Assembly: GCF_016861655.1 (NCBI RefSeq)
Contig: NZ_BOLN01000001.1
Location: 186,001-250,000, forward strand
Reading direction: 5' to 3'
From: Levilactobacillus lanxiensis
GTDB lineage: Bacteria; Bacillota; Bacilli; Lactobacillales; Lactobacillaceae
DNA length: 64,000 bases
Numbering within the stretch: the stretch's first letter is position 1; each line of letters begins with the position of its first letter. Made by a program: the position numbers and the translations under genes. Below, one piece after another: positions 1 to 64,000 of this stretch. The notes below the pieces were generated by a model, which saw only the letters and a program-made list of their open reading frames with translations, searched no databases and had not been told where the DNA came from.

Positions 1-1338
1 TAGTTGGGTGGTCGTCACGTGATTTTTCTTGGCTGGCACCCAGTCATTTGCCGGTTGAACCGCCATCCGCTGCGTGAAGGCCTGCCGCAATTCCGCCGGC
101 CAAGTGGCTGGCAACGCATCCCCCGCCGTTAACCGGGCCCGCAAGCTTTCACAGTCTCGGTAAACACTCACTGGCACCTGTTGACCCTCCCAGGATTGTT
201 GGAGCTTGACCAAGCTAGCCGTCCGTTCCGTTGGCGTCAGGTCAAAGCCAATCGCCGCGTTAAACAAGTCATCCCACCAATCACGTTGGCGCTGGTGGGC
301 ACGCTGGCGACTGGCCCGGTTCAAATCCGCCACCAGGTACCGTGGCACGATTTGGAGCCGCGCCGCCTGAATCTGGCCGGTCCTGGCAAATTCCGTGGCC
401 ATCACCCCTAGTTGATAGGAGTTGACTAGCTTCTTCAGGCTAGCCGGCATGGTAAGGGCCGCGAGGTTTTCCTTAAACGCAGCCAACGGTAAGTGCTGGG
501 TAATCAGATTGGCCACCCGCTGTAAGTAGCTCCGATACGGTGCCGACGCCCGCAACTCCTGAACCGCCGTACTTTCTTGGTTCTCGGCGTGTTGCCAGGC
601 CGCCTGCGCCTCTTCCTCGGCCAACTGTTTCTCCCGTTCAGCCCGACGCTGGGCCGCCTGTTGCGCAGCCGTAGCCGCTTCCTGGTCAATCCCCGTCAGG
701 ACGTCATACTCCGTCAGGTATGGTTTTAACTGGGTTTCCGGCAAGGTCGTTTGGGGGCGTTTCAAATACCCCGTCACCGTATCCTTGGTCCCATGCCGGA
801 CCCAGTGCTGGCGCCGTTGGTGGGTTTGAGGCAAGTTAGGCAAGGCTTCAGGGTCCCACAAAATTTCTGGCACCTGGGGGTAGTGGGCGGTCAAATCGTC
901 GTATTGGGCGACCGCATGGATGTTATCCTCGGTGGTGATGGTCATCAGGTACTGCATTTCATCACTCATGAACTTCTTCACGCACTCGGAGCCAACAATG
1001 ATCTTATGGCCGTCCTTGCGCAACACCACGTGGTATTCGTAGCGCACCGGCTTGTGACAGAGCGCACAATGCCGCCAATCCAGCCGGTTATTGCTGGGAT
1101 TGATCACGTACGGCGAGTCCGCCAATAATTTCCACGCCTCGCTGCTCTGAACTAACCAGTCGACTCGCTGCTCCAACAAGGCTTCTCGCGCCGAGCGGGG
1201 GAGAAAATCACTGCTGTCCTTAATCGTGGGGTGGTCGCGCAGCAGTGGCATTAGTCGGGTCAATCCCGGCAACGCCAGTGCACGCTGACTCAGTTGTAGG
1301 AACCGGTTCTCGGCCGGCGTCAAAATGGTGGTTGCCAT
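1..1338 (-). CDS. Uncharacterised protein with Cys-pair (Zn-ribbon-like) segment, 3' end outside window
   Basis: The frame is open from the ATG at 1338 to the window edge (446 codons), so the C-terminus is missing. The start has a plausible site (GAAAGGACG) upstream. Around residues 90-125 there is a CALC pair followed about 25 residues later by GSEC, a spacing that suggests a small zinc-binding fold; this is inference. Residues about 225-255 are Ala/Glu/Gln-rich and probably a coiled coil. I do not recognise a family with a known function. A palindromic GGAACATATGTTTA lies at 1402-1415, about 65 bases upstream. Confidence 0.75.
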   Translation of the reverse strand, partial: MATTILTPAENRFLQLSQRALALPGLTRLMPLLRDHPTIKDSSDFLPRSAREALLEQRVDWLVQSSEAWKLLADSPYVINPSNNRLDWRHCALCHKPVRYEYHVVLRKDGHKIIVGSECVKKFMSDEMQYLMTITTEDNIHAVAQYDDLTAHYPQVPEILWDPEALPNLPQTHQRRQHWVRHGTKDTVTGYLKRPQTTLPETQLKPYLTEYDVLTGIDQEAATAAQQAAQRRAEREKQLAEEEAQAAWQHAENQESTAVQELRASAPYRSYLQRVANLITQHLPLAAFKENLAALTMPASLKKLVNSYQLGVMATEFARTGQIQAARLQIVPRYLVADLNRASRQRAHQRQRDWWDDLFNAAIGFDLTPTERTASLVKLQQSWEGQQVPVSVYRDCESLRARLTAGDALPATWPAELRQAFTQRMAVQPANDWVPAKKNHVTTTQL

Positions 1339-1426
1339 GCGTAACGTCCTTTCGTCTCAAATTCGCGTTCTTTTAGTCTACCATAACTCGCCGCAAAATA
1401 GGGAACATATGTTTATTTTTTCTTTT

Positions 1427-1716
1427 CGCCTCCGGGATGGTAAAAACTGAGCCGAAACGCAGTGGTGCTGGCCGTTCCCGCCGGCGGGCTCAAAGCGCCC
1501 TGCTGTGGGGTCGGTTCCAGCCTGAGAAACAGGCTTCCACCTCAACTTTGTGCCTGAAAGGCGGTCACAAAGGTTGTCCCATGGGCTAAGCTGAGAAAAT
1601 CACTCAGCTAAGGCCATCGACACAGCTGGTCACTTTGGCCCGCCTCTGGTCACTCACATCGACCCGGTCAGCTCATTTTCACCAGCCCTGCAGCTGACAC
1701 GGGTTTGACCCACAAT
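1427..1716 (+). repeat. Intergenic structured repeat, type A, copy A1
   Basis: Full-length copy. The left end CGCCTCCGGG is 88 bases from the start of the minus-strand gene at 1338; the right end reads GCTCATTTTCACCAGCC and then a CTGACACGGGTTT tail. Inside, GGCGGGC (1483-1489) pairs with GCCCGCC (1638-1644), CTTTGTG pairs with CACAAAG, and AGCTGAG pairs with CTCAGCT. No frame is conserved with other copies. Confidence 0.9.
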
Positions 1717-1802
1717 CCTACTTCCCATCTGCGCACGGATGGATTATTGCCTGCTGAAATTCTGACTGGTTTCACCACTATGGATGTCCTAACCATGTAA
1801 AA

Positions 1803-1845
1803 TAGACCGCTCATTTCACAACTACCTAGTGAGATGAACGGTCTA
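1803..1845 (-). terminator. Terminator of the SDR-tautomerase operon
   Basis: Long hairpin TAGACCGCTCATTTCAC / GTGAGATGAACGGTCTA. On the minus strand it is followed by TTTTA and lies 19 bases beyond the SDR stop codon. Confidence 0.8.
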
Positions 1846-1863
1846 CCTAACACACATATTCAC

Positions 1864-2577
1864 TTATAAAGTCGGTCGCAAAACAATTTCATTAATATCC
1901 ACGTTCGCTGGTTGCTCAATGGCAAAGACCACCGAAGCCGCAATATCCTCAGGCCGCAACTTCGGGACCGATTCCAGGTTAGCGTTGCGCTGGTCCGCAA
2001 AGAACCCCGTCTTCACAAATGCTGGGGAAACCATCATGGTCCTGATGTGTGCGTCAGCTTCCTCCGCACGAACGCCATCCATGATGGCCCGCACGCTAAA
2101 TTTGGTGCTGGCGTAAACCGTATTATTTTGCCCGACCTGATGCCCAGCTGTCGAATCGGTCGCAATGATCTGGCCACCCTGCTGCTTCTCCATGACCGGA
2201 ATCGCCGCAGCCAGGCCGTACAAGACACCCTTCACGTTGATGTCGATCATTTTTTCCCACTCATCGACCCGGCCCTCATTCATTGGCGCGAAACTCATCA
2301 CGCCAGCATTTAGGTCTAAAACATCAATCCGGCCATATTCAGCCAAGGCAAAATCAATCAACGCCTGAACCTCAGCCCGGTTACTGACATCGGTCGCCTT
2401 GAAAATCGCCTGGCCACCCGCTTGGTGAATGACCGCCGCGGTGGCTTGCAGGTCCGCTTCCTTACGCGCGGCCAACACGACGCGATGCCCATGACTCGCA
2501 GCTAGCAGCGCCGTTGCTTGACCGATGCCACTAGTTGCGCCCGTAATAATAATCGTCTTTGCTTGTGTCAAACCCAT
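1864..2577 (-). CDS. SDR family NAD(P)-dependent oxidoreductase
   Basis: A 237-residue classical short-chain dehydrogenase. The glycine-rich cofactor motif T12-GATSGIG-19, N90-A-G, catalytic Ser142 and Y155-x3-K159 are all present. I place the start at the ATG at 2577 because GAGG sits just before it; an in-frame ATG three codons upstream (2586) has no ribosome site. It follows a tautomerase gene by 34 bases on the same strand and ends at a strong hairpin, so the two are probably co-transcribed. The substrate cannot be told from sequence; NADP-dependent reduction of a carbonyl is the family expectation. Confidence 0.93.
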   Translation of the reverse strand: MGLTQAKTIIITGATSGIGQATALLAASHGHRVVLAARKEADLQATAAVIHQAGGQAIFKATDVSNRAEVQALIDFALAEYGRIDVLDLNAGVMSFAPMNEGRVDEWEKMIDINVKGVLYGLAAAIPVMEKQQGGQIIATDSTAGHQVGQNNTVYASTKFSVRAIMDGVRAEEADAHIRTMMVSPAFVKTGFFADQRNANLESVPKLRPEDIAASVVFAIEQPANVDINEIVLRPTL

Positions 2578-2611
2578 TCGCCTCATTTATTTAATTAAGT
2601 GCCACGCTAAG

Positions 2612-3004
2612 TTACTTCAGTTTTCCGTTCATAAACTGCGCCTCACCGTTGCCAAAGCTCCAGTCGGCCCGCGTATTCCCCACGATATTGATCATCACAT
2701 CAGCGGGGGCGACACCCGTACCAGCCGCGAGTTCCTTTACCAGCCGCGCGTAGAAGCGTTGCTTATCGTCCTCGGCGCGGGGGCTGGAGGTCAGGCTGAA
2801 CATCAGAAACTGATTCGTCCGCTCAAAGCCCAAGCCAACGTCTTGAATGATCATTTCTTCCGGGTCGTGCTGGGTCACGATTTGGTACCGGTCACGGGGC
2901 AACAAGTGTAGTTCTTCCGTCGCAACCTGATAGGAAATATCCAGAATCTTTTTGATTTCGGCTTTGCTGCGGCCTCTAAACATATCAATCCGTATTAATG
3001 GCAT
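2612..3004 (-). CDS. Tautomerase family protein (4-oxalocrotonate tautomerase superfamily)
   Basis: 130 residues beginning MPLIRIDMF. After removal of Met the N-terminal proline is the expected catalytic base of the superfamily. The length is about twice that of the minimal 4-OT subunit and fits the longer single-chain tautomerases found beside oxidoreductases in lactobacilli. The ribosome site AAAAGGAG is well placed before the ATG. It is upstream of the SDR gene in the same apparent operon, suggesting that both act on a small carbonyl or enol compound; that link is inference. Confidence 0.9.
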   Translation of the reverse strand: MPLIRIDMFRGRSKAEIKKILDISYQVATEELHLLPRDRYQIVTQHDPEEMIIQDVGLGFERTNQFLMFSLTSSPRAEDDKQRFYARLVKELAAGTGVAPADVMINIVGNTRADWSFGNGEAQFMNGKLK

Positions 3005-3187
3005 CGTAAAAACTCCTTTTCTGATTTCATTTCCACCCTGAATCTTACCACGGGTGGCTTCGGTAACTGGTTTGCACGACTCGCGCCATCACATCCGACG
3101 CGACACGCTAACAACAGAACTTAGCTTACTACGAAACGGTGCCAAATAACTTGATAATTGTCAATTTCAGGCTATTTCTGCCACTTT

Positions 3188-3226
3188 AAAAAAATCCGCC
3201 GTCCCAACCTCCCGGACAGCGGATTC
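3188..3226 (-). terminator. Terminator of the UvrA-like gene
   Basis: AATCCGC ... GCGGATT hairpin. On the minus strand it ends in seven T residues, just past the stop at 3236. Confidence 0.85.
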
Positions 3227-3235
3227 CCACACCTT

Positions 3236-5506
3236 TTAATTTTCAGCGATCCAGCGTTTCAACGCCACCCCAGTCCGCGAATCAGCCACGTTGACGGATT
3301 CACGTGGCGTGCCGCTATACTGGATGTGACCGCCGTAACGCCCGGCATCCGGGCCGACGTCTATCAACCAGTCGGCCTGGCCAATCACGGCGAGGTTGTG
3401 CTCGATGATGATCAGCGAGTTGCCGGCCGCGACCAGTTCATTGAACAGCTTCAACAGGCGCGCGGTGTCCTGCAAATGCAGACCGGCCGTGGGTTCATCC
3501 AGCAGGTAAATCGTTCCCCACTTACCCAGTTCGACCGCCAATTTCAACCGCTGGAGTTCCCCACCGGACAGTGTCGTCAGGGGTTGCGCCAACGTCAGGT
3601 AGCCCAGACCCACGCGGTCCAGGTTGGCCAGTTGGCTGGCGAGCTTAGGCGTGTCCTGGAAAAAGGCCGTTGCCGCCTTGACCGACAGCTGCAGCACCGC
3701 CGCAATGTTCTTGCCCTGATAGGTATACTGCAGGGCTTCCTCGCTGTAGCGCTGGCCGTGACAGAGCTCACACGTCTGCACGACCGGGTCCATGAACGCC
3801 ATGTTGGTAATCGTGACGCCCTTCCCCTTACACCGCGGGCAGGCGCCCTTGCCGTTATAACTGAACAGGCTGGTGCCGACCCGATTGTTGGCGTCGCTAA
3901 AAAGCTTGCGAATCTCATCCAAAATTCCCAAGTAGGTGGCCGGCGTCGAGCGGATGTTGATGCCCACGGGCGCTTGGGCCAGGTCGATATAATCCTCCGT
4001 GAGCTGCGACTTCAACGCCGTAACTAATGAAGACTTCCCGGACCCGGCGACCCCCGAGATGACGGTCATCACGCCCAGTGGGACATCCACGTCCACATTT
4101 TGTAAGTTGTTCTGCGTGACGTGTCGTAAGGCTAAATGCCCGGTTGGCTGCCGTTCCGTGCCCCAGTGATGGGCCTGGCGCAACCATTTGCCGGTCAGCG
4201 AGTCCGAGGCCAGCAGCTCCGGATAGGTCCCGGTAAACGTGACGGTCCCGCCGCCCTTGCCGGCTAACGGCCCCATCTCAACCACGTAATCCGCGAAGTC
4301 GATCATTGCTGGGTTATGTTCGACCACCAAAATGGTGTTGCCTTTATCCTTCAACCGGGTCAACGCCTGCTTGACCAACTGAATGTCGTGCGGATGTAAC
4401 CCGACGCTGGGTTCATCTAAAATGTAGACCATATCGACCAAGGCGCTGGTCAGGTATTTGGCAATCTTGATCCGTTGGGCCTCCCCACCGGACAGCGAAC
4501 TGGTGCCGCGATCCAGCGTCAGGTAGCCCAGACCGATGTCGACCAACGACTGGATCTTGGTGCTGAGCTCCCGGACCACGTCGGCGGCCAACGGTTCGGT
4601 AATGCCCTGCAAAAACGCCAGCACGTGGCGCAGATCCATGGCGGTGACCTCGGCAATGTTGTGGCCGTTGAGGTGGTTGGTCAGGACTTCCGGCTTCAAC
4701 CGCGTGCCCTGGCAAACGGGACACGGATTGCGCGTCACAATTTCCGCAATGGCCTCGCGGTGGTGTTCGGCTTCCTTCTTGCCAATCACGGAACGGCGAA
4801 CCCGCGGCACGACGCCCTCATACAGCGCCGTGCGGGGAAAGCCCTCGCCCGGGTGGTCCAGCTTCTGTTGCGGCGCGTGCATCAGTAACTCGTATTCTTC
4901 GGCCGTGTAATCCTTGATGGGCTTATCGTCGTCAAACAGCCCGCTGGTCGCGTACCGCCGCCAACGCCAGGTGTCCGGACCAAAGCTAACAAACGTGATG
5001 GCGCCCTGATTCAACGACTTTTCGGGGTCAATCAGCTTACTTTCATCAATGTCGTCCACGTAACCCAGGCCCTGGCAGGCCGGACACATCCCCTGTGGCA
5101 GGTTGAACGAGAAGCTGTCGGAGTAGCCGATGAAGGGCTTGCCAATGCGCGAAAATAGCAGCCGCATCAACGAATAGATCCCGGTGTACGTGGCCAGCGT
5201 CGACCGGGCATTCTTCCCCAGCCGCTGTTGGGCGATGACGATGGCGACCGGTAGGTGTTCAATGTCGCCGACGTGCGGTTGGCCATATTTGGGTAAATAC
5301 TGTTGCGTGAAACTGGGGAACGTCTCGTTCAGTTCCCGTCGTGAGGCCGCCGCAATCGTATCAAACACAAGCGAGGACTTGCCGGACCCCGATAGCCCGA
5401 CAAACACCGTCGTTTGGTACTTGGGCACCCGCAGGTTTACGTGCTGCAGGTTGTTTTGCGTGGCATCCTTGATCTCAATGAAGCCTTGCTTGAAAGTTGG
5501 TTGCAT
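3236..5506 (-). CDS. UvrA-type ABC ATPase (short, UvrA2-like)
   Basis: 756 residues with two complete ABC ATPase modules. Walker A is GLSGSGKS at residue 38 and GVAGSGKSS in the second half; the signatures are LSGGEAQR and LSGGELQR. Cysteine pairs characteristic of UvrA zinc modules are present (CPACQG, CPVCQG, CPRCKG, CELCHG). Housekeeping UvrA is about 940 residues, so this is the shorter UvrA2/drug-resistance type thought to lack the UvrB-interaction insert. The ATG at 5506 has AGGGG about 8 bases upstream; the longer in-frame start at 5524 lies on top of that site and is less likely. It is a single gene between repeat A2 and its terminator. The likely role is DNA damage or intercalator tolerance. 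Confidence 0.92.
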   Translation of the reverse strand: MQPTFKQGFIEIKDATQNNLQHVNLRVPKYQTTVFVGLSGSGKSSLVFDTIAAASRRELNETFPSFTQQYLPKYGQPHVGDIEHLPVAIVIAQQRLGKNARSTLATYTGIYSLMRLLFSRIGKPFIGYSDSFSFNLPQGMCPACQGLGYVDDIDESKLIDPEKSLNQGAITFVSFGPDTWRWRRYATSGLFDDDKPIKDYTAEEYELLMHAPQQKLDHPGEGFPRTALYEGVVPRVRRSVIGKKEAEHHREAIAEIVTRNPCPVCQGTRLKPEVLTNHLNGHNIAEVTAMDLRHVLAFLQGITEPLAADVVRELSTKIQSLVDIGLGYLTLDRGTSSLSGGEAQRIKIAKYLTSALVDMVYILDEPSVGLHPHDIQLVKQALTRLKDKGNTILVVEHNPAMIDFADYVVEMGPLAGKGGGTVTFTGTYPELLASDSLTGKWLRQAHHWGTERQPTGHLALRHVTQNNLQNVDVDVPLGVMTVISGVAGSGKSSLVTALKSQLTEDYIDLAQAPVGINIRSTPATYLGILDEIRKLFSDANNRVGTSLFSYNGKGACPRCKGKGVTITNMAFMDPVVQTCELCHGQRYSEEALQYTYQGKNIAAVLQLSVKAATAFFQDTPKLASQLANLDRVGLGYLTLAQPLTTLSGGELQRLKLAVELGKWGTIYLLDEPTAGLHLQDTARLLKLFNELVAAGNSLIIIEHNLAVIGQADWLIDVGPDAGRYGGHIQYSGTPRESVNVADSRTGVALKRWIAEN

Positions 5507-5554
5507 CTTCTCTTCCCCTCTCATGGTTTTGGGCTAACGCTGTGTTATGGCCTT

Positions 5555-5824
5555 TAAAAATGGTGAAAACTGCGCCGGTACGCGGTGGTGTCCGTTCCCG
5601 GCGGCGGGCTCAAAGCGCCCTGCTGTGGGGCCGGTTCCAGCCTGAGGTACGGGCTTCCACCTCGACTTTGAGCCAAAGAACGGTCTCAAAGGTCGTCCCG
5701 TGGACTAAACTGAGAAAATCACTCAGTTAAGACCACCGACACAGCTGGTCACTTTGGCCCGCCTCTGGTCACTTACATCGACCGCGTTGGCTTATTTTCA
5801 GCATTTCCGCGGCTGACATAGCGT
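5555..5824 (+). repeat. Intergenic structured repeat, type A, copy A2
   Basis: The left inverted-repeat arm (TGGTGAAAACTG) starts 49 bases from the UvrA-like start codon. The hairpin AACTGAG / CTCAGTT replaces the AGCTGAG / CTCAGCT of A1, a compensatory change. The region from here to the next gene stop (6209) contains only a hairpin at 6022-6066. Confidence 0.9.
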
Positions 5825-6021
5825 TAGTCTGTACTTAATTCATGGATAACCCTTTAATTGATTTAATGACAGATAGTCTCAAGATATTAGTCAGATAATC
5901 ACTTTCCCTGCCATCAGCGCTACCGTTTCACCTTACCATATTCTAAAATTTTGTGCGGGGATAGCGACTATCAAGACCAGCCAGCGACTCATAACTTCGT
6001 CAGATTAATCTCTGAAATGAA

Positions 6022-6066
6022 ACAGGACTGCCCTTACAGACACTTAGTCTGAATGGGTAGTCCTGT
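6022..6066 (-). terminator. Probable terminator of the surface-protein operon
   Basis: Two nested stems: ACAGGACTGCCC / GGGTAGTCCTGT, with CAGAC / GTCTG inside. A short T-rich tail occurs on either strand. It lies about 140 bases past the lipoprotein stop, so assignment to that operon is tentative. Confidence 0.55.
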
Positions 6067-6208
6067 CTTATTTGACTCCTCCATGCTAGAGTTACCTAAA
6101 ATTATACATATCGGTTCCCTGGTAAGAACCAAAGGTTGAAAGTGTTCATTTAGAGTCCATACTAACCGGATAAATTCAGCAATACCCAGCCACGTAACAA
6201 ACCGTTAA

Positions 6209-7411
6209 TTACCTAAAGTCGCTTAACGGATAAGTAGAGACATCATGATCGATATGTGTCTTGAATTTCACCTGACCATTTCGATAAATCCAGGTTGTCC
6301 CCTGACTATCAGTACCATACGTTTTTACCCGAACTAACTTCTTACTCTTTTTGGAAAAGAAATGAACATTAGTGTAGGTCGGCTCAGAAAATTCATGCGT
6401 TATCGTAAAATGACTCCGCAATTTTTTCTGACTTGAGATTGTCTTCCAAGGCTTACGCCAATATTCATATGCTTTTACACGAGTGGCAACTCCCCGGTAA
6501 AAATCAAATCGGATTGGACGGTTATCCATCCCAACAGTCAAGACACGTAGTCGATGTTGACGGCCATTTTTAATCAAATAGACCTTCTGTGGCAGTGCAG
6601 AGCTGTCATTCACGTCAACCCGATTCCCAGTCGAACGCTTACTCTGCACTTTCAAGACCATTTTTTCTTTTCCTCTAATCTTCAATAGCTGATGACCTAA
6701 TCCTTTATAACGACCAGCAATTAAAGCTTTAGGTGATTTGTAGACCCACCCTAATGACCTCTTGGCAGTCTTAAGATAGACGTAATGATCTCCGTTAGAC
6801 TTAATCATTTCCCTAGTGGCATACAGTTGCGTCGTCGTAAGTCGATCAAAGACGTGCGTCACGTAGACGTAGTGTTTCGTATTAACCGGATTAGACCAGA
6901 TATGATAAGCATAAGGATTGCCAACGTAATATAACTGCTTAGATTTATAAGTCCATTCCGACTTAATCGTCTTAACCCGCTTCATATTTACAGCCTTAAC
7001 GTACCCATAGTCAGCATCCTCGTTATAACCAGCCGACCCCTCAGGATTTGACTTGTTGTTAAATCCATTAGCGTAGTATCTGAAAACATGGTAATACACA
7101 CCAGTAGCTGTTTTCACTTTTCTCACACTGCCAAAGAAAGCGCCTTGAGCCGTCTCATTATCCGACACAACTCCATCTTCAGTGCCATACTCCTTTAAGC
7201 TCCGGTAAAATTTTGCTTTTTTATTGGCAACCTTGTAGGCCACGTCCGGATCCATCATTGTACTGGATTCAATCTTGCCGACCTTTTTATTACTATTTGA
7301 CGATGCTGCAGAAGATGACGCTTTTATTGCTCCTTCCTTTTGACTTGTACAACCAACGACAATAGTCCCTAAACTCAATAAAAATACTACCCCAATCTTC
7401 GTTAACTTCAT
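6209..7411 (-). CDS. Uncharacterised lipoprotein of the surface operon
   Basis: 400 residues. An N-terminal hydrophobic segment ends in VVGC, a lipobox with Cys21, so the product should be lipidated and held on the outer face of the membrane. A Ser-rich linker follows (about 25-45), then a basic, Tyr-rich body with repeated short beta-like segments resembling lactobacillar wall-binding or SLAP-like modules. I recognise no enzyme motif. Its ATG is only 7 bases after the stop of the secreted-protein gene, so it is the third gene of an adhesin operon. A role in anchoring or processing the adhesin is inference from context. Confidence 0.85.
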   Translation of the reverse strand: MKLTKIGVVFLLSLGTIVVGCTSQKEGAIKASSSAASSNSNKKVGKIESSTMMDPDVAYKVANKKAKFYRSLKEYGTEDGVVSDNETAQGAFFGSVRKVKTATGVYYHVFRYYANGFNNKSNPEGSAGYNEDADYGYVKAVNMKRVKTIKSEWTYKSKQLYYVGNPYAYHIWSNPVNTKHYVYVTHVFDRLTTTQLYATREMIKSNGDHYVYLKTAKRSLGWVYKSPKALIAGRYKGLGHQLLKIRGKEKMVLKVQSKRSTGNRVDVNDSSALPQKVYLIKNGRQHRLRVLTVGMDNRPIRFDFYRGVATRVKAYEYWRKPWKTISSQKKLRSHFTITHEFSEPTYTNVHFFSKKSKKLVRVKTYGTDSQGTTWIYRNGQVKFKTHIDHDVSTYPLSDFR

Positions 7412-7418
7412 TAAATAT

Positions 7419-8816
7419 CTACCTCACTTTGCCAACCGATTTTACTGCTTCGGCATACCTATTCATGATAAGATAACCGTCTCCATCACTAGTAATTCCC
7501 ATCCCTTCAGACTCACGATAGTATTGTCTGGTTAAAACTGTAAAGTGCATCGATTTTCTGGAAAACTTTTGATTAATTTTACTTAATGGTAACGACATAA
7601 ATGCACTGTCATAGATAAAGAACAGTCTGTTTCCTTTTTTTCGATAAGATAATCCTTGACTCACTGACCCAATCGAGTTTGAAATCTGATGGACAGCAGA
7701 TATCTTAACTGAATGAGAAGACAATCTACCACGATAGACTTGCACCTTTTTTCCCATTTGGTTTGCATATTTTGACTCATGCTTATTTGGCTTAACGATT
7801 GCTAAGCGTTTCCTTTTCTTCAACTTATTTCTGCCCAATAATTTTGCAAAATAAAAATTCCCATTTTTATCAAACGTTAAATCTCTAATTTGTAAATAAC
7901 CAGCATTTTTATCCTGGAATGGCCAACGGAATTTCACTCCCCAAATTTGATGCCACGCTTTTTTCTTGATACGAATATAGAACTTCCAACGCTTAACTGG
8001 CTTTAATTTATTTAATCCAATCCGCTGCATAGTAACCAGGTGCTTCTTACCCGTATCCTTTTTCAACCAATATGCTGCATTATATAGATACTTGTCATAT
8101 GGATTATACGCAAAGCTCTGCCCATGCCCAGCTTTAAAGCGGGGCCCAATTGTCACCGATCTATAGATTTTATAGTTGGTAGGGGTCAACTTGTCCTTTG
8201 CCTTATTTCTAAGATGCTTCTTCTTAGATTTACTTGCAGAGGTCGTATACATATACTTACGACTCTTTACAAGTGCCCGCACAATCTTATCGTGTTTGCC
8301 CTTCTTATTCACGTACTTGTTCAAAGTATGTAGGTTATACTTTAAAATATGGCCATATCTATGATTTGTATTCTTACCACTCCTTCTATTTGTTACTAAA
8401 ATATACATTTTAGCTTTAGAATTTTTGCCGATAATTGCAACCCCTTGTACTTCAGAGTTCTTCTTTAAAATTCCAGTCTTATAATATTTCATTTTTTTAG
8501 GCTTACCATCAGCTAAGAAGGCGAAACGTTTAAATTCATAGTGTTTACCCTTCTCACTAATAATGATTCTTTTCCCATTGTACGTCTTATTCTTACCTGA
8601 TAACTTTTCACGCTGGTATTCTCTCTTGTTGGCACGGGGTCTATACCAAATCTTAGTGATACTTTCTGTATTCACCTTTTTGGTCTTTCCTGCTCCTATA
8701 TCTTCTGTTGCATAAACTGTTGGCCTTGCCTTAGCAAACGCATCTACATCCAAGGGTAATATTAACATGAGACTCAATCCCGAAATCAGTACCTTCTGAT
8801 AAAATTTGTTAATCAT
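7419..8816 (-). CDS. Uncharacterised secreted protein of the surface operon
   Basis: 465 residues with an N-terminal signal peptide (charged MINKFYQK, hydrophobic core, likely cleavage near residue 27). The mature protein is strongly basic (Lys/Arg/Tyr-rich) with no transmembrane segment or sortase motif. The start codon overlaps the last codons of the adhesin gene (8809-8816) and its ribosome site GGAGG lies inside the adhesin reading frame, which points to translational coupling. The family is unknown to me. High charge plus export suggests ionic binding to the cell wall. Confidence 0.85.
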   Translation of the reverse strand: MINKFYQKVLISGLSLMLILPLDVDAFAKARPTVYATEDIGAGKTKKVNTESITKIWYRPRANKREYQREKLSGKNKTYNGKRIIISEKGKHYEFKRFAFLADGKPKKMKYYKTGILKKNSEVQGVAIIGKNSKAKMYILVTNRRSGKNTNHRYGHILKYNLHTLNKYVNKKGKHDKIVRALVKSRKYMYTTSASKSKKKHLRNKAKDKLTPTNYKIYRSVTIGPRFKAGHGQSFAYNPYDKYLYNAAYWLKKDTGKKHLVTMQRIGLNKLKPVKRWKFYIRIKKKAWHQIWGVKFRWPFQDKNAGYLQIRDLTFDKNGNFYFAKLLGRNKLKKRKRLAIVKPNKHESKYANQMGKKVQVYRGRLSSHSVKISAVHQISNSIGSVSQGLSYRKKGNRLFFIYDSAFMSLPLSKINQKFSRKSMHFTVLTRQYYRESEGMGITSDGDGYLIMNRYAEAVKSVGKVR

Positions 8817-11800
8817 TCTTCTTTCCTCCTAACACCTCAGCAATTCCAGCCATCCAGGCCAATAACAACCCAAATACCCCTAAAACTGACAAACTCTCAC
8901 CAGAAATATTACCAGTCTGCGGAAGTACAGTCACATGTCTAACCTGCTTTGTTTTCGCCCCTGATTGCGTTTTAGCTACTTCACTTGACTGCTGACCTAG
9001 CCCATCTTTGGCGTCTGCCGTATACGGTAAGATTACTCGTCCATTACTATCATACTTATGGGCTGACAGGCTGTGTTCCATCAACCAATCTGTTTGTTTC
9101 CCAGCTGATAATCTTGCAAAATTAGTTGGAATTTCCGCCTTGGAGCGTAATTGGTAAACTGTTCTACCAGTTCGTTGGCCATCCTTATCGTAGTCCACAA
9201 CTTGAAATTCACCGTTCTTCATTCGGCTTAACGTTTGTGTGCCCATGACTTTTCCACTATTTGCCGAACTTGCTTCGGGCTCATCATCATACTCTTGCCC
9301 ACGATACTGTCCATACGTCAAAGTCTTCATGTTGGTAATCTGGTTACGTTTTACCACAGCTACCGTTGTGCTCTTCAAAGTACCCATCGTCGTGAGTTTT
9401 TGGACATACAACTTGCCATTGCCCCGCTTATCGGTTACCAGCAATTCACTGGTTAAAGCACCGTAGGCATTACTTTTAAACATCCAGTGAGCTGCTCCAG
9501 TTTTAATCTTCGCTGCCTTTGTTAGTTGAGAACCGGCTTTGCTATAAACAATTTTCCCTTTAGCATTACGAATAATAATTTTTATTTTTTGCGGATCGGT
9601 ACTGTCATAACTACTGGTATAGCCATTAGGCCACTTTTGAACGGCCTGCTGGAAACCGTACTCACTATTCAAGGAATAGGTACTGGTGCTCAGCCCTTTA
9701 ATGGCACTCTTAGTATCAACGTACTGACCCACGCGAGTTCCCTTGGCACTGATCACTGCTCTATCAGCCACCGGCAATCTTGCACTGTTCAAATGGGCAA
9801 TCGTGATCTCACCAGACTTCGAGACTGATACACGGATTTTTTCGCCAGTATTACTGGTGATTGTCACTGACTTGCCCTTAGTTACACTCGCTTGCTTGCG
9901 GAAAGTACTAACATCCACATCATCATCCAAAGTACCAACCAAATACCTACCACCTGACTGAATCAACACAGTTGTATTATCTTCATTAACATCCGGGTGA
10001 ATCTGCATAACACCAATAAGCTTATCAAGCCCATTAAAAACTGGAATTGTCTCTGAACCATCATATCCCTCATAGTCTTGATTCCAGGCCTGTTTGTAAT
10101 GCAACGTAATCGTTTGATTCTCCGAATAGGTCCCCGTAAGTAACGACTTCGCACCCGAATAGATTTCACTCCACTGCGGCACGTCTAAGACTGACAACTG
10201 GTAAGGATCGTTGTACAAGCCTTGAATCGTACGAGTAAGGCCTAATTCCTTATCCAAGTTGTTTTCGTAATTATCAATGTCATGAATTTTAATTGTGATG
10301 GTTTTGGCCTGGTAATGGAAAATAATTGCGGCATTGTTCTCCGCATAGGTTCCCGTCGCATTTTCGACAGACTTCAAGTCATAGCCGGTCAAATCACGCT
10401 TCAAATTGTTGGCGTCATAGCTAGTATCCAAGCGTCCCGTGAGGCTCGTTGCGGGTGAAATTTCTTTACCTCTTTGATCAACGTATTTGACCGGAATCGA
10501 GACCGTTAGTGGTGCATACTCATAAATCGCTGCCTGGCTTTCATCAGTAAAGGTTCCACTAGTCCGAATCTGACCAACTAATCGGTAATTATCCAGCGTC
10601 TGGGCACTCGTCGTATAGCTCGATCCATAGATGACTCGTTGCCGTTGGTCGGGAGCGACCGACGTGGTAGTTCCCTGAACGTAATAATGGGTCACCAAAT
10701 AATGTTTCTTATCAACCAATGTCGTCACTGAATTAGACGCCTTGGTATCGCCGTCAATCGTGGTTGCCATATTAAAGCTCAGTTGTTGCACGCTATCGGT
10801 TTGTGGCACGCTCATATTCAATTGAATCGTGTACCGGTGACCATAAAAATCGCCACTCTGTAAGTAATCTGCGTTAACGGTGGCTTTAAAGGTTTGCCCG
10901 GTACTCTCATTGGTAAAGTGCTGGGTGACGTCATTACCGACCTCATCCAACACCTTGAAGCCGGTCACACTAGTATTTTTAGGCAAGGTGCCCGTGAGTG
11001 CCACGTTGCCATAATAAAATTGCGCCCACTCATCTGGAATGACCTGATTGATGTTGTATGTATAAGTAGATTCGCCATCCTTAACAGTATCCCGTAAGAC
11101 AGTCGTTTCATCGCTGTCGCTGACGGTGATGGTTGGCGTAACCGTTGCCGTGGCTAACGGCTTTTGGGGAATGTAATTAACGCCCCACGCCGTCAACTTG
11201 GTTGGTACCGTGCCATCAGTCCCATCACTGTACCGGAACGTTAAGGAACTTTGATTGGTATAAGTAAAGGTCAACATTGAGTATTGCCCATCAGAAGGTG
11301 TATTCCCCGAATCTGGTGAGACGATGGTCACGTAGCCATCATTCTCCGTATACCGTAGCCAGTTATCATTTTGACCGCTCATTGGGTCATCGCCTTTGGG
11401 GATATAGAGGTTATCGATACCGGCCCATTGACTATCCGTAACGCTAACCGTTTGATTACCATCGATATCGGTCAAGGTCATTAAGCCCGTAACGTTCTCT
11501 GGATTGCCTGAATCACTACGGACAAACTCGTAGGTCACATCGCCCCAACCGGCACCCCGGAAGTTTGAGTAGATCATCGTGGTATAGGTCTCCACGTAAG
11601 CCGGATCCGTTTGATCCAAACGACCCCAGTCAGTATAGAGAATGTTCATGTCCATACTGTTGCCAGCGGCGTCAAACCCGATATTGGTGTATTTAAAGCC
11701 CACTTGACCCTTGGTCGCATTGACTAGGTCTGCGGCAATCGTATTCTTCTTAGTTACGGCCTTTTCAGTTCCAATCACTGAAACCGCTGTCGTTCCACTC

Positions 11801-12423
11801 CCGTTGAATTTAGGAATGAAGGCGTACTTGCCATCAAGTTTTTGGGTGCCATCGGGAACCACGGCCTTGGGATTGTCCGTAATGGGTGTGGCACTAGCAT
11901 AATCTGTTTGCGTAGTCGTATCATTAGCTGGTTTTGAGGTGTCAGTTGGTGTGTCTGTATCGGTCGGTGTATCCGTATCAGCCGGCGCTGGTGCATCAGC
12001 AGCCACTGGTGCCTCTCTGGCTAATTGCTTTTTGTCGGCTGGAACTGGCGCTTCGGATGTTGAATCATCTGCGTCTGTCTTGGAGTCCACGGTAACAGGC
12101 TTTTGCGGCTGAACAGCTGCGACTGGCTTCTCTGCTGATTGGGCAGGTGCTTTAGACACAACTGCTGTATCGACATTGGATTTGCCCAACGAGACCGTGG
12201 CTGGTTGCGTCGCGGGTGTTTCACCCACCGTTTGTGTATCGTCTACCTTAGGTGTAGATGCATTAACCGCGGCATCATCAGTCGTTGACGCTTTAGCTGG
12301 AACCAGGCCCAGACTAAGGCCTAAGAGAATCGTACCGGCCAGCAGACCGTAGTTTAGCGACTTTGTACATTTTTTTACCTGAACATTGTTTTTAGTGTCC
12401 ATGACTTTGTTTCCTGACTGCAT
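8809..12423 (-). CDS. LPXTG-anchored adhesin with MucBP-type repeats
   Basis: 1204 residues. There is an N-terminal signal peptide (to about residue 46), then an Ala/Pro/Thr/Asp-rich low-complexity stalk to about residue 180 with PTDTDTPTDT-like repeats. A folded ligand-binding-like region rich in aromatic residues follows, then several MucBP-like beta modules around 580-800 (HYLVTHYYVQGT and IPVKYVDQRG types), then a long unassigned region. The C-terminus carries LPQTG at 1167-1171, a hydrophobic helix and the positive tail GGKKND, so sortase A should attach it to peptidoglycan. The start has AGGGGGA 7 bases upstream; an ATG at 12402 is possible. It leads a three-gene operon. The likely role is adhesion to mucus or plant glycans. 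Confidence 0.93.
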   Translation of the reverse strand: MQSGNKVMDTKNNVQVKKCTKSLNYGLLAGTILLGLSLGLVPAKASTTDDAAVNASTPKVDDTQTVGETPATQPATVSLGKSNVDTAVVSKAPAQSAEKPVAAVQPQKPVTVDSKTDADDSTSEAPVPADKKQLAREAPVAADAPAPADTDTPTDTDTPTDTSKPANDTTTQTDYASATPITDNPKAVVPDGTQKLDGKYAFIPKFNGSGTTAVSVIGTEKAVTKKNTIAADLVNATKGQVGFKYTNIGFDAAGNSMDMNILYTDWGRLDQTDPAYVETYTTMIYSNFRGAGWGDVTYEFVRSDSGNPENVTGLMTLTDIDGNQTVSVTDSQWAGIDNLYIPKGDDPMSGQNDNWLRYTENDGYVTIVSPDSGNTPSDGQYSMLTFTYTNQSSLTFRYSDGTDGTVPTKLTAWGVNYIPQKPLATATVTPTITVSDSDETTVLRDTVKDGESTYTYNINQVIPDEWAQFYYGNVALTGTLPKNTSVTGFKVLDEVGNDVTQHFTNESTGQTFKATVNADYLQSGDFYGHRYTIQLNMSVPQTDSVQQLSFNMATTIDGDTKASNSVTTLVDKKHYLVTHYYVQGTTTSVAPDQRQRVIYGSSYTTSAQTLDNYRLVGQIRTSGTFTDESQAAIYEYAPLTVSIPVKYVDQRGKEISPATSLTGRLDTSYDANNLKRDLTGYDLKSVENATGTYAENNAAIIFHYQAKTITIKIHDIDNYENNLDKELGLTRTIQGLYNDPYQLSVLDVPQWSEIYSGAKSLLTGTYSENQTITLHYKQAWNQDYEGYDGSETIPVFNGLDKLIGVMQIHPDVNEDNTTVLIQSGGRYLVGTLDDDVDVSTFRKQASVTKGKSVTITSNTGEKIRVSVSKSGEITIAHLNSARLPVADRAVISAKGTRVGQYVDTKSAIKGLSTSTYSLNSEYGFQQAVQKWPNGYTSSYDSTDPQKIKIIIRNAKGKIVYSKAGSQLTKAAKIKTGAAHWMFKSNAYGALTSELLVTDKRGNGKLYVQKLTTMGTLKSTTVAVVKRNQITNMKTLTYGQYRGQEYDDEPEASSANSGKVMGTQTLSRMKNGEFQVVDYDKDGQRTGRTVYQLRSKAEIPTNFARLSAGKQTDWLMEHSLSAHKYDSNGRVILPYTADAKDGLGQQSSEVAKTQSGAKTKQVRHVTVLPQTGNISGESLSVLGVFGLLLAWMAGIAEVLGGKKND

Positions 12424-12969
12424 AAGTCAGTCCCCCTACTATTTGGTGAAGCCTATCTTTCTGATTTTTTAATTGATAAAATCCTTGAATGTTTACTTAA
12501 CTTAACTATGGAATCGATTCGCACAGGTGAAGAACTATGGTGTAAAGTCGTGATTGTTATGTAATTCACATATATATCCACATGAATCCCATGTATCGTT
12601 CAAATGCCATGACATCACACTTTTCACTCAACATTCATTATCAATTAAAAAGTTGAAAGATAAACTCGAACTGCTTCTTATAATGCGCCTCCCCTAAACT
12701 AAAAGCAAGCTTAAATGTCAAAAATGTTTTAAAAGACGACCATTTGCATGGCTAATCCATGACTAACTATGTAATTCACCGATACAATAACTGACGTTCT
12801 ATATTTAAATAATTTTGCGGATACACATTATCCATTCTGGCTAAAATCTGTGTTTCTCCGTCACCCCCTAAATTGTCTATTCCAAAATCCACAAACAAAT
12901 CAGCCACAATCCTATCCCCGAAAGGCTATAATTTAGATCGTAGCAATTATTCCGAAGGAGGAATCTTCC
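12424..12969. other. AT-rich divergent intergenic region between adhesin operon and YagU-like gene
   Basis: No gene or repeat of the A/B type is visible. A 12-mer TATGTAATTCAC occurs twice (about 12558 and 12769), both between the divergent genes, and could be an operator. A TATAAT box at 12927-12932 fits the downstream plus-strand gene. The adhesin promoter could not be placed with confidence. Confidence 0.5.
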
Positions 12970-13494
12970 ATGTCTCTTTTTAAACGTCATCCATTGAATC
13001 TCCGCGCAGCCGTCATCGCTGGTGGTGCGGCCGGGATTGTTTCCGGCTTAGTTAAGCTCGGCTGGGAAAACGTCCTGCCACCCCGCACCGAGGAACGCAA
13101 CGCCACCAACCCACCCCAGCGTTTGCTGGAACAATTTGGCATCCCTGCTAAGGTGACGCACGCCACCTACACCTACTCCGGCCAACAATTGCCGTGGGTC
13201 AGCTACGTGATTCATTTTGGCTTCTCGACCACGTTTGCCGTACTTTACCAAATCATCGGTGAGAAGATTCCGGCCGTGGAAAAGGACGCTGGCACCTGGT
13301 TTGGCCTCGCCATCTGGGTTGCCTTCCACCTCGGTATCATGCCAGCCATGGGTACCGTGCCCGCCGCTGAGGACCAGCCTACGGAAGAGCACGTGTCCGA
13401 ATCGCTGGGCCACATCGTGTGGATGGTCACGAATGATCTGGTGGGCGCGGAGGTCTACCGCCGTCTAACCCGCGAGAGCCAACGCCGTAACTAA
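12970..13494 (+). CDS. YagU family inner membrane protein (DUF1440)
   Basis: 174 residues with three hydrophobic segments (about 13-32, 76-97, 112-131) and an overall pattern typical of YagU/DUF1440 proteins, which in E. coli have been linked to acid resistance. The ribosome site GAAGGAGG is ideal before the ATG, with a TATAAT box about 40 bases upstream. It is transcribed alone and ends before a strong terminator at 13694. The molecular function is not known. Confidence 0.88.
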   Translation: MSLFKRHPLNLRAAVIAGGAAGIVSGLVKLGWENVLPPRTEERNATNPPQRLLEQFGIPAKVTHATYTYSGQQLPWVSYVIHFGFSTTFAVLYQIIGEKIPAVEKDAGTWFGLAIWVAFHLGIMPAMGTVPAAEDQPTEEHVSESLGHIVWMVTNDLVGAEVYRRLTRESQRRN

Positions 13495-13504
13495 ACGTCA
13501 GCTA

Positions 13505-13625
13505 TGCCGGGGATTCCGGCTGCGGCAGGTCAAGGATTTCGACGCTGGTGGGGCAGCCCTGAAGCCTGCGGGACGGTCTTCAGGGCACCAGGTCTCATCC
13601 TTGCCTGCCTCCGCCTCCATCCCCT
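13505..13625 (+). repeat. Divergent type A core (fragment)
   Basis: It lacks recognisable terminal repeats but keeps the nested core fold. GCAGG-CAAGGAT pairs with ATCCTTGCCTGC, enclosing the hairpin GCCCTGAAG / CTTCAGGGC, whose loop cctg...acggt also occurs at 61650. It lies directly after the YagU-like stop codon and before that gene's terminator. Confidence 0.55.
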
Positions 13626-13693
13626 ACACTGGCGTTTATTTACCGTGTGGTTTCTAGTTTCTATTACTAGTTATGTATTAAAACCGTCATACT

Positions 13694-13758
13694 GGTTCAG
13701 TTAGCACTTACCTATCCTTTGATTCCTGTGACCACTCCTGCTAACTGAACCTTTTTTT
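13694..13758 (+). terminator. Terminator of the YagU-like gene
   Basis: Perfect 13-bp stem GGTTCAGTTAGCA / TGCTAACTGAACC with a 32-base loop, followed by seven T residues. Confidence 0.8.
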
Positions 13759-13795
13759 GCCACAATCATTTACCAACAACCCACATTTCAACAAC

Positions 13796-13841
13796 AAAAA
13801 ACGGTGTGACCGAGAAATTTCTCAAGGTCACACCGTTTTTA
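13796..13841. terminator. Bidirectional terminator between YagU-like gene and MarR gene
   Basis: AAAAACGGTGTGACC / GGTCACACCGTTTTT hairpin with T-runs on both strands. It serves the minus-strand MarR gene and backs up the plus-strand one. Confidence 0.85.
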
Positions 13842-13900
13842 ATTTTACGCAGTCGAAAGGACGTGGAATGCCCACGTCTTTTCAACAGTTTACTTATTTA

Positions 13901-14431
13901 CTAGTGATTCGTGTGACTCCGGTTGGAGTTCCGGCGCTTGTCGTGCAGGCTGTCGAAACCGACAAAACCAGCAGCGACGGCCCGTTCGTTGGCTTGGTGA
14001 AGCACGCGAATGAAGCGTTCGGCTTCGTCCTTGCCACCGAAAAATTCTAACCAACGGTGGAACCGTTCGTCAGTGGCTTGGGAGAGGTTGCGTTGAACCC
14101 GGCTCCCGGCAGCCGTCAAGGTAATGTACTTCACCCGACGGTCGTTAGGATCAACCTTTTGCATCACGTAGTTTTCTTTCAACAAAACGTTGACCTGGCG
14201 AGCAATGGCACTCTTGGAGACGCCTTCTAATTTAGCGAGTTCAACCAACGTCTGGCCGTTCTTGCTTCGGGCGACATTGTCCATGACCATGAACGCTTCG
14301 AAGGTGAGGTTATACTTCTGCGTAGGGATGGAGACAAAGTCACCAATATATTTGAAAATGTGCATGTAAAGATCGTCAAATTCTTTTTTCAGTTCAGCTT
14401 CGGTTACAGCCTCATTAGTCGATTCTGTCAT
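13901..14431 (-). CDS. MarR family transcriptional regulator
   Basis: 176 residues with the winged-helix MarR fold: dimerisation helix first, then a recognition region (LAKLEGVSKSAIARQVNVLL) and the wing DPNDRRVKYITLT. The start is put at the ATG at 14431, with AAGGAG 13 bases upstream, which is longer than usual; an upstream extension to 14539 would be unlike the family. An unusual C-terminal tail of about 20 residues contains NSNRS. It is divergent from the small gene at 14675, with repeated ATGAAATTAA boxes between them that may be its operators. Confidence 0.9.
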   Translation of the reverse strand: MTESTNEAVTEAELKKEFDDLYMHIFKYIGDFVSIPTQKYNLTFEAFMVMDNVARSKNGQTLVELAKLEGVSKSAIARQVNVLLKENYVMQKVDPNDRRVKYITLTAAGSRVQRNLSQATDERFHRWLEFFGGKDEAERFIRVLHQANERAVAAGFVGFDSLHDKRRNSNRSHTNH

Positions 14432-14582
14432 TATCAGTCCATTACTCCTTCTAGTCCAGCGCCAGGCGCTGTCATTTATGTCCTTTGATTGCGCACAGCT
14501 ACGGGTCTTAATTCTAGCTGATGAAATTCCGCCCGTCACCGGTCAGCTTTTCCCAAATGGACAACCCTCCGTACATTTTACC

Positions 14583-14667
14583 ATGAAATTAAGTTATCCA
14601 GTAATATTTAAAAATCGGGTTTCAAAAAGCGAACGGATGTTCTATAATGAAATTAATCTTATTTCAT
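14583..14667. promoter_or_regulatory. Divergent promoter region with repeated ATGAAATTAA boxes
   Basis: ATGAAATTAAGTTAT at 14583 and ATGAAATTAATCTTAT at 14647. The second forms an inverted repeat ATGAAAT-7-ATTTCAT that touches a TATAAT box (14643-14648) with a weak TTTCAA at 14620. Placement between marR and the divergent gene suggests MarR binding. Confidence 0.5.
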
Positions 14668-14677
14668 CAAGGACGTG

Positions 14678-14929
14678 ATGATTATCATGCAACGTGTTAG
14701 CCAGCCAATTAAGCACCTACTCCAACTAGCCTATCAAAACAATCAAGTGACCACGCTAATATTCAATAACGTTACGTATACGGGAACCGTCGACTACGTT
14801 TCAGCTTCCACCGTTTACCTCGGTTTAGCTGCGGGCCATTCGCGGGAAATTCCCTTGACCGGAATCAGCCAAGTGCGATTACACCAATTACAATCTTGGT
14901 GGCATCTCTACGAGGGCTCTCGTCAGTAA
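14678..14929 (+). CDS. Small conserved-type protein, LSm-like fold possible
   Basis: 83 residues from the ATG at 14678 (a GTG at 14675 and an ATG at 14687 are alternatives; AAGGA at 14669 fits the first two best). The middle part alternates hydrophobic and polar residues as in a small beta barrel (LIFNNVTYTGTVDYVSAST), reminiscent of Sm-like domains. This is pattern resemblance only. It is divergent from marR with a recognisable -10 box, so it may be the target of that regulator. Function unknown. Confidence 0.65.
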   Translation: MIIMQRVSQPIKHLLQLAYQNNQVTTLIFNNVTYTGTVDYVSASTVYLGLAAGHSREIPLTGISQVRLHQLQSWWHLYEGSRQ

Positions 14930-15204
14930 CTTCTTCTAGTATCGCCTCTCCCCAGCAAAAAATAAACCCCTTTTTGCTAAATTGTTGGCTTTTTCTTTAC
15001 AATTTAAAGAAAACGCTGTCTTCATTTAATCCGTCTGGCTTTTTCGGCAATCCGCAAATTCCGAAAAAACCCCTTTTAAGTTAGTCCTAGTCTACCTAGA
15101 TTATAAACCCTCACGGCCTAAAAGAATGACCACAGTTTAAGTGAACTGGTAACAATTAGAAAGTTACATAGATTGATTAATTGAGTGGCCTAAACCAATT
15201 GCCC

Positions 15205-15253
15205 TAAAAAATCCGTGCACAGTCAATTAGATTGACTATCCACGGATTTTTTT
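15205..15253 (-). terminator. Terminator of the PadR-DUF4097 operon
   Basis: ATCCGTG-ACAGTCAAT / ATTGACTATCCACGGAT hairpin flanked by A and T runs. It lies 9 bases from the stop codon. From 14930 to here nothing else is visible except AT-rich DNA. Confidence 0.85.
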
Positions 15254-15261
15254 AAGGCATT

Positions 15262-16734
15262 CTAACTTAACCGAATACTACCAGAGCTGGCCTGAATGGT
15301 CACGCGGTGTTCGGCGTTCTCCCCCACAGTCCCAATCTTGTGGTGGTGGTCATCGAGGCTTAATTTCGCCTCTTCTGGCACCTTCACGCTGGCGCTCCAG
15401 TTCTTCGCGTCAAATTGATAGTCCGTCAGTAACGGCATCTGCAAGGTGGCACTGCCGCTACCACTCTCAACGGACACGTCGCTGGTCAACCCCGTCAGTT
15501 GCAAATTCACGCTGCCGTTGCCGGTACTGAAGATGCCCCCACCGTTTACGTTCCGACCGCGAATGGCGCCGTTGGCCGTAGCCGCGTGCACTTGCCCGGT
15601 GACGCCATCCAGCTTGATGGCGCCATTGTGACTCCGCAGGTCGGCGTTCCCGACATGGTCGGAGAGCCGGACCGCGCCGTTGCTGGATTCAATCCGCACG
15701 TCCCCGGCACCCTCACGCACCGTGACGCTCCCGTTCTTGCTAAATAAATCGGTGGCGGCCGTCACCTGATCGAGCCGCACGGAACCGTTGGTCGAGTGCA
15801 TTTTCAACTGCTTCAAGTGGTCGTCGAACGCCCGCACACTGCCGTTCGTGGCGTGCGCATCGACGGCTAAGTCGGCCCGCAAGTCGCTGATTTCCAAGCT
15901 ACCGTTCCCGGCGTGAACCGTGACCTTACCCGCTAAGCTAGTCGGCAGGAAGATTTCAGTCCGGGCGTGAAGCGGCCACAGCCGCGGCCGGTCGCCCTGC
16001 TTGATGGCCAACAGCTTACCGTGCCGGGCTGCTCGCAGGTAGTAGCGGCTGTTGTCGCGGCTCATGTACTCGTTGACCACAATTTTGTCGGCGCTGGCCG
16101 GCCCTAATTTGATGGCGGCATCGCGGTAGTTAATGTCGAGTTCATTGATGTCATCGATGGCAAATGATTGCGTGTTGACTAACCGCAGAGATTCCACATA
16201 GGTCCGCCGGGGCCGCTCGCCGTTAATTTTCACGTCGTCACCGTTCACGTCAACCAGGCCATCGGCCACCGTGACGTGGTCGCCATCGACCTGAACCAAT
16301 TTGCCAAAATCAACCTTGTCGTTGTCCCCGTCGACCAGCACGTGGTCGCCCCAGGTCACCTTATCGCCGTGAATCTGGAGCTTACCAATTTGGACGCGGG
16401 ATTCGTCACCGGTGTTGTCGATGTGAATGGTCTCATCATCGTTGTCTTGATCAGAACCGGATGCGGTCGTGTCGTCACGTTCCGTGGTGTCGGCATTTTC
16501 AGTGGTGCTGTCATCGCCAGCCACTTCCTTGAGCAGCGTGTCGATGTCGCCCAGTTGATCCATAGCCTCGTCGATGGCGCTGGTGGTGTCCTGGCCCTGA
16601 TTGACTTTGTCCGTCACCGCTTCAGTCAGGTCGCCGACCAATTCCTCTTTCAACTCAGTCAGTGCGCGTGATGGTTGGTATTGGCTGAATAGTTGGTCCA
16701 GCCGGGTGCGAATTTCCATTGTGATATCGTCCAT
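15262..16734 (-). CDS. HAAS-domain plus DUF4097 beta-repeat protein
   Basis: 490 residues. Residues 1-70 are helical and acidic, matching the HAAS (DUF1700-like) domain that accompanies PadR regulators. Residues 80-115 are an Asp/Thr-rich linker. The C-terminal half is a right-handed beta-repeat array in which ..NGSV/NGAI.. recurs about every 18-20 residues, typical of DUF4097/LiaG-like proteins of envelope stress operons. No signal peptide or membrane helix is seen, so how it associates with the envelope is unclear. The ATG is 2 bases past the PadR stop, with GAGGAGG inside the PadR frame: translational coupling. Confidence 0.88.
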   Translation of the reverse strand: MDDITMEIRTRLDQLFSQYQPSRALTELKEELVGDLTEAVTDKVNQGQDTTSAIDEAMDQLGDIDTLLKEVAGDDSTTENADTTERDDTTASGSDQDNDDETIHIDNTGDESRVQIGKLQIHGDKVTWGDHVLVDGDNDKVDFGKLVQVDGDHVTVADGLVDVNGDDVKINGERPRRTYVESLRLVNTQSFAIDDINELDINYRDAAIKLGPASADKIVVNEYMSRDNSRYYLRAARHGKLLAIKQGDRPRLWPLHARTEIFLPTSLAGKVTVHAGNGSLEISDLRADLAVDAHATNGSVRAFDDHLKQLKMHSTNGSVRLDQVTAATDLFSKNGSVTVREGAGDVRIESSNGAVRLSDHVGNADLRSHNGAIKLDGVTGQVHAATANGAIRGRNVNGGGIFSTGNGSVNLQLTGLTSDVSVESGSGSATLQMPLLTDYQFDAKNWSASVKVPEEAKLSLDDHHHKIGTVGENAEHRVTIQASSGSIRLS

Positions 16735-16736
16735 GC

Positions 16737-17090
16737 TTAGTCTTCCTCCTCAGTAATCTTGCCCGTGATCAGATCATCAATAATTGGCTTGGCCACGCGC
16801 CAGGCCGCCGTGTTCGCCTGCAATAATTCCGTGCCGACTGCCGTGATGTGATAGTACTTGCGTCGCGACCCCTGCGACTCATCGCCCCAGTAATCCGTCA
16901 ACGCGCCGTTCTTTTTTAACCGTCGAAAGACCGTGTACAGCGTGGCTTCGTTCAACTCGTAATGACCATCACTCAGCGCCTTCACCTGCTTAGCCACCTG
17001 ATAGCCGTAACTATCCCCCTGTTGCAGGATGTTTAAAATAATCGTATCCGTATGGCCCCGGATTAAATCTTTGGAAATAACCTCAGCCAT
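16737..17090 (-). CDS. PadR family transcriptional regulator
   Basis: 117 residues. The winged-helix N-terminus (GHTDTIILNILQQGDSYGYQ) and the wing with ..GSRRKYYHIT.. are characteristic of PadR-like regulators. It is first in a two-gene operon with the HAAS/DUF4097 protein. Upstream, an 8-mer ACTACTGT repeats with a 15-base period (17120 and 17135) and could be an autoregulatory operator. The signal sensed is unknown; such pairs often respond to cell-wall stress. Confidence 0.9.
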   Translation of the reverse strand: MAEVISKDLIRGHTDTIILNILQQGDSYGYQVAKQVKALSDGHYELNEATLYTVFRRLKKNGALTDYWGDESQGSRRKYYHITAVGTELLQANTAAWRVAKPIIDDLITGKITEEED

Positions 17091-17119
17091 GCTGCCACTT
17101 CCTTTTCTGTTTTGATGAG

Positions 17120-17149
17120 ACTACTGTATCACGTACTACTGTGTGTGTC
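17120..17149. promoter_or_regulatory. Direct repeat, candidate PadR operator
   Basis: Two ACTACTGT boxes 15 bases apart, 30-52 bases before the padR start codon. Confidence 0.35.
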
Positions 17150-17169
17150 AAAGTAATTTATCTGAAATA

Positions 17170-17405
17170 GTAAAATTGGTTTAGTGCAGGTTGTGTGGGA
17201 GTGGCCGCCTGCGGCTTCCAGGACTGCGCCTGCTGTGGGGTCGGTTCCCGCCAAAGTTCAGGCTCCCACCTCAACTTTTAGCCTTGAAACCCACAAGTCT
17301 AAAAGGTTGCCCCAGGCTGTAAGCCGGCTGAGAAACGCCGACTAACACCCTCGACACAGCTGGCTCCGTCCTGGCTTCCTCCGGCTCAGGTTGTGCGTTG
17401 AATTT
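17170..17405 (+). repeat. Type A repeat, divergent copy A3
   Basis: The terminal arms have decayed, but the core remains. CCAGGAC pairs with GTCCTGG, and AACTTTTAG pairs with CTAAAAGGTT, where other copies have CTTTGAG / CTCAAAG. The same CTGCTGTGGGGTCGG block is present. It stands head-to-tail with A4. Confidence 0.75.
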
Positions 17406-17452
17406 TACGATTTCAGCTAATTCGCTTTAGGTTTGGGGTTGGAGCTTAGTTT

Positions 17453-17740
17453 CGCCTCCGGGAGGGTGAAAATGAAGCGGAACGCGGTGATATTCGTTCC
17501 CGGCGGCGGGCTCAAAGTGCCCTGCTGTGGGGCCGGTTCCAGCCTGAGAATCGGGCTTCCACCTTGCCTTGAAACCTCGCTGAAATTCGCGAGTTTCCAA
17601 GGTCATCCCATGCTCTAAGTAGAGAAGTTCACTCTACTAAGACCATCGACACAGCTGGTCGCTTTGGCCCACCTCTGGTCACTGACATCCCCTAGCACGG
17701 CTCATTTTTACTATTCCTGCGGCTAACACTGGTTTAACCC
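17453..17740 (+). repeat. Type A repeat, copy A4
   Basis: Full copy with left end CGCCTCCGGGAGGGTGAAAA and right end CTCATTTTTACTA...CACTGGTTTAACCC. The hairpins differ from other copies but still pair: CCTTGAAAC / GTTTCCAAGG and AGTAGAG / CTCTACT. Confidence 0.9.
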
Positions 17741-17775
17741 ACACCAAATCCATAGCCACCTTCCCACTCCACGAC

Positions 17776-17806
17776 AAAAAACGCTCAGCAAGTTTCTACT
17801 GAGCGT
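17776..17806 (-). terminator. Probable terminator of the cdd transcript
   Basis: ACGCTCAG / CTGAGCGT hairpin with six T residues on the minus strand. The only minus-strand gene upstream is cdd, so repeat A5 would lie in the cdd 3' UTR. Between here and A5 nothing else is seen. Confidence 0.6.
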
Positions 17807-17982
17807 CACATTCTAAGTATTCAAAAATTTAACTAGCCTAACAAACCTAACAATCTGCGGTCGCTCATTAGACGCAAGTGATCACGCCCTCAACACCAAC
17901 AATGAATGGTGTCGTCCCTAGTCGTAGGAAAATTGAAAAGGACAAAACCAAGCTCCTTGAATCAATCGTAAATGGCCACATA

Positions 17983-18178
17983 CGTGTTAGCGACCAGAGG
18001 CGGGTCAAGGTTCCCGGCTGTGTCGATGCTCTAAGCTGAGGTTTCTCACTCAGCTTAGAGCATGGGACAACCTTTGAGACCGCACTTCAGGCTCAAAGGT
18101 GAGGTGGAAGCCCGCCCTTCGGCTGGAACCGGCCCCATAGCAGGGCACCTTGAACCCGACGCCGGGAGCGAACTTCGG
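17983..18178 (-). repeat. Type A repeat, copy A5
   Basis: Core-only copy, reversed. CGGGTCAAGG pairs with CCTTGAACCCG and AGCTGAG with CTCAGCT. Its left end is 17-22 bases past the cdd stop codon, and the border sequence next to it (GGTTAGTTC) carries that stop. Confidence 0.85.
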
Positions 18179-18194
18179 ATGGACCAATTTATGG

Positions 18195-18587
18195 TTAGTT
18201 CAAGTCGACGAAGGCACCGGGGAGGATGCCCTCAACCGTGGTCTCCGTGAAAGCACCCTTCTGGTTGGTCAGGTAGATTGGCGCATCGGCATCAAAGAAT
18301 TCAGAAATGACCTGGCGGCAGATGCCACAAGGGGCAATTGGACCGTCCGTGTTCCCGGTCACCAGCAAAGCCGTGAAGTGTTTTTCACCCGCAGCGATAC
18401 CGGAGAAGATTGCCGTCCGTTCGGCACAGTTGGTGGCACCGTACGAAGCGTTTTCGATGTTACAGCCACCGTAGATCTTGCCGCTGGCACCGACCGCTGC
18501 TGCACCTACGTGGAAATGTGAGTATGGGGTGTACGCCTTGTCGAGCATGTCAGTTGCGACTTTTAACAATTCTTGTTTATCAGCCAT
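18195..18587 (-). CDS. cdd: Cytidine deaminase
   Basis: 130 residues, the usual size for the homotetrameric bacterial enzyme that converts (deoxy)cytidine to (deoxy)uridine in pyrimidine salvage. Zinc ligands Cys54, Cys87 and Cys90 and the catalytic Glu56 are present in NCAERTA and PCGICRQ. The ATG at 18587 has a perfect AAGGAGG; the frame extends upstream to 18659 but has no ribosome site there. It is a single gene, followed by repeat A5 and a terminator. Confidence 0.97.
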   Translation of the reverse strand: MADKQELLKVATDMLDKAYTPYSHFHVGAAAVGASGKIYGGCNIENASYGATNCAERTAIFSGIAAGEKHFTALLVTGNTDGPIAPCGICRQVISEFFDADAPIYLTNQKGAFTETTVEGILPGAFVDLN

Positions 18588-18869
18588 GATGAATCCTCCT
18601 TCGTTAATAAAACGGTTTACGTCCTTATTGTTACATATTTTCACTGGAAACGCTACCATTTGAACGAAGTTTCTTGGGGTTTACTTAATTTTTTCCTAAA
18701 CGGCCACCTAAACGGGCTAACGTGGGGGTCCACTATGCTAGAATTGACCACAGATATCCGTAACTTGAATTTAGCGGTCGCCGTGGGTGGTGGTCATCCT
18801 GCCTGCCCCAGAATCACCGATAACTGGTGATTAGCCCCTAATCCTAATTAACCAAGGAGAAATAACTTC

Positions 18870-19454
18870 ATGAAAGTGTTACGCAGTGTTTTTAGTTGGA
18901 TCATCCCCATTTTAGTGGCGCTCGTCTTAGTAGTGCTGGTGCGGACCTTCCTGTTTGAGGTCGTCAAAGTTTCTGGGGACTCCATGGAGCCCAACCTCGT
19001 CGACCAGGAGCGGATGGTCGTGGTCAAGCCGCTTAAGTTAAAACGCCTCAGCGTGATTGTCTTCGACGCTTACGGCGAGGATCCCGCTGCGGCCAAGAAC
19101 ACCAACTACGTCAAACGCGTGATTGGCCTACCCGGCGACAAGGTCGTCAGTCAAAATGGCTACATTTATGTGAATAATAAAAAAATCAATCAGTCCTTCA
19201 TCAACCAGAATGAGCGGACCACGGGGACCGGCGATTGGACGCTGAGTTCCCTGGCACAAAAGGGCAACTGGACCTACAAGGGCAACCGCGTGCCTAAGGG
19301 TCACTACTTCGTCTTGGGTGACCACCGCAGCGTCTCCGAGGACGGTCGGGCCTGGGGCTACGTCAGTGCCAACAAGGTCATGGGCGTGGTCAAAGTACCG
19401 TTCTGGCAAGGAACCACAGAACATCGAACCAATGTGAATAGCTTGGCGAGTTAA
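18870..19454 (+). CDS. lepB: Signal peptidase I
   Basis: 194 residues with one N-terminal membrane helix (about 8-27) and an extracytoplasmic catalytic domain. The Ser-Lys dyad is Ser38 in SGDSMEPNL and Lys82 in NYVKRVIGLPGD; the conserved GDHRSVSEDGR box is near the C-terminus. AAGGAG precedes the ATG. It cleaves signal peptides of exported proteins such as those encoded nearby. It is transcribed alone, with a terminator directly after. Confidence 0.96.
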   Translation: MKVLRSVFSWIIPILVALVLVVLVRTFLFEVVKVSGDSMEPNLVDQERMVVVKPLKLKRLSVIVFDAYGEDPAAAKNTNYVKRVIGLPGDKVVSQNGYIYVNNKKINQSFINQNERTTGTGDWTLSSLAQKGNWTYKGNRVPKGHYFVLGDHRSVSEDGRAWGYVSANKVMGVVKVPFWQGTTEHRTNVNSLAS

Positions 19455-19464
19455 TCCCGTCGAT

Positions 19465-19510
19465 AAAAAATGACAGCCACAATCAGAGATGATTGGGCTG
19501 CCATTTTTAT
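19465..19510 (+). terminator. Terminator of lepB
   Basis: Hairpin TGACAGCCACAATC / GATTGGGCTGCCA followed by TTTTTATTT. Confidence 0.85.
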
Positions 19511-19622
19511 TTGGCCTGCTACGGTATTTAGTCTTAAAAATATCACAACAGAAACGATTCTCAACTTAGTCATACAGAATTAAAAGCTAACAACGAGATT
19601 ATCTATAGGTACTGAGTCCTTC

Positions 19623-19901
19623 TTATCTTAGAATATCATGATTTCCCGTATTCACTAAGAGCAAAACCAATTGATTTGTACCAATTATTTGATAAAGTAG
19701 CAACCAATTTCGCTCTAAATGTAATTCATAGATACCCATTTTGTCACCCTTTAGTAAGTGACAATTAAACTGTCGGACAAGCGTTTCATTATCGCCGTGC
19801 TTAATTAGCTCAATGACCTCTATCAACTTGGCCTTATCATAATGTTTCTTGACTAATTTTTTCAAACTCTTCTTAAACGTCCGCGTGACCCTGACCTGCA
19901 T
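19623..19901 (-). CDS. yafQ: YafQ family mRNA-interferase toxin
   Basis: 92 residues of the RelE/YafQ fold. The histidines and acidic residues expected in the active site are visible in CHLLKGDKMGIYELHLERNW and TGNHDILR. The start codon directly abuts the antitoxin stop, with AGGAGG inside the antitoxin gene. YafQ toxins cut mRNA in the ribosome A site when free of DinJ. This looks intact. Confidence 0.93.
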   Translation of the reverse strand: MQVRVTRTFKKSLKKLVKKHYDKAKLIEVIELIKHGDNETLVRQFNCHLLKGDKMGIYELHLERNWLLLYQIIGTNQLVLLLVNTGNHDILR

Positions 19902-20174
19902 TTAATCCTCCTGCTCATTTAAATATTTGTAGAAGTCCTTTTCCGAATCAAATGTCGTCACATCACCATTTTTAACGTCATCCAGCGCTTGTTTTAGAGC
20001 AGATGGGTGTTTAGCTGGTCGGAAGGGAAGTGCCTGCTCACGAACAGTCTGCGCCAAAAACATGTTAATCGCCGTTCCTAAATCAAGGCCCAAGTCGTCC
20101 AAAATAGACTGAGCAGCCTCTTTTCTATCGTGATCAACTCGAATACTGATTCGATCCTTTTCCATATTTTTCAT
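19902..20174 (-). CDS. dinJ: DinJ/RelB family antitoxin
   Basis: 90 residues: a ribbon-helix-helix N-terminus (RISIRVDHDRKEAAQSILDD) and the conserved LGLDLGTAINMFLAQ block followed by an acidic toxin-binding tail. The start at 20174 is supported by GAGGTGGG 4 bases upstream. It lies immediately before yafQ and should autoregulate the pair with the toxin. Confidence 0.94.
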   Translation of the reverse strand: MKNMEKDRISIRVDHDRKEAAQSILDDLGLDLGTAINMFLAQTVREQALPFRPAKHPSALKQALDDVKNGDVTTFDSEKDFYKYLNEQED

Positions 20175-20440
20175 TATTCCCACCTCGTTTTTGCCATTAT
20201 AGCACCGATATGTGCCTCTATGGTAAACATTTGGCTTGAATGGCTTTAAAAGACTTGCGATATCCCCAAATTGCAAACCGTTCCCCCTTAGTAAAATCTG
20301 TCATTTTCACTGATTACCCCTATAAGCTCAAAAAATTACACTTCAAGAATTTAGGTCCACTTTCTTCTCCCCTCTTTCTTAGCATAGCAAAGCCAGCTTT
20401 TTTCAAAAGAGAACGCCCGTTTATTTTTTAAATTCCCAAC

Positions 20441-20472
20441 AAAAAAGGAGCCAACCAAGCAGGTCGGTTCCT
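20441..20472 (-). terminator. Probable terminator of ohyA
   Basis: GGAGCCAACC / GGTCGGTTCC stem; on the minus strand it is followed by TTTTTTGTT. Confidence 0.65.
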
Positions 20473-20480
20473 TCATTTCA

Positions 20481-20556
20481 GGGTAAGGGCGTCGTGCCCA
20501 CAGCATAAGTGACGGCCGTCGCAAGGAGGACTGCACCACTTAACCGGCCCTTACCC
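20481..20556. repeat. Inverted-repeat structure after ohyA (element D)
   Basis: A perfect 10-bp inverted repeat GGGTAAGGGC / GCCCTTACCC encloses a second stem TAAGTG / CACTTA. It lies between the oleate hydratase stop (20566) and its terminator, so it would fold in the 3' UTR. There is only one copy in this window. Confidence 0.55.
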
Positions 20557-20565
20557 GTGAGTGTT

Positions 20566-22260
20566 TTAGCTAAACATTCTTCTCGTCGCCTTCAGCAACG
20601 TCTTCGGATCCTTGTCATACCGTGGCGTGTCGACTAAGTTATCCATCGAAATGCCCGTGAAGTGGTATGCAGCAATTTCACCCGAACGAACGGCGCTTTG
20701 TTCCGTGAAGATCATTTGGTAAGGCTGTTCCGCAAATTCACCCGTGAAGGCCAAGTTCGTGGAATGTGCCGGAATGACTTCTGGCCGGTCGGTCTTAGCC
20801 CGGTTGTTGAACAGGGCTGAGGCGTATGGCATGTAGACTGGAATGTTGTTGATGATGCTGTCCATGATTTCTGGTTCCTTACTCTTGATGTTAACGGGAC
20901 CAGGGTCGACCTTGGACAGTTGCCCAATCAATTCTTGGGCCATTTCCTTACCAGTCATCTTGATGTACTGCTTGTGGACGAATTCACCCGTCCGACGTGG
21001 GTACAGGAAGTAGCCCCAGATAACGGATTCGTTTGGCTTCTGGGTCGTAAAGTGCGGCTGGTGGTGAACCACGATGGACATGTTAATATCCTTTTGGCCC
21101 AGTGGCGTGATTGGTGTCGTGGACAGGAAGGAGTTCAGCGCGTTCCCAGGAACTTGCGTGGTGATCCGAGTAATTTCATTCAACAGCAGGTGGTTCTTCG
21201 TGGTCAACGTGAAGCTGACCCATTCGGAATTCTTCCGGTCGTTAAAGAACTTGTCTGGCGTCCCCAGATTGTAGAAGCGTTCCGTGGCTTTCTTCCAGAG
21301 AGCGGCACTGATGCCGTATTCCATGTTTTCCCGGGCTGGCGTGTCGTAGTCCCCCATGGTGGCGGAGTCGGTGATGGACCCGTTAGTAAAGATAACGGCG
21401 GTGTCATCATCGATGTCGACTAAGTCTTCGCTGTCCGTTTCCAAATTCTTGATGTGTAAGCCGGTAACCGTGATTTCGTCTTGTAAGGCACTGTCCGCAA
21501 ACTCCCAGTCCGTGACGATACGGTTATCAATAAAGGTCACGCCTTGATCTTTCAAGTAGTTGATCAATGGCAGCATGATACTTTCAAATTGGTTGTAACG
21601 GGTCCGGTTGACCCCAACCAGGTGTTCAATTTGCGTGAATTCATAAATCATTTGGTGCATGTAACGCCGTAATTCTTGAACGGAACTTTCAATTCTAAAG
21701 GCGAAAGTCGTTTCCCACATGTACCAGAAATTGGTTTGGAACATATGTGGATCGTCCTTAAAGTATTCAGCAATCGTAATATTGTCTAATTTAGTTTCTT
21801 CTTCATCTGGCATTAAGACTAACTTGGAGAGCAAGACCCGGTCCTTGTTGTTCAGGCCCAGCTTGCCGCCGTCGATGATGCCCTTGCCGCCCTGCAACAG
21901 ACGGGCCTTGTCGTAGGTCTGGTGATGGGAATCAAAGTCGTGGGTATCTTCAGCGGCCGTCATCCCGTCCTCAGTAGCGGAAGGAATCCGGTCCAGTAAG
22001 TCCATCAAATCAACGTAAGTCCGGTAATTCAGCATCCGGCCACCACGGGCAACGTACCCCGTTTGGTTGTCTAGAGGATGGTTTTTGTTCCAGTATTCAT
22101 CATTGAATTCACTGGTCGTGCCGCCATCGTTGGCCCCATGCATATCGACCCCGTAGAACGTAATTTGCTTGCCGCTCCAATGGGCCTCTTGAATCAGGTA
22201 AACCGCTGCGGCCATGTTCCCTAAACCTGCACCGATCATTACTGCTTTTGTCTTTACCAT
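20566..22260 (-). CDS. ohyA: Oleate hydratase (myosin-cross-reactive antigen family)
   Basis: 564 residues, within the usual range of the family. The N-terminal Rossmann motif GAGLGNMAAAVYL (from residue 10) binds FAD, and ..GVDMHGANDGGT.. and RGGRMLNYRTY are typical MCRA blocks. The enzyme adds water to cis-9 double bonds, giving 10-hydroxy fatty acids, a detoxification route common in lactobacilli. The ATG at 22260 has GGAGG 8 bases upstream, so the GTG at 22269 is not needed. It is a single gene with repeat B1 upstream and element D plus a terminator downstream. Confidence 0.96.
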   Translation of the reverse strand: MVKTKAVMIGAGLGNMAAAVYLIQEAHWSGKQITFYGVDMHGANDGGTTSEFNDEYWNKNHPLDNQTGYVARGGRMLNYRTYVDLMDLLDRIPSATEDGMTAAEDTHDFDSHHQTYDKARLLQGGKGIIDGGKLGLNNKDRVLLSKLVLMPDEEETKLDNITIAEYFKDDPHMFQTNFWYMWETTFAFRIESSVQELRRYMHQMIYEFTQIEHLVGVNRTRYNQFESIMLPLINYLKDQGVTFIDNRIVTDWEFADSALQDEITVTGLHIKNLETDSEDLVDIDDDTAVIFTNGSITDSATMGDYDTPARENMEYGISAALWKKATERFYNLGTPDKFFNDRKNSEWVSFTLTTKNHLLLNEITRITTQVPGNALNSFLSTTPITPLGQKDINMSIVVHHQPHFTTQKPNESVIWGYFLYPRRTGEFVHKQYIKMTGKEMAQELIGQLSKVDPGPVNIKSKEPEIMDSIINNIPVYMPYASALFNNRAKTDRPEVIPAHSTNLAFTGEFAEQPYQMIFTEQSAVRSGEIAAYHFTGISMDNLVDTPRYDKDPKTLLKATRRMFS

Positions 22261-22495
22261 CAAAAACACCTCCGTAGATTCATGTGCCTTTTACGACTCC
22301 ATTATGCTTGCTTTGTCATGCATTGTAAAGCGTTTACTTTGAAAATTAGCCATTTCTAAGAAACGCTAGGAAAGCTTAATCTAACGGCAATTGCAACAGG
22401 TCGTGTTACAATTTTTTGATGAAATTGGACGGTCCAATCTTGATTGCCGGCTTATCTAAATAATTAGATGCGGGTTAAACTAGTTTCGTTCATTC

Positions 22496-22690
22496 GCCTC
22501 CAGGACGGTGAAAATAAGCCGGGGCGCTGTGGGCGCACGTCCGGAGCCAAAGAGCGGTCTCCGAACTTACTTTGAGCCGCTAAGAACCGCGTCTCAAAGA
22601 TATCAGTTCCCTAAGCGGCTCCGCCACCAAGGGAACTCCCACGGCTAAGCTCATTTTCACCGTCCCTGCGGCTCACACTGGTTTAACCCG
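22496..22690 (+). repeat. Type B repeat, copy B1
   Basis: Shares the terminal arms with type A (CGCCTCCAGGACGGTGAAAA and GCTCATTTTCACCGTCC) but has a different interior. CTTTGAG / CTCAAAG and GTTCCCT / AGGGAAC stems are visible. Its left end faces ohyA. The rest of 22261-23101 holds only hairpins at 22840 and 23045. Confidence 0.88.
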
Positions 22691-22839
22691 CAACTACCCA
22701 TAGCAGTCGAATTGGGCGCCGTTTGCTCAACAGTTTTTTGTCTGATTCCAGGCAGACTAACCGTGATGATTAGCTGGATGTAATCAATCTGGCTACCCTT
22801 GATCTAACAGTAACCGTTAATTTTCTACGGTTTTTTTAC

Positions 22840-22887
22840 AAAAAAAATAACCTTCCCAAACACTTAGCTCTGCGGCGGAAGGTTATC
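22840..22887 (-). terminator. Second hairpin-T-run downstream of the secreted repeat protein
   Basis: ATAACCTTCC / GGAAGGTTAT with an eight-T run on the minus strand. It may back up the terminator at 23045. Confidence 0.6.
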
Positions 22888-23044
22888 TTTATCGTTTGTC
22901 GCTAGCCACTGTTTTGCAACCGAAGCCAGGGAGGGTGGTCGTGCTGATACGCGGCGGCCCTTTTTGATTGGCTTAAGTCTACCATGATGCTGCCCAAATA
23001 GCACGGCGGACCCTTTACAAATTTTGTTATACTGGCTGGCCGCA

Positions 23045-23082
23045 TAAAAATGGCGTGGGACCGCATTCCCGCGCCATTTTAA
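23045..23082 (-). terminator. Terminator of the two-repeat secreted protein
   Basis: AAAATGGCGTGGGA / TTCCCGCGCCATTTT hairpin, 20 bases beyond the stop codon. Confidence 0.85.
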
Positions 23083-23101
23083 AACCTACTGAGGTCTTTC
23101 C

Positions 23102-23848
23102 TTAGTCAGCCGCCATGAACTTGCCAGCAGTCAACGCAGAAGCCTTAACCCAGCCTTCCTTGGTGATGTACAGGTAGGCCACGTTCTTCTTGTTTTGCTT
23201 GATGGTGATCTTCTTCGTTGCGTAGAAGGTCTTGCTGTTTGGTAAAACGCCCTTCTTCGTTAAAGTTACTTTGGCTTTGTCAGCAGCGAATTTGCCGCTA
23301 AAGACAACCGGGTCACCTGACTTGAAGTGATAAGCGGCCTTCTTCAGGTTCGTTGCCTTCACCAGCGTGTAGGTCTTGCCGGCAATCTTGTCAGCAGCCT
23401 TGGCCACCTTCTTACCATCTGCGGCCATAAACTTGCCCGCGGTCAGTTTAGAAAGGGCCACCCAGCCTTTGACCTTGCCATTAGCGCTCTTGATGTAAGC
23501 GTAAGTGACGTTCTTGGCCTTGGCCGTCTTAGTTGCCTTGGTTTTTACCACGATCTTCTTGGTTGCGTAGTAAGTGGTGCTGCCAGCTAAGGTCCCCTTC
23601 TTAGCCATGGTGACCTTGGCTTTGTCGGCCGCAAACGCTGCGCTATACAGTGCTGGCTTGCCACTCTTCACGTGGAAGGCCGCCTTCTTGATGGCTTTGC
23701 TGCTTACTAACGTCAACGTCGTCTTCTTCGCAGCTGCCTTAGTAGCCGCAAAGGCCGTCGTTTCAGCTTGGGTGGGTGCGATGGCGCCTAACCCTAAAGG
23801 TAATACCATCGCAGCTGCCGCAGCAATCATTGCAACTTTCTTCATCAT
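23102..23848 (-). CDS. Secreted protein with two tandem cell-wall-type repeats
   Basis: 248 residues (the start may be the second ATG at 23845). The signal peptide runs to about residue 30. Two homologous modules of about 90 residues follow, each ending in KLTAGKFMAADG or ALTAGKFMAAD and each containing KKAA(F/Y)H(V/F)KSG.P..(Y/F)S and YATKKI; spacing and composition recall SH3b/SLAP-type wall-binding units. It is Lys/Ala-rich with no enzymatic motif. It is probably a small, wall-associated exported protein, transcribed alone. Confidence 0.85.
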   Translation of the reverse strand: MMKKVAMIAAAAAMVLPLGLGAIAPTQAETTAFAATKAAAKKTTLTLVSSKAIKKAAFHVKSGKPALYSAAFAADKAKVTMAKKGTLAGSTTYYATKKIVVKTKATKTAKAKNVTYAYIKSANGKVKGWVALSKLTAGKFMAADGKKVAKAADKIAGKTYTLVKATNLKKAAYHFKSGDPVVFSGKFAADKAKVTLTKKGVLPNSKTFYATKKITIKQNKKNVAYLYITKEGWVKASALTAGKFMAAD

Positions 23849-24185
23849 AACAATTCCCCCCGTAGATTATATGGTGAATCCATCCCTGAATTCACTAGGT
23901 ATCATATCACGCACGGAAAAATGTGACCGGGATAATCTCCTAAAAACGACTGAAAAACTGTAAAAATCTGACCCCAACGGTAAATTAAACCAACTAACGT
24001 TAAGGGGCTAAAAGGTGGCGGAAATTAAAGACGCTAAATCTCTGTTAAACCGGTATTTGGTGATTGATGAAGCCCCATCATTTCCCAGCAAGTTCACTGT
24101 TTTTTGACAACGCGATTGTCCTGAAAGCGAACCCAGTTCACCTCACACACTGCACAAAATTTCAGTGAAAGCTGACCAAAACAAA

Positions 24186-24224
24186 ACAGGACGTTCACCC
24201 AAGAAAGCGGGTAAAACGTCCTGT
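24186..24224 (-). terminator. Probable terminator of the acyltransferase transcript
   Basis: ACAGGACGTT.ACCC / GGGT.AACGTCCTGT hairpin followed on the minus strand by TTTTGTTTTGG. Repeat B2 would lie between the stop codon and this site. From 23849 to 24185 nothing else is seen. Confidence 0.7.
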
Positions 24225-24286
24225 CGTAAAAGTCATTTTATATTTAAGAGTTCAAAACCAACGTCCAGTTCAAGCTCACTAGCCCC

Positions 24287-24472
24287 AAACCAGTCTCAGC
24301 CGTGAGGGCGGTAAAAATGAGCCCAGCCGTGGGATTTACGATGCGCTAGCAGCGTAAATGGTGTCTTTGAGACTCGCTTCTTGAGGCTCAAAGCAAGTTC
24401 AGAGACCGCCCTTTGGCTCTGGGCGTCCTGCCCACCGCGTTCCGGTCTCATTTTTACCGCCCGGTAAGGCGC
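24287..24472 (-). repeat. Type B repeat, copy B2
   Basis: Reversed copy whose left end (CCCGGTAAGGCG) is 10 bases past the acyltransferase stop. Stems ATTTACG / CGTAAAT, CTTTGAG / CTCAAAG and CAGAG / CTCTG are visible. Confidence 0.9.
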
Positions 24473-24481
24473 CGCCAGAGA

Positions 24482-26425
24482 CTATTTGGCGTTAGTGACC
24501 TTGGTGATGGTCTTGGCGATGAGGGAGGTGTAGTAGCGATTCCCATGGTCGTTCGGGTGCACGTGGTCGCTAACGAACCAACTACTGTGGTTCTGCGCCG
24601 TCGTGTACCAGTCGATCACGTGAACGTTCTTGTACTTGTCCGCCGTCTTGTTGATCCGATTGTTCACGGAATTTTGCCATTCACGCGTTGGCACGTGGGC
24701 CGTGACCCAGAAAATCTGGCGATTCGGGCCAATGGCGTGGACAATTTGATCAGCCTGCGCTGGCGTCACGTATCCGTTCGTCCCGATGTTGACCAGCACG
24801 TTCTTCGCAAGCTGACCCCGTTGCGATAAGCTGCTAATGATGCCTGGCATGGCATCAGCCTGACGACCCACGGCCCCGTCGACGATAGCGCCTGGGAAGA
24901 CCTTTTGCAGGTCACCGGAGTCATCCAGTAAGACGGAGTCCCCGACCGCCGTCAATGGCGTTTGCTTACTGGTCATCAACTCATCGGCCGTTAAGAAGTA
25001 ATACTTCGCCGTCTTCTGGTTGGCCTTGGACATCTTGGAGAACGCCACAGCCTTTTCGTGCTTACGTTTGGAAGCCGCCTTGGCTAAGGCCTTCTGCTTC
25101 TTGGCGGCCGCCTCGTTCTTCTTCTTAGCTGCGGCAGACCGTTGCGTAATCGTCTGTTGCAGGGCCGTTGGCTTGGCTGCGGCGGGTTGTTGGACAAAGC
25201 CGACCGCCGTTAAGCCAAATAACAAGGCCGCGACAACGCCCAAACTGTTGACCAGCCGGTGCGCACGAGGTTGTTGCAGGTAAGTCGCCACGTCATTGGT
25301 GATTTGCCCGTAGTGGTAGTGCCGCATAGGATTTTCGATCCAGCGGTAACTGAGCTCGGTGACCAGCATGATCAGGGCCACTTCAATCAGTGAGTTTAAC
25401 AACGGATGATTCCCAATATTAATCCGTGATTCGTAGAAAATCATCACGGGAAATTGATACAGGTAAATCCCATAGCTTCGTTGGCCAATGTAGCTGAAGG
25501 CGCGGTTGGTCAGGACCCGGTTTAAATCACTCCCGGGATGGGCCACTGTGCCGACCAGGATGCCGGACAGCACTGTGAACCAGAACATGCCGCCCCGGTA
25601 CGTGCTGGCCGCTTGGCCGTTCATGGTAAAGAACATGTAAATTAAAGTCAGTAAGGACAGGCCCCCGGCCACATCTAAAATGACCCGATGGGCGGTCGTC
25701 ACATTTTCATTAAGCTTGTGCGCTGGCCATAGGAAGGCCATGGCGGTCCCGACCAGAATCGCAAACATCCGCGTGTCCGTCCCGTAGTAAACCCGATTGG
25801 TGTTGGCGGGATCATACAGCACAGCCATTGCGATTGCCGAACAGATGGCAATGCCAAACAGAATAGCGGCTGCCCGTGCCCGTTTACGCAGGAACCAGAG
25901 GAGTCCCAGCACAACGAACGGCCAGATTAAATAGAACTGCCCTTCAATAGACAGCGACCACAAATGGGTGAACGGCGACTCGCCACTGAACCGGTCAAAG
26001 TAGGACTGACCGTGTTTAATTTCAAACCAGTTATACCCGTAGATCATGTTGGTCAACACGGTTCCCCGAATGTTGGCCAACAGACTCCGCTGGAACAACG
26101 TGATATACGCCGTAGTTCCCAGTAACATCGTGACCAACGCGGGATACAGCCGTTTTAGCCGGCGCCCGTAAAAGCCTAAAATATCAATGCTGTGGGTTGA
26201 ATCCCATTCTTGAATCAGTAAATAAGTAATTAAATAGCCAGAAACTACGAAGAAGATAGGAACCCCTAAGTAGCCCCCTTGTAGCGTCGATGGCGCCAGG
26301 TGATAGATGATGACCCCCAAAACGGCTAGTGTCCGAATCCCATCAAATCCGGTTATGTAACGCCGCTTGCCCGCGCGCCGGTTGCGGATGAGCTCCCGCG
26401 TAAGCCGCGTGTAAGATTGATCCAT
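24482..26425 (-). CDS. Membrane O-acyltransferase with C-terminal SGNH domain (OafA/YrhL type)
   Basis: 647 residues. The first about 375 form a polytopic acyltransferase-3 domain with roughly ten helices; GIRTLAVLGVIIYHL near residue 30 contains the conserved His. A Lys/Ala-rich linker (about 415-460) leads to an extracytoplasmic SGNH/GDSL domain with GDSVLLD (Ser), GTNG and SDHVHPNDHGN (Asp/His). Such fusions O-acetylate cell-wall polymers or exopolysaccharide. AGAAGGAG precedes the ATG. It is a single gene; the acceptor is not evident from context. Confidence 0.94.
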   Translation of the reverse strand: MDQSYTRLTRELIRNRRAGKRRYITGFDGIRTLAVLGVIIYHLAPSTLQGGYLGVPIFFVVSGYLITYLLIQEWDSTHSIDILGFYGRRLKRLYPALVTMLLGTTAYITLFQRSLLANIRGTVLTNMIYGYNWFEIKHGQSYFDRFSGESPFTHLWSLSIEGQFYLIWPFVVLGLLWFLRKRARAAAILFGIAICSAIAMAVLYDPANTNRVYYGTDTRMFAILVGTAMAFLWPAHKLNENVTTAHRVILDVAGGLSLLTLIYMFFTMNGQAASTYRGGMFWFTVLSGILVGTVAHPGSDLNRVLTNRAFSYIGQRSYGIYLYQFPVMIFYESRINIGNHPLLNSLIEVALIMLVTELSYRWIENPMRHYHYGQITNDVATYLQQPRAHRLVNSLGVVAALLFGLTAVGFVQQPAAAKPTALQQTITQRSAAAKKKNEAAAKKQKALAKAASKRKHEKAVAFSKMSKANQKTAKYYFLTADELMTSKQTPLTAVGDSVLLDDSGDLQKVFPGAIVDGAVGRQADAMPGIISSLSQRGQLAKNVLVNIGTNGYVTPAQADQIVHAIGPNRQIFWVTAHVPTREWQNSVNNRINKTADKYKNVHVIDWYTTAQNHSSWFVSDHVHPNDHGNRYYTSLIAKTITKVTNAK

Positions 26426-27143
26426 TTTAATTGCTCCTTCTCTTTTGAAACCAGTAACTGCTAAGACTGGTCATACTCCCCCGAATGGTGGTACGCCAAG
26501 TTGTTTAAGTTGCCAATGTTATTTATGATATTGATTTGTTTTATGGTGATTCACTTGCCAACCAAACTAATAGCTGTCCAAGACGACCTAATCAGCGGCC
26601 AAAGTCGCGCCAAATTAGTCTTTTTAATTAAACTAATCATATAATGTTTACCCCGCGGAAACAATGGTTTTGCGCCATTTAAAAAAAATGTAAAATTTGA
26701 CATCTTAATCGGCATTTTTACGGGTAAAGTTGCTTGCACGAAACCTGTCAACTAAGCTGCAAGAATCGCAAACCAAGAGTTCTTAAAACAGTTGGGTAAG
26801 CCTAAATATTAGCACGAAACCCGATAAATAGCACCCCTTAATCGTTCAGCGGGGAGGTCGGCTCAGCCCCCAAGCCAACGGTCACGGGAACCCAAGCCAC
26901 CGTCCACTCGCAAAAAAATATTTTGGCTGATGCAAGCCTTAATTAGGTCAGCGAAGCAACTGCCTCAGGACGTGCGCAAGCAGCCGCCAAATACTGACGA
27001 ATTTCTAAAATAAAACCACCCTCACCACCATGAATCAGGCAGATTTGTCCTGGTAGTTAAACGCTTACATGGTATACTGGAAGGAAGCTATTGGCTGAAA
27101 TTTTATTTGATCATGACTAAAACAATCAGCCACCCACCATCTG
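26426..27143. other. Long AT-rich intergenic region upstream of acyltransferase and add
   Basis: Divergent promoters must lie here. A TATACT box at 27073-27078 may serve add, giving a leader of about 310 bases that contains repeat B3. No other gene, terminator or repeat is recognised. Confidence 0.4.
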
Positions 27144-27333
27144 GGCTAAACCAGTGTTAGCCGTGAGGGCGGAAAAAATGAGTCTAGCCGTGGGATTTAC
27201 GGTGCGCTAGCAGCGTAAATGGCGACTTTGAAACGCGGTCTTAGCGGTTCAAAGCGAGTCCAGAGACCGCCCTTTGGCTCTGGGCGTCCTGCCCACAGCG
27301 TTCCGATCTCATTTTTTCCGCCCGGTAAGGCGC
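27144..27333 (-). repeat. Type B repeat, copy B3
   Basis: Reversed copy, complete with both arms. Its left end (CCCGGTAAGGCG) is 65 bases before the add start codon. Stems ATTTACG / CGTAAAT and CTTTGAAAC / GGTTCAAAG (a variant of CTTTGAG / CTCAAAG) are visible. Confidence 0.9.
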
Positions 27334-27397
27334 CAACCAACGCCAAGTCTAGCCCAGAATGGCGTAGCACGCTACATATTGAAGGAGGAGTTCAGCA

Positions 27398-28435
27398 ATG
27401 TCCCACGTCAAACCTTTTACTAAAGAAAATGTCCAACAGTACCCCAAGGTTGAATTGCACTGCCACCTCGATGGCTCACTCTCTCTGGCCGCCCTGCGGA
27501 AGATGGCTGCCGTCACTGGGGCCGAGCTGCCCGCCGACGATGCCGCGCTTTACGATTTAACCACGGCACCCCTAGAAACGGACAGCCTCATCCAATACCT
27601 GAAACGATTCCAAATTGTGACCGACCTGATGCAGACGCCGGAACAACTGAAGATTGCCGGCTACGATATGGTCGAAACGGCCGCTAAAGATGGTCTCATC
27701 TACTTAGAAGCCCGGTTCGCCCCACAAATCTGTACGGCTAAGGGCCTCTCCGTTGAAGAAGTCATCGCGGCCTTGCTGGACGGCTTACATGCCGGCACCA
27801 AACACTTTGGCATCCCCGTCAACGCCATCGTCTGCGCCATGCGTGATCGCCCACTGGACGAATGCATCGACGTGTTCCAGACGGCAGCGAAATTCAAGGA
27901 CCAGGGGGTGGTCGGCTTAGACTTTGCCGGCGATGAATTCAACCACCCAGCTTTGGAAATTGCGCCCGCAGTCGAGGCCGGTCTCAAAACGGGCTTGCCA
28001 TTCACGCTGCACGCTGGCGAAGCCGGTCCTGTGGACAACGTGGCGGTCTCCCTGACGTTAGGTGCCAAGCGTATCGGCCACGGCGTGCACATGAGCGGTT
28101 TCCCTGCCACCATCGAACAAGCCAAACGCGCGGGCGCCACGATTGAAATGTGCCCATCCAGCAACGTGCAGACCAAGGCCATCGACGGCTACGAAAACTT
28201 CCCACTGGCAGAGTTCCTCAGTGCCGGTCTGAAGGTCACGCTAAACACCGACGACCGAACCGTCTCCGATGTCACGCTAACAAGTGAAATCATGAAGATG
28301 CACGACCAATTCGGCCTGAACTGGTCCCTACTGGAACGGCTCACGCTAAACGCCATCGACGGCGCCTTCATCCCCGAAGACCAAAAGGAACAGCTCCGTG
28401 CCAAGGTCCGGGCGGCAGAAACTGTCACGGCTTAG
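27398..28435 (+). CDS. add: Adenosine deaminase
   Basis: 345 residues, normal for the family. Metal ligands His21 and His23 lie in ELHCHLDGSL, the HAGEAG motif starts at His205 with the catalytic Glu, and NTDDR near residue 285 gives the Asp pair. It converts adenosine or deoxyadenosine to inosine in purine salvage. GAAGGAGG is ideally placed before the ATG. It is a single gene ending at a hairpin at 28458. Confidence 0.96.
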   Translation: MSHVKPFTKENVQQYPKVELHCHLDGSLSLAALRKMAAVTGAELPADDAALYDLTTAPLETDSLIQYLKRFQIVTDLMQTPEQLKIAGYDMVETAAKDGLIYLEARFAPQICTAKGLSVEEVIAALLDGLHAGTKHFGIPVNAIVCAMRDRPLDECIDVFQTAAKFKDQGVVGLDFAGDEFNHPALEIAPAVEAGLKTGLPFTLHAGEAGPVDNVAVSLTLGAKRIGHGVHMSGFPATIEQAKRAGATIEMCPSSNVQTKAIDGYENFPLAEFLSAGLKVTLNTDDRTVSDVTLTSEIMKMHDQFGLNWSLLERLTLNAIDGAFIPEDQKEQLRAKVRAAETVTA

Positions 28436-28457
28436 ACATTAATGACATGAAATAATT

Positions 28458-28490
28458 AGGGCACACTGGTTAATTCTAGCGTGCCCTTTC
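28458..28490 (+). terminator. Probable terminator of add
   Basis: AGGGCAC / GTGCCCT stem followed by TTCTATT; the T-run is imperfect. Confidence 0.55.
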
Positions 28491-28662
28491 TATTGGTCCC
28501 AAAGCGCCCGACTACAGGTATTCAGCCGCTAAATGGTATACTTAAGTTAACGTAATTATTTTTTAGCGAACTTACAGTAATTTTTTTGCCAGCAGAAGGA
28601 TTTTAACCACCCAACCACCAACACACCTGCCACCCACGACCACATCTTTTAAAATTAACGTG

Positions 28663-28852
28663 GCTGTGAGTGACCAGAGGCGGGCCAAACCGGCCAGCTG
28701 TGTCGGTGGTCTTGGCTGACGTTCTGTGCCAGCCTAGCCCACGGGACAACCTTTGAGACCGCTCCTCAGGCTCAAAGTTGAGGCGGAAGCCCGACCTTTG
28801 GCTGGAGCCGACCCCATAGCAGGCCGGTTTGAGCCCGCCGCCGGGAACGCAA
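28663..28852 (-). repeat. Type A repeat, copy A6
   Basis: Reversed core copy without clear terminal arms. Its left end is 41 bases before the start of the recombinase-like gene. The hairpin arms near 28710-28740 have changed more than in most copies. Confidence 0.8.
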
Positions 28853-28892
28853 TCACAAAACCATTTATTTTTAAAGAAAGTGAGGCGGTTGG

Positions 28893-29717
28893 ATGCCGCA
28901 AGAATACCCCTACCAAGATGCCTTCAACCGGTTACTAACCGACCGGGCCATGGCCGAAGCCACGCGCGACGAGTACACGACCACGTTGAAGGATTTCTTC
29001 CATTACTTAGAGAACTTCAACCCAACTTATCAGAAGACCCACCGCGTGCGTGATCTCCAAACGCAAGACGTCGAGCAGTACCTCAGCATGTTGCTCACCG
29101 CCCGTCAAATTCAGAACCAGACCTATAACAAGGTGTTGTCGCACCTGAACATCTATTTCAAATTTTTGTTCTCGCACCGCTGGACACCCTACCTGCCAAC
29201 ACTCGACCTTAAAAGCAAGCCCAAACAGGCACCGCAACCGATCAATTATCGCTGGGTCGACGACCTGACCGACTACCTCGCCGATGAGCGGCTCCACATT
29301 TATACGCGCCTGACCCTCCTGCTGGTGTCGCAAGGCTATCCCGTGCAAAGTTTTCTCAAGCCTGGTGTGACGGAAAAAATCGATACCCACGACTGGCCAG
29401 CTACCGTCCAGCCCTTTCTCAAAACCTTCCGGGACTTCATCGACCCGCTCCAACAGCGGTTTCTTTGCGATGACTGGTTTCTCAAGCAACGGGCCGCGGC
29501 CGACCCCCATTTGACGTTGCCCGGCCTCCACAAGTATTTAAAGCCGGACGAAGCGGTCATTGGCTTTGCCCTCAGCCCCACCGTCCTCTATCAAGGTTAC
29601 TTAGTTAACTATCTCCGGCGCCACCCGCAAAAGACCGACAGAGAGGTCACCGCGGCGTTGAACCTGCCACCGGATTCCATCGATTATTACCGGCGATTGA
29701 GCCAACGTGCTGATTAG
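28893..29717 (+). CDS. Tyrosine-recombinase-like protein lacking catalytic residues
   Basis: 274 residues. Residues 1-100 fit the SAM-like core-binding domain of phage integrases (YTTTLKDFFHYLE, LSHLNIYFKFLF). The rest aligns loosely with the catalytic domain, but the box-I arginine is absent (GYPVQSFL where active enzymes have GLRxSEL), the box-II HxxR is not seen, and only a Tyr-rich IDYYRRL end remains. It starts with GAGGCGG before the ATG. It is probably a full-length but inactive DNA-binding relative rather than a fragment. There are no phage genes around it. Confidence 0.75.
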   Translation: MPQEYPYQDAFNRLLTDRAMAEATRDEYTTTLKDFFHYLENFNPTYQKTHRVRDLQTQDVEQYLSMLLTARQIQNQTYNKVLSHLNIYFKFLFSHRWTPYLPTLDLKSKPKQAPQPINYRWVDDLTDYLADERLHIYTRLTLLLVSQGYPVQSFLKPGVTEKIDTHDWPATVQPFLKTFRDFIDPLQQRFLCDDWFLKQRAAADPHLTLPGLHKYLKPDEAVIGFALSPTVLYQGYLVNYLRRHPQKTDREVTAALNLPPDSIDYYRRLSQRAD

Positions 29718-29742
29718 CCCAAGATTTTTTCATTAAAATATT

Positions 29743-29748
29743 TATAAT
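29743..29748 (+). promoter_or_regulatory. -10 box before the polysaccharide deacetylase gene
   Basis: TATAAT 34 bases before the ATG at 29782; no good -35 hexamer is visible. Confidence 0.45.
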
Positions 29749-29781
29749 AGAGGTAAGACTAGATTTTTGGGGGAATCACAA

Positions 29782-30636
29782 ATGAAAAAGAAATGGTGGC
29801 TCTTGGGGAGCTGTCTGGCGCTAGTGGCCGTAATTTTGGGGACGGTCACGCTCACCCAGTTTCGCAAGACGAACGTTCAAACGGCTCCGGCGACGCATAA
29901 TCGGGTGCCCCAGGAAGATGTTTCCGCAACCGAGGTCACGGTAAAAAAGCCCGAGCCCTGGATCACCCTCAAGCATCCCTTGAAGTTGCCGATTCTGATG
30001 TACCATAGCGTGGCGACCGGCAATCAGCTGCGGGTGCCCAAGAAACAGGTCGTGGCGGAGCTGACCTATTTGGAAAAGCACCACTATGAAACGCTGACCA
30101 CGGCCCAGGCCATTCGCGCGTTGACCACGAATACCGTGCCACAGAAAAAAGTCGTCTGGATCACGCTGGACGACGCCTACAAGGACAATCAGAAAATTTT
30201 GCCGACGTTGAAAAAGTACCACCAACACGTGACCATCAATGCCATCACGGGCTTCACCCACAAGGCCAATCACCTGTCTCTAGCGCAAATGAAGGCGCTC
30301 AAGGCGACCGGCCGCGTGGACTTTGCCAGTCACACGGTCCAGCACCTGAACCTGAATAGTTTATCAGCCGCGCAACAACGCCAAGAGCTGGTAAATTCCA
30401 AACGCTGGCTCGACCACGAGCTCAATCAGGATACGCAAATGCTGTGCTACCCGGCTGGTCGGGCCAACAAGACCACGCATCGCTTGGCTAAACAGGCCGG
30501 CTATAAGCTCGCGTTGACCACCCAGGAGGGATTCGCCCAGATGTCTGAGGGCCGCTACAACCTGTCACGGCTGCGGATTGCGCCGGGCATGACGACGGCC
30601 ACGTTTGCCGACCTGATTCAGGTCACGAACTCTTAA
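29782..30636 (+). CDS. Polysaccharide deacetylase (NodB domain), exported
   Basis: 284 residues from the ATG at 29782, which has GGGGGA upstream. An N-terminal signal/anchor helix (about 5-24) and a short linker precede a NodB homology domain with LPILMYHSV, TLDDAY (the Asp pair), FASHTVQHLNL (His-x3-His metal ligands) and CYPAGRAN. It should remove N-acetyl groups from wall glycan or a secreted polysaccharide on the outer face of the membrane. Repeat A7 follows 20 bases after the stop. Confidence 0.92.
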   Translation: MKKKWWLLGSCLALVAVILGTVTLTQFRKTNVQTAPATHNRVPQEDVSATEVTVKKPEPWITLKHPLKLPILMYHSVATGNQLRVPKKQVVAELTYLEKHHYETLTTAQAIRALTTNTVPQKKVVWITLDDAYKDNQKILPTLKKYHQHVTINAITGFTHKANHLSLAQMKALKATGRVDFASHTVQHLNLNSLSAAQQRQELVNSKRWLDHELNQDTQMLCYPAGRANKTTHRLAKQAGYKLALTTQEGFAQMSEGRYNLSRLRIAPGMTTATFADLIQVTNS

Positions 30637-30655
30637 GGCAAACGGATGACTCATT

Positions 30656-30860
30656 TCGTTCCCGGCGGTGGGTTCAAAGCGCCCTGCTGTGGGGTCGGTT
30701 CCAGCCTGTGGAGCTGGCTTCCACCTCGACTTTGAGCCAAAATGCGGTCTCAAAGGTCGTCCCATGGGCTAAGCTGAGAAAAACCGCTCAGCTAAGACCA
30801 TCGACACAGCCGGGCACTTTGGCCCACCTCTGGTCACTTACATGGATCACCCATTTTCCT
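30656..30860 (+). repeat. Type A repeat, copy A7
   Basis: Core copy in sense orientation after the deacetylase gene. GGTGGG pairs with CCCACC where A1 has GGCGGGC / GCCCGCC; AGCTGAG / CTCAGCT is conserved. The terminal arms are short. Confidence 0.88.
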
Positions 30861-30930
30861 AAGCGCTACGTTTCTTCCGAACGGGTTTTGACTATCCGCT
30901 CGAATGTTTGATGAAATGTAAGCGTACCCA

Positions 30931-30959
30931 TTGTTAGTTTACTCGCTTCGGCGTACAAT
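30931..30959 (+). promoter_or_regulatory. Promoter of the 30-residue peptide gene
   Basis: TTGTTA (30931-30936), 17-base spacer, TACAAT (30954-30959). Confidence 0.65.
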
Positions 30960-30995
30960 GAAGTTAGTTAAGACGTGCACAAGGAGGTCAACATT

Positions 30996-31088
30996 ATGGG
31001 GAGCTTAGCCACATTATTAACCTGGTCCGCAATGATTGTTTTGATTGGTGCCGAAATTGTTCGGGGAATTTTCATGTTTAAAGGATAA
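30996..31088 (+). CDS. Small membrane peptide, 30 residues
   Basis: A complete small gene: promoter at 30931, perfect AAGGAGG, ATG, 30 codons, TAA and a strong terminator at 31108. The peptide has one hydrophobic helix (SAMIVLIGAEIVRGIF) with a short basic tail, so it should insert in the membrane. No family is recognised. Size and topology also fit small toxins or small membrane-complex subunits, but no antisense RNA or partner is evident. Confidence 0.75.
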   Translation: MGSLATLLTWSAMIVLIGAEIVRGIFMFKG

Positions 31089-31107
31089 ATTAAACTGCTG
31101 TTAAGTC

Positions 31108-31142
31108 AAAAGGAAGAAGCCAAGTCGGCCTCTTCCTTTTTT
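31108..31142 (+). terminator. Terminator of the small peptide gene
   Basis: GGAAGAAGCC / GGCCTCTTCC hairpin with six T residues. Confidence 0.85.
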
Positions 31143-31175
31143 GTGATCAACGCTAACTAACGTCAATCCTTATAA

Positions 31176-31243
31176 CTTGCACTTGCGGTAGTGGCTCACC
31201 ATTTTATCGCTTGCACTTGCGGCAGCAACTCTCCAATTTTAAC
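31176..31243. repeat. Two-unit 34-bp direct repeat
   Basis: CTTGCACTTGCGG begins at 31176 and 31210, with related sequence continuing for the rest of each 34-bp unit. It lies between the peptide terminator and the L,D-transpeptidase promoter. Confidence 0.5.
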
Positions 31244-31357
31244 TGTCTGTGGAATACCGAATCCGCGTGGCAAAGTAAAGCACCCTGATTCCTTACTACA
31301 CCTGTCCCATCAGCCATTCAACTCAAAAATAGTTGGCAGCCTTTTTATTTTGTCGCG

Positions 31358-31386
31358 TTGACAGGTCTGGCGTCTCCTAATAGAAT
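31358..31386 (+). promoter_or_regulatory. Promoter of the L,D-transpeptidase gene
   Basis: TTGACA, 17-base spacer, TAGAAT, about 30 bases before the start codon. Confidence 0.75.
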
Positions 31387-31415
31387 GATAATGTATTCTA
31401 CAAGGAGGAATTCCA

Positions 31416-31949
31416 TTGAAACAGGTAAAAATCATCATCACGACCCTCTTGGCCATCGTTAGTCTGCTGGGTAGCATTGGGGCCAACGCGGTCACTGCCA
31501 CGGCCAGCACCACTCCCAGCTGGAAACAGCCATCCGAGAGCAAGGCCTACCCCAATTTAAAGAAATACAAGCACGCCTATCTTAAGGTCTCTATCGCCAA
31601 GCAACGCGTCTACGTGAAGACCAGTAAGCACCGGGTGCTCTACACCATGGTCTGCTCGACCGGGAAGAAATCATCCCCGACCCCGACCGGCACCTTTCAC
31701 ATTCAGAACCACGGCAAGCACTTCTACAACGCCAGCTCTAAGGAAGGCGCCAACTACTGGACGTCCTTCAAGGACTGGGGGACTTACCTGTTCCACTCCG
31801 TTCCCGTCAACGTGCACGGCAAGTACGTCGTCAGTGAGGCTCACAAGCTGGGCAAACGCGCAAGTCACGGCTGCGTGCGTCTGACCGTTGCCGATGCCCA
31901 CTGGATCTACAGACATGTGCCTGCTGGGATGAAGGTTGTCATTCGCTAA
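31416..31949 (+). CDS. L,D-transpeptidase (YkuD family), secreted
   Basis: 177 residues. The start is a TTG with a perfect AAGGAGG; there is no suitable ATG. A signal peptide of about 28 residues is followed by the YkuD domain: KVSIAKQRVYVKT (strand 1), TPTGTFHIQ, and the catalytic SHGCVRL with Cys153. The enzyme would form 3-3 peptidoglycan cross-links or attach proteins to the wall. It has its own promoter and terminator. Confidence 0.93.
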   Translation: MKQVKIIITTLLAIVSLLGSIGANAVTATASTTPSWKQPSESKAYPNLKKYKHAYLKVSIAKQRVYVKTSKHRVLYTMVCSTGKKSSPTPTGTFHIQNHGKHFYNASSKEGANYWTSFKDWGTYLFHSVPVNVHGKYVVSEAHKLGKRASHGCVRLTVADAHWIYRHVPAGMKVVIR

Positions 31950-31959
31950 TAACCAAATC

Positions 31960-32004
31960 AAAAGAGTTTAGCCCACTTCACACTGGCTAAACTCTTTTAT
32001 TTTT
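31960..32004 (+). terminator. Terminator of the L,D-transpeptidase gene
   Basis: AAGAGTTTAGCC / GGCTAAACTCTT followed by TTATTTTT. Confidence 0.88.
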
Positions 32005-32121
32005 GAATTCTATTTTGCAACGACGTACGCACCTTTAACCGCATTATAATATGGTATACTGAACTTGTTCCGGTCTAAAAAGTACTGATAGGACCCGTTT
32101 GCGGCCCATCATCGAAGGGAG

Positions 32122-33363
32122 TTGCGCATCATCGTCGAAACTAAATCCATTTCCATTTCATCTTTAAGTGAGTACATAGCCCTGGTTGCAGAAAAACACG
32201 AAAAAAAGGAAAAACATGAAAAGCATAATAATCAGGATCACGTCCCCATTTTCTATCGCGGTCAGTCCCAATCATTCGGGAAAACCGACTACTTGCCTAA
32301 TCTCTATCGGGGAGACAATGGCTTGGCAAAAAGCAAGCATGTGCGACGGAACGAATTCAACTATACCAACAATATGTTGAAGCGTTTCCCGCAAGTATTT
32401 AAGGACAAAAATAACTTTGAGCGCATGGCCATTATGCAACACAACCAATTACCTACCCGGCTGCTAGACATCACCAGCAATCCCTTGGTTGCCCTTTACT
32501 TCGCCGTCAGTGAGGTTCCCGTCGATGCGGATGGTAAGAAAAAGGAAGGCGAGATTGCTGCCTTTTACCCGAAACCCAATCAATTTAGCTTTGACTCTTA
32601 CCGCAACGGTAACAGTGACTTGCTAAACATTGGTGCTAGCATCAGTCTGATGCGCCCTGACCGGCAAAAAAGGTTGGAAAAAGATATCGACAAGTTTAAG
32701 CACCAGATTGCTATTGAGCAAAAAAATGTCTTCGGCGACGCTGACCGCTACGCCGCTTGCAAGACAATCTACGATTCTAAGCGCAACCCAACCGTCGTCA
32801 TCTCCTTCAGAGAAGCAGACGCGAAAGGCTATCAAAAGCTTTCTTTATTCAACATATTCTACCAGTGGTTCACTGCTACACAGGCCAACGACTTAGATAA
32901 ATCGGGCACGACTTCGCTACGGCTCAAGAACCTGACGGATGATGAGAAGATAGACTTATCCGATGCCTTCTCCAAGCTGTACACGCAATACAATAACTTT
33001 AGAAACTCATTCGAGCTCGAAAATCTTTATCACAACATTGAGTTGGACTCACCGGTAGTTGGCCGAATTCCAAACTTGGATCAATTGCAAGAAGTCGTCT
33101 TCGCTTCATCTCCTACCGTTGATAAGCGGATTCGTAACCAATCTGGGGCCTTCTTAATGCCAATACTTCTCTCAAAACCAAAAACTGTGCGAAAGAAGAT
33201 TCGACACCTGATTCGGTTTCGAATCAAAATTCCAGGCGAGAAGAAAGCGCAATTACTAAAGGACCTGGATGCAATTGGCATCAATCAGGCATTTATCTAC
33301 CCTGATTTATCCAATGCCGCCCAGTATCTGACGGATCCTCATTTGCATGACGATTTGAATTAA
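32122..33363 (+). CDS. FRG-domain protein
   Basis: 413 residues. The FRG core is clear: FYRGQ at 44-48, then HNQLPTRLLDITSNPLVALYFA at about 107-128. The remainder (about 140-410) is unassigned and highly charged. FRG proteins are patchily distributed and have been noted in defence-rich regions, but their activity is not established. The start is uncertain: TTG at 32122 lies only one base after AAGGGAG, and no better start exists nearby. It is the first gene of an AT-richer segment and probably came by transfer. Confidence 0.85.
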   Translation: MRIIVETKSISISSLSEYIALVAEKHEKKEKHEKHNNQDHVPIFYRGQSQSFGKTDYLPNLYRGDNGLAKSKHVRRNEFNYTNNMLKRFPQVFKDKNNFERMAIMQHNQLPTRLLDITSNPLVALYFAVSEVPVDADGKKKEGEIAAFYPKPNQFSFDSYRNGNSDLLNIGASISLMRPDRQKRLEKDIDKFKHQIAIEQKNVFGDADRYAACKTIYDSKRNPTVVISFREADAKGYQKLSLFNIFYQWFTATQANDLDKSGTTSLRLKNLTDDEKIDLSDAFSKLYTQYNNFRNSFELENLYHNIELDSPVVGRIPNLDQLQEVVFASSPTVDKRIRNQSGAFLMPILLSKPKTVRKKIRHLIRFRIKIPGEKKAQLLKDLDAIGINQAFIYPDLSNAAQYLTDPHLHDDLN

Positions 33364-33499
33364 GAATTTTAGTAATCTGAGGTATCTAATTTTTAGATAA
33401 TAGACATTATCACCAAATACATCTATTAGATTAGCTAATCTTCCTTAATTTTCGCTCTCAGAAGACCAATATCTTGATCTTGCGCTTAACTAAAATCAA

Positions 33500-33874
33500 T
33501 CTGTTTTTTACAATCGTCCAATCTGAGCAATTGACCTTAATGATCTCCCGACTACCACTGTCAATCCAATCTACACCCACCGAAAGAACCTAGTCCAAAT
33601 CAAGTTTGACCCAACGACACAAACGGTGAACGAGTTAGTCACCACCCTCTTTGGGCATGACCCAAATCATAATCGTAAGCGTCTTCTGTTGAACCTCTTG
33701 GGACATGACAATGACTTCAACTTAACGGTCGAAGACCTAACAGATTCATTTGCGACAAACGAGCGAGAAGAGTTAACTGACGATAACGACCCACAATCCG
33801 ATGTCGAACTAAAGAATGACGAGTTAGCAATCGACGAAACCGACAGTTTGCAAGTGAAAGATGTCGTCATCTAA
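33500..33874 (+). pseudogene. Probable gene remnant (open frame without a proper start)
   Basis: The frame is open from a stop near 33520 to TAA at 33874. The only usable start, GTG at 33626, would give 82 residues but has no ribosome site. Codons upstream of it read as ordinary protein sequence (KNLVQIKFDPTTQT), and the C-terminal half is acidic. I read this as the 3' end of a decayed gene. The rest of 33364-34198 is AT-rich and shows no gene. Confidence 0.4.
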
Positions 33875-34198
33875 CGTCCCTGACAAACCACAGGGGTATT
33901 ACACCCGACACCTTCGTGTCATTTCTTCAATCATCACCCTATGCACTGCGTCACCCACTCCAAATTAGTCACATGTAAAGTTCTCACGAACATCATCACG
34001 TTCATGACTATCTTTACTACATAAATAATCAACAATGGGTTTGCAACAGAACCAACACGCGGTATGATAACTTTGTTGCTAAATGAGAACCACATCAAAC
34101 GGAGCAATGAACCAATGAATCAAACAACAAAATATCAAATCAAACACCAAAACAAAATTTGATAATGAATGAAACAAAAATCGAAAGGATGATTTAAA

Positions 34199-35083
34199 AT
34201 GTTTACTTCAAAACGTTCAAAGAAGCTTATGACTTCAATCATGTTAGCATCAACATTGATGGGCTTAGCAACAGTTGTTCCATCATTTACCAGCTCTAAC
34301 GTAACCGTAGCCCATGCTTCATCAAAGGTTATTCAAGTTAAGGTTAAACATTATATGAATGAAGACATTCATATTGCTATCGAAGGTTGGTTACATGACC
34401 ACCTTAGTGAAAATGTTGCGGATGCTATTGAGACAAAGGCAGATGTTGCATATAGCAATACCTATGATAAAACGAAATCAGATGCAAAATCGATGGTCGC
34501 AGCTTATGCAGTATTGACTAAGTATACTGGTGTTAAAATTGATGCTAAAGGCAATTTTAGTGATAATGCTAAGATTGATAAAAATAAGGCTAAGACTGCT
34601 TTGAAGAATGCCGATACTGAAGCGGCTATAAATTCATCAGTTTCATCAGTTGTAAACACCGCTTCAAAGAAGAAGACTACTTCAAAAAAGAAGACAACAC
34701 CTAAGAAAAAGACTTCAAAGAAGAAAGCAACTAAGAAGTACGCTTACAAGGTTTCCAAGTTGACTTCAAAGAAGACAAAGTCCAACAAGTACGTCAAGGT
34801 CAACGGTAAAGTCAAGGTCAGCACTAAGGCATTGGCTAAGAAACATCACGCAAAATGGGCTCGTATTACTACCTACAAGGGCTACAAGTACGTACGTCTC
34901 AATAAGCACAATAACTTCAAAGCTACTATCAAGGCGCCAAAGGCCAAGAATACTTGGGCTAAAGCTGGGTATTACACCAAGAACATGAAGCACGGTAAGG
35001 TTGTTAAAAAGCATGGTAAGGTAACCTACACGTTCCACTTACTTTCCGCTCATAAGAAGGTATCTGTAAAAGCTTACAAGTAA
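34199..35083 (+). CDS. Secreted Lys-rich protein of the AT-rich island
   Basis: 294 residues. A signal peptide ends near residue 41 (AHAS). A helical domain (about 45-150) is followed by a tract of Lys/Thr/Ser repeats (KKKTTSKKKTTPKKKT, about 160-182) and a basic C-terminal module of about 105 residues rich in Tyr and Lys. The tract would bind wall polyanions. The gene is clearly more AT-rich than its flanks. Ribosome site AAAGGATG. No partner or enzyme motif is seen. Confidence 0.82.
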   Translation: MFTSKRSKKLMTSIMLASTLMGLATVVPSFTSSNVTVAHASSKVIQVKVKHYMNEDIHIAIEGWLHDHLSENVADAIETKADVAYSNTYDKTKSDAKSMVAAYAVLTKYTGVKIDAKGNFSDNAKIDKNKAKTALKNADTEAAINSSVSSVVNTASKKKTTSKKKTTPKKKTSKKKATKKYAYKVSKLTSKKTKSNKYVKVNGKVKVSTKALAKKHHAKWARITTYKGYKYVRLNKHNNFKATIKAPKAKNTWAKAGYYTKNMKHGKVVKKHGKVTYTFHLLSAHKKVSVKAYK

Positions 35084-35130
35084 CCTTTAAATAAAATCAA
35101 CACAACATGATTTTAAATAGTAAAACCAAC

Positions 35131-35170
35131 AATACCCCACAGGATAGTTTAATCTTGTGGGGTATTTATC
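35131..35170 (+). terminator. First of three successive hairpins
   Basis: AATACCCCACAGGAT / ATCTTGTGGGGTATT followed by TAT. It is the best terminator candidate for the Lys-rich secreted protein. Confidence 0.8.
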
Positions 35171-35178
35171 TTCACTGA

Positions 35179-35208
35179 AGCAATCACAACAGACGTGATT
35201 GCTTTTTT
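35179..35208 (+). terminator. Second of three successive hairpins
   Basis: GCAATCAC / GTGATTGC hairpin followed by six T residues. Confidence 0.75.
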
Positions 35209-35228
35209 AATGTCTATAGAGACCACTC

Positions 35229-35262
35229 ACCAACACTCATTTACTACAGTGTTGGTATTTTT
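35229..35262 (+). terminator. Third of three successive hairpins
   Basis: ACCAACACT / AGTGTTGGT followed by ATTTTTA. The remaining bases to 35484 form an AT-rich leader with no obvious gene. Confidence 0.75.
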
Positions 35263-35484
35263 AGCTTGATGCCGACAATAATACCTAAATTCAAGTAACA
35301 TAAACCATTCAATTATCTTCAATGACGTTGATTCTTACTCATAAACCGTTATTAATCGATTACGTAGATTTAGGGTAGACAACACGTCTTTATATTCTTA
35401 AATGGTATCAAGCTATCAATATCTATCGTTTACCTCAATTTGATGAGGTCTTAATTAGTAAATACATACTATAGGGGTGAGAAA

Positions 35485-37659
35485 ATGTTCAATGACAAAA
35501 GAGAACGTCCACGATTAACTGACGTAACTCAAGATTCAACTGGACGTCCTAGAAGTCCAGAATCACAATCCAGTCTCAATAATCATAGTCATAGTTTCAA
35601 ATTAAGTACCCTATCCCGTCTCGGTATAGGGGTATCAATCACCGCAATGACAGCTTTGACCTTTGCAGGTATTGCTGCACCACAAATGGCACATGCTGAT
35701 GGTTTCGATAAAACTGTAAATAAGAAAGTAAATGGTGTTCGGTACAAAGACTTCACTACTTATTATTCTGAATTAAAAAAAGATGGGTATGTTGCTAAAC
35801 GTGATTGGGGTAATATTCCTACAAGTAGTCATATTACAGCCCAGTTTTTCCCTGTGTTTAAAGCCGGTAAAACTAAAGTTACATTTAGTAAAGGCGCTAA
35901 AACAGGTAGGCCCGCATCAATTTCATCAAGAGCTGCTGTAACATCAGTTAAAAATACACCAGGTAGCACTATTTATTATAAGAATGTTGGTAAATTCAAT
36001 GGTAAAGTAGTTGATATGTCTTTAAGTATAACTAAGAAGGCTGCAGGCCTTGGTGGTAGAAATGAAGTTTATTTCATGACTAAAAGATTAGGTCTAGCTA
36101 TTCCTAAGAATGCTACAGCTAATTGGACATACGCTGATACCAAGGGTATTTATAGCACTGATACTGGTAGCGCTAAGGTACCAAAGAGTAGATTGCATAG
36201 GGTTAGTGGAGTATCTCGCCAACAAACTGGTGGTAACTTTAAGATTCACTTGTACTATGATAAATCAAAAAAGACAATCCCATTAGATAATGATAATCAA
36301 GTGGGCATTGACTTCATGGAAATGGAATCACCTTGGTTCCATATTAAAGGTCAAAAAGCTCGTGCTTATAGTTATGCTCAACGTGTTTTAGCTTATACAA
36401 AACCAACAATGGTTGGTAATTTTGGTGGTAATGGTTCATCTTCAGCTGACCGTGCTTTGGCCAAGAAGGGTATTCTTGGAATTGAAAAACGAACAACATT
36501 TCCTAGTGGTATTATCGGTAGTGGTATAGACTTCCAAGGTGGTAATGTTAAGCAATCAGTAATGGGTCGTTGGTCAACTGGTAGTATTGACTTTAGTTGG
36601 CGCGGACATGCAGCATTATCAGATATTCTTGAAATTAATGGTGGTACGTACCCGGTTACTCCTCCAAAGTCACCAAAACAACCCGCTCCCAAAAAGTACG
36701 TCGGTCCTCAATCTTCAAAACCATCAACTTACAAAGCAACCAAGTCAGCTCTAGCTGATTATACGAAGACCTTCTCATGGAAGATTGTACAGAAGACTAA
36801 GAAGGCTAAATTCTCTGGCAAGGGGTATACCATCACCGATACGTTACCAAGTGGAACTTCAATTTCATCAGTAACCTCACCTTCTGGTTGGTCCAAATCA
36901 GTTTCAGGTAATAAAGTAACATTTAAGGCAACCAAGAATGTTTATAAGACGACGCATACTTATAACTTCTACGTTGCGTCATCAACCACAAAGTCCCAAG
37001 CTCTACGTCATACCAGTTTCAACAACCATGTCACATCACGACGTAAAATCACAAAATCTAAGTGGCAGACAAAAAACTCAAACACAGCAAAGTGGACGTT
37101 GAAGAACGAAGAAATCAAGGGGTATTTCATTGATTTTGACCATCACGACCATGCTGTTGCTAAGGGTTACGACATCTTCACACCTAAACAAATTTATGAT
37201 TCAGGTGTAACGTCAGGTCAAAAGACGATTACGCCACTAGCGGAAGCAGTAGCGCCAGATAACGGTAAGTTATACAAGCTTGTTCATGGTCCTAATGATG
37301 GTACATATGCAACGCCATCCGAAATGAAGTGGACTTCAGCTAGAATCAAGATTGTTAATCATTATAAAACTGCTACTAGAACTGTAGGGTATACCAAAAA
37401 AGGTAAACCAATTACAGAGTCTTATCAATATTTAGCATATCAGACGTTCCCTAATGGTGACGACAAGCAAATCCACTACTGGTACTACAGAACTAAGTGG
37501 TACCACCAAGTTGGTCACGCTAAGCAAGGTACCGACCCTAACCCTTACACCGATTCAACCGACCCTGATGGTGATTTAATCAAGGCCGATGGTAATAAGG
37601 GTGAGTTCTACCAAATCAACAATTCTTCAGGATCAACACGGAAATTGTGTTTGACTTGA
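35485..37659 (+). CDS. Secreted fimbrial-type protein, probably truncated
   Basis: 724 residues. A long N-terminal region (about 45) precedes the export helix and cleavage near AHAD (about 71). A large beta-rich head (about 80-385) is followed by a Pro/Lys linker and a module resembling isopeptide-forming fimbrial domains (about 415-530: YTITDTLPSGTSISS). The C-terminus ends abruptly in RKLCLT without sortase motif or anchor, and the sequence changes from AT-rich to normal composition immediately downstream; a truncation or frameshift at an island border is likely. Start supported by GGGGTGAG. Confidence 0.8.
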   Translation: MFNDKRERPRLTDVTQDSTGRPRSPESQSSLNNHSHSFKLSTLSRLGIGVSITAMTALTFAGIAAPQMAHADGFDKTVNKKVNGVRYKDFTTYYSELKKDGYVAKRDWGNIPTSSHITAQFFPVFKAGKTKVTFSKGAKTGRPASISSRAAVTSVKNTPGSTIYYKNVGKFNGKVVDMSLSITKKAAGLGGRNEVYFMTKRLGLAIPKNATANWTYADTKGIYSTDTGSAKVPKSRLHRVSGVSRQQTGGNFKIHLYYDKSKKTIPLDNDNQVGIDFMEMESPWFHIKGQKARAYSYAQRVLAYTKPTMVGNFGGNGSSSADRALAKKGILGIEKRTTFPSGIIGSGIDFQGGNVKQSVMGRWSTGSIDFSWRGHAALSDILEINGGTYPVTPPKSPKQPAPKKYVGPQSSKPSTYKATKSALADYTKTFSWKIVQKTKKAKFSGKGYTITDTLPSGTSISSVTSPSGWSKSVSGNKVTFKATKNVYKTTHTYNFYVASSTTKSQALRHTSFNNHVTSRRKITKSKWQTKNSNTAKWTLKNEEIKGYFIDFDHHDHAVAKGYDIFTPKQIYDSGVTSGQKTITPLAEAVAPDNGKLYKLVHGPNDGTYATPSEMKWTSARIKIVNHYKTATRTVGYTKKGKPITESYQYLAYQTFPNGDDKQIHYWYYRTKWYHQVGHAKQGTDPNPYTDSTDPDGDLIKADGNKGEFYQINNSSGSTRKLCLT

Positions 37660-37804
37660 GTTTGGGGTATTCACAGCGCTTTGCTCCGCTTCAATGATCC
37701 CTTCATCCCCACAATCCAACTCATTCCCCTATACCCCACCCCCTAACTACGGTAAACTAGAGGTAATTGTTCCACCTCACAGTCACTCACAAAGGAGTTT
37801 ATCT

Positions 37805-39556
37805 ATGCTTTTAGTTGCATTATTTGGCACCCTGACCGCACTGGGCATGACCATTCTGGCCTGCATTCAGCGGCCCACCCGCTGGCGAATATTAGTCAGC
37901 ACCTACGTGATCTTTTACCTGGTCGCGCTGAGCATCGTCTTCAGCTCGCTGCCCAGCAAGACGCCCGCCAGCCTGATTGGCATGAACCTGATTTACGGCA
38001 TCCTCTACCTGCCCCTGCTCCTCATCAGCAGTCCCCAGGCCAAGGTGGAAGTCGAGCAGAAGGCCAAACGCCCCCGCAATCTTTTTGAACAGAACTTCAA
38101 TTTCCGCCTGCCCCGCATTAATTTCGGCACCAAACTGGCCGCTGGTGTACTAGCCGTGTTAGTGGTCCTCGGCCTGTTTGGATCCCTACAAACGCGCTTT
38201 GGCGTCAAAGCCGTCTACAATTCTCTGCGCATCAAGACCGTGAAAACGGCGCCTCTGCTGGACAAGAACGCCACGCCAATCGCCATTTCGCCCAAGACCG
38301 TCCGTAACAAGATGAACAAGGCGATGAGCACCGTGCCCAACACCTCCTACTACAAGCTGGGCGACCTGCAGACGCAAGTCGTGAAAGGCAAGACCGTCTA
38401 CATCGCGCCGGTCGAGTTCGATGGCTTCTGGCGCTGGCAACGGGCCCGCAACACGCCAGGGTACTTCATCATCGATGCCACCAACGTCAACGCCGAACCC
38501 CACTTCGTTAAGCAATCTATGAAATACACCCCGAGCGCCTACCTCTTTGACGACGCGCAACGGGTCATTTACAACCGCTTCCCCAGCTGGGTTCAGGAAG
38601 GCCAACCCCAACTCGAGGTCAATGACCAGGGTGAGCCCTTCTTCATCCAAACCGTCTACAAGGCGCGCGGCGTTTCCCGCCGGATCAACTACCGTAGCCT
38701 CCACGTGGTCGTGTTAAATGCCAAGACTGGTGCCACCCACCTCTACACGGCGGCCGGTGCCCCCGCATTTATTAATGAATCGATTGCCTCCTCGACCGCT
38801 GCGGAAATGAACCAGATTTTCGGTCGTTACGGCAACGGGTTCTTCAACGCCTATTTCAATAAGACCGGCGTTAAGCTCCCTAACAGCAATGGGACCGAGG
38901 ATGGCGTCACCCCCGTCGCCGACAAGCACGGCAATATTTCCTACTTCAACGACTTCACCTCGCCCAAGACCAGCGCCGACTCGACCATGGGGTACTCCAT
39001 GATCAACGCCCGGACCGGGACACTGACCTACTACACCGGTAAAAATATCGGGGTCATGGACAGTGATGGGGCCAAAAAGATTGCTGAAAAGGAATATGTC
39101 GCTCAGAAATGGTCGGCCACGATGCCAATTATGTACAACATCGACGGCACGCCGACCTGGGTCGTTTCCCTGTTAGACTCCACCGGGGCCTTCCGGAGCT
39201 ACGCCTATATCAAGGCGGCCGACCAAAGCGTCAAGGCCTACGCCACCACGGCGGCCCAGGCGCTGGACCAGTACCGCGTGCAATTAGCCGCGGCCGGATC
39301 CACGGCCAGTTCCACTGCCACCAAACTGACCAAGGTCAACGGTATCGTCACCCGAGTCGCCATCGTGCCCAACGGCAGTACCCAAAGCGTGCTGTTCGCC
39401 ATCAAGGGCAACGATTATCTTTGGTCGGTCGGCACCGGTGACTACCCCAAGGCGGCGCTCCTCAAGGCCGGCGACCAGGTCAAACTGACCGCCAACGTCA
39501 ACAAGCAGGCCAAGACTGGGACCGTGCAGTCGTTTAAGAATGAGACGTTTAAATAA
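37805..39556 (+). CDS. Membrane protein with extracytoplasmic PepSY-like region
   Basis: 583 residues from the ATG at 37805 (AAAGGAG upstream; a longer open frame exists but lacks a ribosome site). Hydrophobic segments at about 2-22, 31-50, 57-76 and 113-135 are followed by a large outside domain. Within it, ..GAKKIAEKEYVAQKW..IDGTPTWVVSLLDSTGAF.. resembles a PepSY repeat, and the final 70 residues form a small OB-like domain (VNGIVTRVAIV). Composition is again that of the chromosome. Similar proteins occur in lactobacilli without known function. Confidence 0.8.
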   Translation: MLLVALFGTLTALGMTILACIQRPTRWRILVSTYVIFYLVALSIVFSSLPSKTPASLIGMNLIYGILYLPLLLISSPQAKVEVEQKAKRPRNLFEQNFNFRLPRINFGTKLAAGVLAVLVVLGLFGSLQTRFGVKAVYNSLRIKTVKTAPLLDKNATPIAISPKTVRNKMNKAMSTVPNTSYYKLGDLQTQVVKGKTVYIAPVEFDGFWRWQRARNTPGYFIIDATNVNAEPHFVKQSMKYTPSAYLFDDAQRVIYNRFPSWVQEGQPQLEVNDQGEPFFIQTVYKARGVSRRINYRSLHVVVLNAKTGATHLYTAAGAPAFINESIASSTAAEMNQIFGRYGNGFFNAYFNKTGVKLPNSNGTEDGVTPVADKHGNISYFNDFTSPKTSADSTMGYSMINARTGTLTYYTGKNIGVMDSDGAKKIAEKEYVAQKWSATMPIMYNIDGTPTWVVSLLDSTGAFRSYAYIKAADQSVKAYATTAAQALDQYRVQLAAAGSTASSTATKLTKVNGIVTRVAIVPNGSTQSVLFAIKGNDYLWSVGTGDYPKAALLKAGDQVKLTANVNKQAKTGTVQSFKNETFK

Positions 39557-39635
39557 ACTCTCTCTCAATAATCTGAACCGGATCAACGCCAATTGCTTTG
39601 TCGATTGACAGGAAAACACAATGAGGTGCGTAATC

Positions 39636-39905
39636 ATGGATAAGCAAACAACCCTAACCATTCGTCTCAACAAGGATGTCAAAAAAGCAGCTATCAAAGT
39701 TGCAGCTGATATGGGACTTGACATAGACACGGTCATCAACTTATTTTTAGCCGAGCTTGTGCGCACCAACCAGTTGCCTTTCAACCCAACTGGTCCAGAC
39801 TTTCCGGCTATTTGGCATGACGATCCACGAGAAATTGCTGATTTTAACCAAAGCATTGGTTTAGCCGATGACGGAAAGAATTATGGTCACGAGCTATCCG
39901 ATTAA
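39636..39905 (+). CDS. Orphan DinJ/RelB family antitoxin
   Basis: 89 residues with the ribbon-helix-helix start (TTLTIRLNKDVKKAAIKVAAD) and MGLDIDTVINLFLAE block. The start at 39636 is preceded by GAGGTG. Unlike the pair at 19.6-20.2 kb, no toxin frame follows: a terminator stands 20 bases after the stop. It may act as a solitary repressor or anti-toxin against a toxin elsewhere. Confidence 0.88.
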   Translation: MDKQTTLTIRLNKDVKKAAIKVAADMGLDIDTVINLFLAELVRTNQLPFNPTGPDFPAIWHDDPREIADFNQSIGLADDGKNYGHELSD

Positions 39906-39923
39906 CACATTATCTGAGTATTC

Positions 39924-39966
39924 AAAATGGTGTCACCCACAAAAATCGGGTGGCACCATTTTTACG
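39924..39966. terminator. Bidirectional terminator between orphan dinJ and repeat A8
   Basis: AAAATGGTGTCACCC / GGGTGGCACCATTTTT. It serves dinJ and, on the minus strand, the ABM monooxygenase transcript that would carry A8. Confidence 0.85.
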
Positions 39967-40011
39967 TTAATATTAGTAACAATCAAAGCACTCACACGGC
40001 CACATCACGGC

Positions 40012-40266
40012 GGGCTAAACCAGCGTTAGCCGCAGGGCTGGGGAAATTGGATTGACTAGAATAGTGTCAGTGACCAGAGGCGGATCAAAGTACCTAGCCC
40101 ACGGGACAACCTTTGAGACCGCTCCTCAGGCTCAAAGTTGAGGTGAAAGCCCGCCCTTCGGCTGGAACCGGCCCCATAGCCAGGCACTTTGAATCCGCCG
40201 CCGGGAACGACCAGTACCGCGGCCAATCCCTATTTTCACCAACCCGGAGGCAACTACCTGGTTTAC
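40012..40266 (-). repeat. Type A repeat, copy A8
   Basis: Reversed copy with both arms (GCTAAACCAGCGTTAGCC ... TTTTCACCAACCCGGAGG). GGCGGAT / ATCCGCC pair here, a compensated change from GGCGGGC / GCCCGCC; the AGCTGAG hairpin is deleted. The left border GGTTTACTCC supplies the stop codon of the adjacent minus-strand gene. Confidence 0.9.
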
Positions 40267-40937
40267 TCCGCCGTAAATGCCAGGCCACCGTGATTGACCA
40301 AGGTGTCGCCCGTCAAAACGGTCGCATCCGCCGTCTGAATCAGCGGTTGGGCTGACGCTTGATACTGCTTGAATCCAGCCGTTTGGCAATGTGCTTTGAA
40401 CGCCGCCAAATCCTGGTAAACCGTGAAAATCACCCACTGATCTGGCGCATCCACGACCTGTCCCACGGCACTGACCTGCAAGCCCGGTTCATCCGCCATG
40501 GCCGCCTGTAAATACGGCACCACTACTGATTGATAGGCGGCCGTCTGCCCTGGCTGTACGGTTAGTTCCATCAGCTGGATAAAGGCCTCATTCGCCGGAC
40601 TACGGTATAACGGCTGCGGTTGTTCCAACAACAATTTCGGTGTCAGGTTCACGACCGTTTGCTGGGTCACAGCGCGTTTGGCGACCGTCCGAAACGCGGC
40701 GAACTGCGGTGAGTGCGCATGAATGTTGTAGCTAGCGTTATCGCGATACACTTCAATGACCCGGTTATGTACTCCGGCCGGGTCCACGTGACTCGTGTAC
40801 ATCGCCAACGTCCCAGGTTCATTTTGAATCGACGTCGTTAAATTTTGGGTCCCCACTGCGGCAAAGTTTTCTCGTTCCGCCGCGGTAATTTCTAACTTGA
40901 ATAAGCGAAATAAGGGGGCACCTAATTGCTTGGTCAT
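40263..40937 (-). CDS. Antibiotic biosynthesis monooxygenase (ABM) domain protein, two domains
   Basis: 224 residues made of two consecutive ABM ferredoxin-like domains (about 1-105 and 110-215), each with the pattern ..EPGTLAMYTS.. / ..EPGLQVSAVG.. and ..YRDNASYNIHAHSPQFAAF.. / ..YQDLAAFKAHCQTAGF... Such proteins oxidise quinones or act in heme or aromatic metabolism without a cofactor. AGGGAGAGAG precedes the start, 15 bases after the acetyltransferase stop. Its TAA lies inside the end of repeat A8. Confidence 0.88.
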   Translation of the reverse strand: MTKQLGAPLFRLFKLEITAAERENFAAVGTQNLTTSIQNEPGTLAMYTSHVDPAGVHNRVIEVYRDNASYNIHAHSPQFAAFRTVAKRAVTQQTVVNLTPKLLLEQPQPLYRSPANEAFIQLMELTVQPGQTAAYQSVVVPYLQAAMADEPGLQVSAVGQVVDAPDQWVIFTVYQDLAAFKAHCQTAGFKQYQASAQPLIQTADATVLTGDTLVNHGGLAFTAE

Positions 40938-40952
40938 CTGCTCTCTCCCTTT

Positions 40953-41543
40953 CTACAGTGACTTGAGTGCAGGCAACGGCTTGATGATGCGCGCGGGCAC
41001 GCCAGCGACCACCGTATTGGCTGGCACATCTTTGGTCACGACCGCCCCGGCCCCAACCACGACGTTGTCACCGATGTGCACGCCACCAATCACGGTCACG
41101 TTGCCCCCAATCCACACGTCGCTGCCAATCGTAATCGGCTTGGTCGTCGTAATCAGGTAGCGACTGCCATCCGGCCGCACGCCGAACCGCTGCGTCGCGT
41201 CCAACGAGTGAGCGCCACAGTACAGCTTCACATCCGGCGCAATAACGACCCGGTCGCCCAGGGTGATGCGGTTGGAATCCTGAAACGTGCAGTTCCCATT
41301 GATAAACACGTCATCGCCAACTGAAATGTGGACGCCATAGACCGCGCTAAACGCCCCATTGATTACGAAGCGTTGCCCGGTTTTGCCAAAGAACTGTTGC
41401 ATGGCATCGGCCCGTTTGGCAGTGTCCTGACTGGTATTGATCACTGAAAGCAGGCTCTTGCCTTTGGTAATCAGGCCCTGCAGTTCGGGGTCCCGGTAAT
41501 CGTAATCCTCACCGGCTAAGAGTTTTTCATGTTCCGTTTTCAA
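40953..41543 (-). CDS. Sugar O-acetyltransferase (LacA/maltose acetyltransferase type)
   Basis: 196 residues: a helical N-terminal cap and a left-handed beta helix with hexapeptide repeats (ITIGSDVWIGGNVTVIGGVHIG), ending with the typical GAGAVVTKDVPANTVVAGVPARII. The probable catalytic His is in LYCGAHSLD. Trimeric acetyl-CoA-dependent enzyme. The start is TTG at 41543 with AAAGGAG 10 bases upstream. It is first in a two-gene unit with the ABM protein. Confidence 0.92.
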   Translation of the reverse strand: MKTEHEKLLAGEDYDYRDPELQGLITKGKSLLSVINTSQDTAKRADAMQQFFGKTGQRFVINGAFSAVYGVHISVGDDVFINGNCTFQDSNRITLGDRVVIAPDVKLYCGAHSLDATQRFGVRPDGSRYLITTTKPITIGSDVWIGGNVTVIGGVHIGDNVVVGAGAVVTKDVPANTVVAGVPARIIKPLPALKSL

Positions 41544-41589
41544 AATAGTCAGACTCCTTTTCGGGTTAAAGATACTTTGGCTAATGCTT

Positions 41590-41856
41590 CTGGGGGTAAC
41601 GAGAATGCAAGGACAGTTCCGTTCCCGGTGGTGGGCTCAAGATGCCCTGCTATGGGGTCGGTTTCAGCCTGTAAAGCGGGCTTCCACCTCGACTTTGAGC
41701 CAAAAATCGGTCTCAAAGGTCGTCCCGCGGACTAGGCTGAGAAAGTCCCCCAGCCAAGACCGCCGACACAGCCGGCCATCTTGGCCCACCTCTGGTCACT
41801 CACATCGACCATGTCATTATCACACCCCTAAACCACTGATGAGTATGTGTTTAACC
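41590..41856 (+). repeat. Type A repeat, copy A9
   Basis: Left end 47 bases from the acetyltransferase start. CAAGATG / CATCTTG and GGTGGGC / GCCCACC pair here, both changed together relative to A1; GGCTGAG faces CCCAGCC (one mismatch). It stands tail-to-tail with A10; the 41857-42078 interval is featureless AT-rich DNA. Confidence 0.9.
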
Positions 41857-42078
41857 CATAAATGTATTCCTTGTTAATAGCTAGTTGGCACTGATTACCA
41901 GCTCTTCGATTCTATTTAGCCCTAGTCAATTTTTATCTATATAAATCTGCTCTTCTAACAAAATTCATCTCCAACATAAACGATCAACCAATAAATGCCG
42001 ACCAGATAAAGCCAGCCGGCATCAATAAACAAATTTATAAGCATCCCAGCACACTCACAACAAACCGGCCAGCCCACG

Positions 42079-42379
42079 GACTAAACAAGTGTCAGCCGCA
42101 GGGCTGGGGAAAACTGGACTGACTAGGCCAGTGTCAGTGACCAGAGGCGGACCAAGGTTCCCGGCTGTGTCGATGGCCTTAGCTGAGGTTTCTCACTCAG
42201 CTTAGCCCATGGGACAACCTTTGAGACCGCCCCTCAGGCTCAAAGTTGAGGTGGAAGACCGCCTTTCAGTCTGGAGCCGGCCCCACAGCAGGGAACCTTG
42301 AGGCCGCCGCCGGGAACGACCAGCACCGCGGCCAGGCCCAGTTTTCACCAGCCCGGAGGCGCGGACAACGGCCAGTTTA
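42079..42379 (-). repeat. Type A repeat, copy A10
   Basis: The most complete copy, reversed: CTAAACAAGTGTCAGCCGC at one end, CACCAGCCCGGAGGCGCG and CCAGTTTAGTCC at the other. CCAAGGTTCCC pairs with GGGAACCTTG. Its left terminus contains the TAA of the amidohydrolase gene. Confidence 0.92.
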
Positions 42380-43285
42380 GTCCATGAGTGCTTGCCAGTT
42401 GGTGGTGAAGATGGCTTGCTGCTGCGTCGCCGTCAAGTCCATATCCCGCACCGCCTGCTCGATCACCGCCGTCGGTCCCACCGGTGGAATTCCAAACGGC
42501 GAATCCGTGCCAAACAGCACGTGGTCCAACCCAAAGAAATCGACCGCAAGTTCCAACGCCTTAGGATTGCCCAGGATAGCAGTATCCACGTAGAACTTTT
42601 TAAAGTCCGCGTAATTTTCGGCTGACTGGATGTACTTGATGCGTTGGCTGAAGTACGGCACCATGGCCCCGGCGTGGTGCACGATAACCTTTAAGCCGGG
42701 ATACTTGCGGAAGTATTTGGCCGCCACAATACCATTCATGGCCTGCGTCAGCTCGTACTCCCAGCTAAAGGTCAGCTCGTTGTCGGTCTTGTGCGTATCG
42801 AAAACGGGATGGAGCCAGATGGGCGCACCGACCGCCGCTAATTTGGCAAAGATCGGTTCGTAGGCCGCGTCCGTGATGGGCTTACCCAATGCTTGGGTAA
42901 ATAGTTGCACCCCAACCAAGGCATCGCTACCGGCCACCTGCTCGTCAATCAGCTGTAAGGCGGCGGGCACATTGTTCAGTGGCAACATAGCCACACCAGC
43001 CGGAAAAATGTCACGGTTGGCGCGGACCAGGTCTGCGATTTCCGCGTTGGCCTGTCGGCAGAGTTCGGCCGCCTGATCCGGACCCACGAAGTCTTCCGGG
43101 TTCAAATTGACCGCGGAAATAATCTGTTGGTGATCCGCTGGCAGACTGGCCCGGTGTTGCGCCACATCCGTCAACAGATCATTTTTCATGTACGGAAAGT
43201 TGTCTAAGATATTCGGGTGAATCGCATTCATTTTGGCTAAAAATTTTGCGGGTAAGACGTGCGCAAAGACATCAATGACCGTCAT
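42377..43285 (-). CDS. Amidohydrolase family protein (ACMSD-like TIM barrel)
   Basis: 302 residues. The sequence follows the metal-dependent decarboxylase/hydrolase pattern: IDVFAHVLP at the N-terminus (one His where the family often has HxH), PIWLHPVF, VIVHHAGAM and FGTDSPFG with the metal-binding Asp. Members decarboxylate or hydrolyse aromatic or amide substrates. GGGGGA lies before the ATG, and the gene starts 12 bases after the NAD(P)H-binding gene. It is last in the detoxification operon. Confidence 0.9.
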   Translation of the reverse strand: MTVIDVFAHVLPAKFLAKMNAIHPNILDNFPYMKNDLLTDVAQHRASLPADHQQIISAVNLNPEDFVGPDQAAELCRQANAEIADLVRANRDIFPAGVAMLPLNNVPAALQLIDEQVAGSDALVGVQLFTQALGKPITDAAYEPIFAKLAAVGAPIWLHPVFDTHKTDNELTFSWEYELTQAMNGIVAAKYFRKYPGLKVIVHHAGAMVPYFSQRIKYIQSAENYADFKKFYVDTAILGNPKALELAVDFFGLDHVLFGTDSPFGIPPVGPTAVIEQAVRDMDLTATQQQAIFTTNWQALMD

Positions 43286-43297
43286 CGTGAATCCCCC

Positions 43298-43939
43298 TTA
43301 GTACCAGCTAGGCTTGTCGCCATCAGTACCGGGCTTGTCCAGGCCCACGCTAGCGTTTTGATACGTGCTGGGGTCGGCGATAACTTTCAGCGCGAAGTCC
43401 GCGACACTCTGCCGAGAAACCTCGGTCCCCTTGAAACCATCGGCCAAGGTCGTGACTTCATAAGCCACCTCGTCGTTGTCGGTCAACCAGGCTGGCCGAA
43501 TTTCCGTGTAGGTCACGCCAGACTTTTCAACCAGCTCACTGGTCCGGCGGAAGGCTGGCAGGTAGGCGCCAATCATCTGTTCGTTCCACTCGCCAAATTT
43601 GCCGGGAACTTCATGGTGCGCGCCCAATGAGCTGATGTAGATCAGGCGTTGCTTACCGGTTTCTTTCATTGCGTCAACCACACTCTGGGTCTGGACATCA
43701 AGGTCCGCGCCACCCAGGTTGGAATAGATGATGTCGGCGTCAGCCATGGCCTTGGCCACGACCGCCGTGTCATGCACGTCGCCATCGACCAGGGTTACCC
43801 GGGGATTGGCGGCCAGTTTATTCAGTCGGTCTGCGTTACGCAAGAACAGTGTCAGCGTGACATCAGTTTCGTCTAATAAACGTTGGGTCAACAGTTGTGC
43901 CATGGCACCATGGGCACCGAGAATCATGATTTTTGTCAT
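43298..43939 (-). CDS. NAD(P)H-binding protein (atypical SDR, NmrA-like)
   Basis: 213 residues with an N-terminal Rossmann motif ILGAHGAMAQLL and the atypical-SDR segment LIYISSLGAHHEV; a canonical YxxxK pair is lacking, as is usual in this group. The start at 43939 has GGAGG 8 bases upstream. It is between the aldo/keto reductase and amidohydrolase genes on one strand. It may be a redox sensor or quinone-type reductase. Confidence 0.9.
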   Translation of the reverse strand: MTKIMILGAHGAMAQLLTQRLLDETDVTLTLFLRNADRLNKLAANPRVTLVDGDVHDTAVVAKAMADADIIYSNLGGADLDVQTQSVVDAMKETGKQRLIYISSLGAHHEVPGKFGEWNEQMIGAYLPAFRRTSELVEKSGVTYTEIRPAWLTDNDEVAYEVTTLADGFKGTEVSRQSVADFALKVIADPSTYQNASVGLDKPGTDGDKPSWY

Positions 43940-44028
43940 GTAAAATTCCTCCAACTATTTTTGATTTAATGAGTCTTTCAGTGTGTGACTGATTTATTCA
44001 GTCCCGCAATAGCTTCATTGTACCCCAA

Positions 44029-44976
44029 TTAGGCCATGGGAGCTTCCCAGGAGCCCTTGGTATCAACATTGGCGGCTTGGGCCAGGGTTTCTAATTGGGT
44101 AATTTCAGCGTCCGTCAACGTCAGGGACATCGCCTTGGCCTCGCTCGGAATGTACTTGTCCTTGGTGACCCCGATGATTGGCGTGGTGCCCTTGGCAATC
44201 GCGTAGGCCGTAGCCACTTCAGCGGCCGAAGCATCTTGTTTCGCGCCAATTGCCTGCAGGCCGGCCGTTAAGGCGCTCACTTGTGGCAGTACGCTGTTGT
44301 AAATGCTTCCGCGCATACTGTCGGCTGGCAGTGGATTGTCCACGTTGTAGCGGCCACTCAATAGGCCTTGTTCGAGCACCATGTAAGCAAAGAACGTGAT
44401 GTCGTGTTCGCGACAGTAGTCAATGATGCCCGCCTCTTCTGAGGAACGGTACAACAGGCTGAAATGGTTTTGCACGGCGGACACCTGAATACCGGCTTCG
44501 CCCAAGATTTCGTTGGCCCGCTTGATTTGGGCTAAATTGTGGTTGGAGACCCCGAAACGCTTGATTTTGCCGCTGTTCACCAGCGGAATCAGTTGAGGCG
44601 TCCATTTTTCAACGTCGGCCGGGTTGTGAATCCAGTAGATGTCGATGTAATCCGTGTGCAGGCGCTTGAGGCTGCCCGCCAGCATGTCAGCGACTTCGTG
44701 ATCGCTGTCGCCCGCAGCCATCTGGGGCGTGAACTTGGTGGACAGTTGGTAGCTCTCGCGCGGATAGTCCTGGAGCAGTTCGCCCAATTTATCCTCAGAG
44801 GCCCCGGAACCGTATGCGTAGGCCGTGTCCCACAGGGTTAAACCCGCGTCCATCGCCGCCGTGACGACCGGCTTCAGGTCCGTAGCCGTCAAATGATTCC
44901 CAAAGACTTGCCCATCCGGCGTGTCGCCCCAAGCCCAGGTTCCTAAAGCAATTTTCGGTTGATTTTCAGTTAACAT
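44029..44976 (-). CDS. Aldo/keto reductase
   Basis: 315 residues of the (beta/alpha)8 AKR fold. The catalytic Asp-Tyr are in LWDTAYAYGSG, Lys in LSTKFTP, and His in YWIHNP. It reduces aldehydes or ketones with NADPH. AAGGAG precedes the ATG. It is immediately downstream of a MerR regulator (48 bases), which probably controls it. Confidence 0.94.
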   Translation of the reverse strand: MLTENQPKIALGTWAWGDTPDGQVFGNHLTATDLKPVVTAAMDAGLTLWDTAYAYGSGASEDKLGELLQDYPRESYQLSTKFTPQMAAGDSDHEVADMLAGSLKRLHTDYIDIYWIHNPADVEKWTPQLIPLVNSGKIKRFGVSNHNLAQIKRANEILGEAGIQVSAVQNHFSLLYRSSEEAGIIDYCREHDITFFAYMVLEQGLLSGRYNVDNPLPADSMRGSIYNSVLPQVSALTAGLQAIGAKQDASAAEVATAYAIAKGTTPIIGVTKDKYIPSEAKAMSLTLTDAEITQLETLAQAANVDTKGSWEAPMA

Positions 44977-45024
44977 ATTTTAAGCGCTCCTTTTTGAGTA
45001 AACTTCGTGTTCATTTTACAATCA

Positions 45025-45384
45025 TTAATGGTTGCCCGCCACCATCGCGACCGGCAATGTGGCTAGCTTATTTTCCAGCCGCCCCAACGTTTCCTGTAGC
45101 TGGTCGATTTGGTCGTGGAGGACGTCGGCCTGGGTCGTTAGGATTTCCCGTTGCGCCGTCAAGTCGTCTTCACTATCCCGTAACGCAATCAGCCGTTTGA
45201 TTTCGGCCAGCGTGACGCCACAGTCTCGCAAGTCTAAAATGTCTCGCAACTGGTTCAAATCAGCCGCACTGTAGTCGCGCATCCCACTGACGCGGGCCAC
45301 CGGCGCAACCACGCCAATCTGTTCGTAGTACCGCAGCGTCCACGCACTCGTGTGCAACGCCTTTGCCGCTTCGTTGATTTTCAC
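45025..45384 (-). CDS. MerR family transcriptional regulator
   Basis: 119 residues. The N-terminal MerR helix-turn-helix is clear (INEAAKALHTSAWTLRYYEQIGV) and a long dimerisation helix follows (about 75-115). There are no Cys metal ligands, so an organic or redox signal is likelier than a metal. The start is GTG with GGGAGGA upstream. It is located 20 bases after a DUF2255 gene and before the aldo/keto reductase gene. Confidence 0.93.
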   Translation of the reverse strand: MKINEAAKALHTSAWTLRYYEQIGVVAPVARVSGMRDYSAADLNQLRDILDLRDCGVTLAEIKRLIALRDSEDDLTAQREILTTQADVLHDQIDQLQETLGRLENKLATLPVAMVAGNH

Positions 45385-45404
45385 GTGAAGTCCTCCCTTT
45401 CGTC

Positions 45405-45815
45405 CTAGTTCGTTGGTAAAATTTCGACCGTCGCTGACCGCGGCCGGGCCTGTAGCATTGGTAACAAGTAGGCGCTAGCCGCATATTTTTCGCGGTAAGC
45501 CGCATCGATTCGAGCCAGTAGTTGGGCGTCGCCAGTAACCGCGGCGAAGGCCACTTTGAAATTGTGACCGCTTAAATGAATCCGTCCGCCGCGTTGTTGA
45601 ACGGCCGCTTGGTACCAGGACGACTGTTGACCGTGCCAGGCCCGGGCGTATAACCGTCCTGCGACCACCACGGACCAGATCCAGGTCGGCGTGCCGTACG
45701 TCCGGCCGTCACTGTAAAAGGGGGACACCCGCAGATCATCGGCGACCGCAAATGCTTGGGCCCGCTGTTGCGTCCAGTGGCAAGCCGGTGATTCCTGTTT
45801 ATTCTGTTGTTGCAT
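45405..45815 (-). CDS. DUF2255 family protein (paralogue 1)
   Basis: 136 residues. The conserved core TPTWIWSVVVAGRLYARAWHGQQSSWYQ and the C-terminal ATVEILP match DUF2255, a small cytosolic family of unknown function often encoded with oxidoreductases. It is clearly related to the protein at 52668. AAAGGCGG precedes the ATG. It is the first gene of the minus-strand MerR operon, divergent from the LysR gene. Confidence 0.88.
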   Translation of the reverse strand: MQQQNKQESPACHWTQQRAQAFAVADDLRVSPFYSDGRTYGTPTWIWSVVVAGRLYARAWHGQQSSWYQAAVQQRGGRIHLSGHNFKVAFAAVTGDAQLLARIDAAYREKYAASAYLLPMLQARPRSATVEILPTN

Positions 45816-45975
45816 GTCGCTGACCGCCTTTCGCTGTTCTTTACAGGGACTATCATAAGACTTGTTCTGTGCTATGACTAATGCTTAATTTAAATCAAGT
45901 TCCATGCTTTTGAGGTATACTAATCACAATAGAAAACTTCCCTCGTCACCCCACCAAACTAAGGAGTTGTGTCTC

Positions 45976-46857
45976 ATGGAATTACGTGTTCTACGCTACT
46001 TTTTAATGGTCGTTCAGGAAAAAAACATTTCCAAAGCCTCGGAACGGCTACACGTCTCACAGCCGACCGTGTCACGCCAGATTAAGGATCTCGAAGATGA
46101 ACTGGGCACGACCCTCTTTGAACGGGGCAGTCGGACCATCCAACTCACCTCCGATGGCGAATACTTTGCTAACCAGGCCCGCCAGATTCTCTCCCTGACA
46201 GACAAGACGGTGGCCAATATTCATCAGGAAAGCGATATCCGCGGCGCCGTCTTCATCGGCAGCGCCGAGGCCCGCAGCATGTTGACGGTGGCCCAGGCCA
46301 TTCGCCGGTTGAACCGCCAGTACCCCCACATTCAAATCAATGTCGTCAGCACCGATGCCGCCGAGATTCACCAGCACTTGACCTCCGGCGTTTTTGACTT
46401 TGGCGTGGTGATGGAACCCCTCGACAAATCCGATTACGATTTTCTCCGGCTACCCGGTGAGAGCCGCTGGGGCCTGCTGGTCCAAAATAGCTCACCCCTG
46501 GCCCAACAGGCCACCGTCAGCCTCGACGATATCGACCATACCAAACTCATCTTGCCGCAACAGGGGGGGAGTCGCCGCATTCACGCTGTCTTCGGTCTCG
46601 ACCAAGATGATCTCGACGTCGCCGCCACCTACAATCTCTTGTACAACGCCTCCCTGCTGGTTTCCGCCGGCGTTGGAAACGCGCTGGGACTCGACGGCAT
46701 CGTCAATACCAACCAGTCTGATTTGACCTTCGTGCCGTTGGCGCCACGGACGTCTTCTGGGACTAGCTTGGTTTGGCTGAAGGGGGCGCGGCTGTCGTTG
46801 GCGGCACAGGCGCTGCTGACGCAGATTCGCGCCGAACTAACGCCCACTGAAAATTAA
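45976..46857 (+). CDS. LysR family transcriptional regulator
   Basis: 293 residues. The winged helix-turn-helix (RVLRYFLMVVQEKNISKASE..VSQPTVSRQI) is at the N-terminus and the effector domain spans about 90-290. AAGGAG lies before the ATG at 45976. It is divergent from the DUF2255-MerR-reductase operon, the usual arrangement for a LysR regulator and its target. Repeat A11 follows 18 bases after the stop. Confidence 0.94.
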   Translation: MELRVLRYFLMVVQEKNISKASERLHVSQPTVSRQIKDLEDELGTTLFERGSRTIQLTSDGEYFANQARQILSLTDKTVANIHQESDIRGAVFIGSAEARSMLTVAQAIRRLNRQYPHIQINVVSTDAAEIHQHLTSGVFDFGVVMEPLDKSDYDFLRLPGESRWGLLVQNSSPLAQQATVSLDDIDHTKLILPQQGGSRRIHAVFGLDQDDLDVAATYNLLYNASLLVSAGVGNALGLDGIVNTNQSDLTFVPLAPRTSSGTSLVWLKGARLSLAAQALLTQIRAELTPTEN

Positions 46858-46875
46858 GCTTGGCGTGTGGGAGTA

Positions 46876-47162
46876 CGCCTCCGGGGCGGTGTAAATGGGC
46901 CGTGACGCTGTGGGCGCCCGTCTGCCGTTCCCGGCGGCGGGCTCAAAGTGCCCTGCTGTGGGGCCGGTTCCAGCCTGGAGAACGGGCTTCCACCTCGACT
47001 TTGAGCCAAAGTGCGGTCTCAAAGGTCGTCCCATGCTCTAAGTAGCGGAAAACCACGCTACTAAGACCATCGACACAGCTGGGCACTTTGGCCCGCCTCT
47101 GGTCACTAACGTTTGCCACGCGTGGCCCATTTTCACCACCCCTGCGGCTGACACTCCTTTAA
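46876..47162 (+). repeat. Type A repeat, copy A11
   Basis: Sense orientation after lysR. The hairpin AGTAGCG / CGCTACT differs from all other copies but pairs perfectly. The outer part GTGACGCTGTGGGCGCC is otherwise typical of type B, so this copy links the two types. Confidence 0.92.
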
Positions 47163-47279
47163 TTTTCAGTGTGGGTGATTCTGGTCTCCTATGCTGACTT
47201 CTTTCAATTTGCCGTCAGTTATAACTACATTTGCTTTTATTCTAATAACCTTTATTCATTCTATTCTGCTAACATAACC

Positions 47280-47861
47280 CTATTCCTGTGTTGCGCCCTT
47301 CACCCGGCGCAATACCCTGGCCGGGGAACCGACGACCACCATGTTTGCTGGGACATCCTTGGTGACGACGGACCCCGCGCCCACGATGGCATTTTCGCCG
47401 ACCGTGACGCCTGGCAGAATCATGGCGCCTGCGCCAATCCAGGCGTTACGCTTGATGTGAACGGCCTTGGCCTGGACGTTGCGGCGCTTTGCCGGGTCCT
47501 CCAGGTGGTTGACCGTGATCAGCATGGCACCGGGTCCAATCAAGGCCCCCTCGTCCAGGTAAATGCCCCCGAGGTCCACGAACATCACGCCTTGATTCAC
47601 GTAGACGTTATCCTTGATGAAGATATGCGGACCGAAGTCACTGTGGACTGGCGCATTGATTTCCGCCGACTCCGGCACAGAGTAGCCCACGACCTGACTT
47701 AGCGTTGCGCGGCGTTGTTCCGGCGTTTGGTCAATGTGGTTGAACTTTTTTAACAGTTCCTGTGTCCGCTGCACAGTCTGGTTGATGTTTTGAAAGTCCT
47801 CACCGTTAAAGTCTAAGGGCTCGCCGGCTAGGGCTTGCTGAAAAATTGCGGGTTCTGGCAT
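47280..47861 (-). CDS. Sugar O-acetyltransferase (second)
   Basis: 193 residues with hexapeptide repeats (HIFIKDNVYVNQGVMF, AWIGAGAMILPGVTVG) and the C-terminal GAGSVVTKDVPANMVVVGSPARVL. The His in LITVNHLED is the probable base. The start at 47861 is preceded by GGAGG; the longer frame to 47915 has no site. It is a single gene, convergent with lysR/A11. Confidence 0.92.
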   Translation of the reverse strand: MPEPAIFQQALAGEPLDFNGEDFQNINQTVQRTQELLKKFNHIDQTPEQRRATLSQVVGYSVPESAEINAPVHSDFGPHIFIKDNVYVNQGVMFVDLGGIYLDEGALIGPGAMLITVNHLEDPAKRRNVQAKAVHIKRNAWIGAGAMILPGVTVGENAIVGAGSVVTKDVPANMVVVGSPARVLRRVKGATQE

Positions 47862-48075
47862 GTCACGATTCCTCCATTTGTTTTGAATGTTCTTCAGTAT
47901 AGAAGTCCGCACCAACTATATCCAATACTTAAATTAAATCCTATCCTATGCCTAAATTGCATATATTTCCGATGACACCGGGAACGGCTAAAATTGGTCA
48001 GTCTTCCCTTGTCGCCTCTCCAGCGGGAACGTGTATAATATCTGGTATATTCTAAAAACTTTTGGGGGCCTTCAT

Positions 48076-49236
48076 TTGACAGCCAATCATCGATCCTGGT
48101 GGGGTGCACCTCGGACCATCACCAATACCATTGAAAATCGAAAAATCTCCTGGCTCGAACTCTTTTCGGACCTGGTCTACGTCGTCATCATTCACAGTTT
48201 CGTGGAGAACCTCTCCGCCCATTTCAACCTCTACGGCTTCGTGACGTTCTGGGTGCTGTTCCTGTTCTTCTTCAACACCTGGACCAACATGGTGTTGTAC
48301 TTCGACCTGCACGGGGAAAACAACCTACGAAACGTCTGCTTCGCCCTGCTACAAATCGTGGCCGTAGCCGTCACCGCCACCTTCACGCCAGACGTCTTCG
48401 CGGGGCATTACACCGGGTTTATCCTGGCGTACTCGTTTAACCAGCTCATCTATATGTACCTCTACTTAAAAACCATGATTGCCGACCCGCTCCACGCCAC
48501 GACGACGCGACCTTTCCTGATTGCCTACGTGGTCGGCGAAGCGCTGTTCATCGGCAGTATCTGGGCACCTAGCCTGGCCGTCCAGCAAGGAGTCGTCATC
48601 CTGAGTCTGCTTATCTTCATCAGCACGGTAATGGCCGAGAGCGGTAATTTTGACCGTGAATTTAAACTGCGAGACATTCCGTTTGAACTCAACTCGGCCG
48701 TGCTGGAACGCTACGGGTTGTTCACCATGATTGTGCTGGGCGAATCTCTTGCCGGCATCATCGAGCACATGTCCGAGGAGCACACCCACCTGACCGACTA
48801 CACCCACTTTGTCATCGCCATGGTCTGTATCATCGGCACCTGGCTGCTCTACTACACGCTGATGGACGAACGGGAAATCACCGCCCACCGCTACTGGCCG
48901 ATTTCTCTGTTCCGGGGCGTGCATCGCTTTCTGATTGCCTGCCTGACGCTACAGTCCTTCTTTATTGCCCAAACGGTGGAGTCCAACGATCCAGTTTACT
49001 ACCGCGGACTACTCATTGTGACCGCTCTGATTCTCTGCGCGTTGTTGGCACTGACCGCACCTAAGCTGTACAACGTCACGCCCATCGCGCCTAGACAGGT
49101 CACGTGGCTCTGTGTGGGCATCGCCGGGACTGTACTCATGATGGGAGTCCCAGCGACTATTGGTTCCGTCGTCATCGATTTGATTCTGTTGACGCTGGGC
49201 GGCTGGACCTGGATTCGCGCCGAACTTATTAAATAA
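48076..49236 (+). CDS. ltrA: Low temperature requirement protein A (LtrA) family membrane protein
   Basis: 386 residues, polytopic with about ten to twelve helices. The N-terminal signature ISWLELFSDLVYVV and the internal RYGLFTMIVLGESL are hallmarks of LtrA. The start is a TTG with GGGGG 7 bases upstream. The family was named from Listeria growth at low temperature; its transport or other function is not known. Terminator at 49298. Confidence 0.92.
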   Translation: MTANHRSWWGAPRTITNTIENRKISWLELFSDLVYVVIIHSFVENLSAHFNLYGFVTFWVLFLFFFNTWTNMVLYFDLHGENNLRNVCFALLQIVAVAVTATFTPDVFAGHYTGFILAYSFNQLIYMYLYLKTMIADPLHATTTRPFLIAYVVGEALFIGSIWAPSLAVQQGVVILSLLIFISTVMAESGNFDREFKLRDIPFELNSAVLERYGLFTMIVLGESLAGIIEHMSEEHTHLTDYTHFVIAMVCIIGTWLLYYTLMDEREITAHRYWPISLFRGVHRFLIACLTLQSFFIAQTVESNDPVYYRGLLIVTALILCALLALTAPKLYNVTPIAPRQVTWLCVGIAGTVLMMGVPATIGSVVIDLILLTLGGWTWIRAELIK

Positions 49237-49297
49237 AAATTACGTCGGTTGGCAGCAATAGTCGCAACCAAGCTATTCTTTGACTGCAATCGAAAAC

Positions 49298-49327
49298 GAG
49301 TCTGGGGCAACCCCCAGGCTCATTTTT
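49298..49327 (+). terminator. Terminator of ltrA
   Basis: GAGTCTGGGG / CCCCAGGCTC followed by ATTTTT. Confidence 0.85.
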
Positions 49328-49341
49328 GTGTACCCATTTAC

Positions 49342-49466
49342 ATGGCCGAAACGTGCGACAAAAAGGCAGCCGGTTCCGCTTAAAACTACTAACCAAACAA
49401 TCCAAGACCAGGATTATTCGGTTAGTAGCCTTAATGCTCGCCGGCTAACCGCCTTTTGTCCCACTC
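49342..49466. repeat. Structured repeat type C, copy C1
   Basis: One long nested hairpin: GACAAAAAGGC / GCCTTTTGTC, GCCGG / CCGGC, ACTAACC / GGTTAGT, AATCC / GGATT. It is homologous to C2, with different but still pairing arms. It lies between convergent ltrA and an aldo/keto reductase gene. Confidence 0.85.
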
Positions 49467-49581
49467 TGCACACAAAAACCGTTCCAACACGGGGGAGTGT
49501 CGGGACGGCTGCTGTGGTTGTTATGTTAGTCGTTATTGCTGGTTTCTTGATGGGAAACCTGTTGCGTTCGTTCTTTAAAAA

Positions 49582-50589
49582 TTAACGTTGATAATTAATG
49601 TCATCGGAAGCTAAGGGCCCGACTAATTCGTGGGGCACATAGGGTTCCTCCAGGTACTGGACGTCCTCGGGACTGAGCGTTAAGTCCAGTGCCTTGACCG
49701 CGCCCGTTAAATGGCTGCTCTTCGTGGCCCCGATGATGGGTGCCGTGACGGTTGGCTTCTGTAACAGCCAGGCCAAAGCGACCTGGACCCGTTCGACACC
49801 GTACTTGTCGGCAATTTCACCGACGCGCTTGATGATTGGCAGATCTAATTGCTTGCTGTCATCATACTTCGACCGGGCAACCTTGTCCGTTTTGTAGCGC
49901 TTGGAGTCGCCGGCCCAGTCACGGGTCAAACGGCCGGAAGCTAACGGACTGTATGGGGTCACCGCGATACCTTGGTCGGCACACAGTGGCAGCATTTCCC
50001 GTTCTTCTTCGCGGTATAACAAATTCAAATGGTTCTGCATGGACACGAACTTGGTCCAACCGTGAGCTTCGGCAATGGCTTGGGCCTTTTCAAACTGCCA
50101 AGCAAACATCGCGGAGGCGCCAATGTAGCGGGCCTTGCCGGACTTCACCACGTCGTTCAGGGCTTCCATCGTCTCCTCGATGGGCGTGTTGTAATCCCAC
50201 CGGTGAATGATGTAGAGGTCCACGTAGTCCGTTTGCAGGCGTTCGAGGCTCTGGTCGATCTGTGACAGAATGGCCTTGCGGGAAAGTCCAGCCAGGTTTG
50301 GCCCGGCTTCGGGCGTGAAGAAGACCTTCGTCGCCAACACGATTTTATCGCGGTCAGCCAGTTTGTTTAAGGCGTGACCCACGAACCGCTCGCTATCCCC
50401 GTGGGAATAGATGTTGGCCGTGTCAAAAAAGTTAATGCCTAGGTCAAGGGCTTGGCGAATGACCGCTTCACTCTGGTCCTCGTCAACGGCCCAGGGAAAC
50501 ATTCCCGTGGACGCGTTGCCAAAACCCATGGTGCCTAGACAGAGCCTGGAAACGTCCAGACCCGTGTGTCCTAGTTTGGTGTATTGCAT
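49582..50589 (-). CDS. Aldo/keto reductase (second)
   Basis: 335 residues. FFDTANIYSHGDSE (catalytic Asp, Tyr), ATKVFF (Lys) and YIIHRWDY (His) are present; the C-terminal TAPIIGATKSSHL binds the cofactor phosphate. The start at 50589 (MQYTKLG) is typical; AAGGAAG lies about 12 bases upstream and the longer frame to 50679 is unlike the family. Its closest kind is the YajO/PdxI-like group. Substrate unknown. Confidence 0.93.
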   Translation of the reverse strand: MQYTKLGHTGLDVSRLCLGTMGFGNASTGMFPWAVDEDQSEAVIRQALDLGINFFDTANIYSHGDSERFVGHALNKLADRDKIVLATKVFFTPEAGPNLAGLSRKAILSQIDQSLERLQTDYVDLYIIHRWDYNTPIEETMEALNDVVKSGKARYIGASAMFAWQFEKAQAIAEAHGWTKFVSMQNHLNLLYREEEREMLPLCADQGIAVTPYSPLASGRLTRDWAGDSKRYKTDKVARSKYDDSKQLDLPIIKRVGEIADKYGVERVQVALAWLLQKPTVTAPIIGATKSSHLTGAVKALDLTLSPEDVQYLEEPYVPHELVGPLASDDINYQR

Positions 50590-50769
50590 GATTGTTGATA
50601 GCTTCCTTTTGTTTGTGGCTTTGGTGATTTTTGGGGCTGGCGGGATGGGACTGGCTGTGCATTTAGGAGGTTGTTTCACTTAATAACGTTAAGTGATTTG
50701 AACTCCTTGCGCTTAACCATGACTCTGGTTTGGGGCATTAATCTTGCTATCACCTTTTGTATCCCAAGT

Positions 50770-51015
50770 CTGGCAGCCTCTGAAACGTGCTACGCGAGCC
50801 AGACTCCTGCGCTTAACCCCGATTCAGGGTAGACCTTTAATTCTACCTTGCTTTAGGGCATTTGACTGGTTCTTCGCGGAACTATCCTGGTCCTGGCAGC
50901 CTCTGAAACGTGCTACGCGGGGCAGGTTCCTGCGCTTAACCCCGATTCAGGGTAGGCCTTAAATTCTACCTTGCTTTAGGGCATTTGACTGGTTCTTCAC
51001 AGAACTATCCTGGTC
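50770..51015. repeat. Tandem repeat, two exact-length 123-bp units plus partial third
   Basis: CTGGCAGCCTC(T/C)GAAACGTG begins at 50770, 50893 and 51016. Units 1 and 2 differ at a few positions; GGTAGA / TCTACC and GTTC / GAAC hairpins are kept. The third unit runs directly into C2. A partial related block precedes unit 1 (about 50701-50745). No reading frame is apparent. Confidence 0.85.
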
Positions 51016-51019
51016 CTGG

Positions 51020-51146
51020 CAGCCTCCGAAACGTGCTACGAGAGGCAACTGGTTCCGCTTAATACCGTTAAGCAAACAACCCCAAAGACCGGGGTTATTC
51101 ACTTAACGCCATTAATGCTCGCCAGTTAACCGCCTCTCTCCGCACT
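51020..51146. repeat. Structured repeat type C, copy C2
   Basis: Nested hairpin GAGAGGC / GCCTCTC, AACTGG / CCAGTT, CGTTAAG / CTTAACG, AACCCC / GGGGTT, each arm different from C1 but paired. It touches the stop codon of the aldo/keto reductase at 51147. Confidence 0.85.
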
Positions 51147-51992
51147 CTAATCACCAACCGGGTGCCAGCTATTCTCGTCCGTCAAGCGGTTCAAGAATGC
51201 CATGTCCTTGTCGTTGATTTCGAAATCGAGTTGGGCGTTGGCTTCGACGTGGGCCATTGCCCGGGCCTTTGGAAGTGGTGCAACACCATTTTGGATAACG
51301 AAACGTAAGGCCAGTTGTGGGATTGAGACGCCGTAGTTGCCAGCGACCCGTTCCAGTTCTGGGCTGTCGACCAAGCCACCAGTAGCTAATGGTGAGTAGG
51401 CTTGAACCACGATGTTATTGGCTTCAGCGGTCTTAACAATGCTGTCCTGCGTGTGGCCGACGAAGTATTGAATCTGATCAACGGCTGGCTTGACTGTCAG
51501 ACCATCCCAAGTCAACAGGTTTTCCAGGTCATGTGAATTAAAGTTGGACACCCCAACCGACTTGGCCCGGCCACTGTTGTAAATGTCTTGCATGGCCCGC
51601 CAGACGTCGCGGTTCTCGGCATCATGGTTGGAACCCATTTGGGCCCATGGCCATGGCGCATGGATAATGTAAGAATCCACGTAGTCCAGGTTCAGTGCGG
51701 CCAAGCTACTGTCAAAATCAGCCATAGCTTCATCGTAAGTCTTGGATTCAGCGGGCAACTTAGTTTGAACGAAAATAGCCTCACGCGCCACGTCGCTAGC
51801 GGCAATGGCCTCGCCGACACTCTGTTCATTTTGGTAAGCCTTAGCGGTATCAATAAACCGGTAGCCAGCCTGCAACGCATTGCTGACGGCATCGACCGTT
51901 TCCTTGCCAGGCTTGGTTTGCCAGGTTCCGAATCCAACCTTAGGCATCTTTAAGCCATTGTTTAAGTCAAACGTATCTGTAATTGTTGGCAT
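51147..51992 (-). CDS. Aldo/keto reductase (third, 2,5-diketo-D-gluconate reductase-like)
   Basis: 281 residues, the shorter AKR5-like type. FIDTAKAYQNEQSVGEA (Asp, Tyr), VQTKLP (Lys), YIIHAPWPW (His) and the C-terminal LPKARAMAHVEAN are visible. The start at 51992 has AAGGAGG. Upstream lies repeat A12, downstream the C2 structure directly at the stop codon. It is the third AKR within 8 kb. Confidence 0.93.
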   Translation of the reverse strand: MPTITDTFDLNNGLKMPKVGFGTWQTKPGKETVDAVSNALQAGYRFIDTAKAYQNEQSVGEAIAASDVAREAIFVQTKLPAESKTYDEAMADFDSSLAALNLDYVDSYIIHAPWPWAQMGSNHDAENRDVWRAMQDIYNSGRAKSVGVSNFNSHDLENLLTWDGLTVKPAVDQIQYFVGHTQDSIVKTAEANNIVVQAYSPLATGGLVDSPELERVAGNYGVSIPQLALRFVIQNGVAPLPKARAMAHVEANAQLDFEINDKDMAFLNRLTDENSWHPVGD

Positions 51993-52026
51993 ATTTAGTT
52001 CCTCCTTCAACGCTAATAAGCTTGGT

Positions 52027-52268
52027 TTTCGTGAAAATAAAGAGTGGTATGTTGCCGTTCCCGGCGGCGGGCTCAAGACGGCCTGCTGTGGGGTCGGTTC
52101 CAGACTGTGGGGCGGTCTTCCACCTCGACTTTGAGCCTGAAAGGCGGTCTCAAAGGTCGTCCCGTGTTCTAGGCTGGGAAAGAACCCCAGCCAACAACAC
52201 CGACACAGCTGGCCATCTTGGCCCGCCTCTGGTCACTCACATGGATCACTCATTTTCACTAGCCAATC
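52027..52268 (+). repeat. Type A repeat, copy A12
   Basis: Left end 35 bases from the AKR start codon. GGCTGGG / CCCAGCC and AGAC / GTCT arms replace AGCTGAG / CTCAGCT and AGCC / GGCT of A1. From 52269 to 52667 there is AT-rich DNA with the promoter of the next gene but nothing clearly definable. Confidence 0.9.
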
Positions 52269-52667
52269 TGCTACAATCTAAACTTAATTGGTTACCAAGC
52301 CTATCGCTTATATTTCTGAGTATAGTACCTTCGTGTTGGTCTAAGGCAAGAGAAATCGGCAACTTTTTTCTTGATTTATCACGCAATCAGTTAATTTATT
52401 TAAATAATTTTTCTATCTGTTCACTAATCACATGCTAAATCGCTAAAACACCTTTAATAGCGGGATTCTTACGCACACTTCACCGTTGAATCACCCTCAA
52501 TATTCCATTCGTGTTTGTCATTTTAATCGCTATGGATATTTGCAATTATATTCAAATGGCATATACTCACTAATTGTAAGTGAAAAGTTAAAAGTTCTCC
52601 GTGTTCTCGCAGACGCGGATAATCAACCGCTGACTCGAACTCGTTTTTTAAATGGAGGAATTTAATT

Positions 52668-53057
52668 ATGGATACAACTACTATGCAATGGACTACTGAA
52701 CAATTAGACATCTTTTTAAACAACAAAACATTAACCATGAAGCCTTTTAACCCCGACATGGCCACCTTCGAAGAAGAATCTCCCGTTTGGGAAGTCGTTG
52801 TTGATGGCAACGTCTACTCCCGCGGCTGGAACGGCGACCAGACCAAGTGGTTCATGGCCGCCACTGCCCAAAACGCAGGCGAAATCTGTGTCGGCGACCA
52901 CGACTTTGCGGCCCAATTTGAAATGGCTGACCACTCCGCCGAGCTGGACGCTAAGATCACCGCGGCCTACAAGGCCAAGTATGACGAGCAAAACTCACTG
53001 CCCAAGATGATCTCGGCAGGCCCCACCTACGCCACCCTCCACGTTCTTCCTCGTTAG
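52668..53057 (+). CDS. DUF2255 family protein (paralogue 2)
   Basis: 129 residues. The core SPVWEVVVDGNVYSRGWNGDQTKWF and the ending TYATLHVLPR are the same motif set as in the protein at 45405. GGAGG lies 8 bases before the ATG. It is transcribed alone, followed by repeat B4 and a terminator. Function unknown; as with its paralogue it is close to aldo/keto reductase genes. Confidence 0.9.
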   Translation: MDTTTMQWTTEQLDIFLNNKTLTMKPFNPDMATFEEESPVWEVVVDGNVYSRGWNGDQTKWFMAATAQNAGEICVGDHDFAAQFEMADHSAELDAKITAAYKAKYDEQNSLPKMISAGPTYATLHVLPR

Positions 53058-53072
53058 GACAAGTGACGTTCA

Positions 53073-53275
53073 GCGCCTCCGGGCGGGTGAAAATGAGAGC
53101 GGAACGCGGTGGGCGGACGCCCGAAGCCAAAGAACGGTCTTCGAACTTACTTTGAGTCACTGAGAGTCGTGTCTCAAAGATACCAATTGCCTAAGCGGCC
53201 AAGACCGCCACTAAGGCAATTCCCACGGCTGGCCACATTTTCACCCGCCCTCCGGCTAACGGCCACTTAGCCCAA
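53073..53275 (+). repeat. Type B repeat, copy B4
   Basis: Sense orientation between the DUF2255 stop and its terminator. CGCCTCCGGGCGGGTGAAAA at the left; AATTGCCT / AGGCAATT replaces GTTCCCT / AGGGAAC of B1, and CGAAG / CTTCG replaces CGGAG / CTCCG. Confidence 0.9.
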
Positions 53276-53326
53276 CGAGGCAACTAATCAACTTTGATAT
53301 GTGTAACACTCTAAATAGATTCACGC

Positions 53327-53367
53327 AAAACAAGCAATCCTTCATAACTGGGGATTGCTTGTTTTTG
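53327..53367 (+). terminator. Terminator of the DUF2255 (paralogue 2) transcript
   Basis: AAAACAAGCAATCC / GGGATTGCTTGTTTTT hairpin, downstream of repeat B4. Confidence 0.85.
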
Positions 53368-53505
53368 TCATCTTTTGTAACCGTTTTCCGTTGTGCTAGT
53401 CCCGGTTTCAGCCTACAATTAACTTATTGCTAAACCTAATTTCAACACAAAAATCTGTCCCCCATACCATCCAGTTCAACACTACCAGGCAACAACCTAC
53501 ATTCG

Positions 53506-53815
53506 GGCTAAACCAGTTCCGGCCGCAGGGCTGGTGAAAATTAGCCACCCCGTCAGTATTAGTGACCAGAGGCGGATCAAAGTGACCAGCTGTGTCGATG
53601 GTCTTAGCTGAGGTTTCTCACTCAGCTTAGCCCATGGGGCAACCTTTGAGACCGCTTCTCAGGCTCAAAGTTGAGGTGGAAGCCCGCTCTTTGGCTGGAA
53701 CCGACCCCACAGCAGGGCGCTTTGAATCCGCCGTCGGGAACGAATGCCACAGGCCACAGCGTCACGGCTCATTTTCACCGGACCGGAGGCGCAGACAAAG
53801 ACTAGTTTAGCCCAA
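53506..53815 (-). repeat. Type A repeat, copy A13
   Basis: Complete reversed copy. GCTAAACCAGTTCCGGCCGC at one end and CATTTTCACCGGACCGGAGG then ACTAGTTTAGCCC at the other, 28 bases before the ABC ATPase start. GGCGGAT / ATCCGCC as in A8. It stands tail-to-tail with B4. Confidence 0.92.
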
Positions 53816-53842
53816 AATCAATTTAGAAAGAGAGACCTGATT

Positions 53843-54544
53843 ATGGCCTACATAGAAGTTAAACACGAAACCAGACAATTCACCCAAGGCGACCAGACTA
53901 CCACCGCCAACCAAGATATCTCCTTTAGCGTGGAGCGTGGCCAGGTCGTCACGATTCTCGGCCCCAGTGGTGCCGGCAAGTCCACCCTGCTCAACATTCT
54001 CGGTGGCATGGACAGCCCCACGGATGGGCAAGTCCTGATTGATGGCACCGACATCGCCCAATTTACCGCCAAACAGTTGACCACCTATCGCCGCCAGGAC
54101 GTGGGATTTGTTTTTCAATTTTATAACCTGGTCCCCAACCTGACCGCCAAGGAAAACGTCGAGCTGGCCTCCCAGATTACGAGCGATGCCCGCGACGTGG
54201 ATGAGACGCTGGGACTGGTCGGCCTGACCGACCGCGCCAAGAACTTCCCGGCGCAATTGTCCGGCGGTGAACAGCAACGGGTCGCCATTGCCCGGGCCAT
54301 CGCCAAGAACCCCAAGCTCCTCCTGTGTGACGAACCCACCGGCGCCCTAGACTACCAAACGGGCAAACAGGTGCTGCAGGTCATTCAAGACGGCGCCCGT
54401 CAGACCAACATGACCGTCATCATCGTGACCCACAACGGCGCGATTGCCAAGATGGGCGACCAGACTATTCACATCAACGACGCCCAGGTCCAGTCGATCC
54501 AGCAGAATTCCCAGCCGACACCGATTGCCGACATTGAATGGTAG
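53843..54544 (+). CDS. ABC transporter ATP-binding protein (MacB/LolD type)
   Basis: 233 residues. Walker A GPSGAGKS at 40-47, Q-loop [11 protein letters not shown], signature LSGGEQQR, Walker B LLLCDEP and the switch His in VTHN are intact. It pairs with the FtsX-like permease immediately downstream (stop and next start adjoin). Start set at 53843 by AGAGAG upstream. Such systems usually export peptides or lipids, or give antimicrobial resistance, rather than import nutrients. Confidence 0.95.
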
Positions 54545-54553
54545 GTGATGACC

Positions 54554-57127
54554 ATGACAAAGAGTTATTGGCGCGTTTTATGGCGTGAAATTGGCCACTC
54601 CAAGGCCCGTTTCATCTCGATTATGCTGATTATTTTTCTTGGCGTGGCCTTCTATACCGGGATTCGGGCGACCGGTCCGGACATGCTCCAGGCTGCAACG
54701 GATTACTATGCCGACCAGAATTTGGCGACCAACAGCGTGCAATCTACGGCGGGTTTGACGAAAAAGGACTTGGCCATTTTACACCAGCATCGGGATCAAT
54801 TAAGCTATCAAGCCGTAAAATACTTAGACATCAATCAACTAAACAATAATCAGGTCGTGCGGGTCGCGGAGATGCCCAGCGGGTCCCTCAATCGGGTGAC
54901 CGTCGTGAGTGGCCATCTGCCGCGCCGGGCCAACGAAATCGTCTTGGACCAACAGGCGCGGACGCTTCAGCCGAAGCTCAAGCTGGGGTCGACCTACCGG
55001 ATTGCCACAACCAGCGCGCTGAACCGCCAGTTCAATCGGCGGACGTTTAAAATCGTGGGCTTCGTCAACTCACCGCGCTACATCGAGAAGGCCACCCGCG
55101 GCGTGACGACCGTCGGCAAGGGCACGCTGGATTACTTTGCGCTGGTCAAGCCGGGGACGCTGACACAGACCGTCGCTAGCCGCATCGATGTGGGGTTCAA
55201 GAACCTGCGGGGTGTGACGCCTTACACGGCCAAATATAAGCGGTTGAATCGCGCCAACACGGCCAAACTCAAGCACTGGCTAAAACCGCAGGCGGCTAAA
55301 CGCCAGGCCCAATTGCAGCGACAGGCTCGCGCCCAACTGGCGCCCCAGGTTGCCAAGGTCCAGGCGTTGGCCCAACAACTCCCGGCCAACGCGCCAATTT
55401 TGACGAAGGCCCAAGCCCAGATTAAGCAGGCCCAGGCTAAAATCGCCGCGATTGGTCGCCCGACTTACTTAGTCACTGGCCGCGCCGCCAATCCCGGCTA
55501 CAGCGAATACCACGAGAACACACAGCGAGTCGTCGCCCTGTCGACGGTCTTTCCGCTATTTTTCATTGCGATTGCGGCGCTGATCTGTCTGACGACCATG
55601 ACGCGGATGGTGGCTGAACTCCGGGTCCAAATGGGCACACTCAAGGCCCTGGGCTATAGCAATGCCGCCATTGGCAGTGAATTTCTGTTGTACGGCGGAC
55701 TTGCCAGTCTACTGGGAACGGTGCTGGGCGTGGGCTTTGGCGTCAACTTCTTCCCTCGCTTCATTGCCCAAGCGTACGGCAGCATGTACAATCTACCGGC
55801 CATCAACGTGCAGGTCATCTGGGCCGACATCTTAATCGCACTTGTGATTGCGTTGGCCTGCACGATTGGCAGCGCCCTGCTCGTCTTGCGGGTCGACCTC
55901 ACCAGTCTGCCGGCGACGTTAATGCAACCGAAAGCGCCCAAGGCTGGGAAAACGCTGTGGCTGGAACACTGGCATGGCCTCTGGAACCGCCTGAATTTCA
56001 ATCACAAGGTCACGCTGCGTAACCTCTTTCGTTACAAACAGCGCCTCCTCATGACGGTGCTGGGCATCGCCGGCTGTATGGCCATGATGATCACGGGCTT
56101 TGGCCTGAAGGATTCCATCGGCGATATCAGCGTGAAACAATTTGACCAGCTCTGGCACTACGACGCCATTGTCGTACGAAACGGCTCACAGACCGCGCAA
56201 CAACGCCGAGCACTTCATCGCCAGTCTCTGGTGAAAAATGATTTTGTTGTGAAACAGGCGCAGGTCACCGTGGAACGGTCGGACGTCGCCAACCAAACGG
56301 CCACGTTGAGCGTGCCGCAGCATCCCCAGAACCTCACGCAATTTGTCGTCCTGCGCAATCGACAAACCCACGCGGCCTACCACCTGAACAATCGCGGCGC
56401 CATCATCGATGAAAAACTGGCCAAGCTTTATGACGTTCAGGTAGGCGACACCCTCCCCGTGAAGCTCGGCAACCGCCAAGTGAAGCGGGTGCGGGTGGCC
56501 GCCATTGCGGAAAACTACGTCAATCACTTCATTTATGTCTCGCCTAGCTATTACCACCAACTGTTTGCGGCGACGCCCGTTTATAACGGCAACCTGGTTC
56601 AGTTCACCCATCACAGTCAGAAACGGCAGAACGCCTTTGCCAACGACCTCTTGAAGACGCCGGGCATGCTGAACGTGACCCTGCTGAGCACCGAGAAGAA
56701 AAACAACTTCCAGATGCTCGACACCATGGACCTGGTCGTCGTCATCTTCGTGGTCGCGGCCGGCGCGCTGGCCCTGGTCGTGCTCTACAACCTGACCAAC
56801 ATCAACGTTTCCGAACGGATTCGTGAGTTGTCGACCATCAAGGTGCTGGGTTTCTACGACGGCGAGGTCACGATGTACATCTTCCGCGAGAATCTAATCC
56901 TAACTGGACTGGGCATCTTCTTCGGCTGTTTCCTGGGAAACTGGCTGCACAGCTACATTTTAAATACCGCCGAGACCGACAGTCTCATGTTCTCGCCCGG
57001 CATTCACTGGGTCAGCTACGTCTACGCGGCCCTGTTAACGCTGGCATTCAGCCTGTTGGTCATGACCATCATGCACCGCAAGTTGAAGCACATTAATATG
57101 TTGGATGCGTTGGCTTCGGTGGATTAG
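54554..57127 (+). CDS. FtsX-like ABC transporter permease
   Basis: 857 residues from the ATG at 54554 (AGGTGAT upstream; GTG at 54545 and ATG at 54548 are alternatives). One N-terminal helix (about 20-40), a long extracytoplasmic domain including an Ala/Gln coiled coil (about 250-300), then two FtsX blocks of helices (about 340-460 and 730-850) with a further helix near 500. This is the common eight-helix export permease with duplicated FtsX domain. It forms a transporter with the upstream ATPase. No histidine kinase or immunity gene is adjacent, so the substrate is open. Confidence 0.93.
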   Translation: MTKSYWRVLWREIGHSKARFISIMLIIFLGVAFYTGIRATGPDMLQAATDYYADQNLATNSVQSTAGLTKKDLAILHQHRDQLSYQAVKYLDINQLNNNQVVRVAEMPSGSLNRVTVVSGHLPRRANEIVLDQQARTLQPKLKLGSTYRIATTSALNRQFNRRTFKIVGFVNSPRYIEKATRGVTTVGKGTLDYFALVKPGTLTQTVASRIDVGFKNLRGVTPYTAKYKRLNRANTAKLKHWLKPQAAKRQAQLQRQARAQLAPQVAKVQALAQQLPANAPILTKAQAQIKQAQAKIAAIGRPTYLVTGRAANPGYSEYHENTQRVVALSTVFPLFFIAIAALICLTTMTRMVAELRVQMGTLKALGYSNAAIGSEFLLYGGLASLLGTVLGVGFGVNFFPRFIAQAYGSMYNLPAINVQVIWADILIALVIALACTIGSALLVLRVDLTSLPATLMQPKAPKAGKTLWLEHWHGLWNRLNFNHKVTLRNLFRYKQRLLMTVLGIAGCMAMMITGFGLKDSIGDISVKQFDQLWHYDAIVVRNGSQTAQQRRALHRQSLVKNDFVVKQAQVTVERSDVANQTATLSVPQHPQNLTQFVVLRNRQTHAAYHLNNRGAIIDEKLAKLYDVQVGDTLPVKLGNRQVKRVRVAAIAENYVNHFIYVSPSYYHQLFAATPVYNGNLVQFTHHSQKRQNAFANDLLKTPGMLNVTLLSTEKKNNFQMLDTMDLVVVIFVVAAGALALVVLYNLTNINVSERIRELSTIKVLGFYDGEVTMYIFRENLILTGLGIFFGCFLGNWLHSYILNTAETDSLMFSPGIHWVSYVYAALLTLAFSLLVMTIMHRKLKHINMLDALASVD

Positions 57128-57235
57128 AAATGAAAAAATTCTAATTTGACAAATTTTATATCGACCACAAAAAACAGGTTTCACCTCAAAGTTACGGGGT
57201 GAAGCCTGTTTGATTTACATCGAACTGCTTTCAAT

Positions 57236-58504
57236 TTAACCTTCAAACGCCGAGCCCATCGGCTTAACCAACGTCTGTAACAGCTGGTCCACCTGGGGCT
57301 GGGTCTTGAACACGACCCGCTCCGCAAAGAGCGTGGCCGATTGTTGCGAATGGTACGTGACCTGTTGCTTGGCGCCGGTCTGCGTATCCGTCACCGTGGC
57401 CTGGGCAACGGGTTCGCCAGCATTGACGGTCCCGGAACTCATCTGGGCGGGCGTCAGCTTGGTGGCGACCGTGGTGGTCAACCCAGCCCTCTTGTCCTGG
57501 TACCACACACCCGCTTGATTATTGGTCGGTGCCGCCGTGACGGTCGTGGCTAGCCCCGTTGCCAGGGAGATCCGCCGATCCGTCAACGCGGTCGTTTCCA
57601 ATTGGTACTGTTTTTTCAATTGCTTAATGAGCTTATTCATTGCAGTGAACGTGGTATCCCCACCCAGAATTGTGGCGATCATCCGCTGGCCGTTGACCGT
57701 GTAAGTCGCGGTAAAACACAGCTTGGCGTTTTCCGTGTACCCGGTCTTCAACCCGTCAATGTTTGCGTTCTTGTCGTAATGCGATTGGCCCTTCAAGCAG
57801 GAGTTTTCGTTATAAATTTTGGTGCCGTTGACGCTGGCTTCCTTTTTCCCAGAAACCTGGACGATGCTGGGATCGGCCTGAATCAGATGTTGGGCCACAA
57901 TTGTAATGGCCTTAGCCGAAACCAGGTTTTCTTCCTTCTTCCCGGTGCCTGGCAAGACGAGGTTGTAGTCCTTCAGGTCGGTGTTGTCGAGGCCGGATGA
58001 ACTGATAAAGTGGGCCTCAATGCCCCAGTCAGCGCTCTGTTGATTCATGAGTTGAATAAACTTAGCGTTGTTGCCAGCAACGTACTCGCCCAATGCGGTC
58101 GCCGCACTATTGGAGGAAGCAATCATTGCCGCTGCCACTAATTGCCGGACCGTGAACGTCTCGCCCTTTTTCATGCGGAGGGAAGAGTACGCGTAGCTGT
58201 GACTGAGTTTCAACAGGTCGTGACTCATGGGTACCTGATCATCCCAATTAATTTTTCCTTGATTAATGGCACTGACCGTTAAATAGACGGTCAACAATTT
58301 TGATAATGATGCGATGGGGTAGCGCTTGTCTGCGTTTTGCTGGTACAGCACCTGCCCACTCTGCGCATCCATCACGTAAGCGGACCGCGCCGCAACCTTC
58401 GTGACGGTTTTAGCGGCCGCGGTCGTTGTGGACCCGCCACCTAAAATGACCGCGATGAGGCCCAGGATCACGCCCCGCCGAAGCCAATGTTTAAATAGAA
58501 CCAC
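57236..58504 (-). CDS. dacA: D-alanyl-D-alanine carboxypeptidase (PBP5 type)
   Basis: 422 residues if started at the GTG at 58504, which has AAAGGAG 11 bases upstream; no ATG fits. A signal peptide of about 30 residues is followed by the serine peptidase S11 domain with S66-L-S-K69, SSN and KTG motifs, and a C-terminal beta domain plus amphipathic tail. It trims the terminal D-Ala of peptidoglycan stem peptides at the outer membrane surface. Single gene. Confidence 0.94.
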   Translation of the reverse strand: MVLFKHWLRRGVILGLIAVILGGGSTTTAAAKTVTKVAARSAYVMDAQSGQVLYQQNADKRYPIASLSKLLTVYLTVSAINQGKINWDDQVPMSHDLLKLSHSYAYSSLRMKKGETFTVRQLVAAAMIASSNSAATALGEYVAGNNAKFIQLMNQQSADWGIEAHFISSSGLDNTDLKDYNLVLPGTGKKEENLVSAKAITIVAQHLIQADPSIVQVSGKKEASVNGTKIYNENSCLKGQSHYDKNANIDGLKTGYTENAKLCFTATYTVNGQRMIATILGGDTTFTAMNKLIKQLKKQYQLETTALTDRRISLATGLATTVTAAPTNNQAGVWYQDKRAGLTTTVATKLTPAQMSSGTVNAGEPVAQATVTDTQTGAKQQVTYHSQQSATLFAERVVFKTQPQVDQLLQTLVKPMGSAFEG

Positions 58505-58822
58505 GAGCGTCAACGCTCCTTTCAATTTCGTACGTTCTATTATACAAAACCCAGGGGCTGATGGCGCGCTAAAATCCAAACTTGCTAAAATTTTAACTTC
58601 TTACAAATCTATTTGTCATATTATTACCATAGTGTTATTTTTCGGGGCGTACTGACCTAGTTAACCCGATTGTTAAGTCCCCGCACCCACCCCAACAGAA
58701 AGAGTCCACCACCCATCGGGTACCATGCGGAAGTGCTACCCTAAGAAAGACTACCGGTCCCTCGGCGCTCATCTTCGTGTCGACCAGCCACCACTCCCAA
58801 TTTTCCACCCGAGACTTCCCCC

Positions 58823-58851
58823 TTGACAGGCTATGTTTACAGTTGTAAACT
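58823..58851 (+). promoter_or_regulatory. copY-copB promoter with cop box
   Basis: TTGACA (58823-58828), 17-base spacer, TAAACT (58846-58851). The spacer holds TACAGTTGTA (58838-58847), a match to the CopY operator TACANNTGTA, so repression would block the promoter directly. The remaining bases 58505-58822 contain no gene. Confidence 0.85.
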
Positions 58852-58983
58852 CAAGTCACCAATCAAGGTTAGGTTGGCTCAAACCACCACCTTGATTTCC
58901 CCTCAGTCGCTCACTATCACCGCGGCTGACCCGCACCACTTCCCCTAACCAATAACCGTTCCACTAAAAAAGGAGTGTTCACC

Positions 58984-59430
58984 ATGGCCACAGCAGAATT
59001 AGCCGTCACCATTTCCGACGCAGAATGGCGCGTCATGCGAATCGTCTGGACGTTAAAAGAGACCGACAGCCGCACCATCATTGATTTGCTCGAACAACAA
59101 CACGATTGGAAGCCCGCCACCATCAAAACCTTGATTGGCCGGCTGGTCAAGAAGGGCGCGCTGGCCACGACCAAGCAGGGCCGCCAGTTCATTTACACCC
59201 CATTGATTCCGGAACAAGCTGCCATGGATACCGCGCTGACCAATGAAATCAGTCAAATGTGCGCGATGCACCGTGGGACCGCGATTGCTCACGTGTTAGA
59301 AGACACCGAAATGAGCCGCGCCGACGTCCAAAATTTAATCGACGTGCTCGCTAAGAAATTACCAACCGCCCCCGAGTCAGTCCACTGCGACTGCCTCCCC
59401 GACGGCTGCGAAGGGAGTTGTGCAGAATGA
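58984..59430 (+). CDS. copY: CopY/TcrY family copper-responsive repressor
   Basis: 148 residues. A BlaI/MecI-like winged helix (SDAEWRVMRIVWTLKETDSRTIIDLL..WKPATIKTLIGRLVKKG) is followed by a C-terminal cysteine cluster CDCLPDGCEGSC. Classical CopY has CxCx4CxC; here the last pair is spaced CxxxC. AAGGAG precedes the ATG. Its stop overlaps the copB start (ATGA). It binds the cop box upstream and releases on Cu(I). Confidence 0.95.
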   Translation: MATAELAVTISDAEWRVMRIVWTLKETDSRTIIDLLEQQHDWKPATIKTLIGRLVKKGALATTKQGRQFIYTPLIPEQAAMDTALTNEISQMCAMHRGTAIAHVLEDTEMSRADVQNLIDVLAKKLPTAPESVHCDCLPDGCEGSCAE

Positions 59431-61583
59431 AAAATGAACGCGACTTAGGCATGTCTCACATGAACATGCAACAAGATATGAAGGACGGCCACGACATGGG
59501 AAATATGAAAATGGATCACATGGACATGGGCGATGGTCCCGCGAATGGCGAACACCAGGACATGAGCAACATGGACATGGCCCACATGGATATGGACATG
59601 GGCGATGGCCACATGATGCACATGGGCAATCTGAAACGCAAGTTCTGGGTCTCCCTCATCCTGACGATTCCCGTCATTCTGATGTCCCCCATGATGGGCA
59701 TGACGCTCCCCTTCCAGCTGATTTTCCCCGGCAGTGACTGGGTCGTCGCCGTCTTAGGCACGATTCTCTTCTTCTACGGCGGTGGTGCCTTCTTCAGTGG
59801 TGCCAAGGCCGAGCTGGAAATGAAGCGTCCTGCCATGATGACCCTGATTGCCATGGGAATTGGCGTGGCCTACGTTTACAGCATCTACGCCGTTATCGCC
59901 AACAACCTCTTCCACGTCACACCGACCGTGAACAACTTTTTCTGGGAACTCTCGACCCTGATTGTCATCATGCTATTGGGTCACTGGATTGAAATGAACA
60001 CCGTCATGAACGCCGGGTCTGCCGTGGAAGCACTGGGAAAATTGCTTCCCCAAGAAGCCCACGTTCAGGACGCCCAGGGCAACATTACCGACGTTAAGTT
60101 AAGTGACCTACAAATCGGTGAAACTGTGGTTATTCGGGCCGGTGAACAAATTCCCGCCGACGCCAAGATTCTCAGTGGGACCTCCGACGTGAACGAATCC
60201 TTAGTTACCGGTGAGTCCAAGGCCGTTAAGAAGACCACAGACGACACCCTGATTGGTGGGGCCGTCAACGGAACGGGGACCCTAACCGCTACCGTCACGG
60301 GCACCGGGGACTCCGGCTACTTGGCCCAAGTCATGAAATTGATCAGTGACGCCAAGAATGCCAAGTCCAAGTCAGAAAACCTGGCCGACCGGGTTGCGGG
60401 CTGGCTGTTCTACGCCGCCCTCTTTGCCGGCATCCTGGCCTTCATCGTTTGGTTGACCGTGGCTAATTTAGCCGTCGCTTTGCCCGTGGCCGTGGCTGTC
60501 TTCGTTATCGCCTGCCCCCACGCACTGGGCCTGGCCGTTCCTTTGGTTGTTTCCCGGAGTACCGCGCTGGCCGCTCAGAACGGTTTACTGATTCGTAACC
60601 GGAACGCCATGGAACAGGTTAACCAATTAAAGTTCGCTCTGATGGACAAAACTGGCACGTTAACCATGGGTGAATTCAAGGTCAATCACCTGGTCAGTTT
60701 AACCGCTGATTTAGATGAACAAGCCGTCTTACAACACTTAGCCAACCTCGAAAGTGGCTCCAGCCATCCCCTGGCAACCGGGATCTTAACGGCCGCCAAG
60801 GCAAAAGGTCTGACGGTCACCGCCGCCAGCGATACCCATCAAGAAACGGGTCTCGGCCAATTCGGCACCATCGACGGCACCACGTACGGCGTCGTTTCCG
60901 TCAACTATTTGGACCAGAAACACCTGACCTACGACCACGACCAATTCACACAGTTCGCTGCCGAAGGAAACTCCATCAGCTACCTGCTTGCCGGCGACCA
61001 AGTCCTCGGCCTCGTCGCACAGGGTGATCAGATCAAGCCAGCTGCCAAGACGCTGGTCACGTCATTGAAACGCCAAGGCATCACGCCGGTTATGTTGACC
61101 GGTGACAACCAGGAAACGGCCAACAAGGTCGCTGCCAGCGTGGGTATCACCGAGGTCCAAGCGCGCCTCCTGCCGGAAGACAAGGAACGTTTGGTCCAAG
61201 AATACCAACAAAAGGGTAAGGTCCTCTTCATTGGGGATGGCGTAAATGATGCGCCAAGTCTGGCCCGGGCAGACATCGGGATGGCCATTGGATCCGGGAC
61301 CGATGTGGCGATTGAATCCGCCGACATCATCCTGGTTTCGAGTGACCCCGGCGACGTCATCCAGTTCCTTGATTTAGCAAGAGCCACCCACCGCAAGATG
61401 ACCGAAAACCTCTGGTGGGGCGCTGGTTACAACCTGATTGCTATTCCACTGGCCGCCGGTGTGCTGGCACCGATTGGGTTCATGTTGAACCCCATGTTAG
61501 GGGCGGTGGTGATGTCATTGAGCACCATCATCGTCGCCATCAACGCCATGACGTTAAAGATCAAAGCGGTCCCAACGGAATAG
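59427..61583 (+). CDS. copB: Copper-translocating P1B-type ATPase, CopB-like
   Basis: 718 residues. The first about 70 are a Met/His/Asp-rich tail (repeats of HMDMGD type) that should bind copper. The core shows the TGES actuator loop, C363-P-H365 in the sixth helix, D407-K-T-G-T phosphorylation site and GDGVNDAPSLA hinge. CPH rather than CPC marks the CopB subgroup, which exports Cu(I)/Cu(II) or silver. No classical HMA CxxC domain is present. The start overlaps copY. It is the end of a two-gene operon. Confidence 0.96.
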   Translation: MKNERDLGMSHMNMQQDMKDGHDMGNMKMDHMDMGDGPANGEHQDMSNMDMAHMDMDMGDGHMMHMGNLKRKFWVSLILTIPVILMSPMMGMTLPFQLIFPGSDWVVAVLGTILFFYGGGAFFSGAKAELEMKRPAMMTLIAMGIGVAYVYSIYAVIANNLFHVTPTVNNFFWELSTLIVIMLLGHWIEMNTVMNAGSAVEALGKLLPQEAHVQDAQGNITDVKLSDLQIGETVVIRAGEQIPADAKILSGTSDVNESLVTGESKAVKKTTDDTLIGGAVNGTGTLTATVTGTGDSGYLAQVMKLISDAKNAKSKSENLADRVAGWLFYAALFAGILAFIVWLTVANLAVALPVAVAVFVIACPHALGLAVPLVVSRSTALAAQNGLLIRNRNAMEQVNQLKFALMDKTGTLTMGEFKVNHLVSLTADLDEQAVLQHLANLESGSSHPLATGILTAAKAKGLTVTAASDTHQETGLGQFGTIDGTTYGVVSVNYLDQKHLTYDHDQFTQFAAEGNSISYLLAGDQVLGLVAQGDQIKPAAKTLVTSLKRQGITPVMLTGDNQETANKVAASVGITEVQARLLPEDKERLVQEYQQKGKVLFIGDGVNDAPSLARADIGMAIGSGTDVAIESADIILVSSDPGDVIQFLDLARATHRKMTENLWWGAGYNLIAIPLAAGVLAPIGFMLNPMLGAVVMSLSTIIVAINAMTLKIKAVPTE

Positions 61584-61594
61584 ATTGGCTTTAC

Positions 61595-61700
61595 CGCCTA
61601 CGGATTGTCAGGGACGCCACCCGGTGGGGCCCGCGCGAAGCCTGAGAAACGGTCTTCGCCCTCGCCTTGAAATCCTCCGGCTAACCAATCATTCGGTTGA
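61595..61700 (+). repeat. Type A-like fragment
   Basis: GCGAAG / CTTCGC hairpin with the loop cctgagaaacggt found in type A, plus GCCTTGAAATC. It lies just after the copB stop in sense orientation, before the terminator. Terminal arms are absent. Confidence 0.5.
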
Positions 61701-61750
61701 ACCCCTAGCCTTTAACTTCAGCGCCAGCTTTAAATTCTACTAACGCAACT

Positions 61751-61801
61751 AAAAATAGCGTAAGACCTGTCACTCACTCGACAAGTCTTACGCTATTTTT
61801 G
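61751..61801. terminator. Terminator between copB and the DMT transporter
   Basis: AATAGCGTAAGAC / GTCTTACGCTATT with A and T runs on both sides; it can serve both convergent transcripts. Confidence 0.88.
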
Positions 61802-61873
61802 TACAACATAATTGAATTTGCTTAATGATTCAGAAAACACAAAATGCAGGAACCAAGTGGACTCACCACCTGC

Positions 61874-62077
61874 ACTAAACCAGTCTAAGCCGTGAGGGCA
61901 TAAAAAATGAGCTCAGTCGTGGGATTTACGGCGCATAGCGACGTAAATGGTGATTTTGAGACTCGCTTCTTAGAGGCTCAAAACAAGCCCAGAGACCGCT
62001 CTTCGGCTCTGGGCGTCCTCACCACCGCGTTCCGGCCTATTTTCACCGCCCGGCAAGGCGACCCAGACCCGTTTAGT
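61874..62077 (-). repeat. Type B repeat, copy B5
   Basis: Complete reversed copy. Stems TTTACG / CGTAAA and CAGAG / CTCTG. Its left border GTTTAGTCC contains the TAA of the transporter gene, and the copy lies between that stop and the shared terminator. Confidence 0.9.
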
Positions 62078-63008
62078 CCGGATTGGTGCGGAAGCGGCGG
62101 ATTAGACGAATCATCTGGCGCCCATTTAACGACAGCACCATCACCGCTAAGATCACCAGTGCGCCGCCAATCAAGTCGAACTTGGTCAGCTGAACGTTGA
62201 GGAACATCACGGAAAATGCCGTGGCGGACAGGGGTTCAAACGCGTCCAGCAAGCTGGCCGTGGTTGGCAAGATGTAGCCCAGCGCGTGCGCAAACATCAG
62301 GAATGGAATAACTGTTCCGAAGACAATAATAATCCCAATCATGCTCCAGCCGGCCCAGGACAACGTCACGTGTTCCTGCCAAACGGGTCCGAAAACATTT
62401 AAACAGATGCCGGCCACTAGCAGGCCCCAGCCGGTCACGGAAACGGCGCCAAACTTGGGCAACAGTGGCCGCGGAATCAGCGTGTTCGTCGCAACTCCGA
62501 TGGCTGACAGTCCACCCCAGAACAGGACGACCGGTGAAATGGCCAGGCTGTTGAGGTGCCCGTGCGTCACAATCAATAGCGTCCCGATGAAGGCAATCGC
62601 CATCCCCATGGCCTCGGGCCGCGTTGGCGTCACGTGCTTGAATACTAAGAAATAGATACTAATGATGAACGGTCCGAGGAACTGAATAATTGTGGCAACC
62701 GGTGCATTGCCGAATTTAACGGCTTCGAAATAGCACAGCTGAACCGGCACCAATCCCAATAGGCCGTAGCTGACGACGCGCAGGGCCGTGCCCCGCTGGC
62801 ACCAAATTTCAAATGGCTTGATGCCAATCACTTGGCCAAAGACCAGTAGAATAATCCCGGCACTGATCATGCGGACCTGGGTCAGCCACAGTGCCGTCAC
62901 TTCGGGGTTCATCGTAAACAGCGTGCTTGCCGCAACCCCTGAGATGCCCCACAAGATGCAGGCCACACTTGCCAGTAACACGCCGCGTAAATGATGTTGT
63001 GGAGTCAT
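62073..63008 (-). CDS. EamA/DMT family transporter
   Basis: 311 residues with ten predicted helices in two EamA repeats (WGISGVAASTLF early; LFWGGLSAIGVATNTL in the second half), typical of RhaT/YdcZ-like permeases that move small metabolites. A basic C-terminal tail (RRFRTNPD) ends at the border of repeat B5. GGGTGGGG precedes the ATG. Single gene; substrate unknown. Confidence 0.92.
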   Translation of the reverse strand: MTPQHHLRGVLLASVACILWGISGVAASTLFTMNPEVTALWLTQVRMISAGIILLVFGQVIGIKPFEIWCQRGTALRVVSYGLLGLVPVQLCYFEAVKFGNAPVATIIQFLGPFIISIYFLVFKHVTPTRPEAMGMAIAFIGTLLIVTHGHLNSLAISPVVLFWGGLSAIGVATNTLIPRPLLPKFGAVSVTGWGLLVAGICLNVFGPVWQEHVTLSWAGWSMIGIIIVFGTVIPFLMFAHALGYILPTTASLLDAFEPLSATAFSVMFLNVQLTKFDLIGGALVILAVMVLSLNGRQMIRLIRRFRTNPD

Positions 63009-63235
63009 AGCTGCCCCACCCGTGTCAGTCCAAATTTCATAATCAGTCTCCCTCTCTTTGTGCCGATTTATGCATTATTTTATAAACGGCAAGGCTATGC
63101 CAACCATCGCCGTTCTTGCATTCTAAAATTAACGAGCACTGACCAGTATAACAAAAATGACGAAAAGTCCCGCCCATTTCAGGGAATTTTCACGAGATTC
63201 TTAGTCTTAAGCGTTTTCTTTTTTGGGAAATAAAA

Positions 63236-63266
63236 ACGAGGCCACCTTTGACAGTTAGCCTCGTCC
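63236..63266 (-). terminator. Terminator for a minus-strand transcript entering from the right
   Basis: ACGAGGC / GCCTCGT with the T-run (TTTTTATTT) on the minus strand. No minus-strand gene lies close by, but a frame ending at 63955 would read through repeats B6 and A14 to this point. Confidence 0.65.
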
Positions 63267-63337
63267 AAAACAAACTTATTCTTAGCCCACACAATCATAG
63301 TCAATGACGACGTAGCTAAAGAATCCGGCTGGTTTGG

Positions 63338-63558
63338 GGGCTAAACCAGTCTTAGCCGCAGAGCTGGGGAAAATGAGCCAGTCGTGGAAGTGACCAGAGG
63401 TGAGCCAAGGTGACTAGCTGTGTCGATGGTCTTAGCTGAGCGGTTTTCCTCAGCTTAGAGCATGGGACAACCTTTGAGACCGCCCCTCAGGCTCAAAGTT
63501 GAGGTGGAAGCCTGCCTCTCAGGCTGGAACCGGCCCCACAGCAGGGCACCTTGGGCGC
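63338..63558 (-). repeat. Type A repeat, copy A14
   Basis: Reversed, head-to-tail with B6. AGCTGAG / CTCAGCT conserved. The flank TCCGGCTGGTTTGG before its right end also precedes B6. Confidence 0.88.
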
Positions 63559-63610
63559 GCACCAGTAACCCCCTCAACCAACAGAAAAACCAAAGAGTCC
63601 GGCTGGTTTG

Positions 63611-63829
63611 GAGCTAAACCAGTCTTAGCCGCAGGGCTGGGGAAAATGAGCTCAGCCGTGGGAGTTACCTTTGCGGGTTTCCCGCTTAGGTAACTGCTAT
63701 CTTTGAGACGCGCTTCTCAGCGGCTCAAAGTAAGTCTGGAGACCGCCCTTCGGCTCCAGACGGCGCCCACAGCGTCACGGCTCATTTTCCCCAGCCCGGA
63801 GGCGCTAACAACGACCAATTTACCCCCAA
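63611..63829 (-). repeat. Type B repeat, copy B6
   Basis: Complete reversed copy. AGTTACCT / AGGTAACT replaces ATTTACG / CGTAAAT, and CTGGAG / CTCCAG replaces CAGAG / CTCTG: compensated changes in two stems. Confidence 0.9.
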
Positions 63830-63954
63830 AACCAAAAAGGAACCTCGCATGCGCGAAGCCCCCCAATCTCAGCTCAGAACCCGCCAGTCACGTTGATGGT
63901 AGTCACTAGACACGGTCCACAATTTCTCTGATAAAGCTGAGTAACCAAGTCACG

Positions 63955-64000
63955 TCATAACTTTAACCATGACTTTGGATTCATTTTACGATACTCGCCG
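63955..64000 (-). CDS. Possible C-terminal end of a gene beyond the window
   Basis: One minus-strand frame is open from the edge to TGA at 63955 and reads GEYRKMNPKSWLKL. Fifteen codons prove little, but the orphan terminator at 63236 needs a minus-strand gene on this side. Confidence 0.35.
   Translation of the reverse strand, partial: GEYRKMNPKSWLKL

What the first reader, a model, noticed from the sequence alone, without database searches (positions are those of the whole stretch)
1427..63829. A dense family of intergenic elements with shared termini and conserved fold
About twenty copies of 190-300 bp occur in 64 kb, all between genes. They share imperfect terminal inverted repeats (left CGCCTCCGGGnTGGTGAAAA, right the reverse of it plus CTGACACTGGTTTA). 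Hairpin arms differ between copies but pair in each. For one stem: AGCTGAG/CTCAGCT (A1), AACTGAG/CTCAGTT (A2), AGTAGAG/CTCTACT (A4), AGTAGCG/CGCTACT (A11), GGCTGGG/CCCAGCC (A12). For another: GGCGGGC/GCCCGCC (A1), GGCGGAT/ATCCGCC (A8, A13), GGTGGGC/GCCCACC (A9). For a third: CTTTGAG/CTCAAAG (most), CTTTGTG/CACAAAG (A1), CTTTTAG/CTAAAAG (A3). Such compensatory change means the fold, as RNA or as extruded DNA, is under selection or was so during spread.
Basis: seen in the sequence. Interest (0 to 1): 0.9.

Follow-up and report, generated by a model that had tools for sequence, protein, structure and literature searches.

The report
Cloverleaf-folding DNA repeats in lactobacilli
Hundreds of short non-coding DNA repeats appear to lie between the genes of this lactobacillus; each can fold into the same four-armed shape, the shape looks like a property of the DNA rather than of an RNA product, and some copies sit between a stretch of neighbouring DNA and a mirror-image copy of it, which hints at an unusual way of copying.

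Summary
Confirmed and extended. The window (Levilactobacillus sp.) holds 20 copies of an intergenic repeat in two main forms (A, about 270 bp; B, about 185 bp); I estimate about 400 per genome (300-950). All share one fold: a basal stem and three hairpins. On 63 cores from ten genomes, 24 of 37 pairs change on both sides. Rfam has no match at its thresholds. A covariance model finds the family in 34 of 35 Levilactobacillus genomes and 9 of 40 sampled Lactobacillaceae genera.

The fold behaves as a DNA property: orientation to genes is even, and G.U and A.C mismatches are about equal on the transcribed strand (37:46), against 22:3 in RNase P RNA of the genus. Orthologous sites swap A and B cores. 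Direct target duplication is not detectable; instead 46 of 201 full copies have copy-specific inverted flanks (0 of 402 swapped), and 9 of 61 adjacent coding ends are copied in inverted form beyond the element (0 of 366).

Best reading: a non-autonomous foldback DNA repeat turned over by exchange between copies and, probably, foldback (template-switch) synthesis. No mobiliser was found.

The parts
1419..1709 (+). form A copy with terminal inverted repeats (worked example)
   Evidence: nhmmer 315.6 bits; R1 139 bits
1502..1629 (+). cloverleaf core of this copy: closing stem 1502-1510 with 1621-1629, hairpin 1 about 1511-1541, hairpin 2 1543-1576, hairpin 3 1581-1617
   Evidence: consensus folds; coordinates counted by hand from the row window:1497-1631 of alignment A1
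5560..5827 (+). form A copy
17203..17422 (+). copy of a third subfamily (C-like)
17446..17738 (+). form A copy with terminal repeats
17976..18176 (-). form A core with diverged outer ends; hairpin 3 differs on both arms from the orthologous copy in wangkuiensis and mulengensis
22489..22686 (+). form B copy; mulengensis has a form A core between the same ends at this site
24285..24472 (-). form B copy; the coding end at 24482 has an inverted copy just outside the far (low-coordinate) end
27145..27337 (-). form B copy
28658..28856 (-). form A core, diverged outer ends
30654..30869 (+). form A core, diverged outer ends; not present at this site in cerevisiae
40014..40252 (-). form A copy with an internal deletion (hairpin 3)
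41617..41823 (+). form A core, diverged outer ends
42080..42368 (-). form A copy, 9 bp after the stop of the gene ending at 42377
42377..42408 (-). 3' end of the adjacent coding sequence (amidohydrolase family), apparent source of the inverted flank
42055..42084 (+). inverted, diverged copy of that coding end at the far side of the element; its last bases are also the element's terminal repeat
46871..47163 (+). form A copy, 14 bp after the stop of the gene ending at 46857
46845..46857 (+). 13-nt coding end including the stop codon; exact inverted copy at 47159-47171
52031..52272 (+). form A core, diverged outer ends; internal deletion in wangkuiensis and mulengensis, not present at this site in cerevisiae
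53068..53271 (+). form B copy
53507..53799 (-). form A copy with terminal repeats
61874..62061 (-). form B copy
63340..63560 (-). form A copy, left end not matched by the model
63613..63810 (-). form B copy
13513..13616 (+). weak, possibly related foldback sequence
   Evidence: R1 E=0.016; strong predicted hairpin
61614..61772 (+). remnant of a B copy that is present at the orthologous site in wangkuiensis and mulengensis
   Evidence: R1 E=0.033; alignment

Best explanation
This is a non-autonomous, non-coding, foldback DNA repeat family of Lactobacillaceae. Each copy is a near-palindrome that can extrude as a basal stem with three hairpins. Shown: a fixed fold with paired change; even orientation to genes; no RNA-strand signature; sites shared between species; A and B cores and single hairpins exchanged at fixed sites; no detectable direct target duplication; copy-specific inverted flanks within some 30-40 nt of the ends in about a fifth of full-length copies, which in some cases copy the end of the neighbouring coding sequence. 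Inferred: when the element is inserted or replicated, the nascent strand folds back on the element and copies its own flank, which writes the inverted flank and can repair or extend stems; recombination through the shared ends replaces cores. The enzyme that first spread the family is unknown; one acting on folded single-stranded DNA would fit the lack of target duplication, but I found no partner gene.
For: Fold and covariation. DNA rather than RNA: orientation in tandem gene pairs A 33 same/33 opposite, B 15/10, no depletion between divergent genes; G.U:A.C on the predicted transcribed strand 37:46 (A) and 16:15 (B) against 22:3 in RNase P RNA. Shared sites: in 101 of 107 comparisons with both flanks matched the orthologous interval holds a family member. 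Exchange: 15 of those 107 directional comparisons show an A/B swap, at five clear sites and one ambiguous one, plus one more site; alignments; hairpin swap at 17976. No direct repeat: 10.7 against 10.8 for swapped partners. Inverted flanks: 16.0 against 11.0, 46 of 201 score 20 or more against 0 of 402; 9 of 61 coding ends score 22 or more against 0 of 366, and 0 of 61 reach 20 in direct orientation. Sites without an element: 12 genomes score 13-21 in a 400-nt search, own 29 and wangkuiensis 26.
Against: 155 of 201 full copies and 48 of 61 coding ends show no inverted flank at a score of 20. The earlier test found no inverted excess 28-70 nt outside the ends (12.2 against 11.7; 11.3 against 11.3), so the effect is short. 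Part of the signal may be copy-specific variation of the element's own terminal repeat, and the last bases of several coding-end matches are that repeat; the swapped controls share its consensus but not its copy-specific variants. One genome (G007) has a B copy after the same gene with no inverted flank (score 12), and the best element-free score (21, G015) is not far below wangkuiensis. Flank pairs mostly decay: of 152 complementary positions across species 139 unchanged, 9 far-side only, 1 coding-side only, 2 changed on both sides and still complementary, 1 changed on both sides and not. Template switching alone would not make stems evolve several times slower than variable loops. Comparisons are not all independent: some sites appear in two or three species and a few fetched loci overlap. 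No fresh insertion was caught.
Confidence: 0.47

Rival explanations
1. An ordinary MITE family spread by an IS transposase now lost or outside my sample. Target duplications have eroded, and the inverted flanks are extensions of the element's own terminal repeat, chance, or pre-existing palindromes such as terminators.
For: Short, non-coding, terminal inverted repeats, intergenic, high copy number; many copies are shared by several species, so duplications could be gone; PMC10969869 (passage seen) says direct repeats wane with time; inverted similarity is confined to the neighbourhood of the ends.
Against: Inverted similarity survives where direct similarity is at chance; in some copies it reaches into coding sequence; no comparable inverted copy in 12 of 12 element-free genomes for one gene; no pair of lone ends spaced widely enough to hold a gene in 1.57 Mb scanned; GC 0.53-0.63 in the 20 window copies against 0.51 for the window, while that review calls MITEs typically AT-rich.
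Confidence: 0.28
2. A REP-like family moved as folded single-stranded DNA by a Y1 HUH (IS200/IS605 or TnpA-REP type) transposase that recognises the bulged hairpins.
For: No target duplication (that IS200/IS605 elements make none is recalled, not looked up); hairpin 2 in A and hairpins 1 and 2 in B carry a fixed bulge; folded single-stranded REP with a bulge is the substrate of E. coli TnpA-REP (PMC8266576, passages seen).
Against: Y1_Tnp is not found in G012 and G002, which are rich in elements; the own genome has two. Inverted flanks are not expected from this mechanism (recalled, not tested).
Confidence: 0.12
3. A structured regulatory RNA or mRNA element (terminator, stabiliser or sRNA) maintained by selection at the RNA level.
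For: Covariation; constraint in place, with invariant columns changing 1-2% in A against 9.4% in other intergenic DNA.
Against: Even orientation and normal frequency between divergent genes; no G.U excess in the pooled strand (15 G.U, 29 A.C in A; 10 and 8 in B) or in the transcribed strand, while RNase P shows it; no Rfam match at gathering thresholds.
Confidence: 0.08

Closest known systems
Prokaryotic MITEs (review PMC10969869, passages seen)
   Same: Short, non-coding, intergenic, terminal inverted repeats, strong predicted fold, high copy number
   Different: No detectable direct target repeats; copy-specific inverted flanks; interchangeable cores; no IS partner found in the part scanned; GC-rich, whereas the review calls MITEs typically AT-rich
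REP/BIME and TnpA-REP (PMC8266576, passages seen)
   Same: Hundreds of intergenic palindromes; hairpins with a conserved irregularity; tandem arrays occur
   Different: 165-290 bp with a three-hairpin cloverleaf; the REP GTAG motif was not sought; Y1 genes do not follow element number
Quasipalindrome template switching (PMC7202029 abstract and introduction; PMC8794818 abstract, introduction and passages)
   Same: Writes reverse-complement copies and makes imperfect palindromes more perfect, so it can mimic compensatory change
   Different: Described there as a mutation process at individual sites; here tied to a dispersed repeat family and reaching into coding ends
Stem-loop families of bacterial genomes (PMC2267715, two passages seen)
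   Same: Survey of repeated stem-loop families, including Bcr1
   Different: The one Lactobacillus in the passages seen is L. johnsonii; whether any of its families resembles this one was not checked

Membership tests
MITE | terminal inverted repeats | tested here: met
   diverged in five window copies
MITE | short and without a coding gene | tested here: met
   165-290 bp, no overlap above 60 bp with genes predicted by my caller
MITE | direct target-site duplication | tested here: not met
   direct similarity of flanks equals swapped flanks in 201 copies (10.7 against 10.8; score 18 or more in 3 of 201 against 2 of 402); old copies could have lost it
MITE | autonomous IS with the same ends | tested here: inconclusive
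   none in 1.57 Mb sampled; whole genome not scanned for end pairs
REP/BIME | 20-40 bp palindrome with GTAG-type tag | tested here: not met
   size 165-290 bp; the tag itself was not sought
REP/BIME | cognate TnpA-REP (Y1) gene in the genome | tested here: inconclusive
   2 Y1_Tnp in own, 0 in G012 and G002; kinds of Y1 gene not told apart
structured RNA | covariation with G.U tolerated on one strand | tested here: not met
   control
structured RNA | match to a named Rfam family | tested here: not met
   0 at gathering threshold for the window; six weak matches far below threshold for 17100-18300
structured RNA | transcript | not testable with these tools
   no expression data

The most novel reading that the evidence does not exclude
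A new class of bacterial mobile repeat that spreads by foldback DNA synthesis: the folded element primes copying of its own flank, so each insertion is marked by an inverted, not a direct, duplication of host sequence, and the same process keeps the cloverleaf stems paired.
Probability: 0.25. Interest if true: 0.82.

Novelty: new variant of a known kind. Interest (0 to 1): 0.62.

Why it matters
Compensatory change is widely read as proof of a functional RNA. Here is a dense natural family with strong covariation that fails the RNA-strand test passed by RNase P RNA of the same genus, so it is a caution and a test set. The inverted flanks, if they mark insertion, point to a copying mechanism that I did not see described for bacterial repeats in the rows listed by my paper searches, and ortholog series across Lactobacillaceae make it testable.

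Tried and rejected
Rfam gathering and weak-threshold searches: nothing credible. Y1_Tnp as mobiliser: presence does not follow element number. Search for end pairs around a gene: 12 lone end matches, pairs on one locus less than 80 bp apart. Recent insertion with a clean empty site: the presence/absence cases I aligned were mostly internal deletions, tandem duplications, element-in-element cases or core swaps. First ortholog count by pairwise alifold was circular, because that structure cannot contain a mismatch; replaced by a fixed consensus fold (in 39 some pairs were counted twice). First inverted-flank test used unequal anchors: near the ends it also showed an excess (15.5 against 11.8; 16.2 against 12.1), 28-70 nt out none; one search is the better anchored one. 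First RNase P control mixed strands and is void; replaced. Genus restriction, suggested, was overturned. A copy number near 1000, suggested by the window, was lowered by stretches not chosen by hits: 16 copies in 160 kb, 8 of them in one stretch. For alignment A1 I used 63 of the 94 cores listed, leaving out by choice eight own copies and most of the divergent subfamilies; three more had been skipped there for length. Papers on this family: seven searches of the held library showed none that describes it among the rows listed; two lists were cut (20 of 257, 20 of 72), and I saw titles and starts of abstracts only. Two further searches were on mutation mechanisms. Most subscription papers are not held. 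Odds were lowered slightly on checking (best reading 0.50 to 0.47, novel case 0.28 to 0.25; MITE rival raised 0.25 to 0.28), because limits the inverted flanks to the ends and part of the signal can be terminal repeat.
Full report
WHAT IS THERE. The window is G000:C1:186001-250000 of a 3.03-Mb genome in 24 contigs; the window has 50.7% GC. Twenty copies lie in the window: 14 of form A or a close relative and 6 of form B. In the window plus 20 own stretches chosen for hits, 464 kb, one search found 161 copies; in eight stretches not chosen by hits, 160 kb, there are 16, half of them in one stretch (the covariance model finds 14). Filling the rest at the latter density gives about 400 per genome; the window alone would give about 950 and the eight stretches alone about 300.

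ANATOMY. Read inwards, the right end has a sharp boundary at GGGTTAAACC; the left end is weaker outside CGCCTCCGGG. Inside, both forms fold into a basal stem and three hairpins around a four-way junction. Other species carry further subfamilies with the same plan. On 63 cores from ten genomes, 96.0% of cells are standard pairs (shuffled 83.5), 24 of 37 pairs change on both sides, and sliding the partners drops paired cells to 30-47%. Model R1, built from these cores, finds 34 of 35 Levilactobacillus genomes (own included) and none of 33 other genomes at E 1e-4. A wider sample of 251 Lactobacillaceae genomes gives 48 with matches at E 1e-9, in 9 of 40 genera. So the family is wider than one genus but patchy.

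DNA, NOT RNA. In the own genome 155 copies have 91 tandem, 32 divergent and 32 convergent gene contexts (all adjacent pairs 250, 56, 58; intergenic gaps of 250 bp or more 92, 40, 35), and orientation to the genes is even: A 33:33, B 15:10. If one RNA strand were selected, G.U should exceed A.C in stems. At pairs that are mainly Watson-Crick, orthologous A copies show 15 G.U and 29 A.C single changes, B 10 and 8. Polarised by the flanking genes the numbers in tandem contexts are 37:46 and 16:15. RNase P RNA in 21 Levilactobacillus genomes gives 22:3, p 1.6e-4, and 51:12 in all 30 sequences. These are counts of sequences, not of events, and the control compares species while the element counts compare copies. 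The 15:29 in A leans to the other strand, but weakly. The gene calls are my own codon-usage caller, not an annotation.

EVOLUTION AT FIXED SITES. In 101 of 107 comparisons among own, wangkuiensis and mulengensis with both flanks matched, the orthologous interval holds a family member (76 of the same form, 15 A against B, 10 best matched by the divergent model; 6 none). Neutral yardsticks between own and wangkuiensis in the window are 17.9% at fourfold sites and 9.4% in other intergenic DNA. In 30 A ortholog pairs without wholesale exchange, invariant columns changed 1.1% (stem) and 1.8% (unpaired), variable stem columns 3.6%, variable unpaired columns 16.9%; in 13 such B pairs 1.1, 3.3, 4.0 and 7.5%. 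The split at 10% difference was my choice, and some sites enter with two or three species pairs. Eleven A pairs had many differences, with 42 paired double changes; at 17976 hairpin 3 differs on both arms. Whole cores swap as well: the 15 A/B comparisons fall on five clear sites and one ambiguous site, and one more site is. Of the three sites aligned, two show both flanks and both ends preserved; at the third the left side is preserved and the right flank near the element aligns poorly. This is good evidence of exchange between copies, probably by recombination through the shared ends (inference). It also means that covariation among copies is not by itself proof of selection. The slow stems remain unexplained: neither exchange nor template switching predicts them, so some constraint on the DNA fold or biased repair is needed.

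INVERTED FLANKS. Around the ends of 201 full copies (orthologs included, so not all independent) there is no direct repeat (10.7 against 10.8 for swapped partners) but clear inverted similarity (16.0 against 11.0; 46 of 201 at 20 or more, 0 of 402 swapped). It does not reach far: 28-70 nt outside the ends an earlier test saw none. Part of it may be copy-specific variation of the terminal repeat itself. The cleaner test uses coding ends within 75 nt of an element: the far flank carries an inverted copy in 13 of 61 cases at a score of 20 or more (swapped 2 of 366) and 9 of 61 at 22 or more (0 of 366); the same test in direct orientation gives 0 of 61 at 20 or more. The last bases of several of these matches, at the stop codon, coincide with the terminal repeat. 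Window examples: 42377-42408 with 42055-42084, and the exact 13-mer 46845-46857 with 47159-47171. For the gene ending at 42377, 15 genomes were compared (own and 14 others): own and wangkuiensis have the element and the inverted copy (29, 26); G007 has a B copy without it (12); 12 have no element within 400 nt and score 13-21. At one position the coding base differs between own and wangkuiensis and the far copy differs with it, but over 152 positions most change is decay of the far side.

MECHANISM. The nearest published process is template switching at quasipalindromes, in which the nascent strand copies itself (PMC7202029, abstract and introduction; PMC8794818, abstract, introduction and passages, which says that it can create and maintain hairpins). 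I propose that folded copies provoke this, writing the flank in inverted form, while recombination swaps cores. How the family first reached hundreds of sites is not shown.

STANDING. It works like a MITE or REP family, but direct target repeats were tested and not met, so I do not file it as a MITE, and it does not have the size of a REP. I call it a new variant of dispersed bacterial foldback repeats.

Noticed in passing
window 50770-51015: Two tandem copies of a 123-bp unit, 93% identical; not matched by the models of this family.
   Followed up: no
window 13513-13616: Very stable predicted foldback with an inner bulged hairpin like those of the family, but a weak model score; possibly another subfamily.
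   Followed up: partly
window 28893-29717: Open frame of 274 aa that matches only the N-terminal SAM-like domain of phage integrases in Pfam; no catalytic domain at the threshold used.
   Followed up: no
L082, L099, L102: Local tandem arrays of element plus flank that differ in unit number between species.
   Followed up: partly
wang 62189-62385 (stretches L110-L113) and the cerevisiae ortholog: The far flank resembles the inverted coding end of each species' own version, which would mean re-copying after divergence; one site only, read by eye.
   Followed up: partly
G021 and G031: Two Levilactobacillus genomes with no match and one match to the model; losses or early branches would help to date the family.
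   Followed up: no
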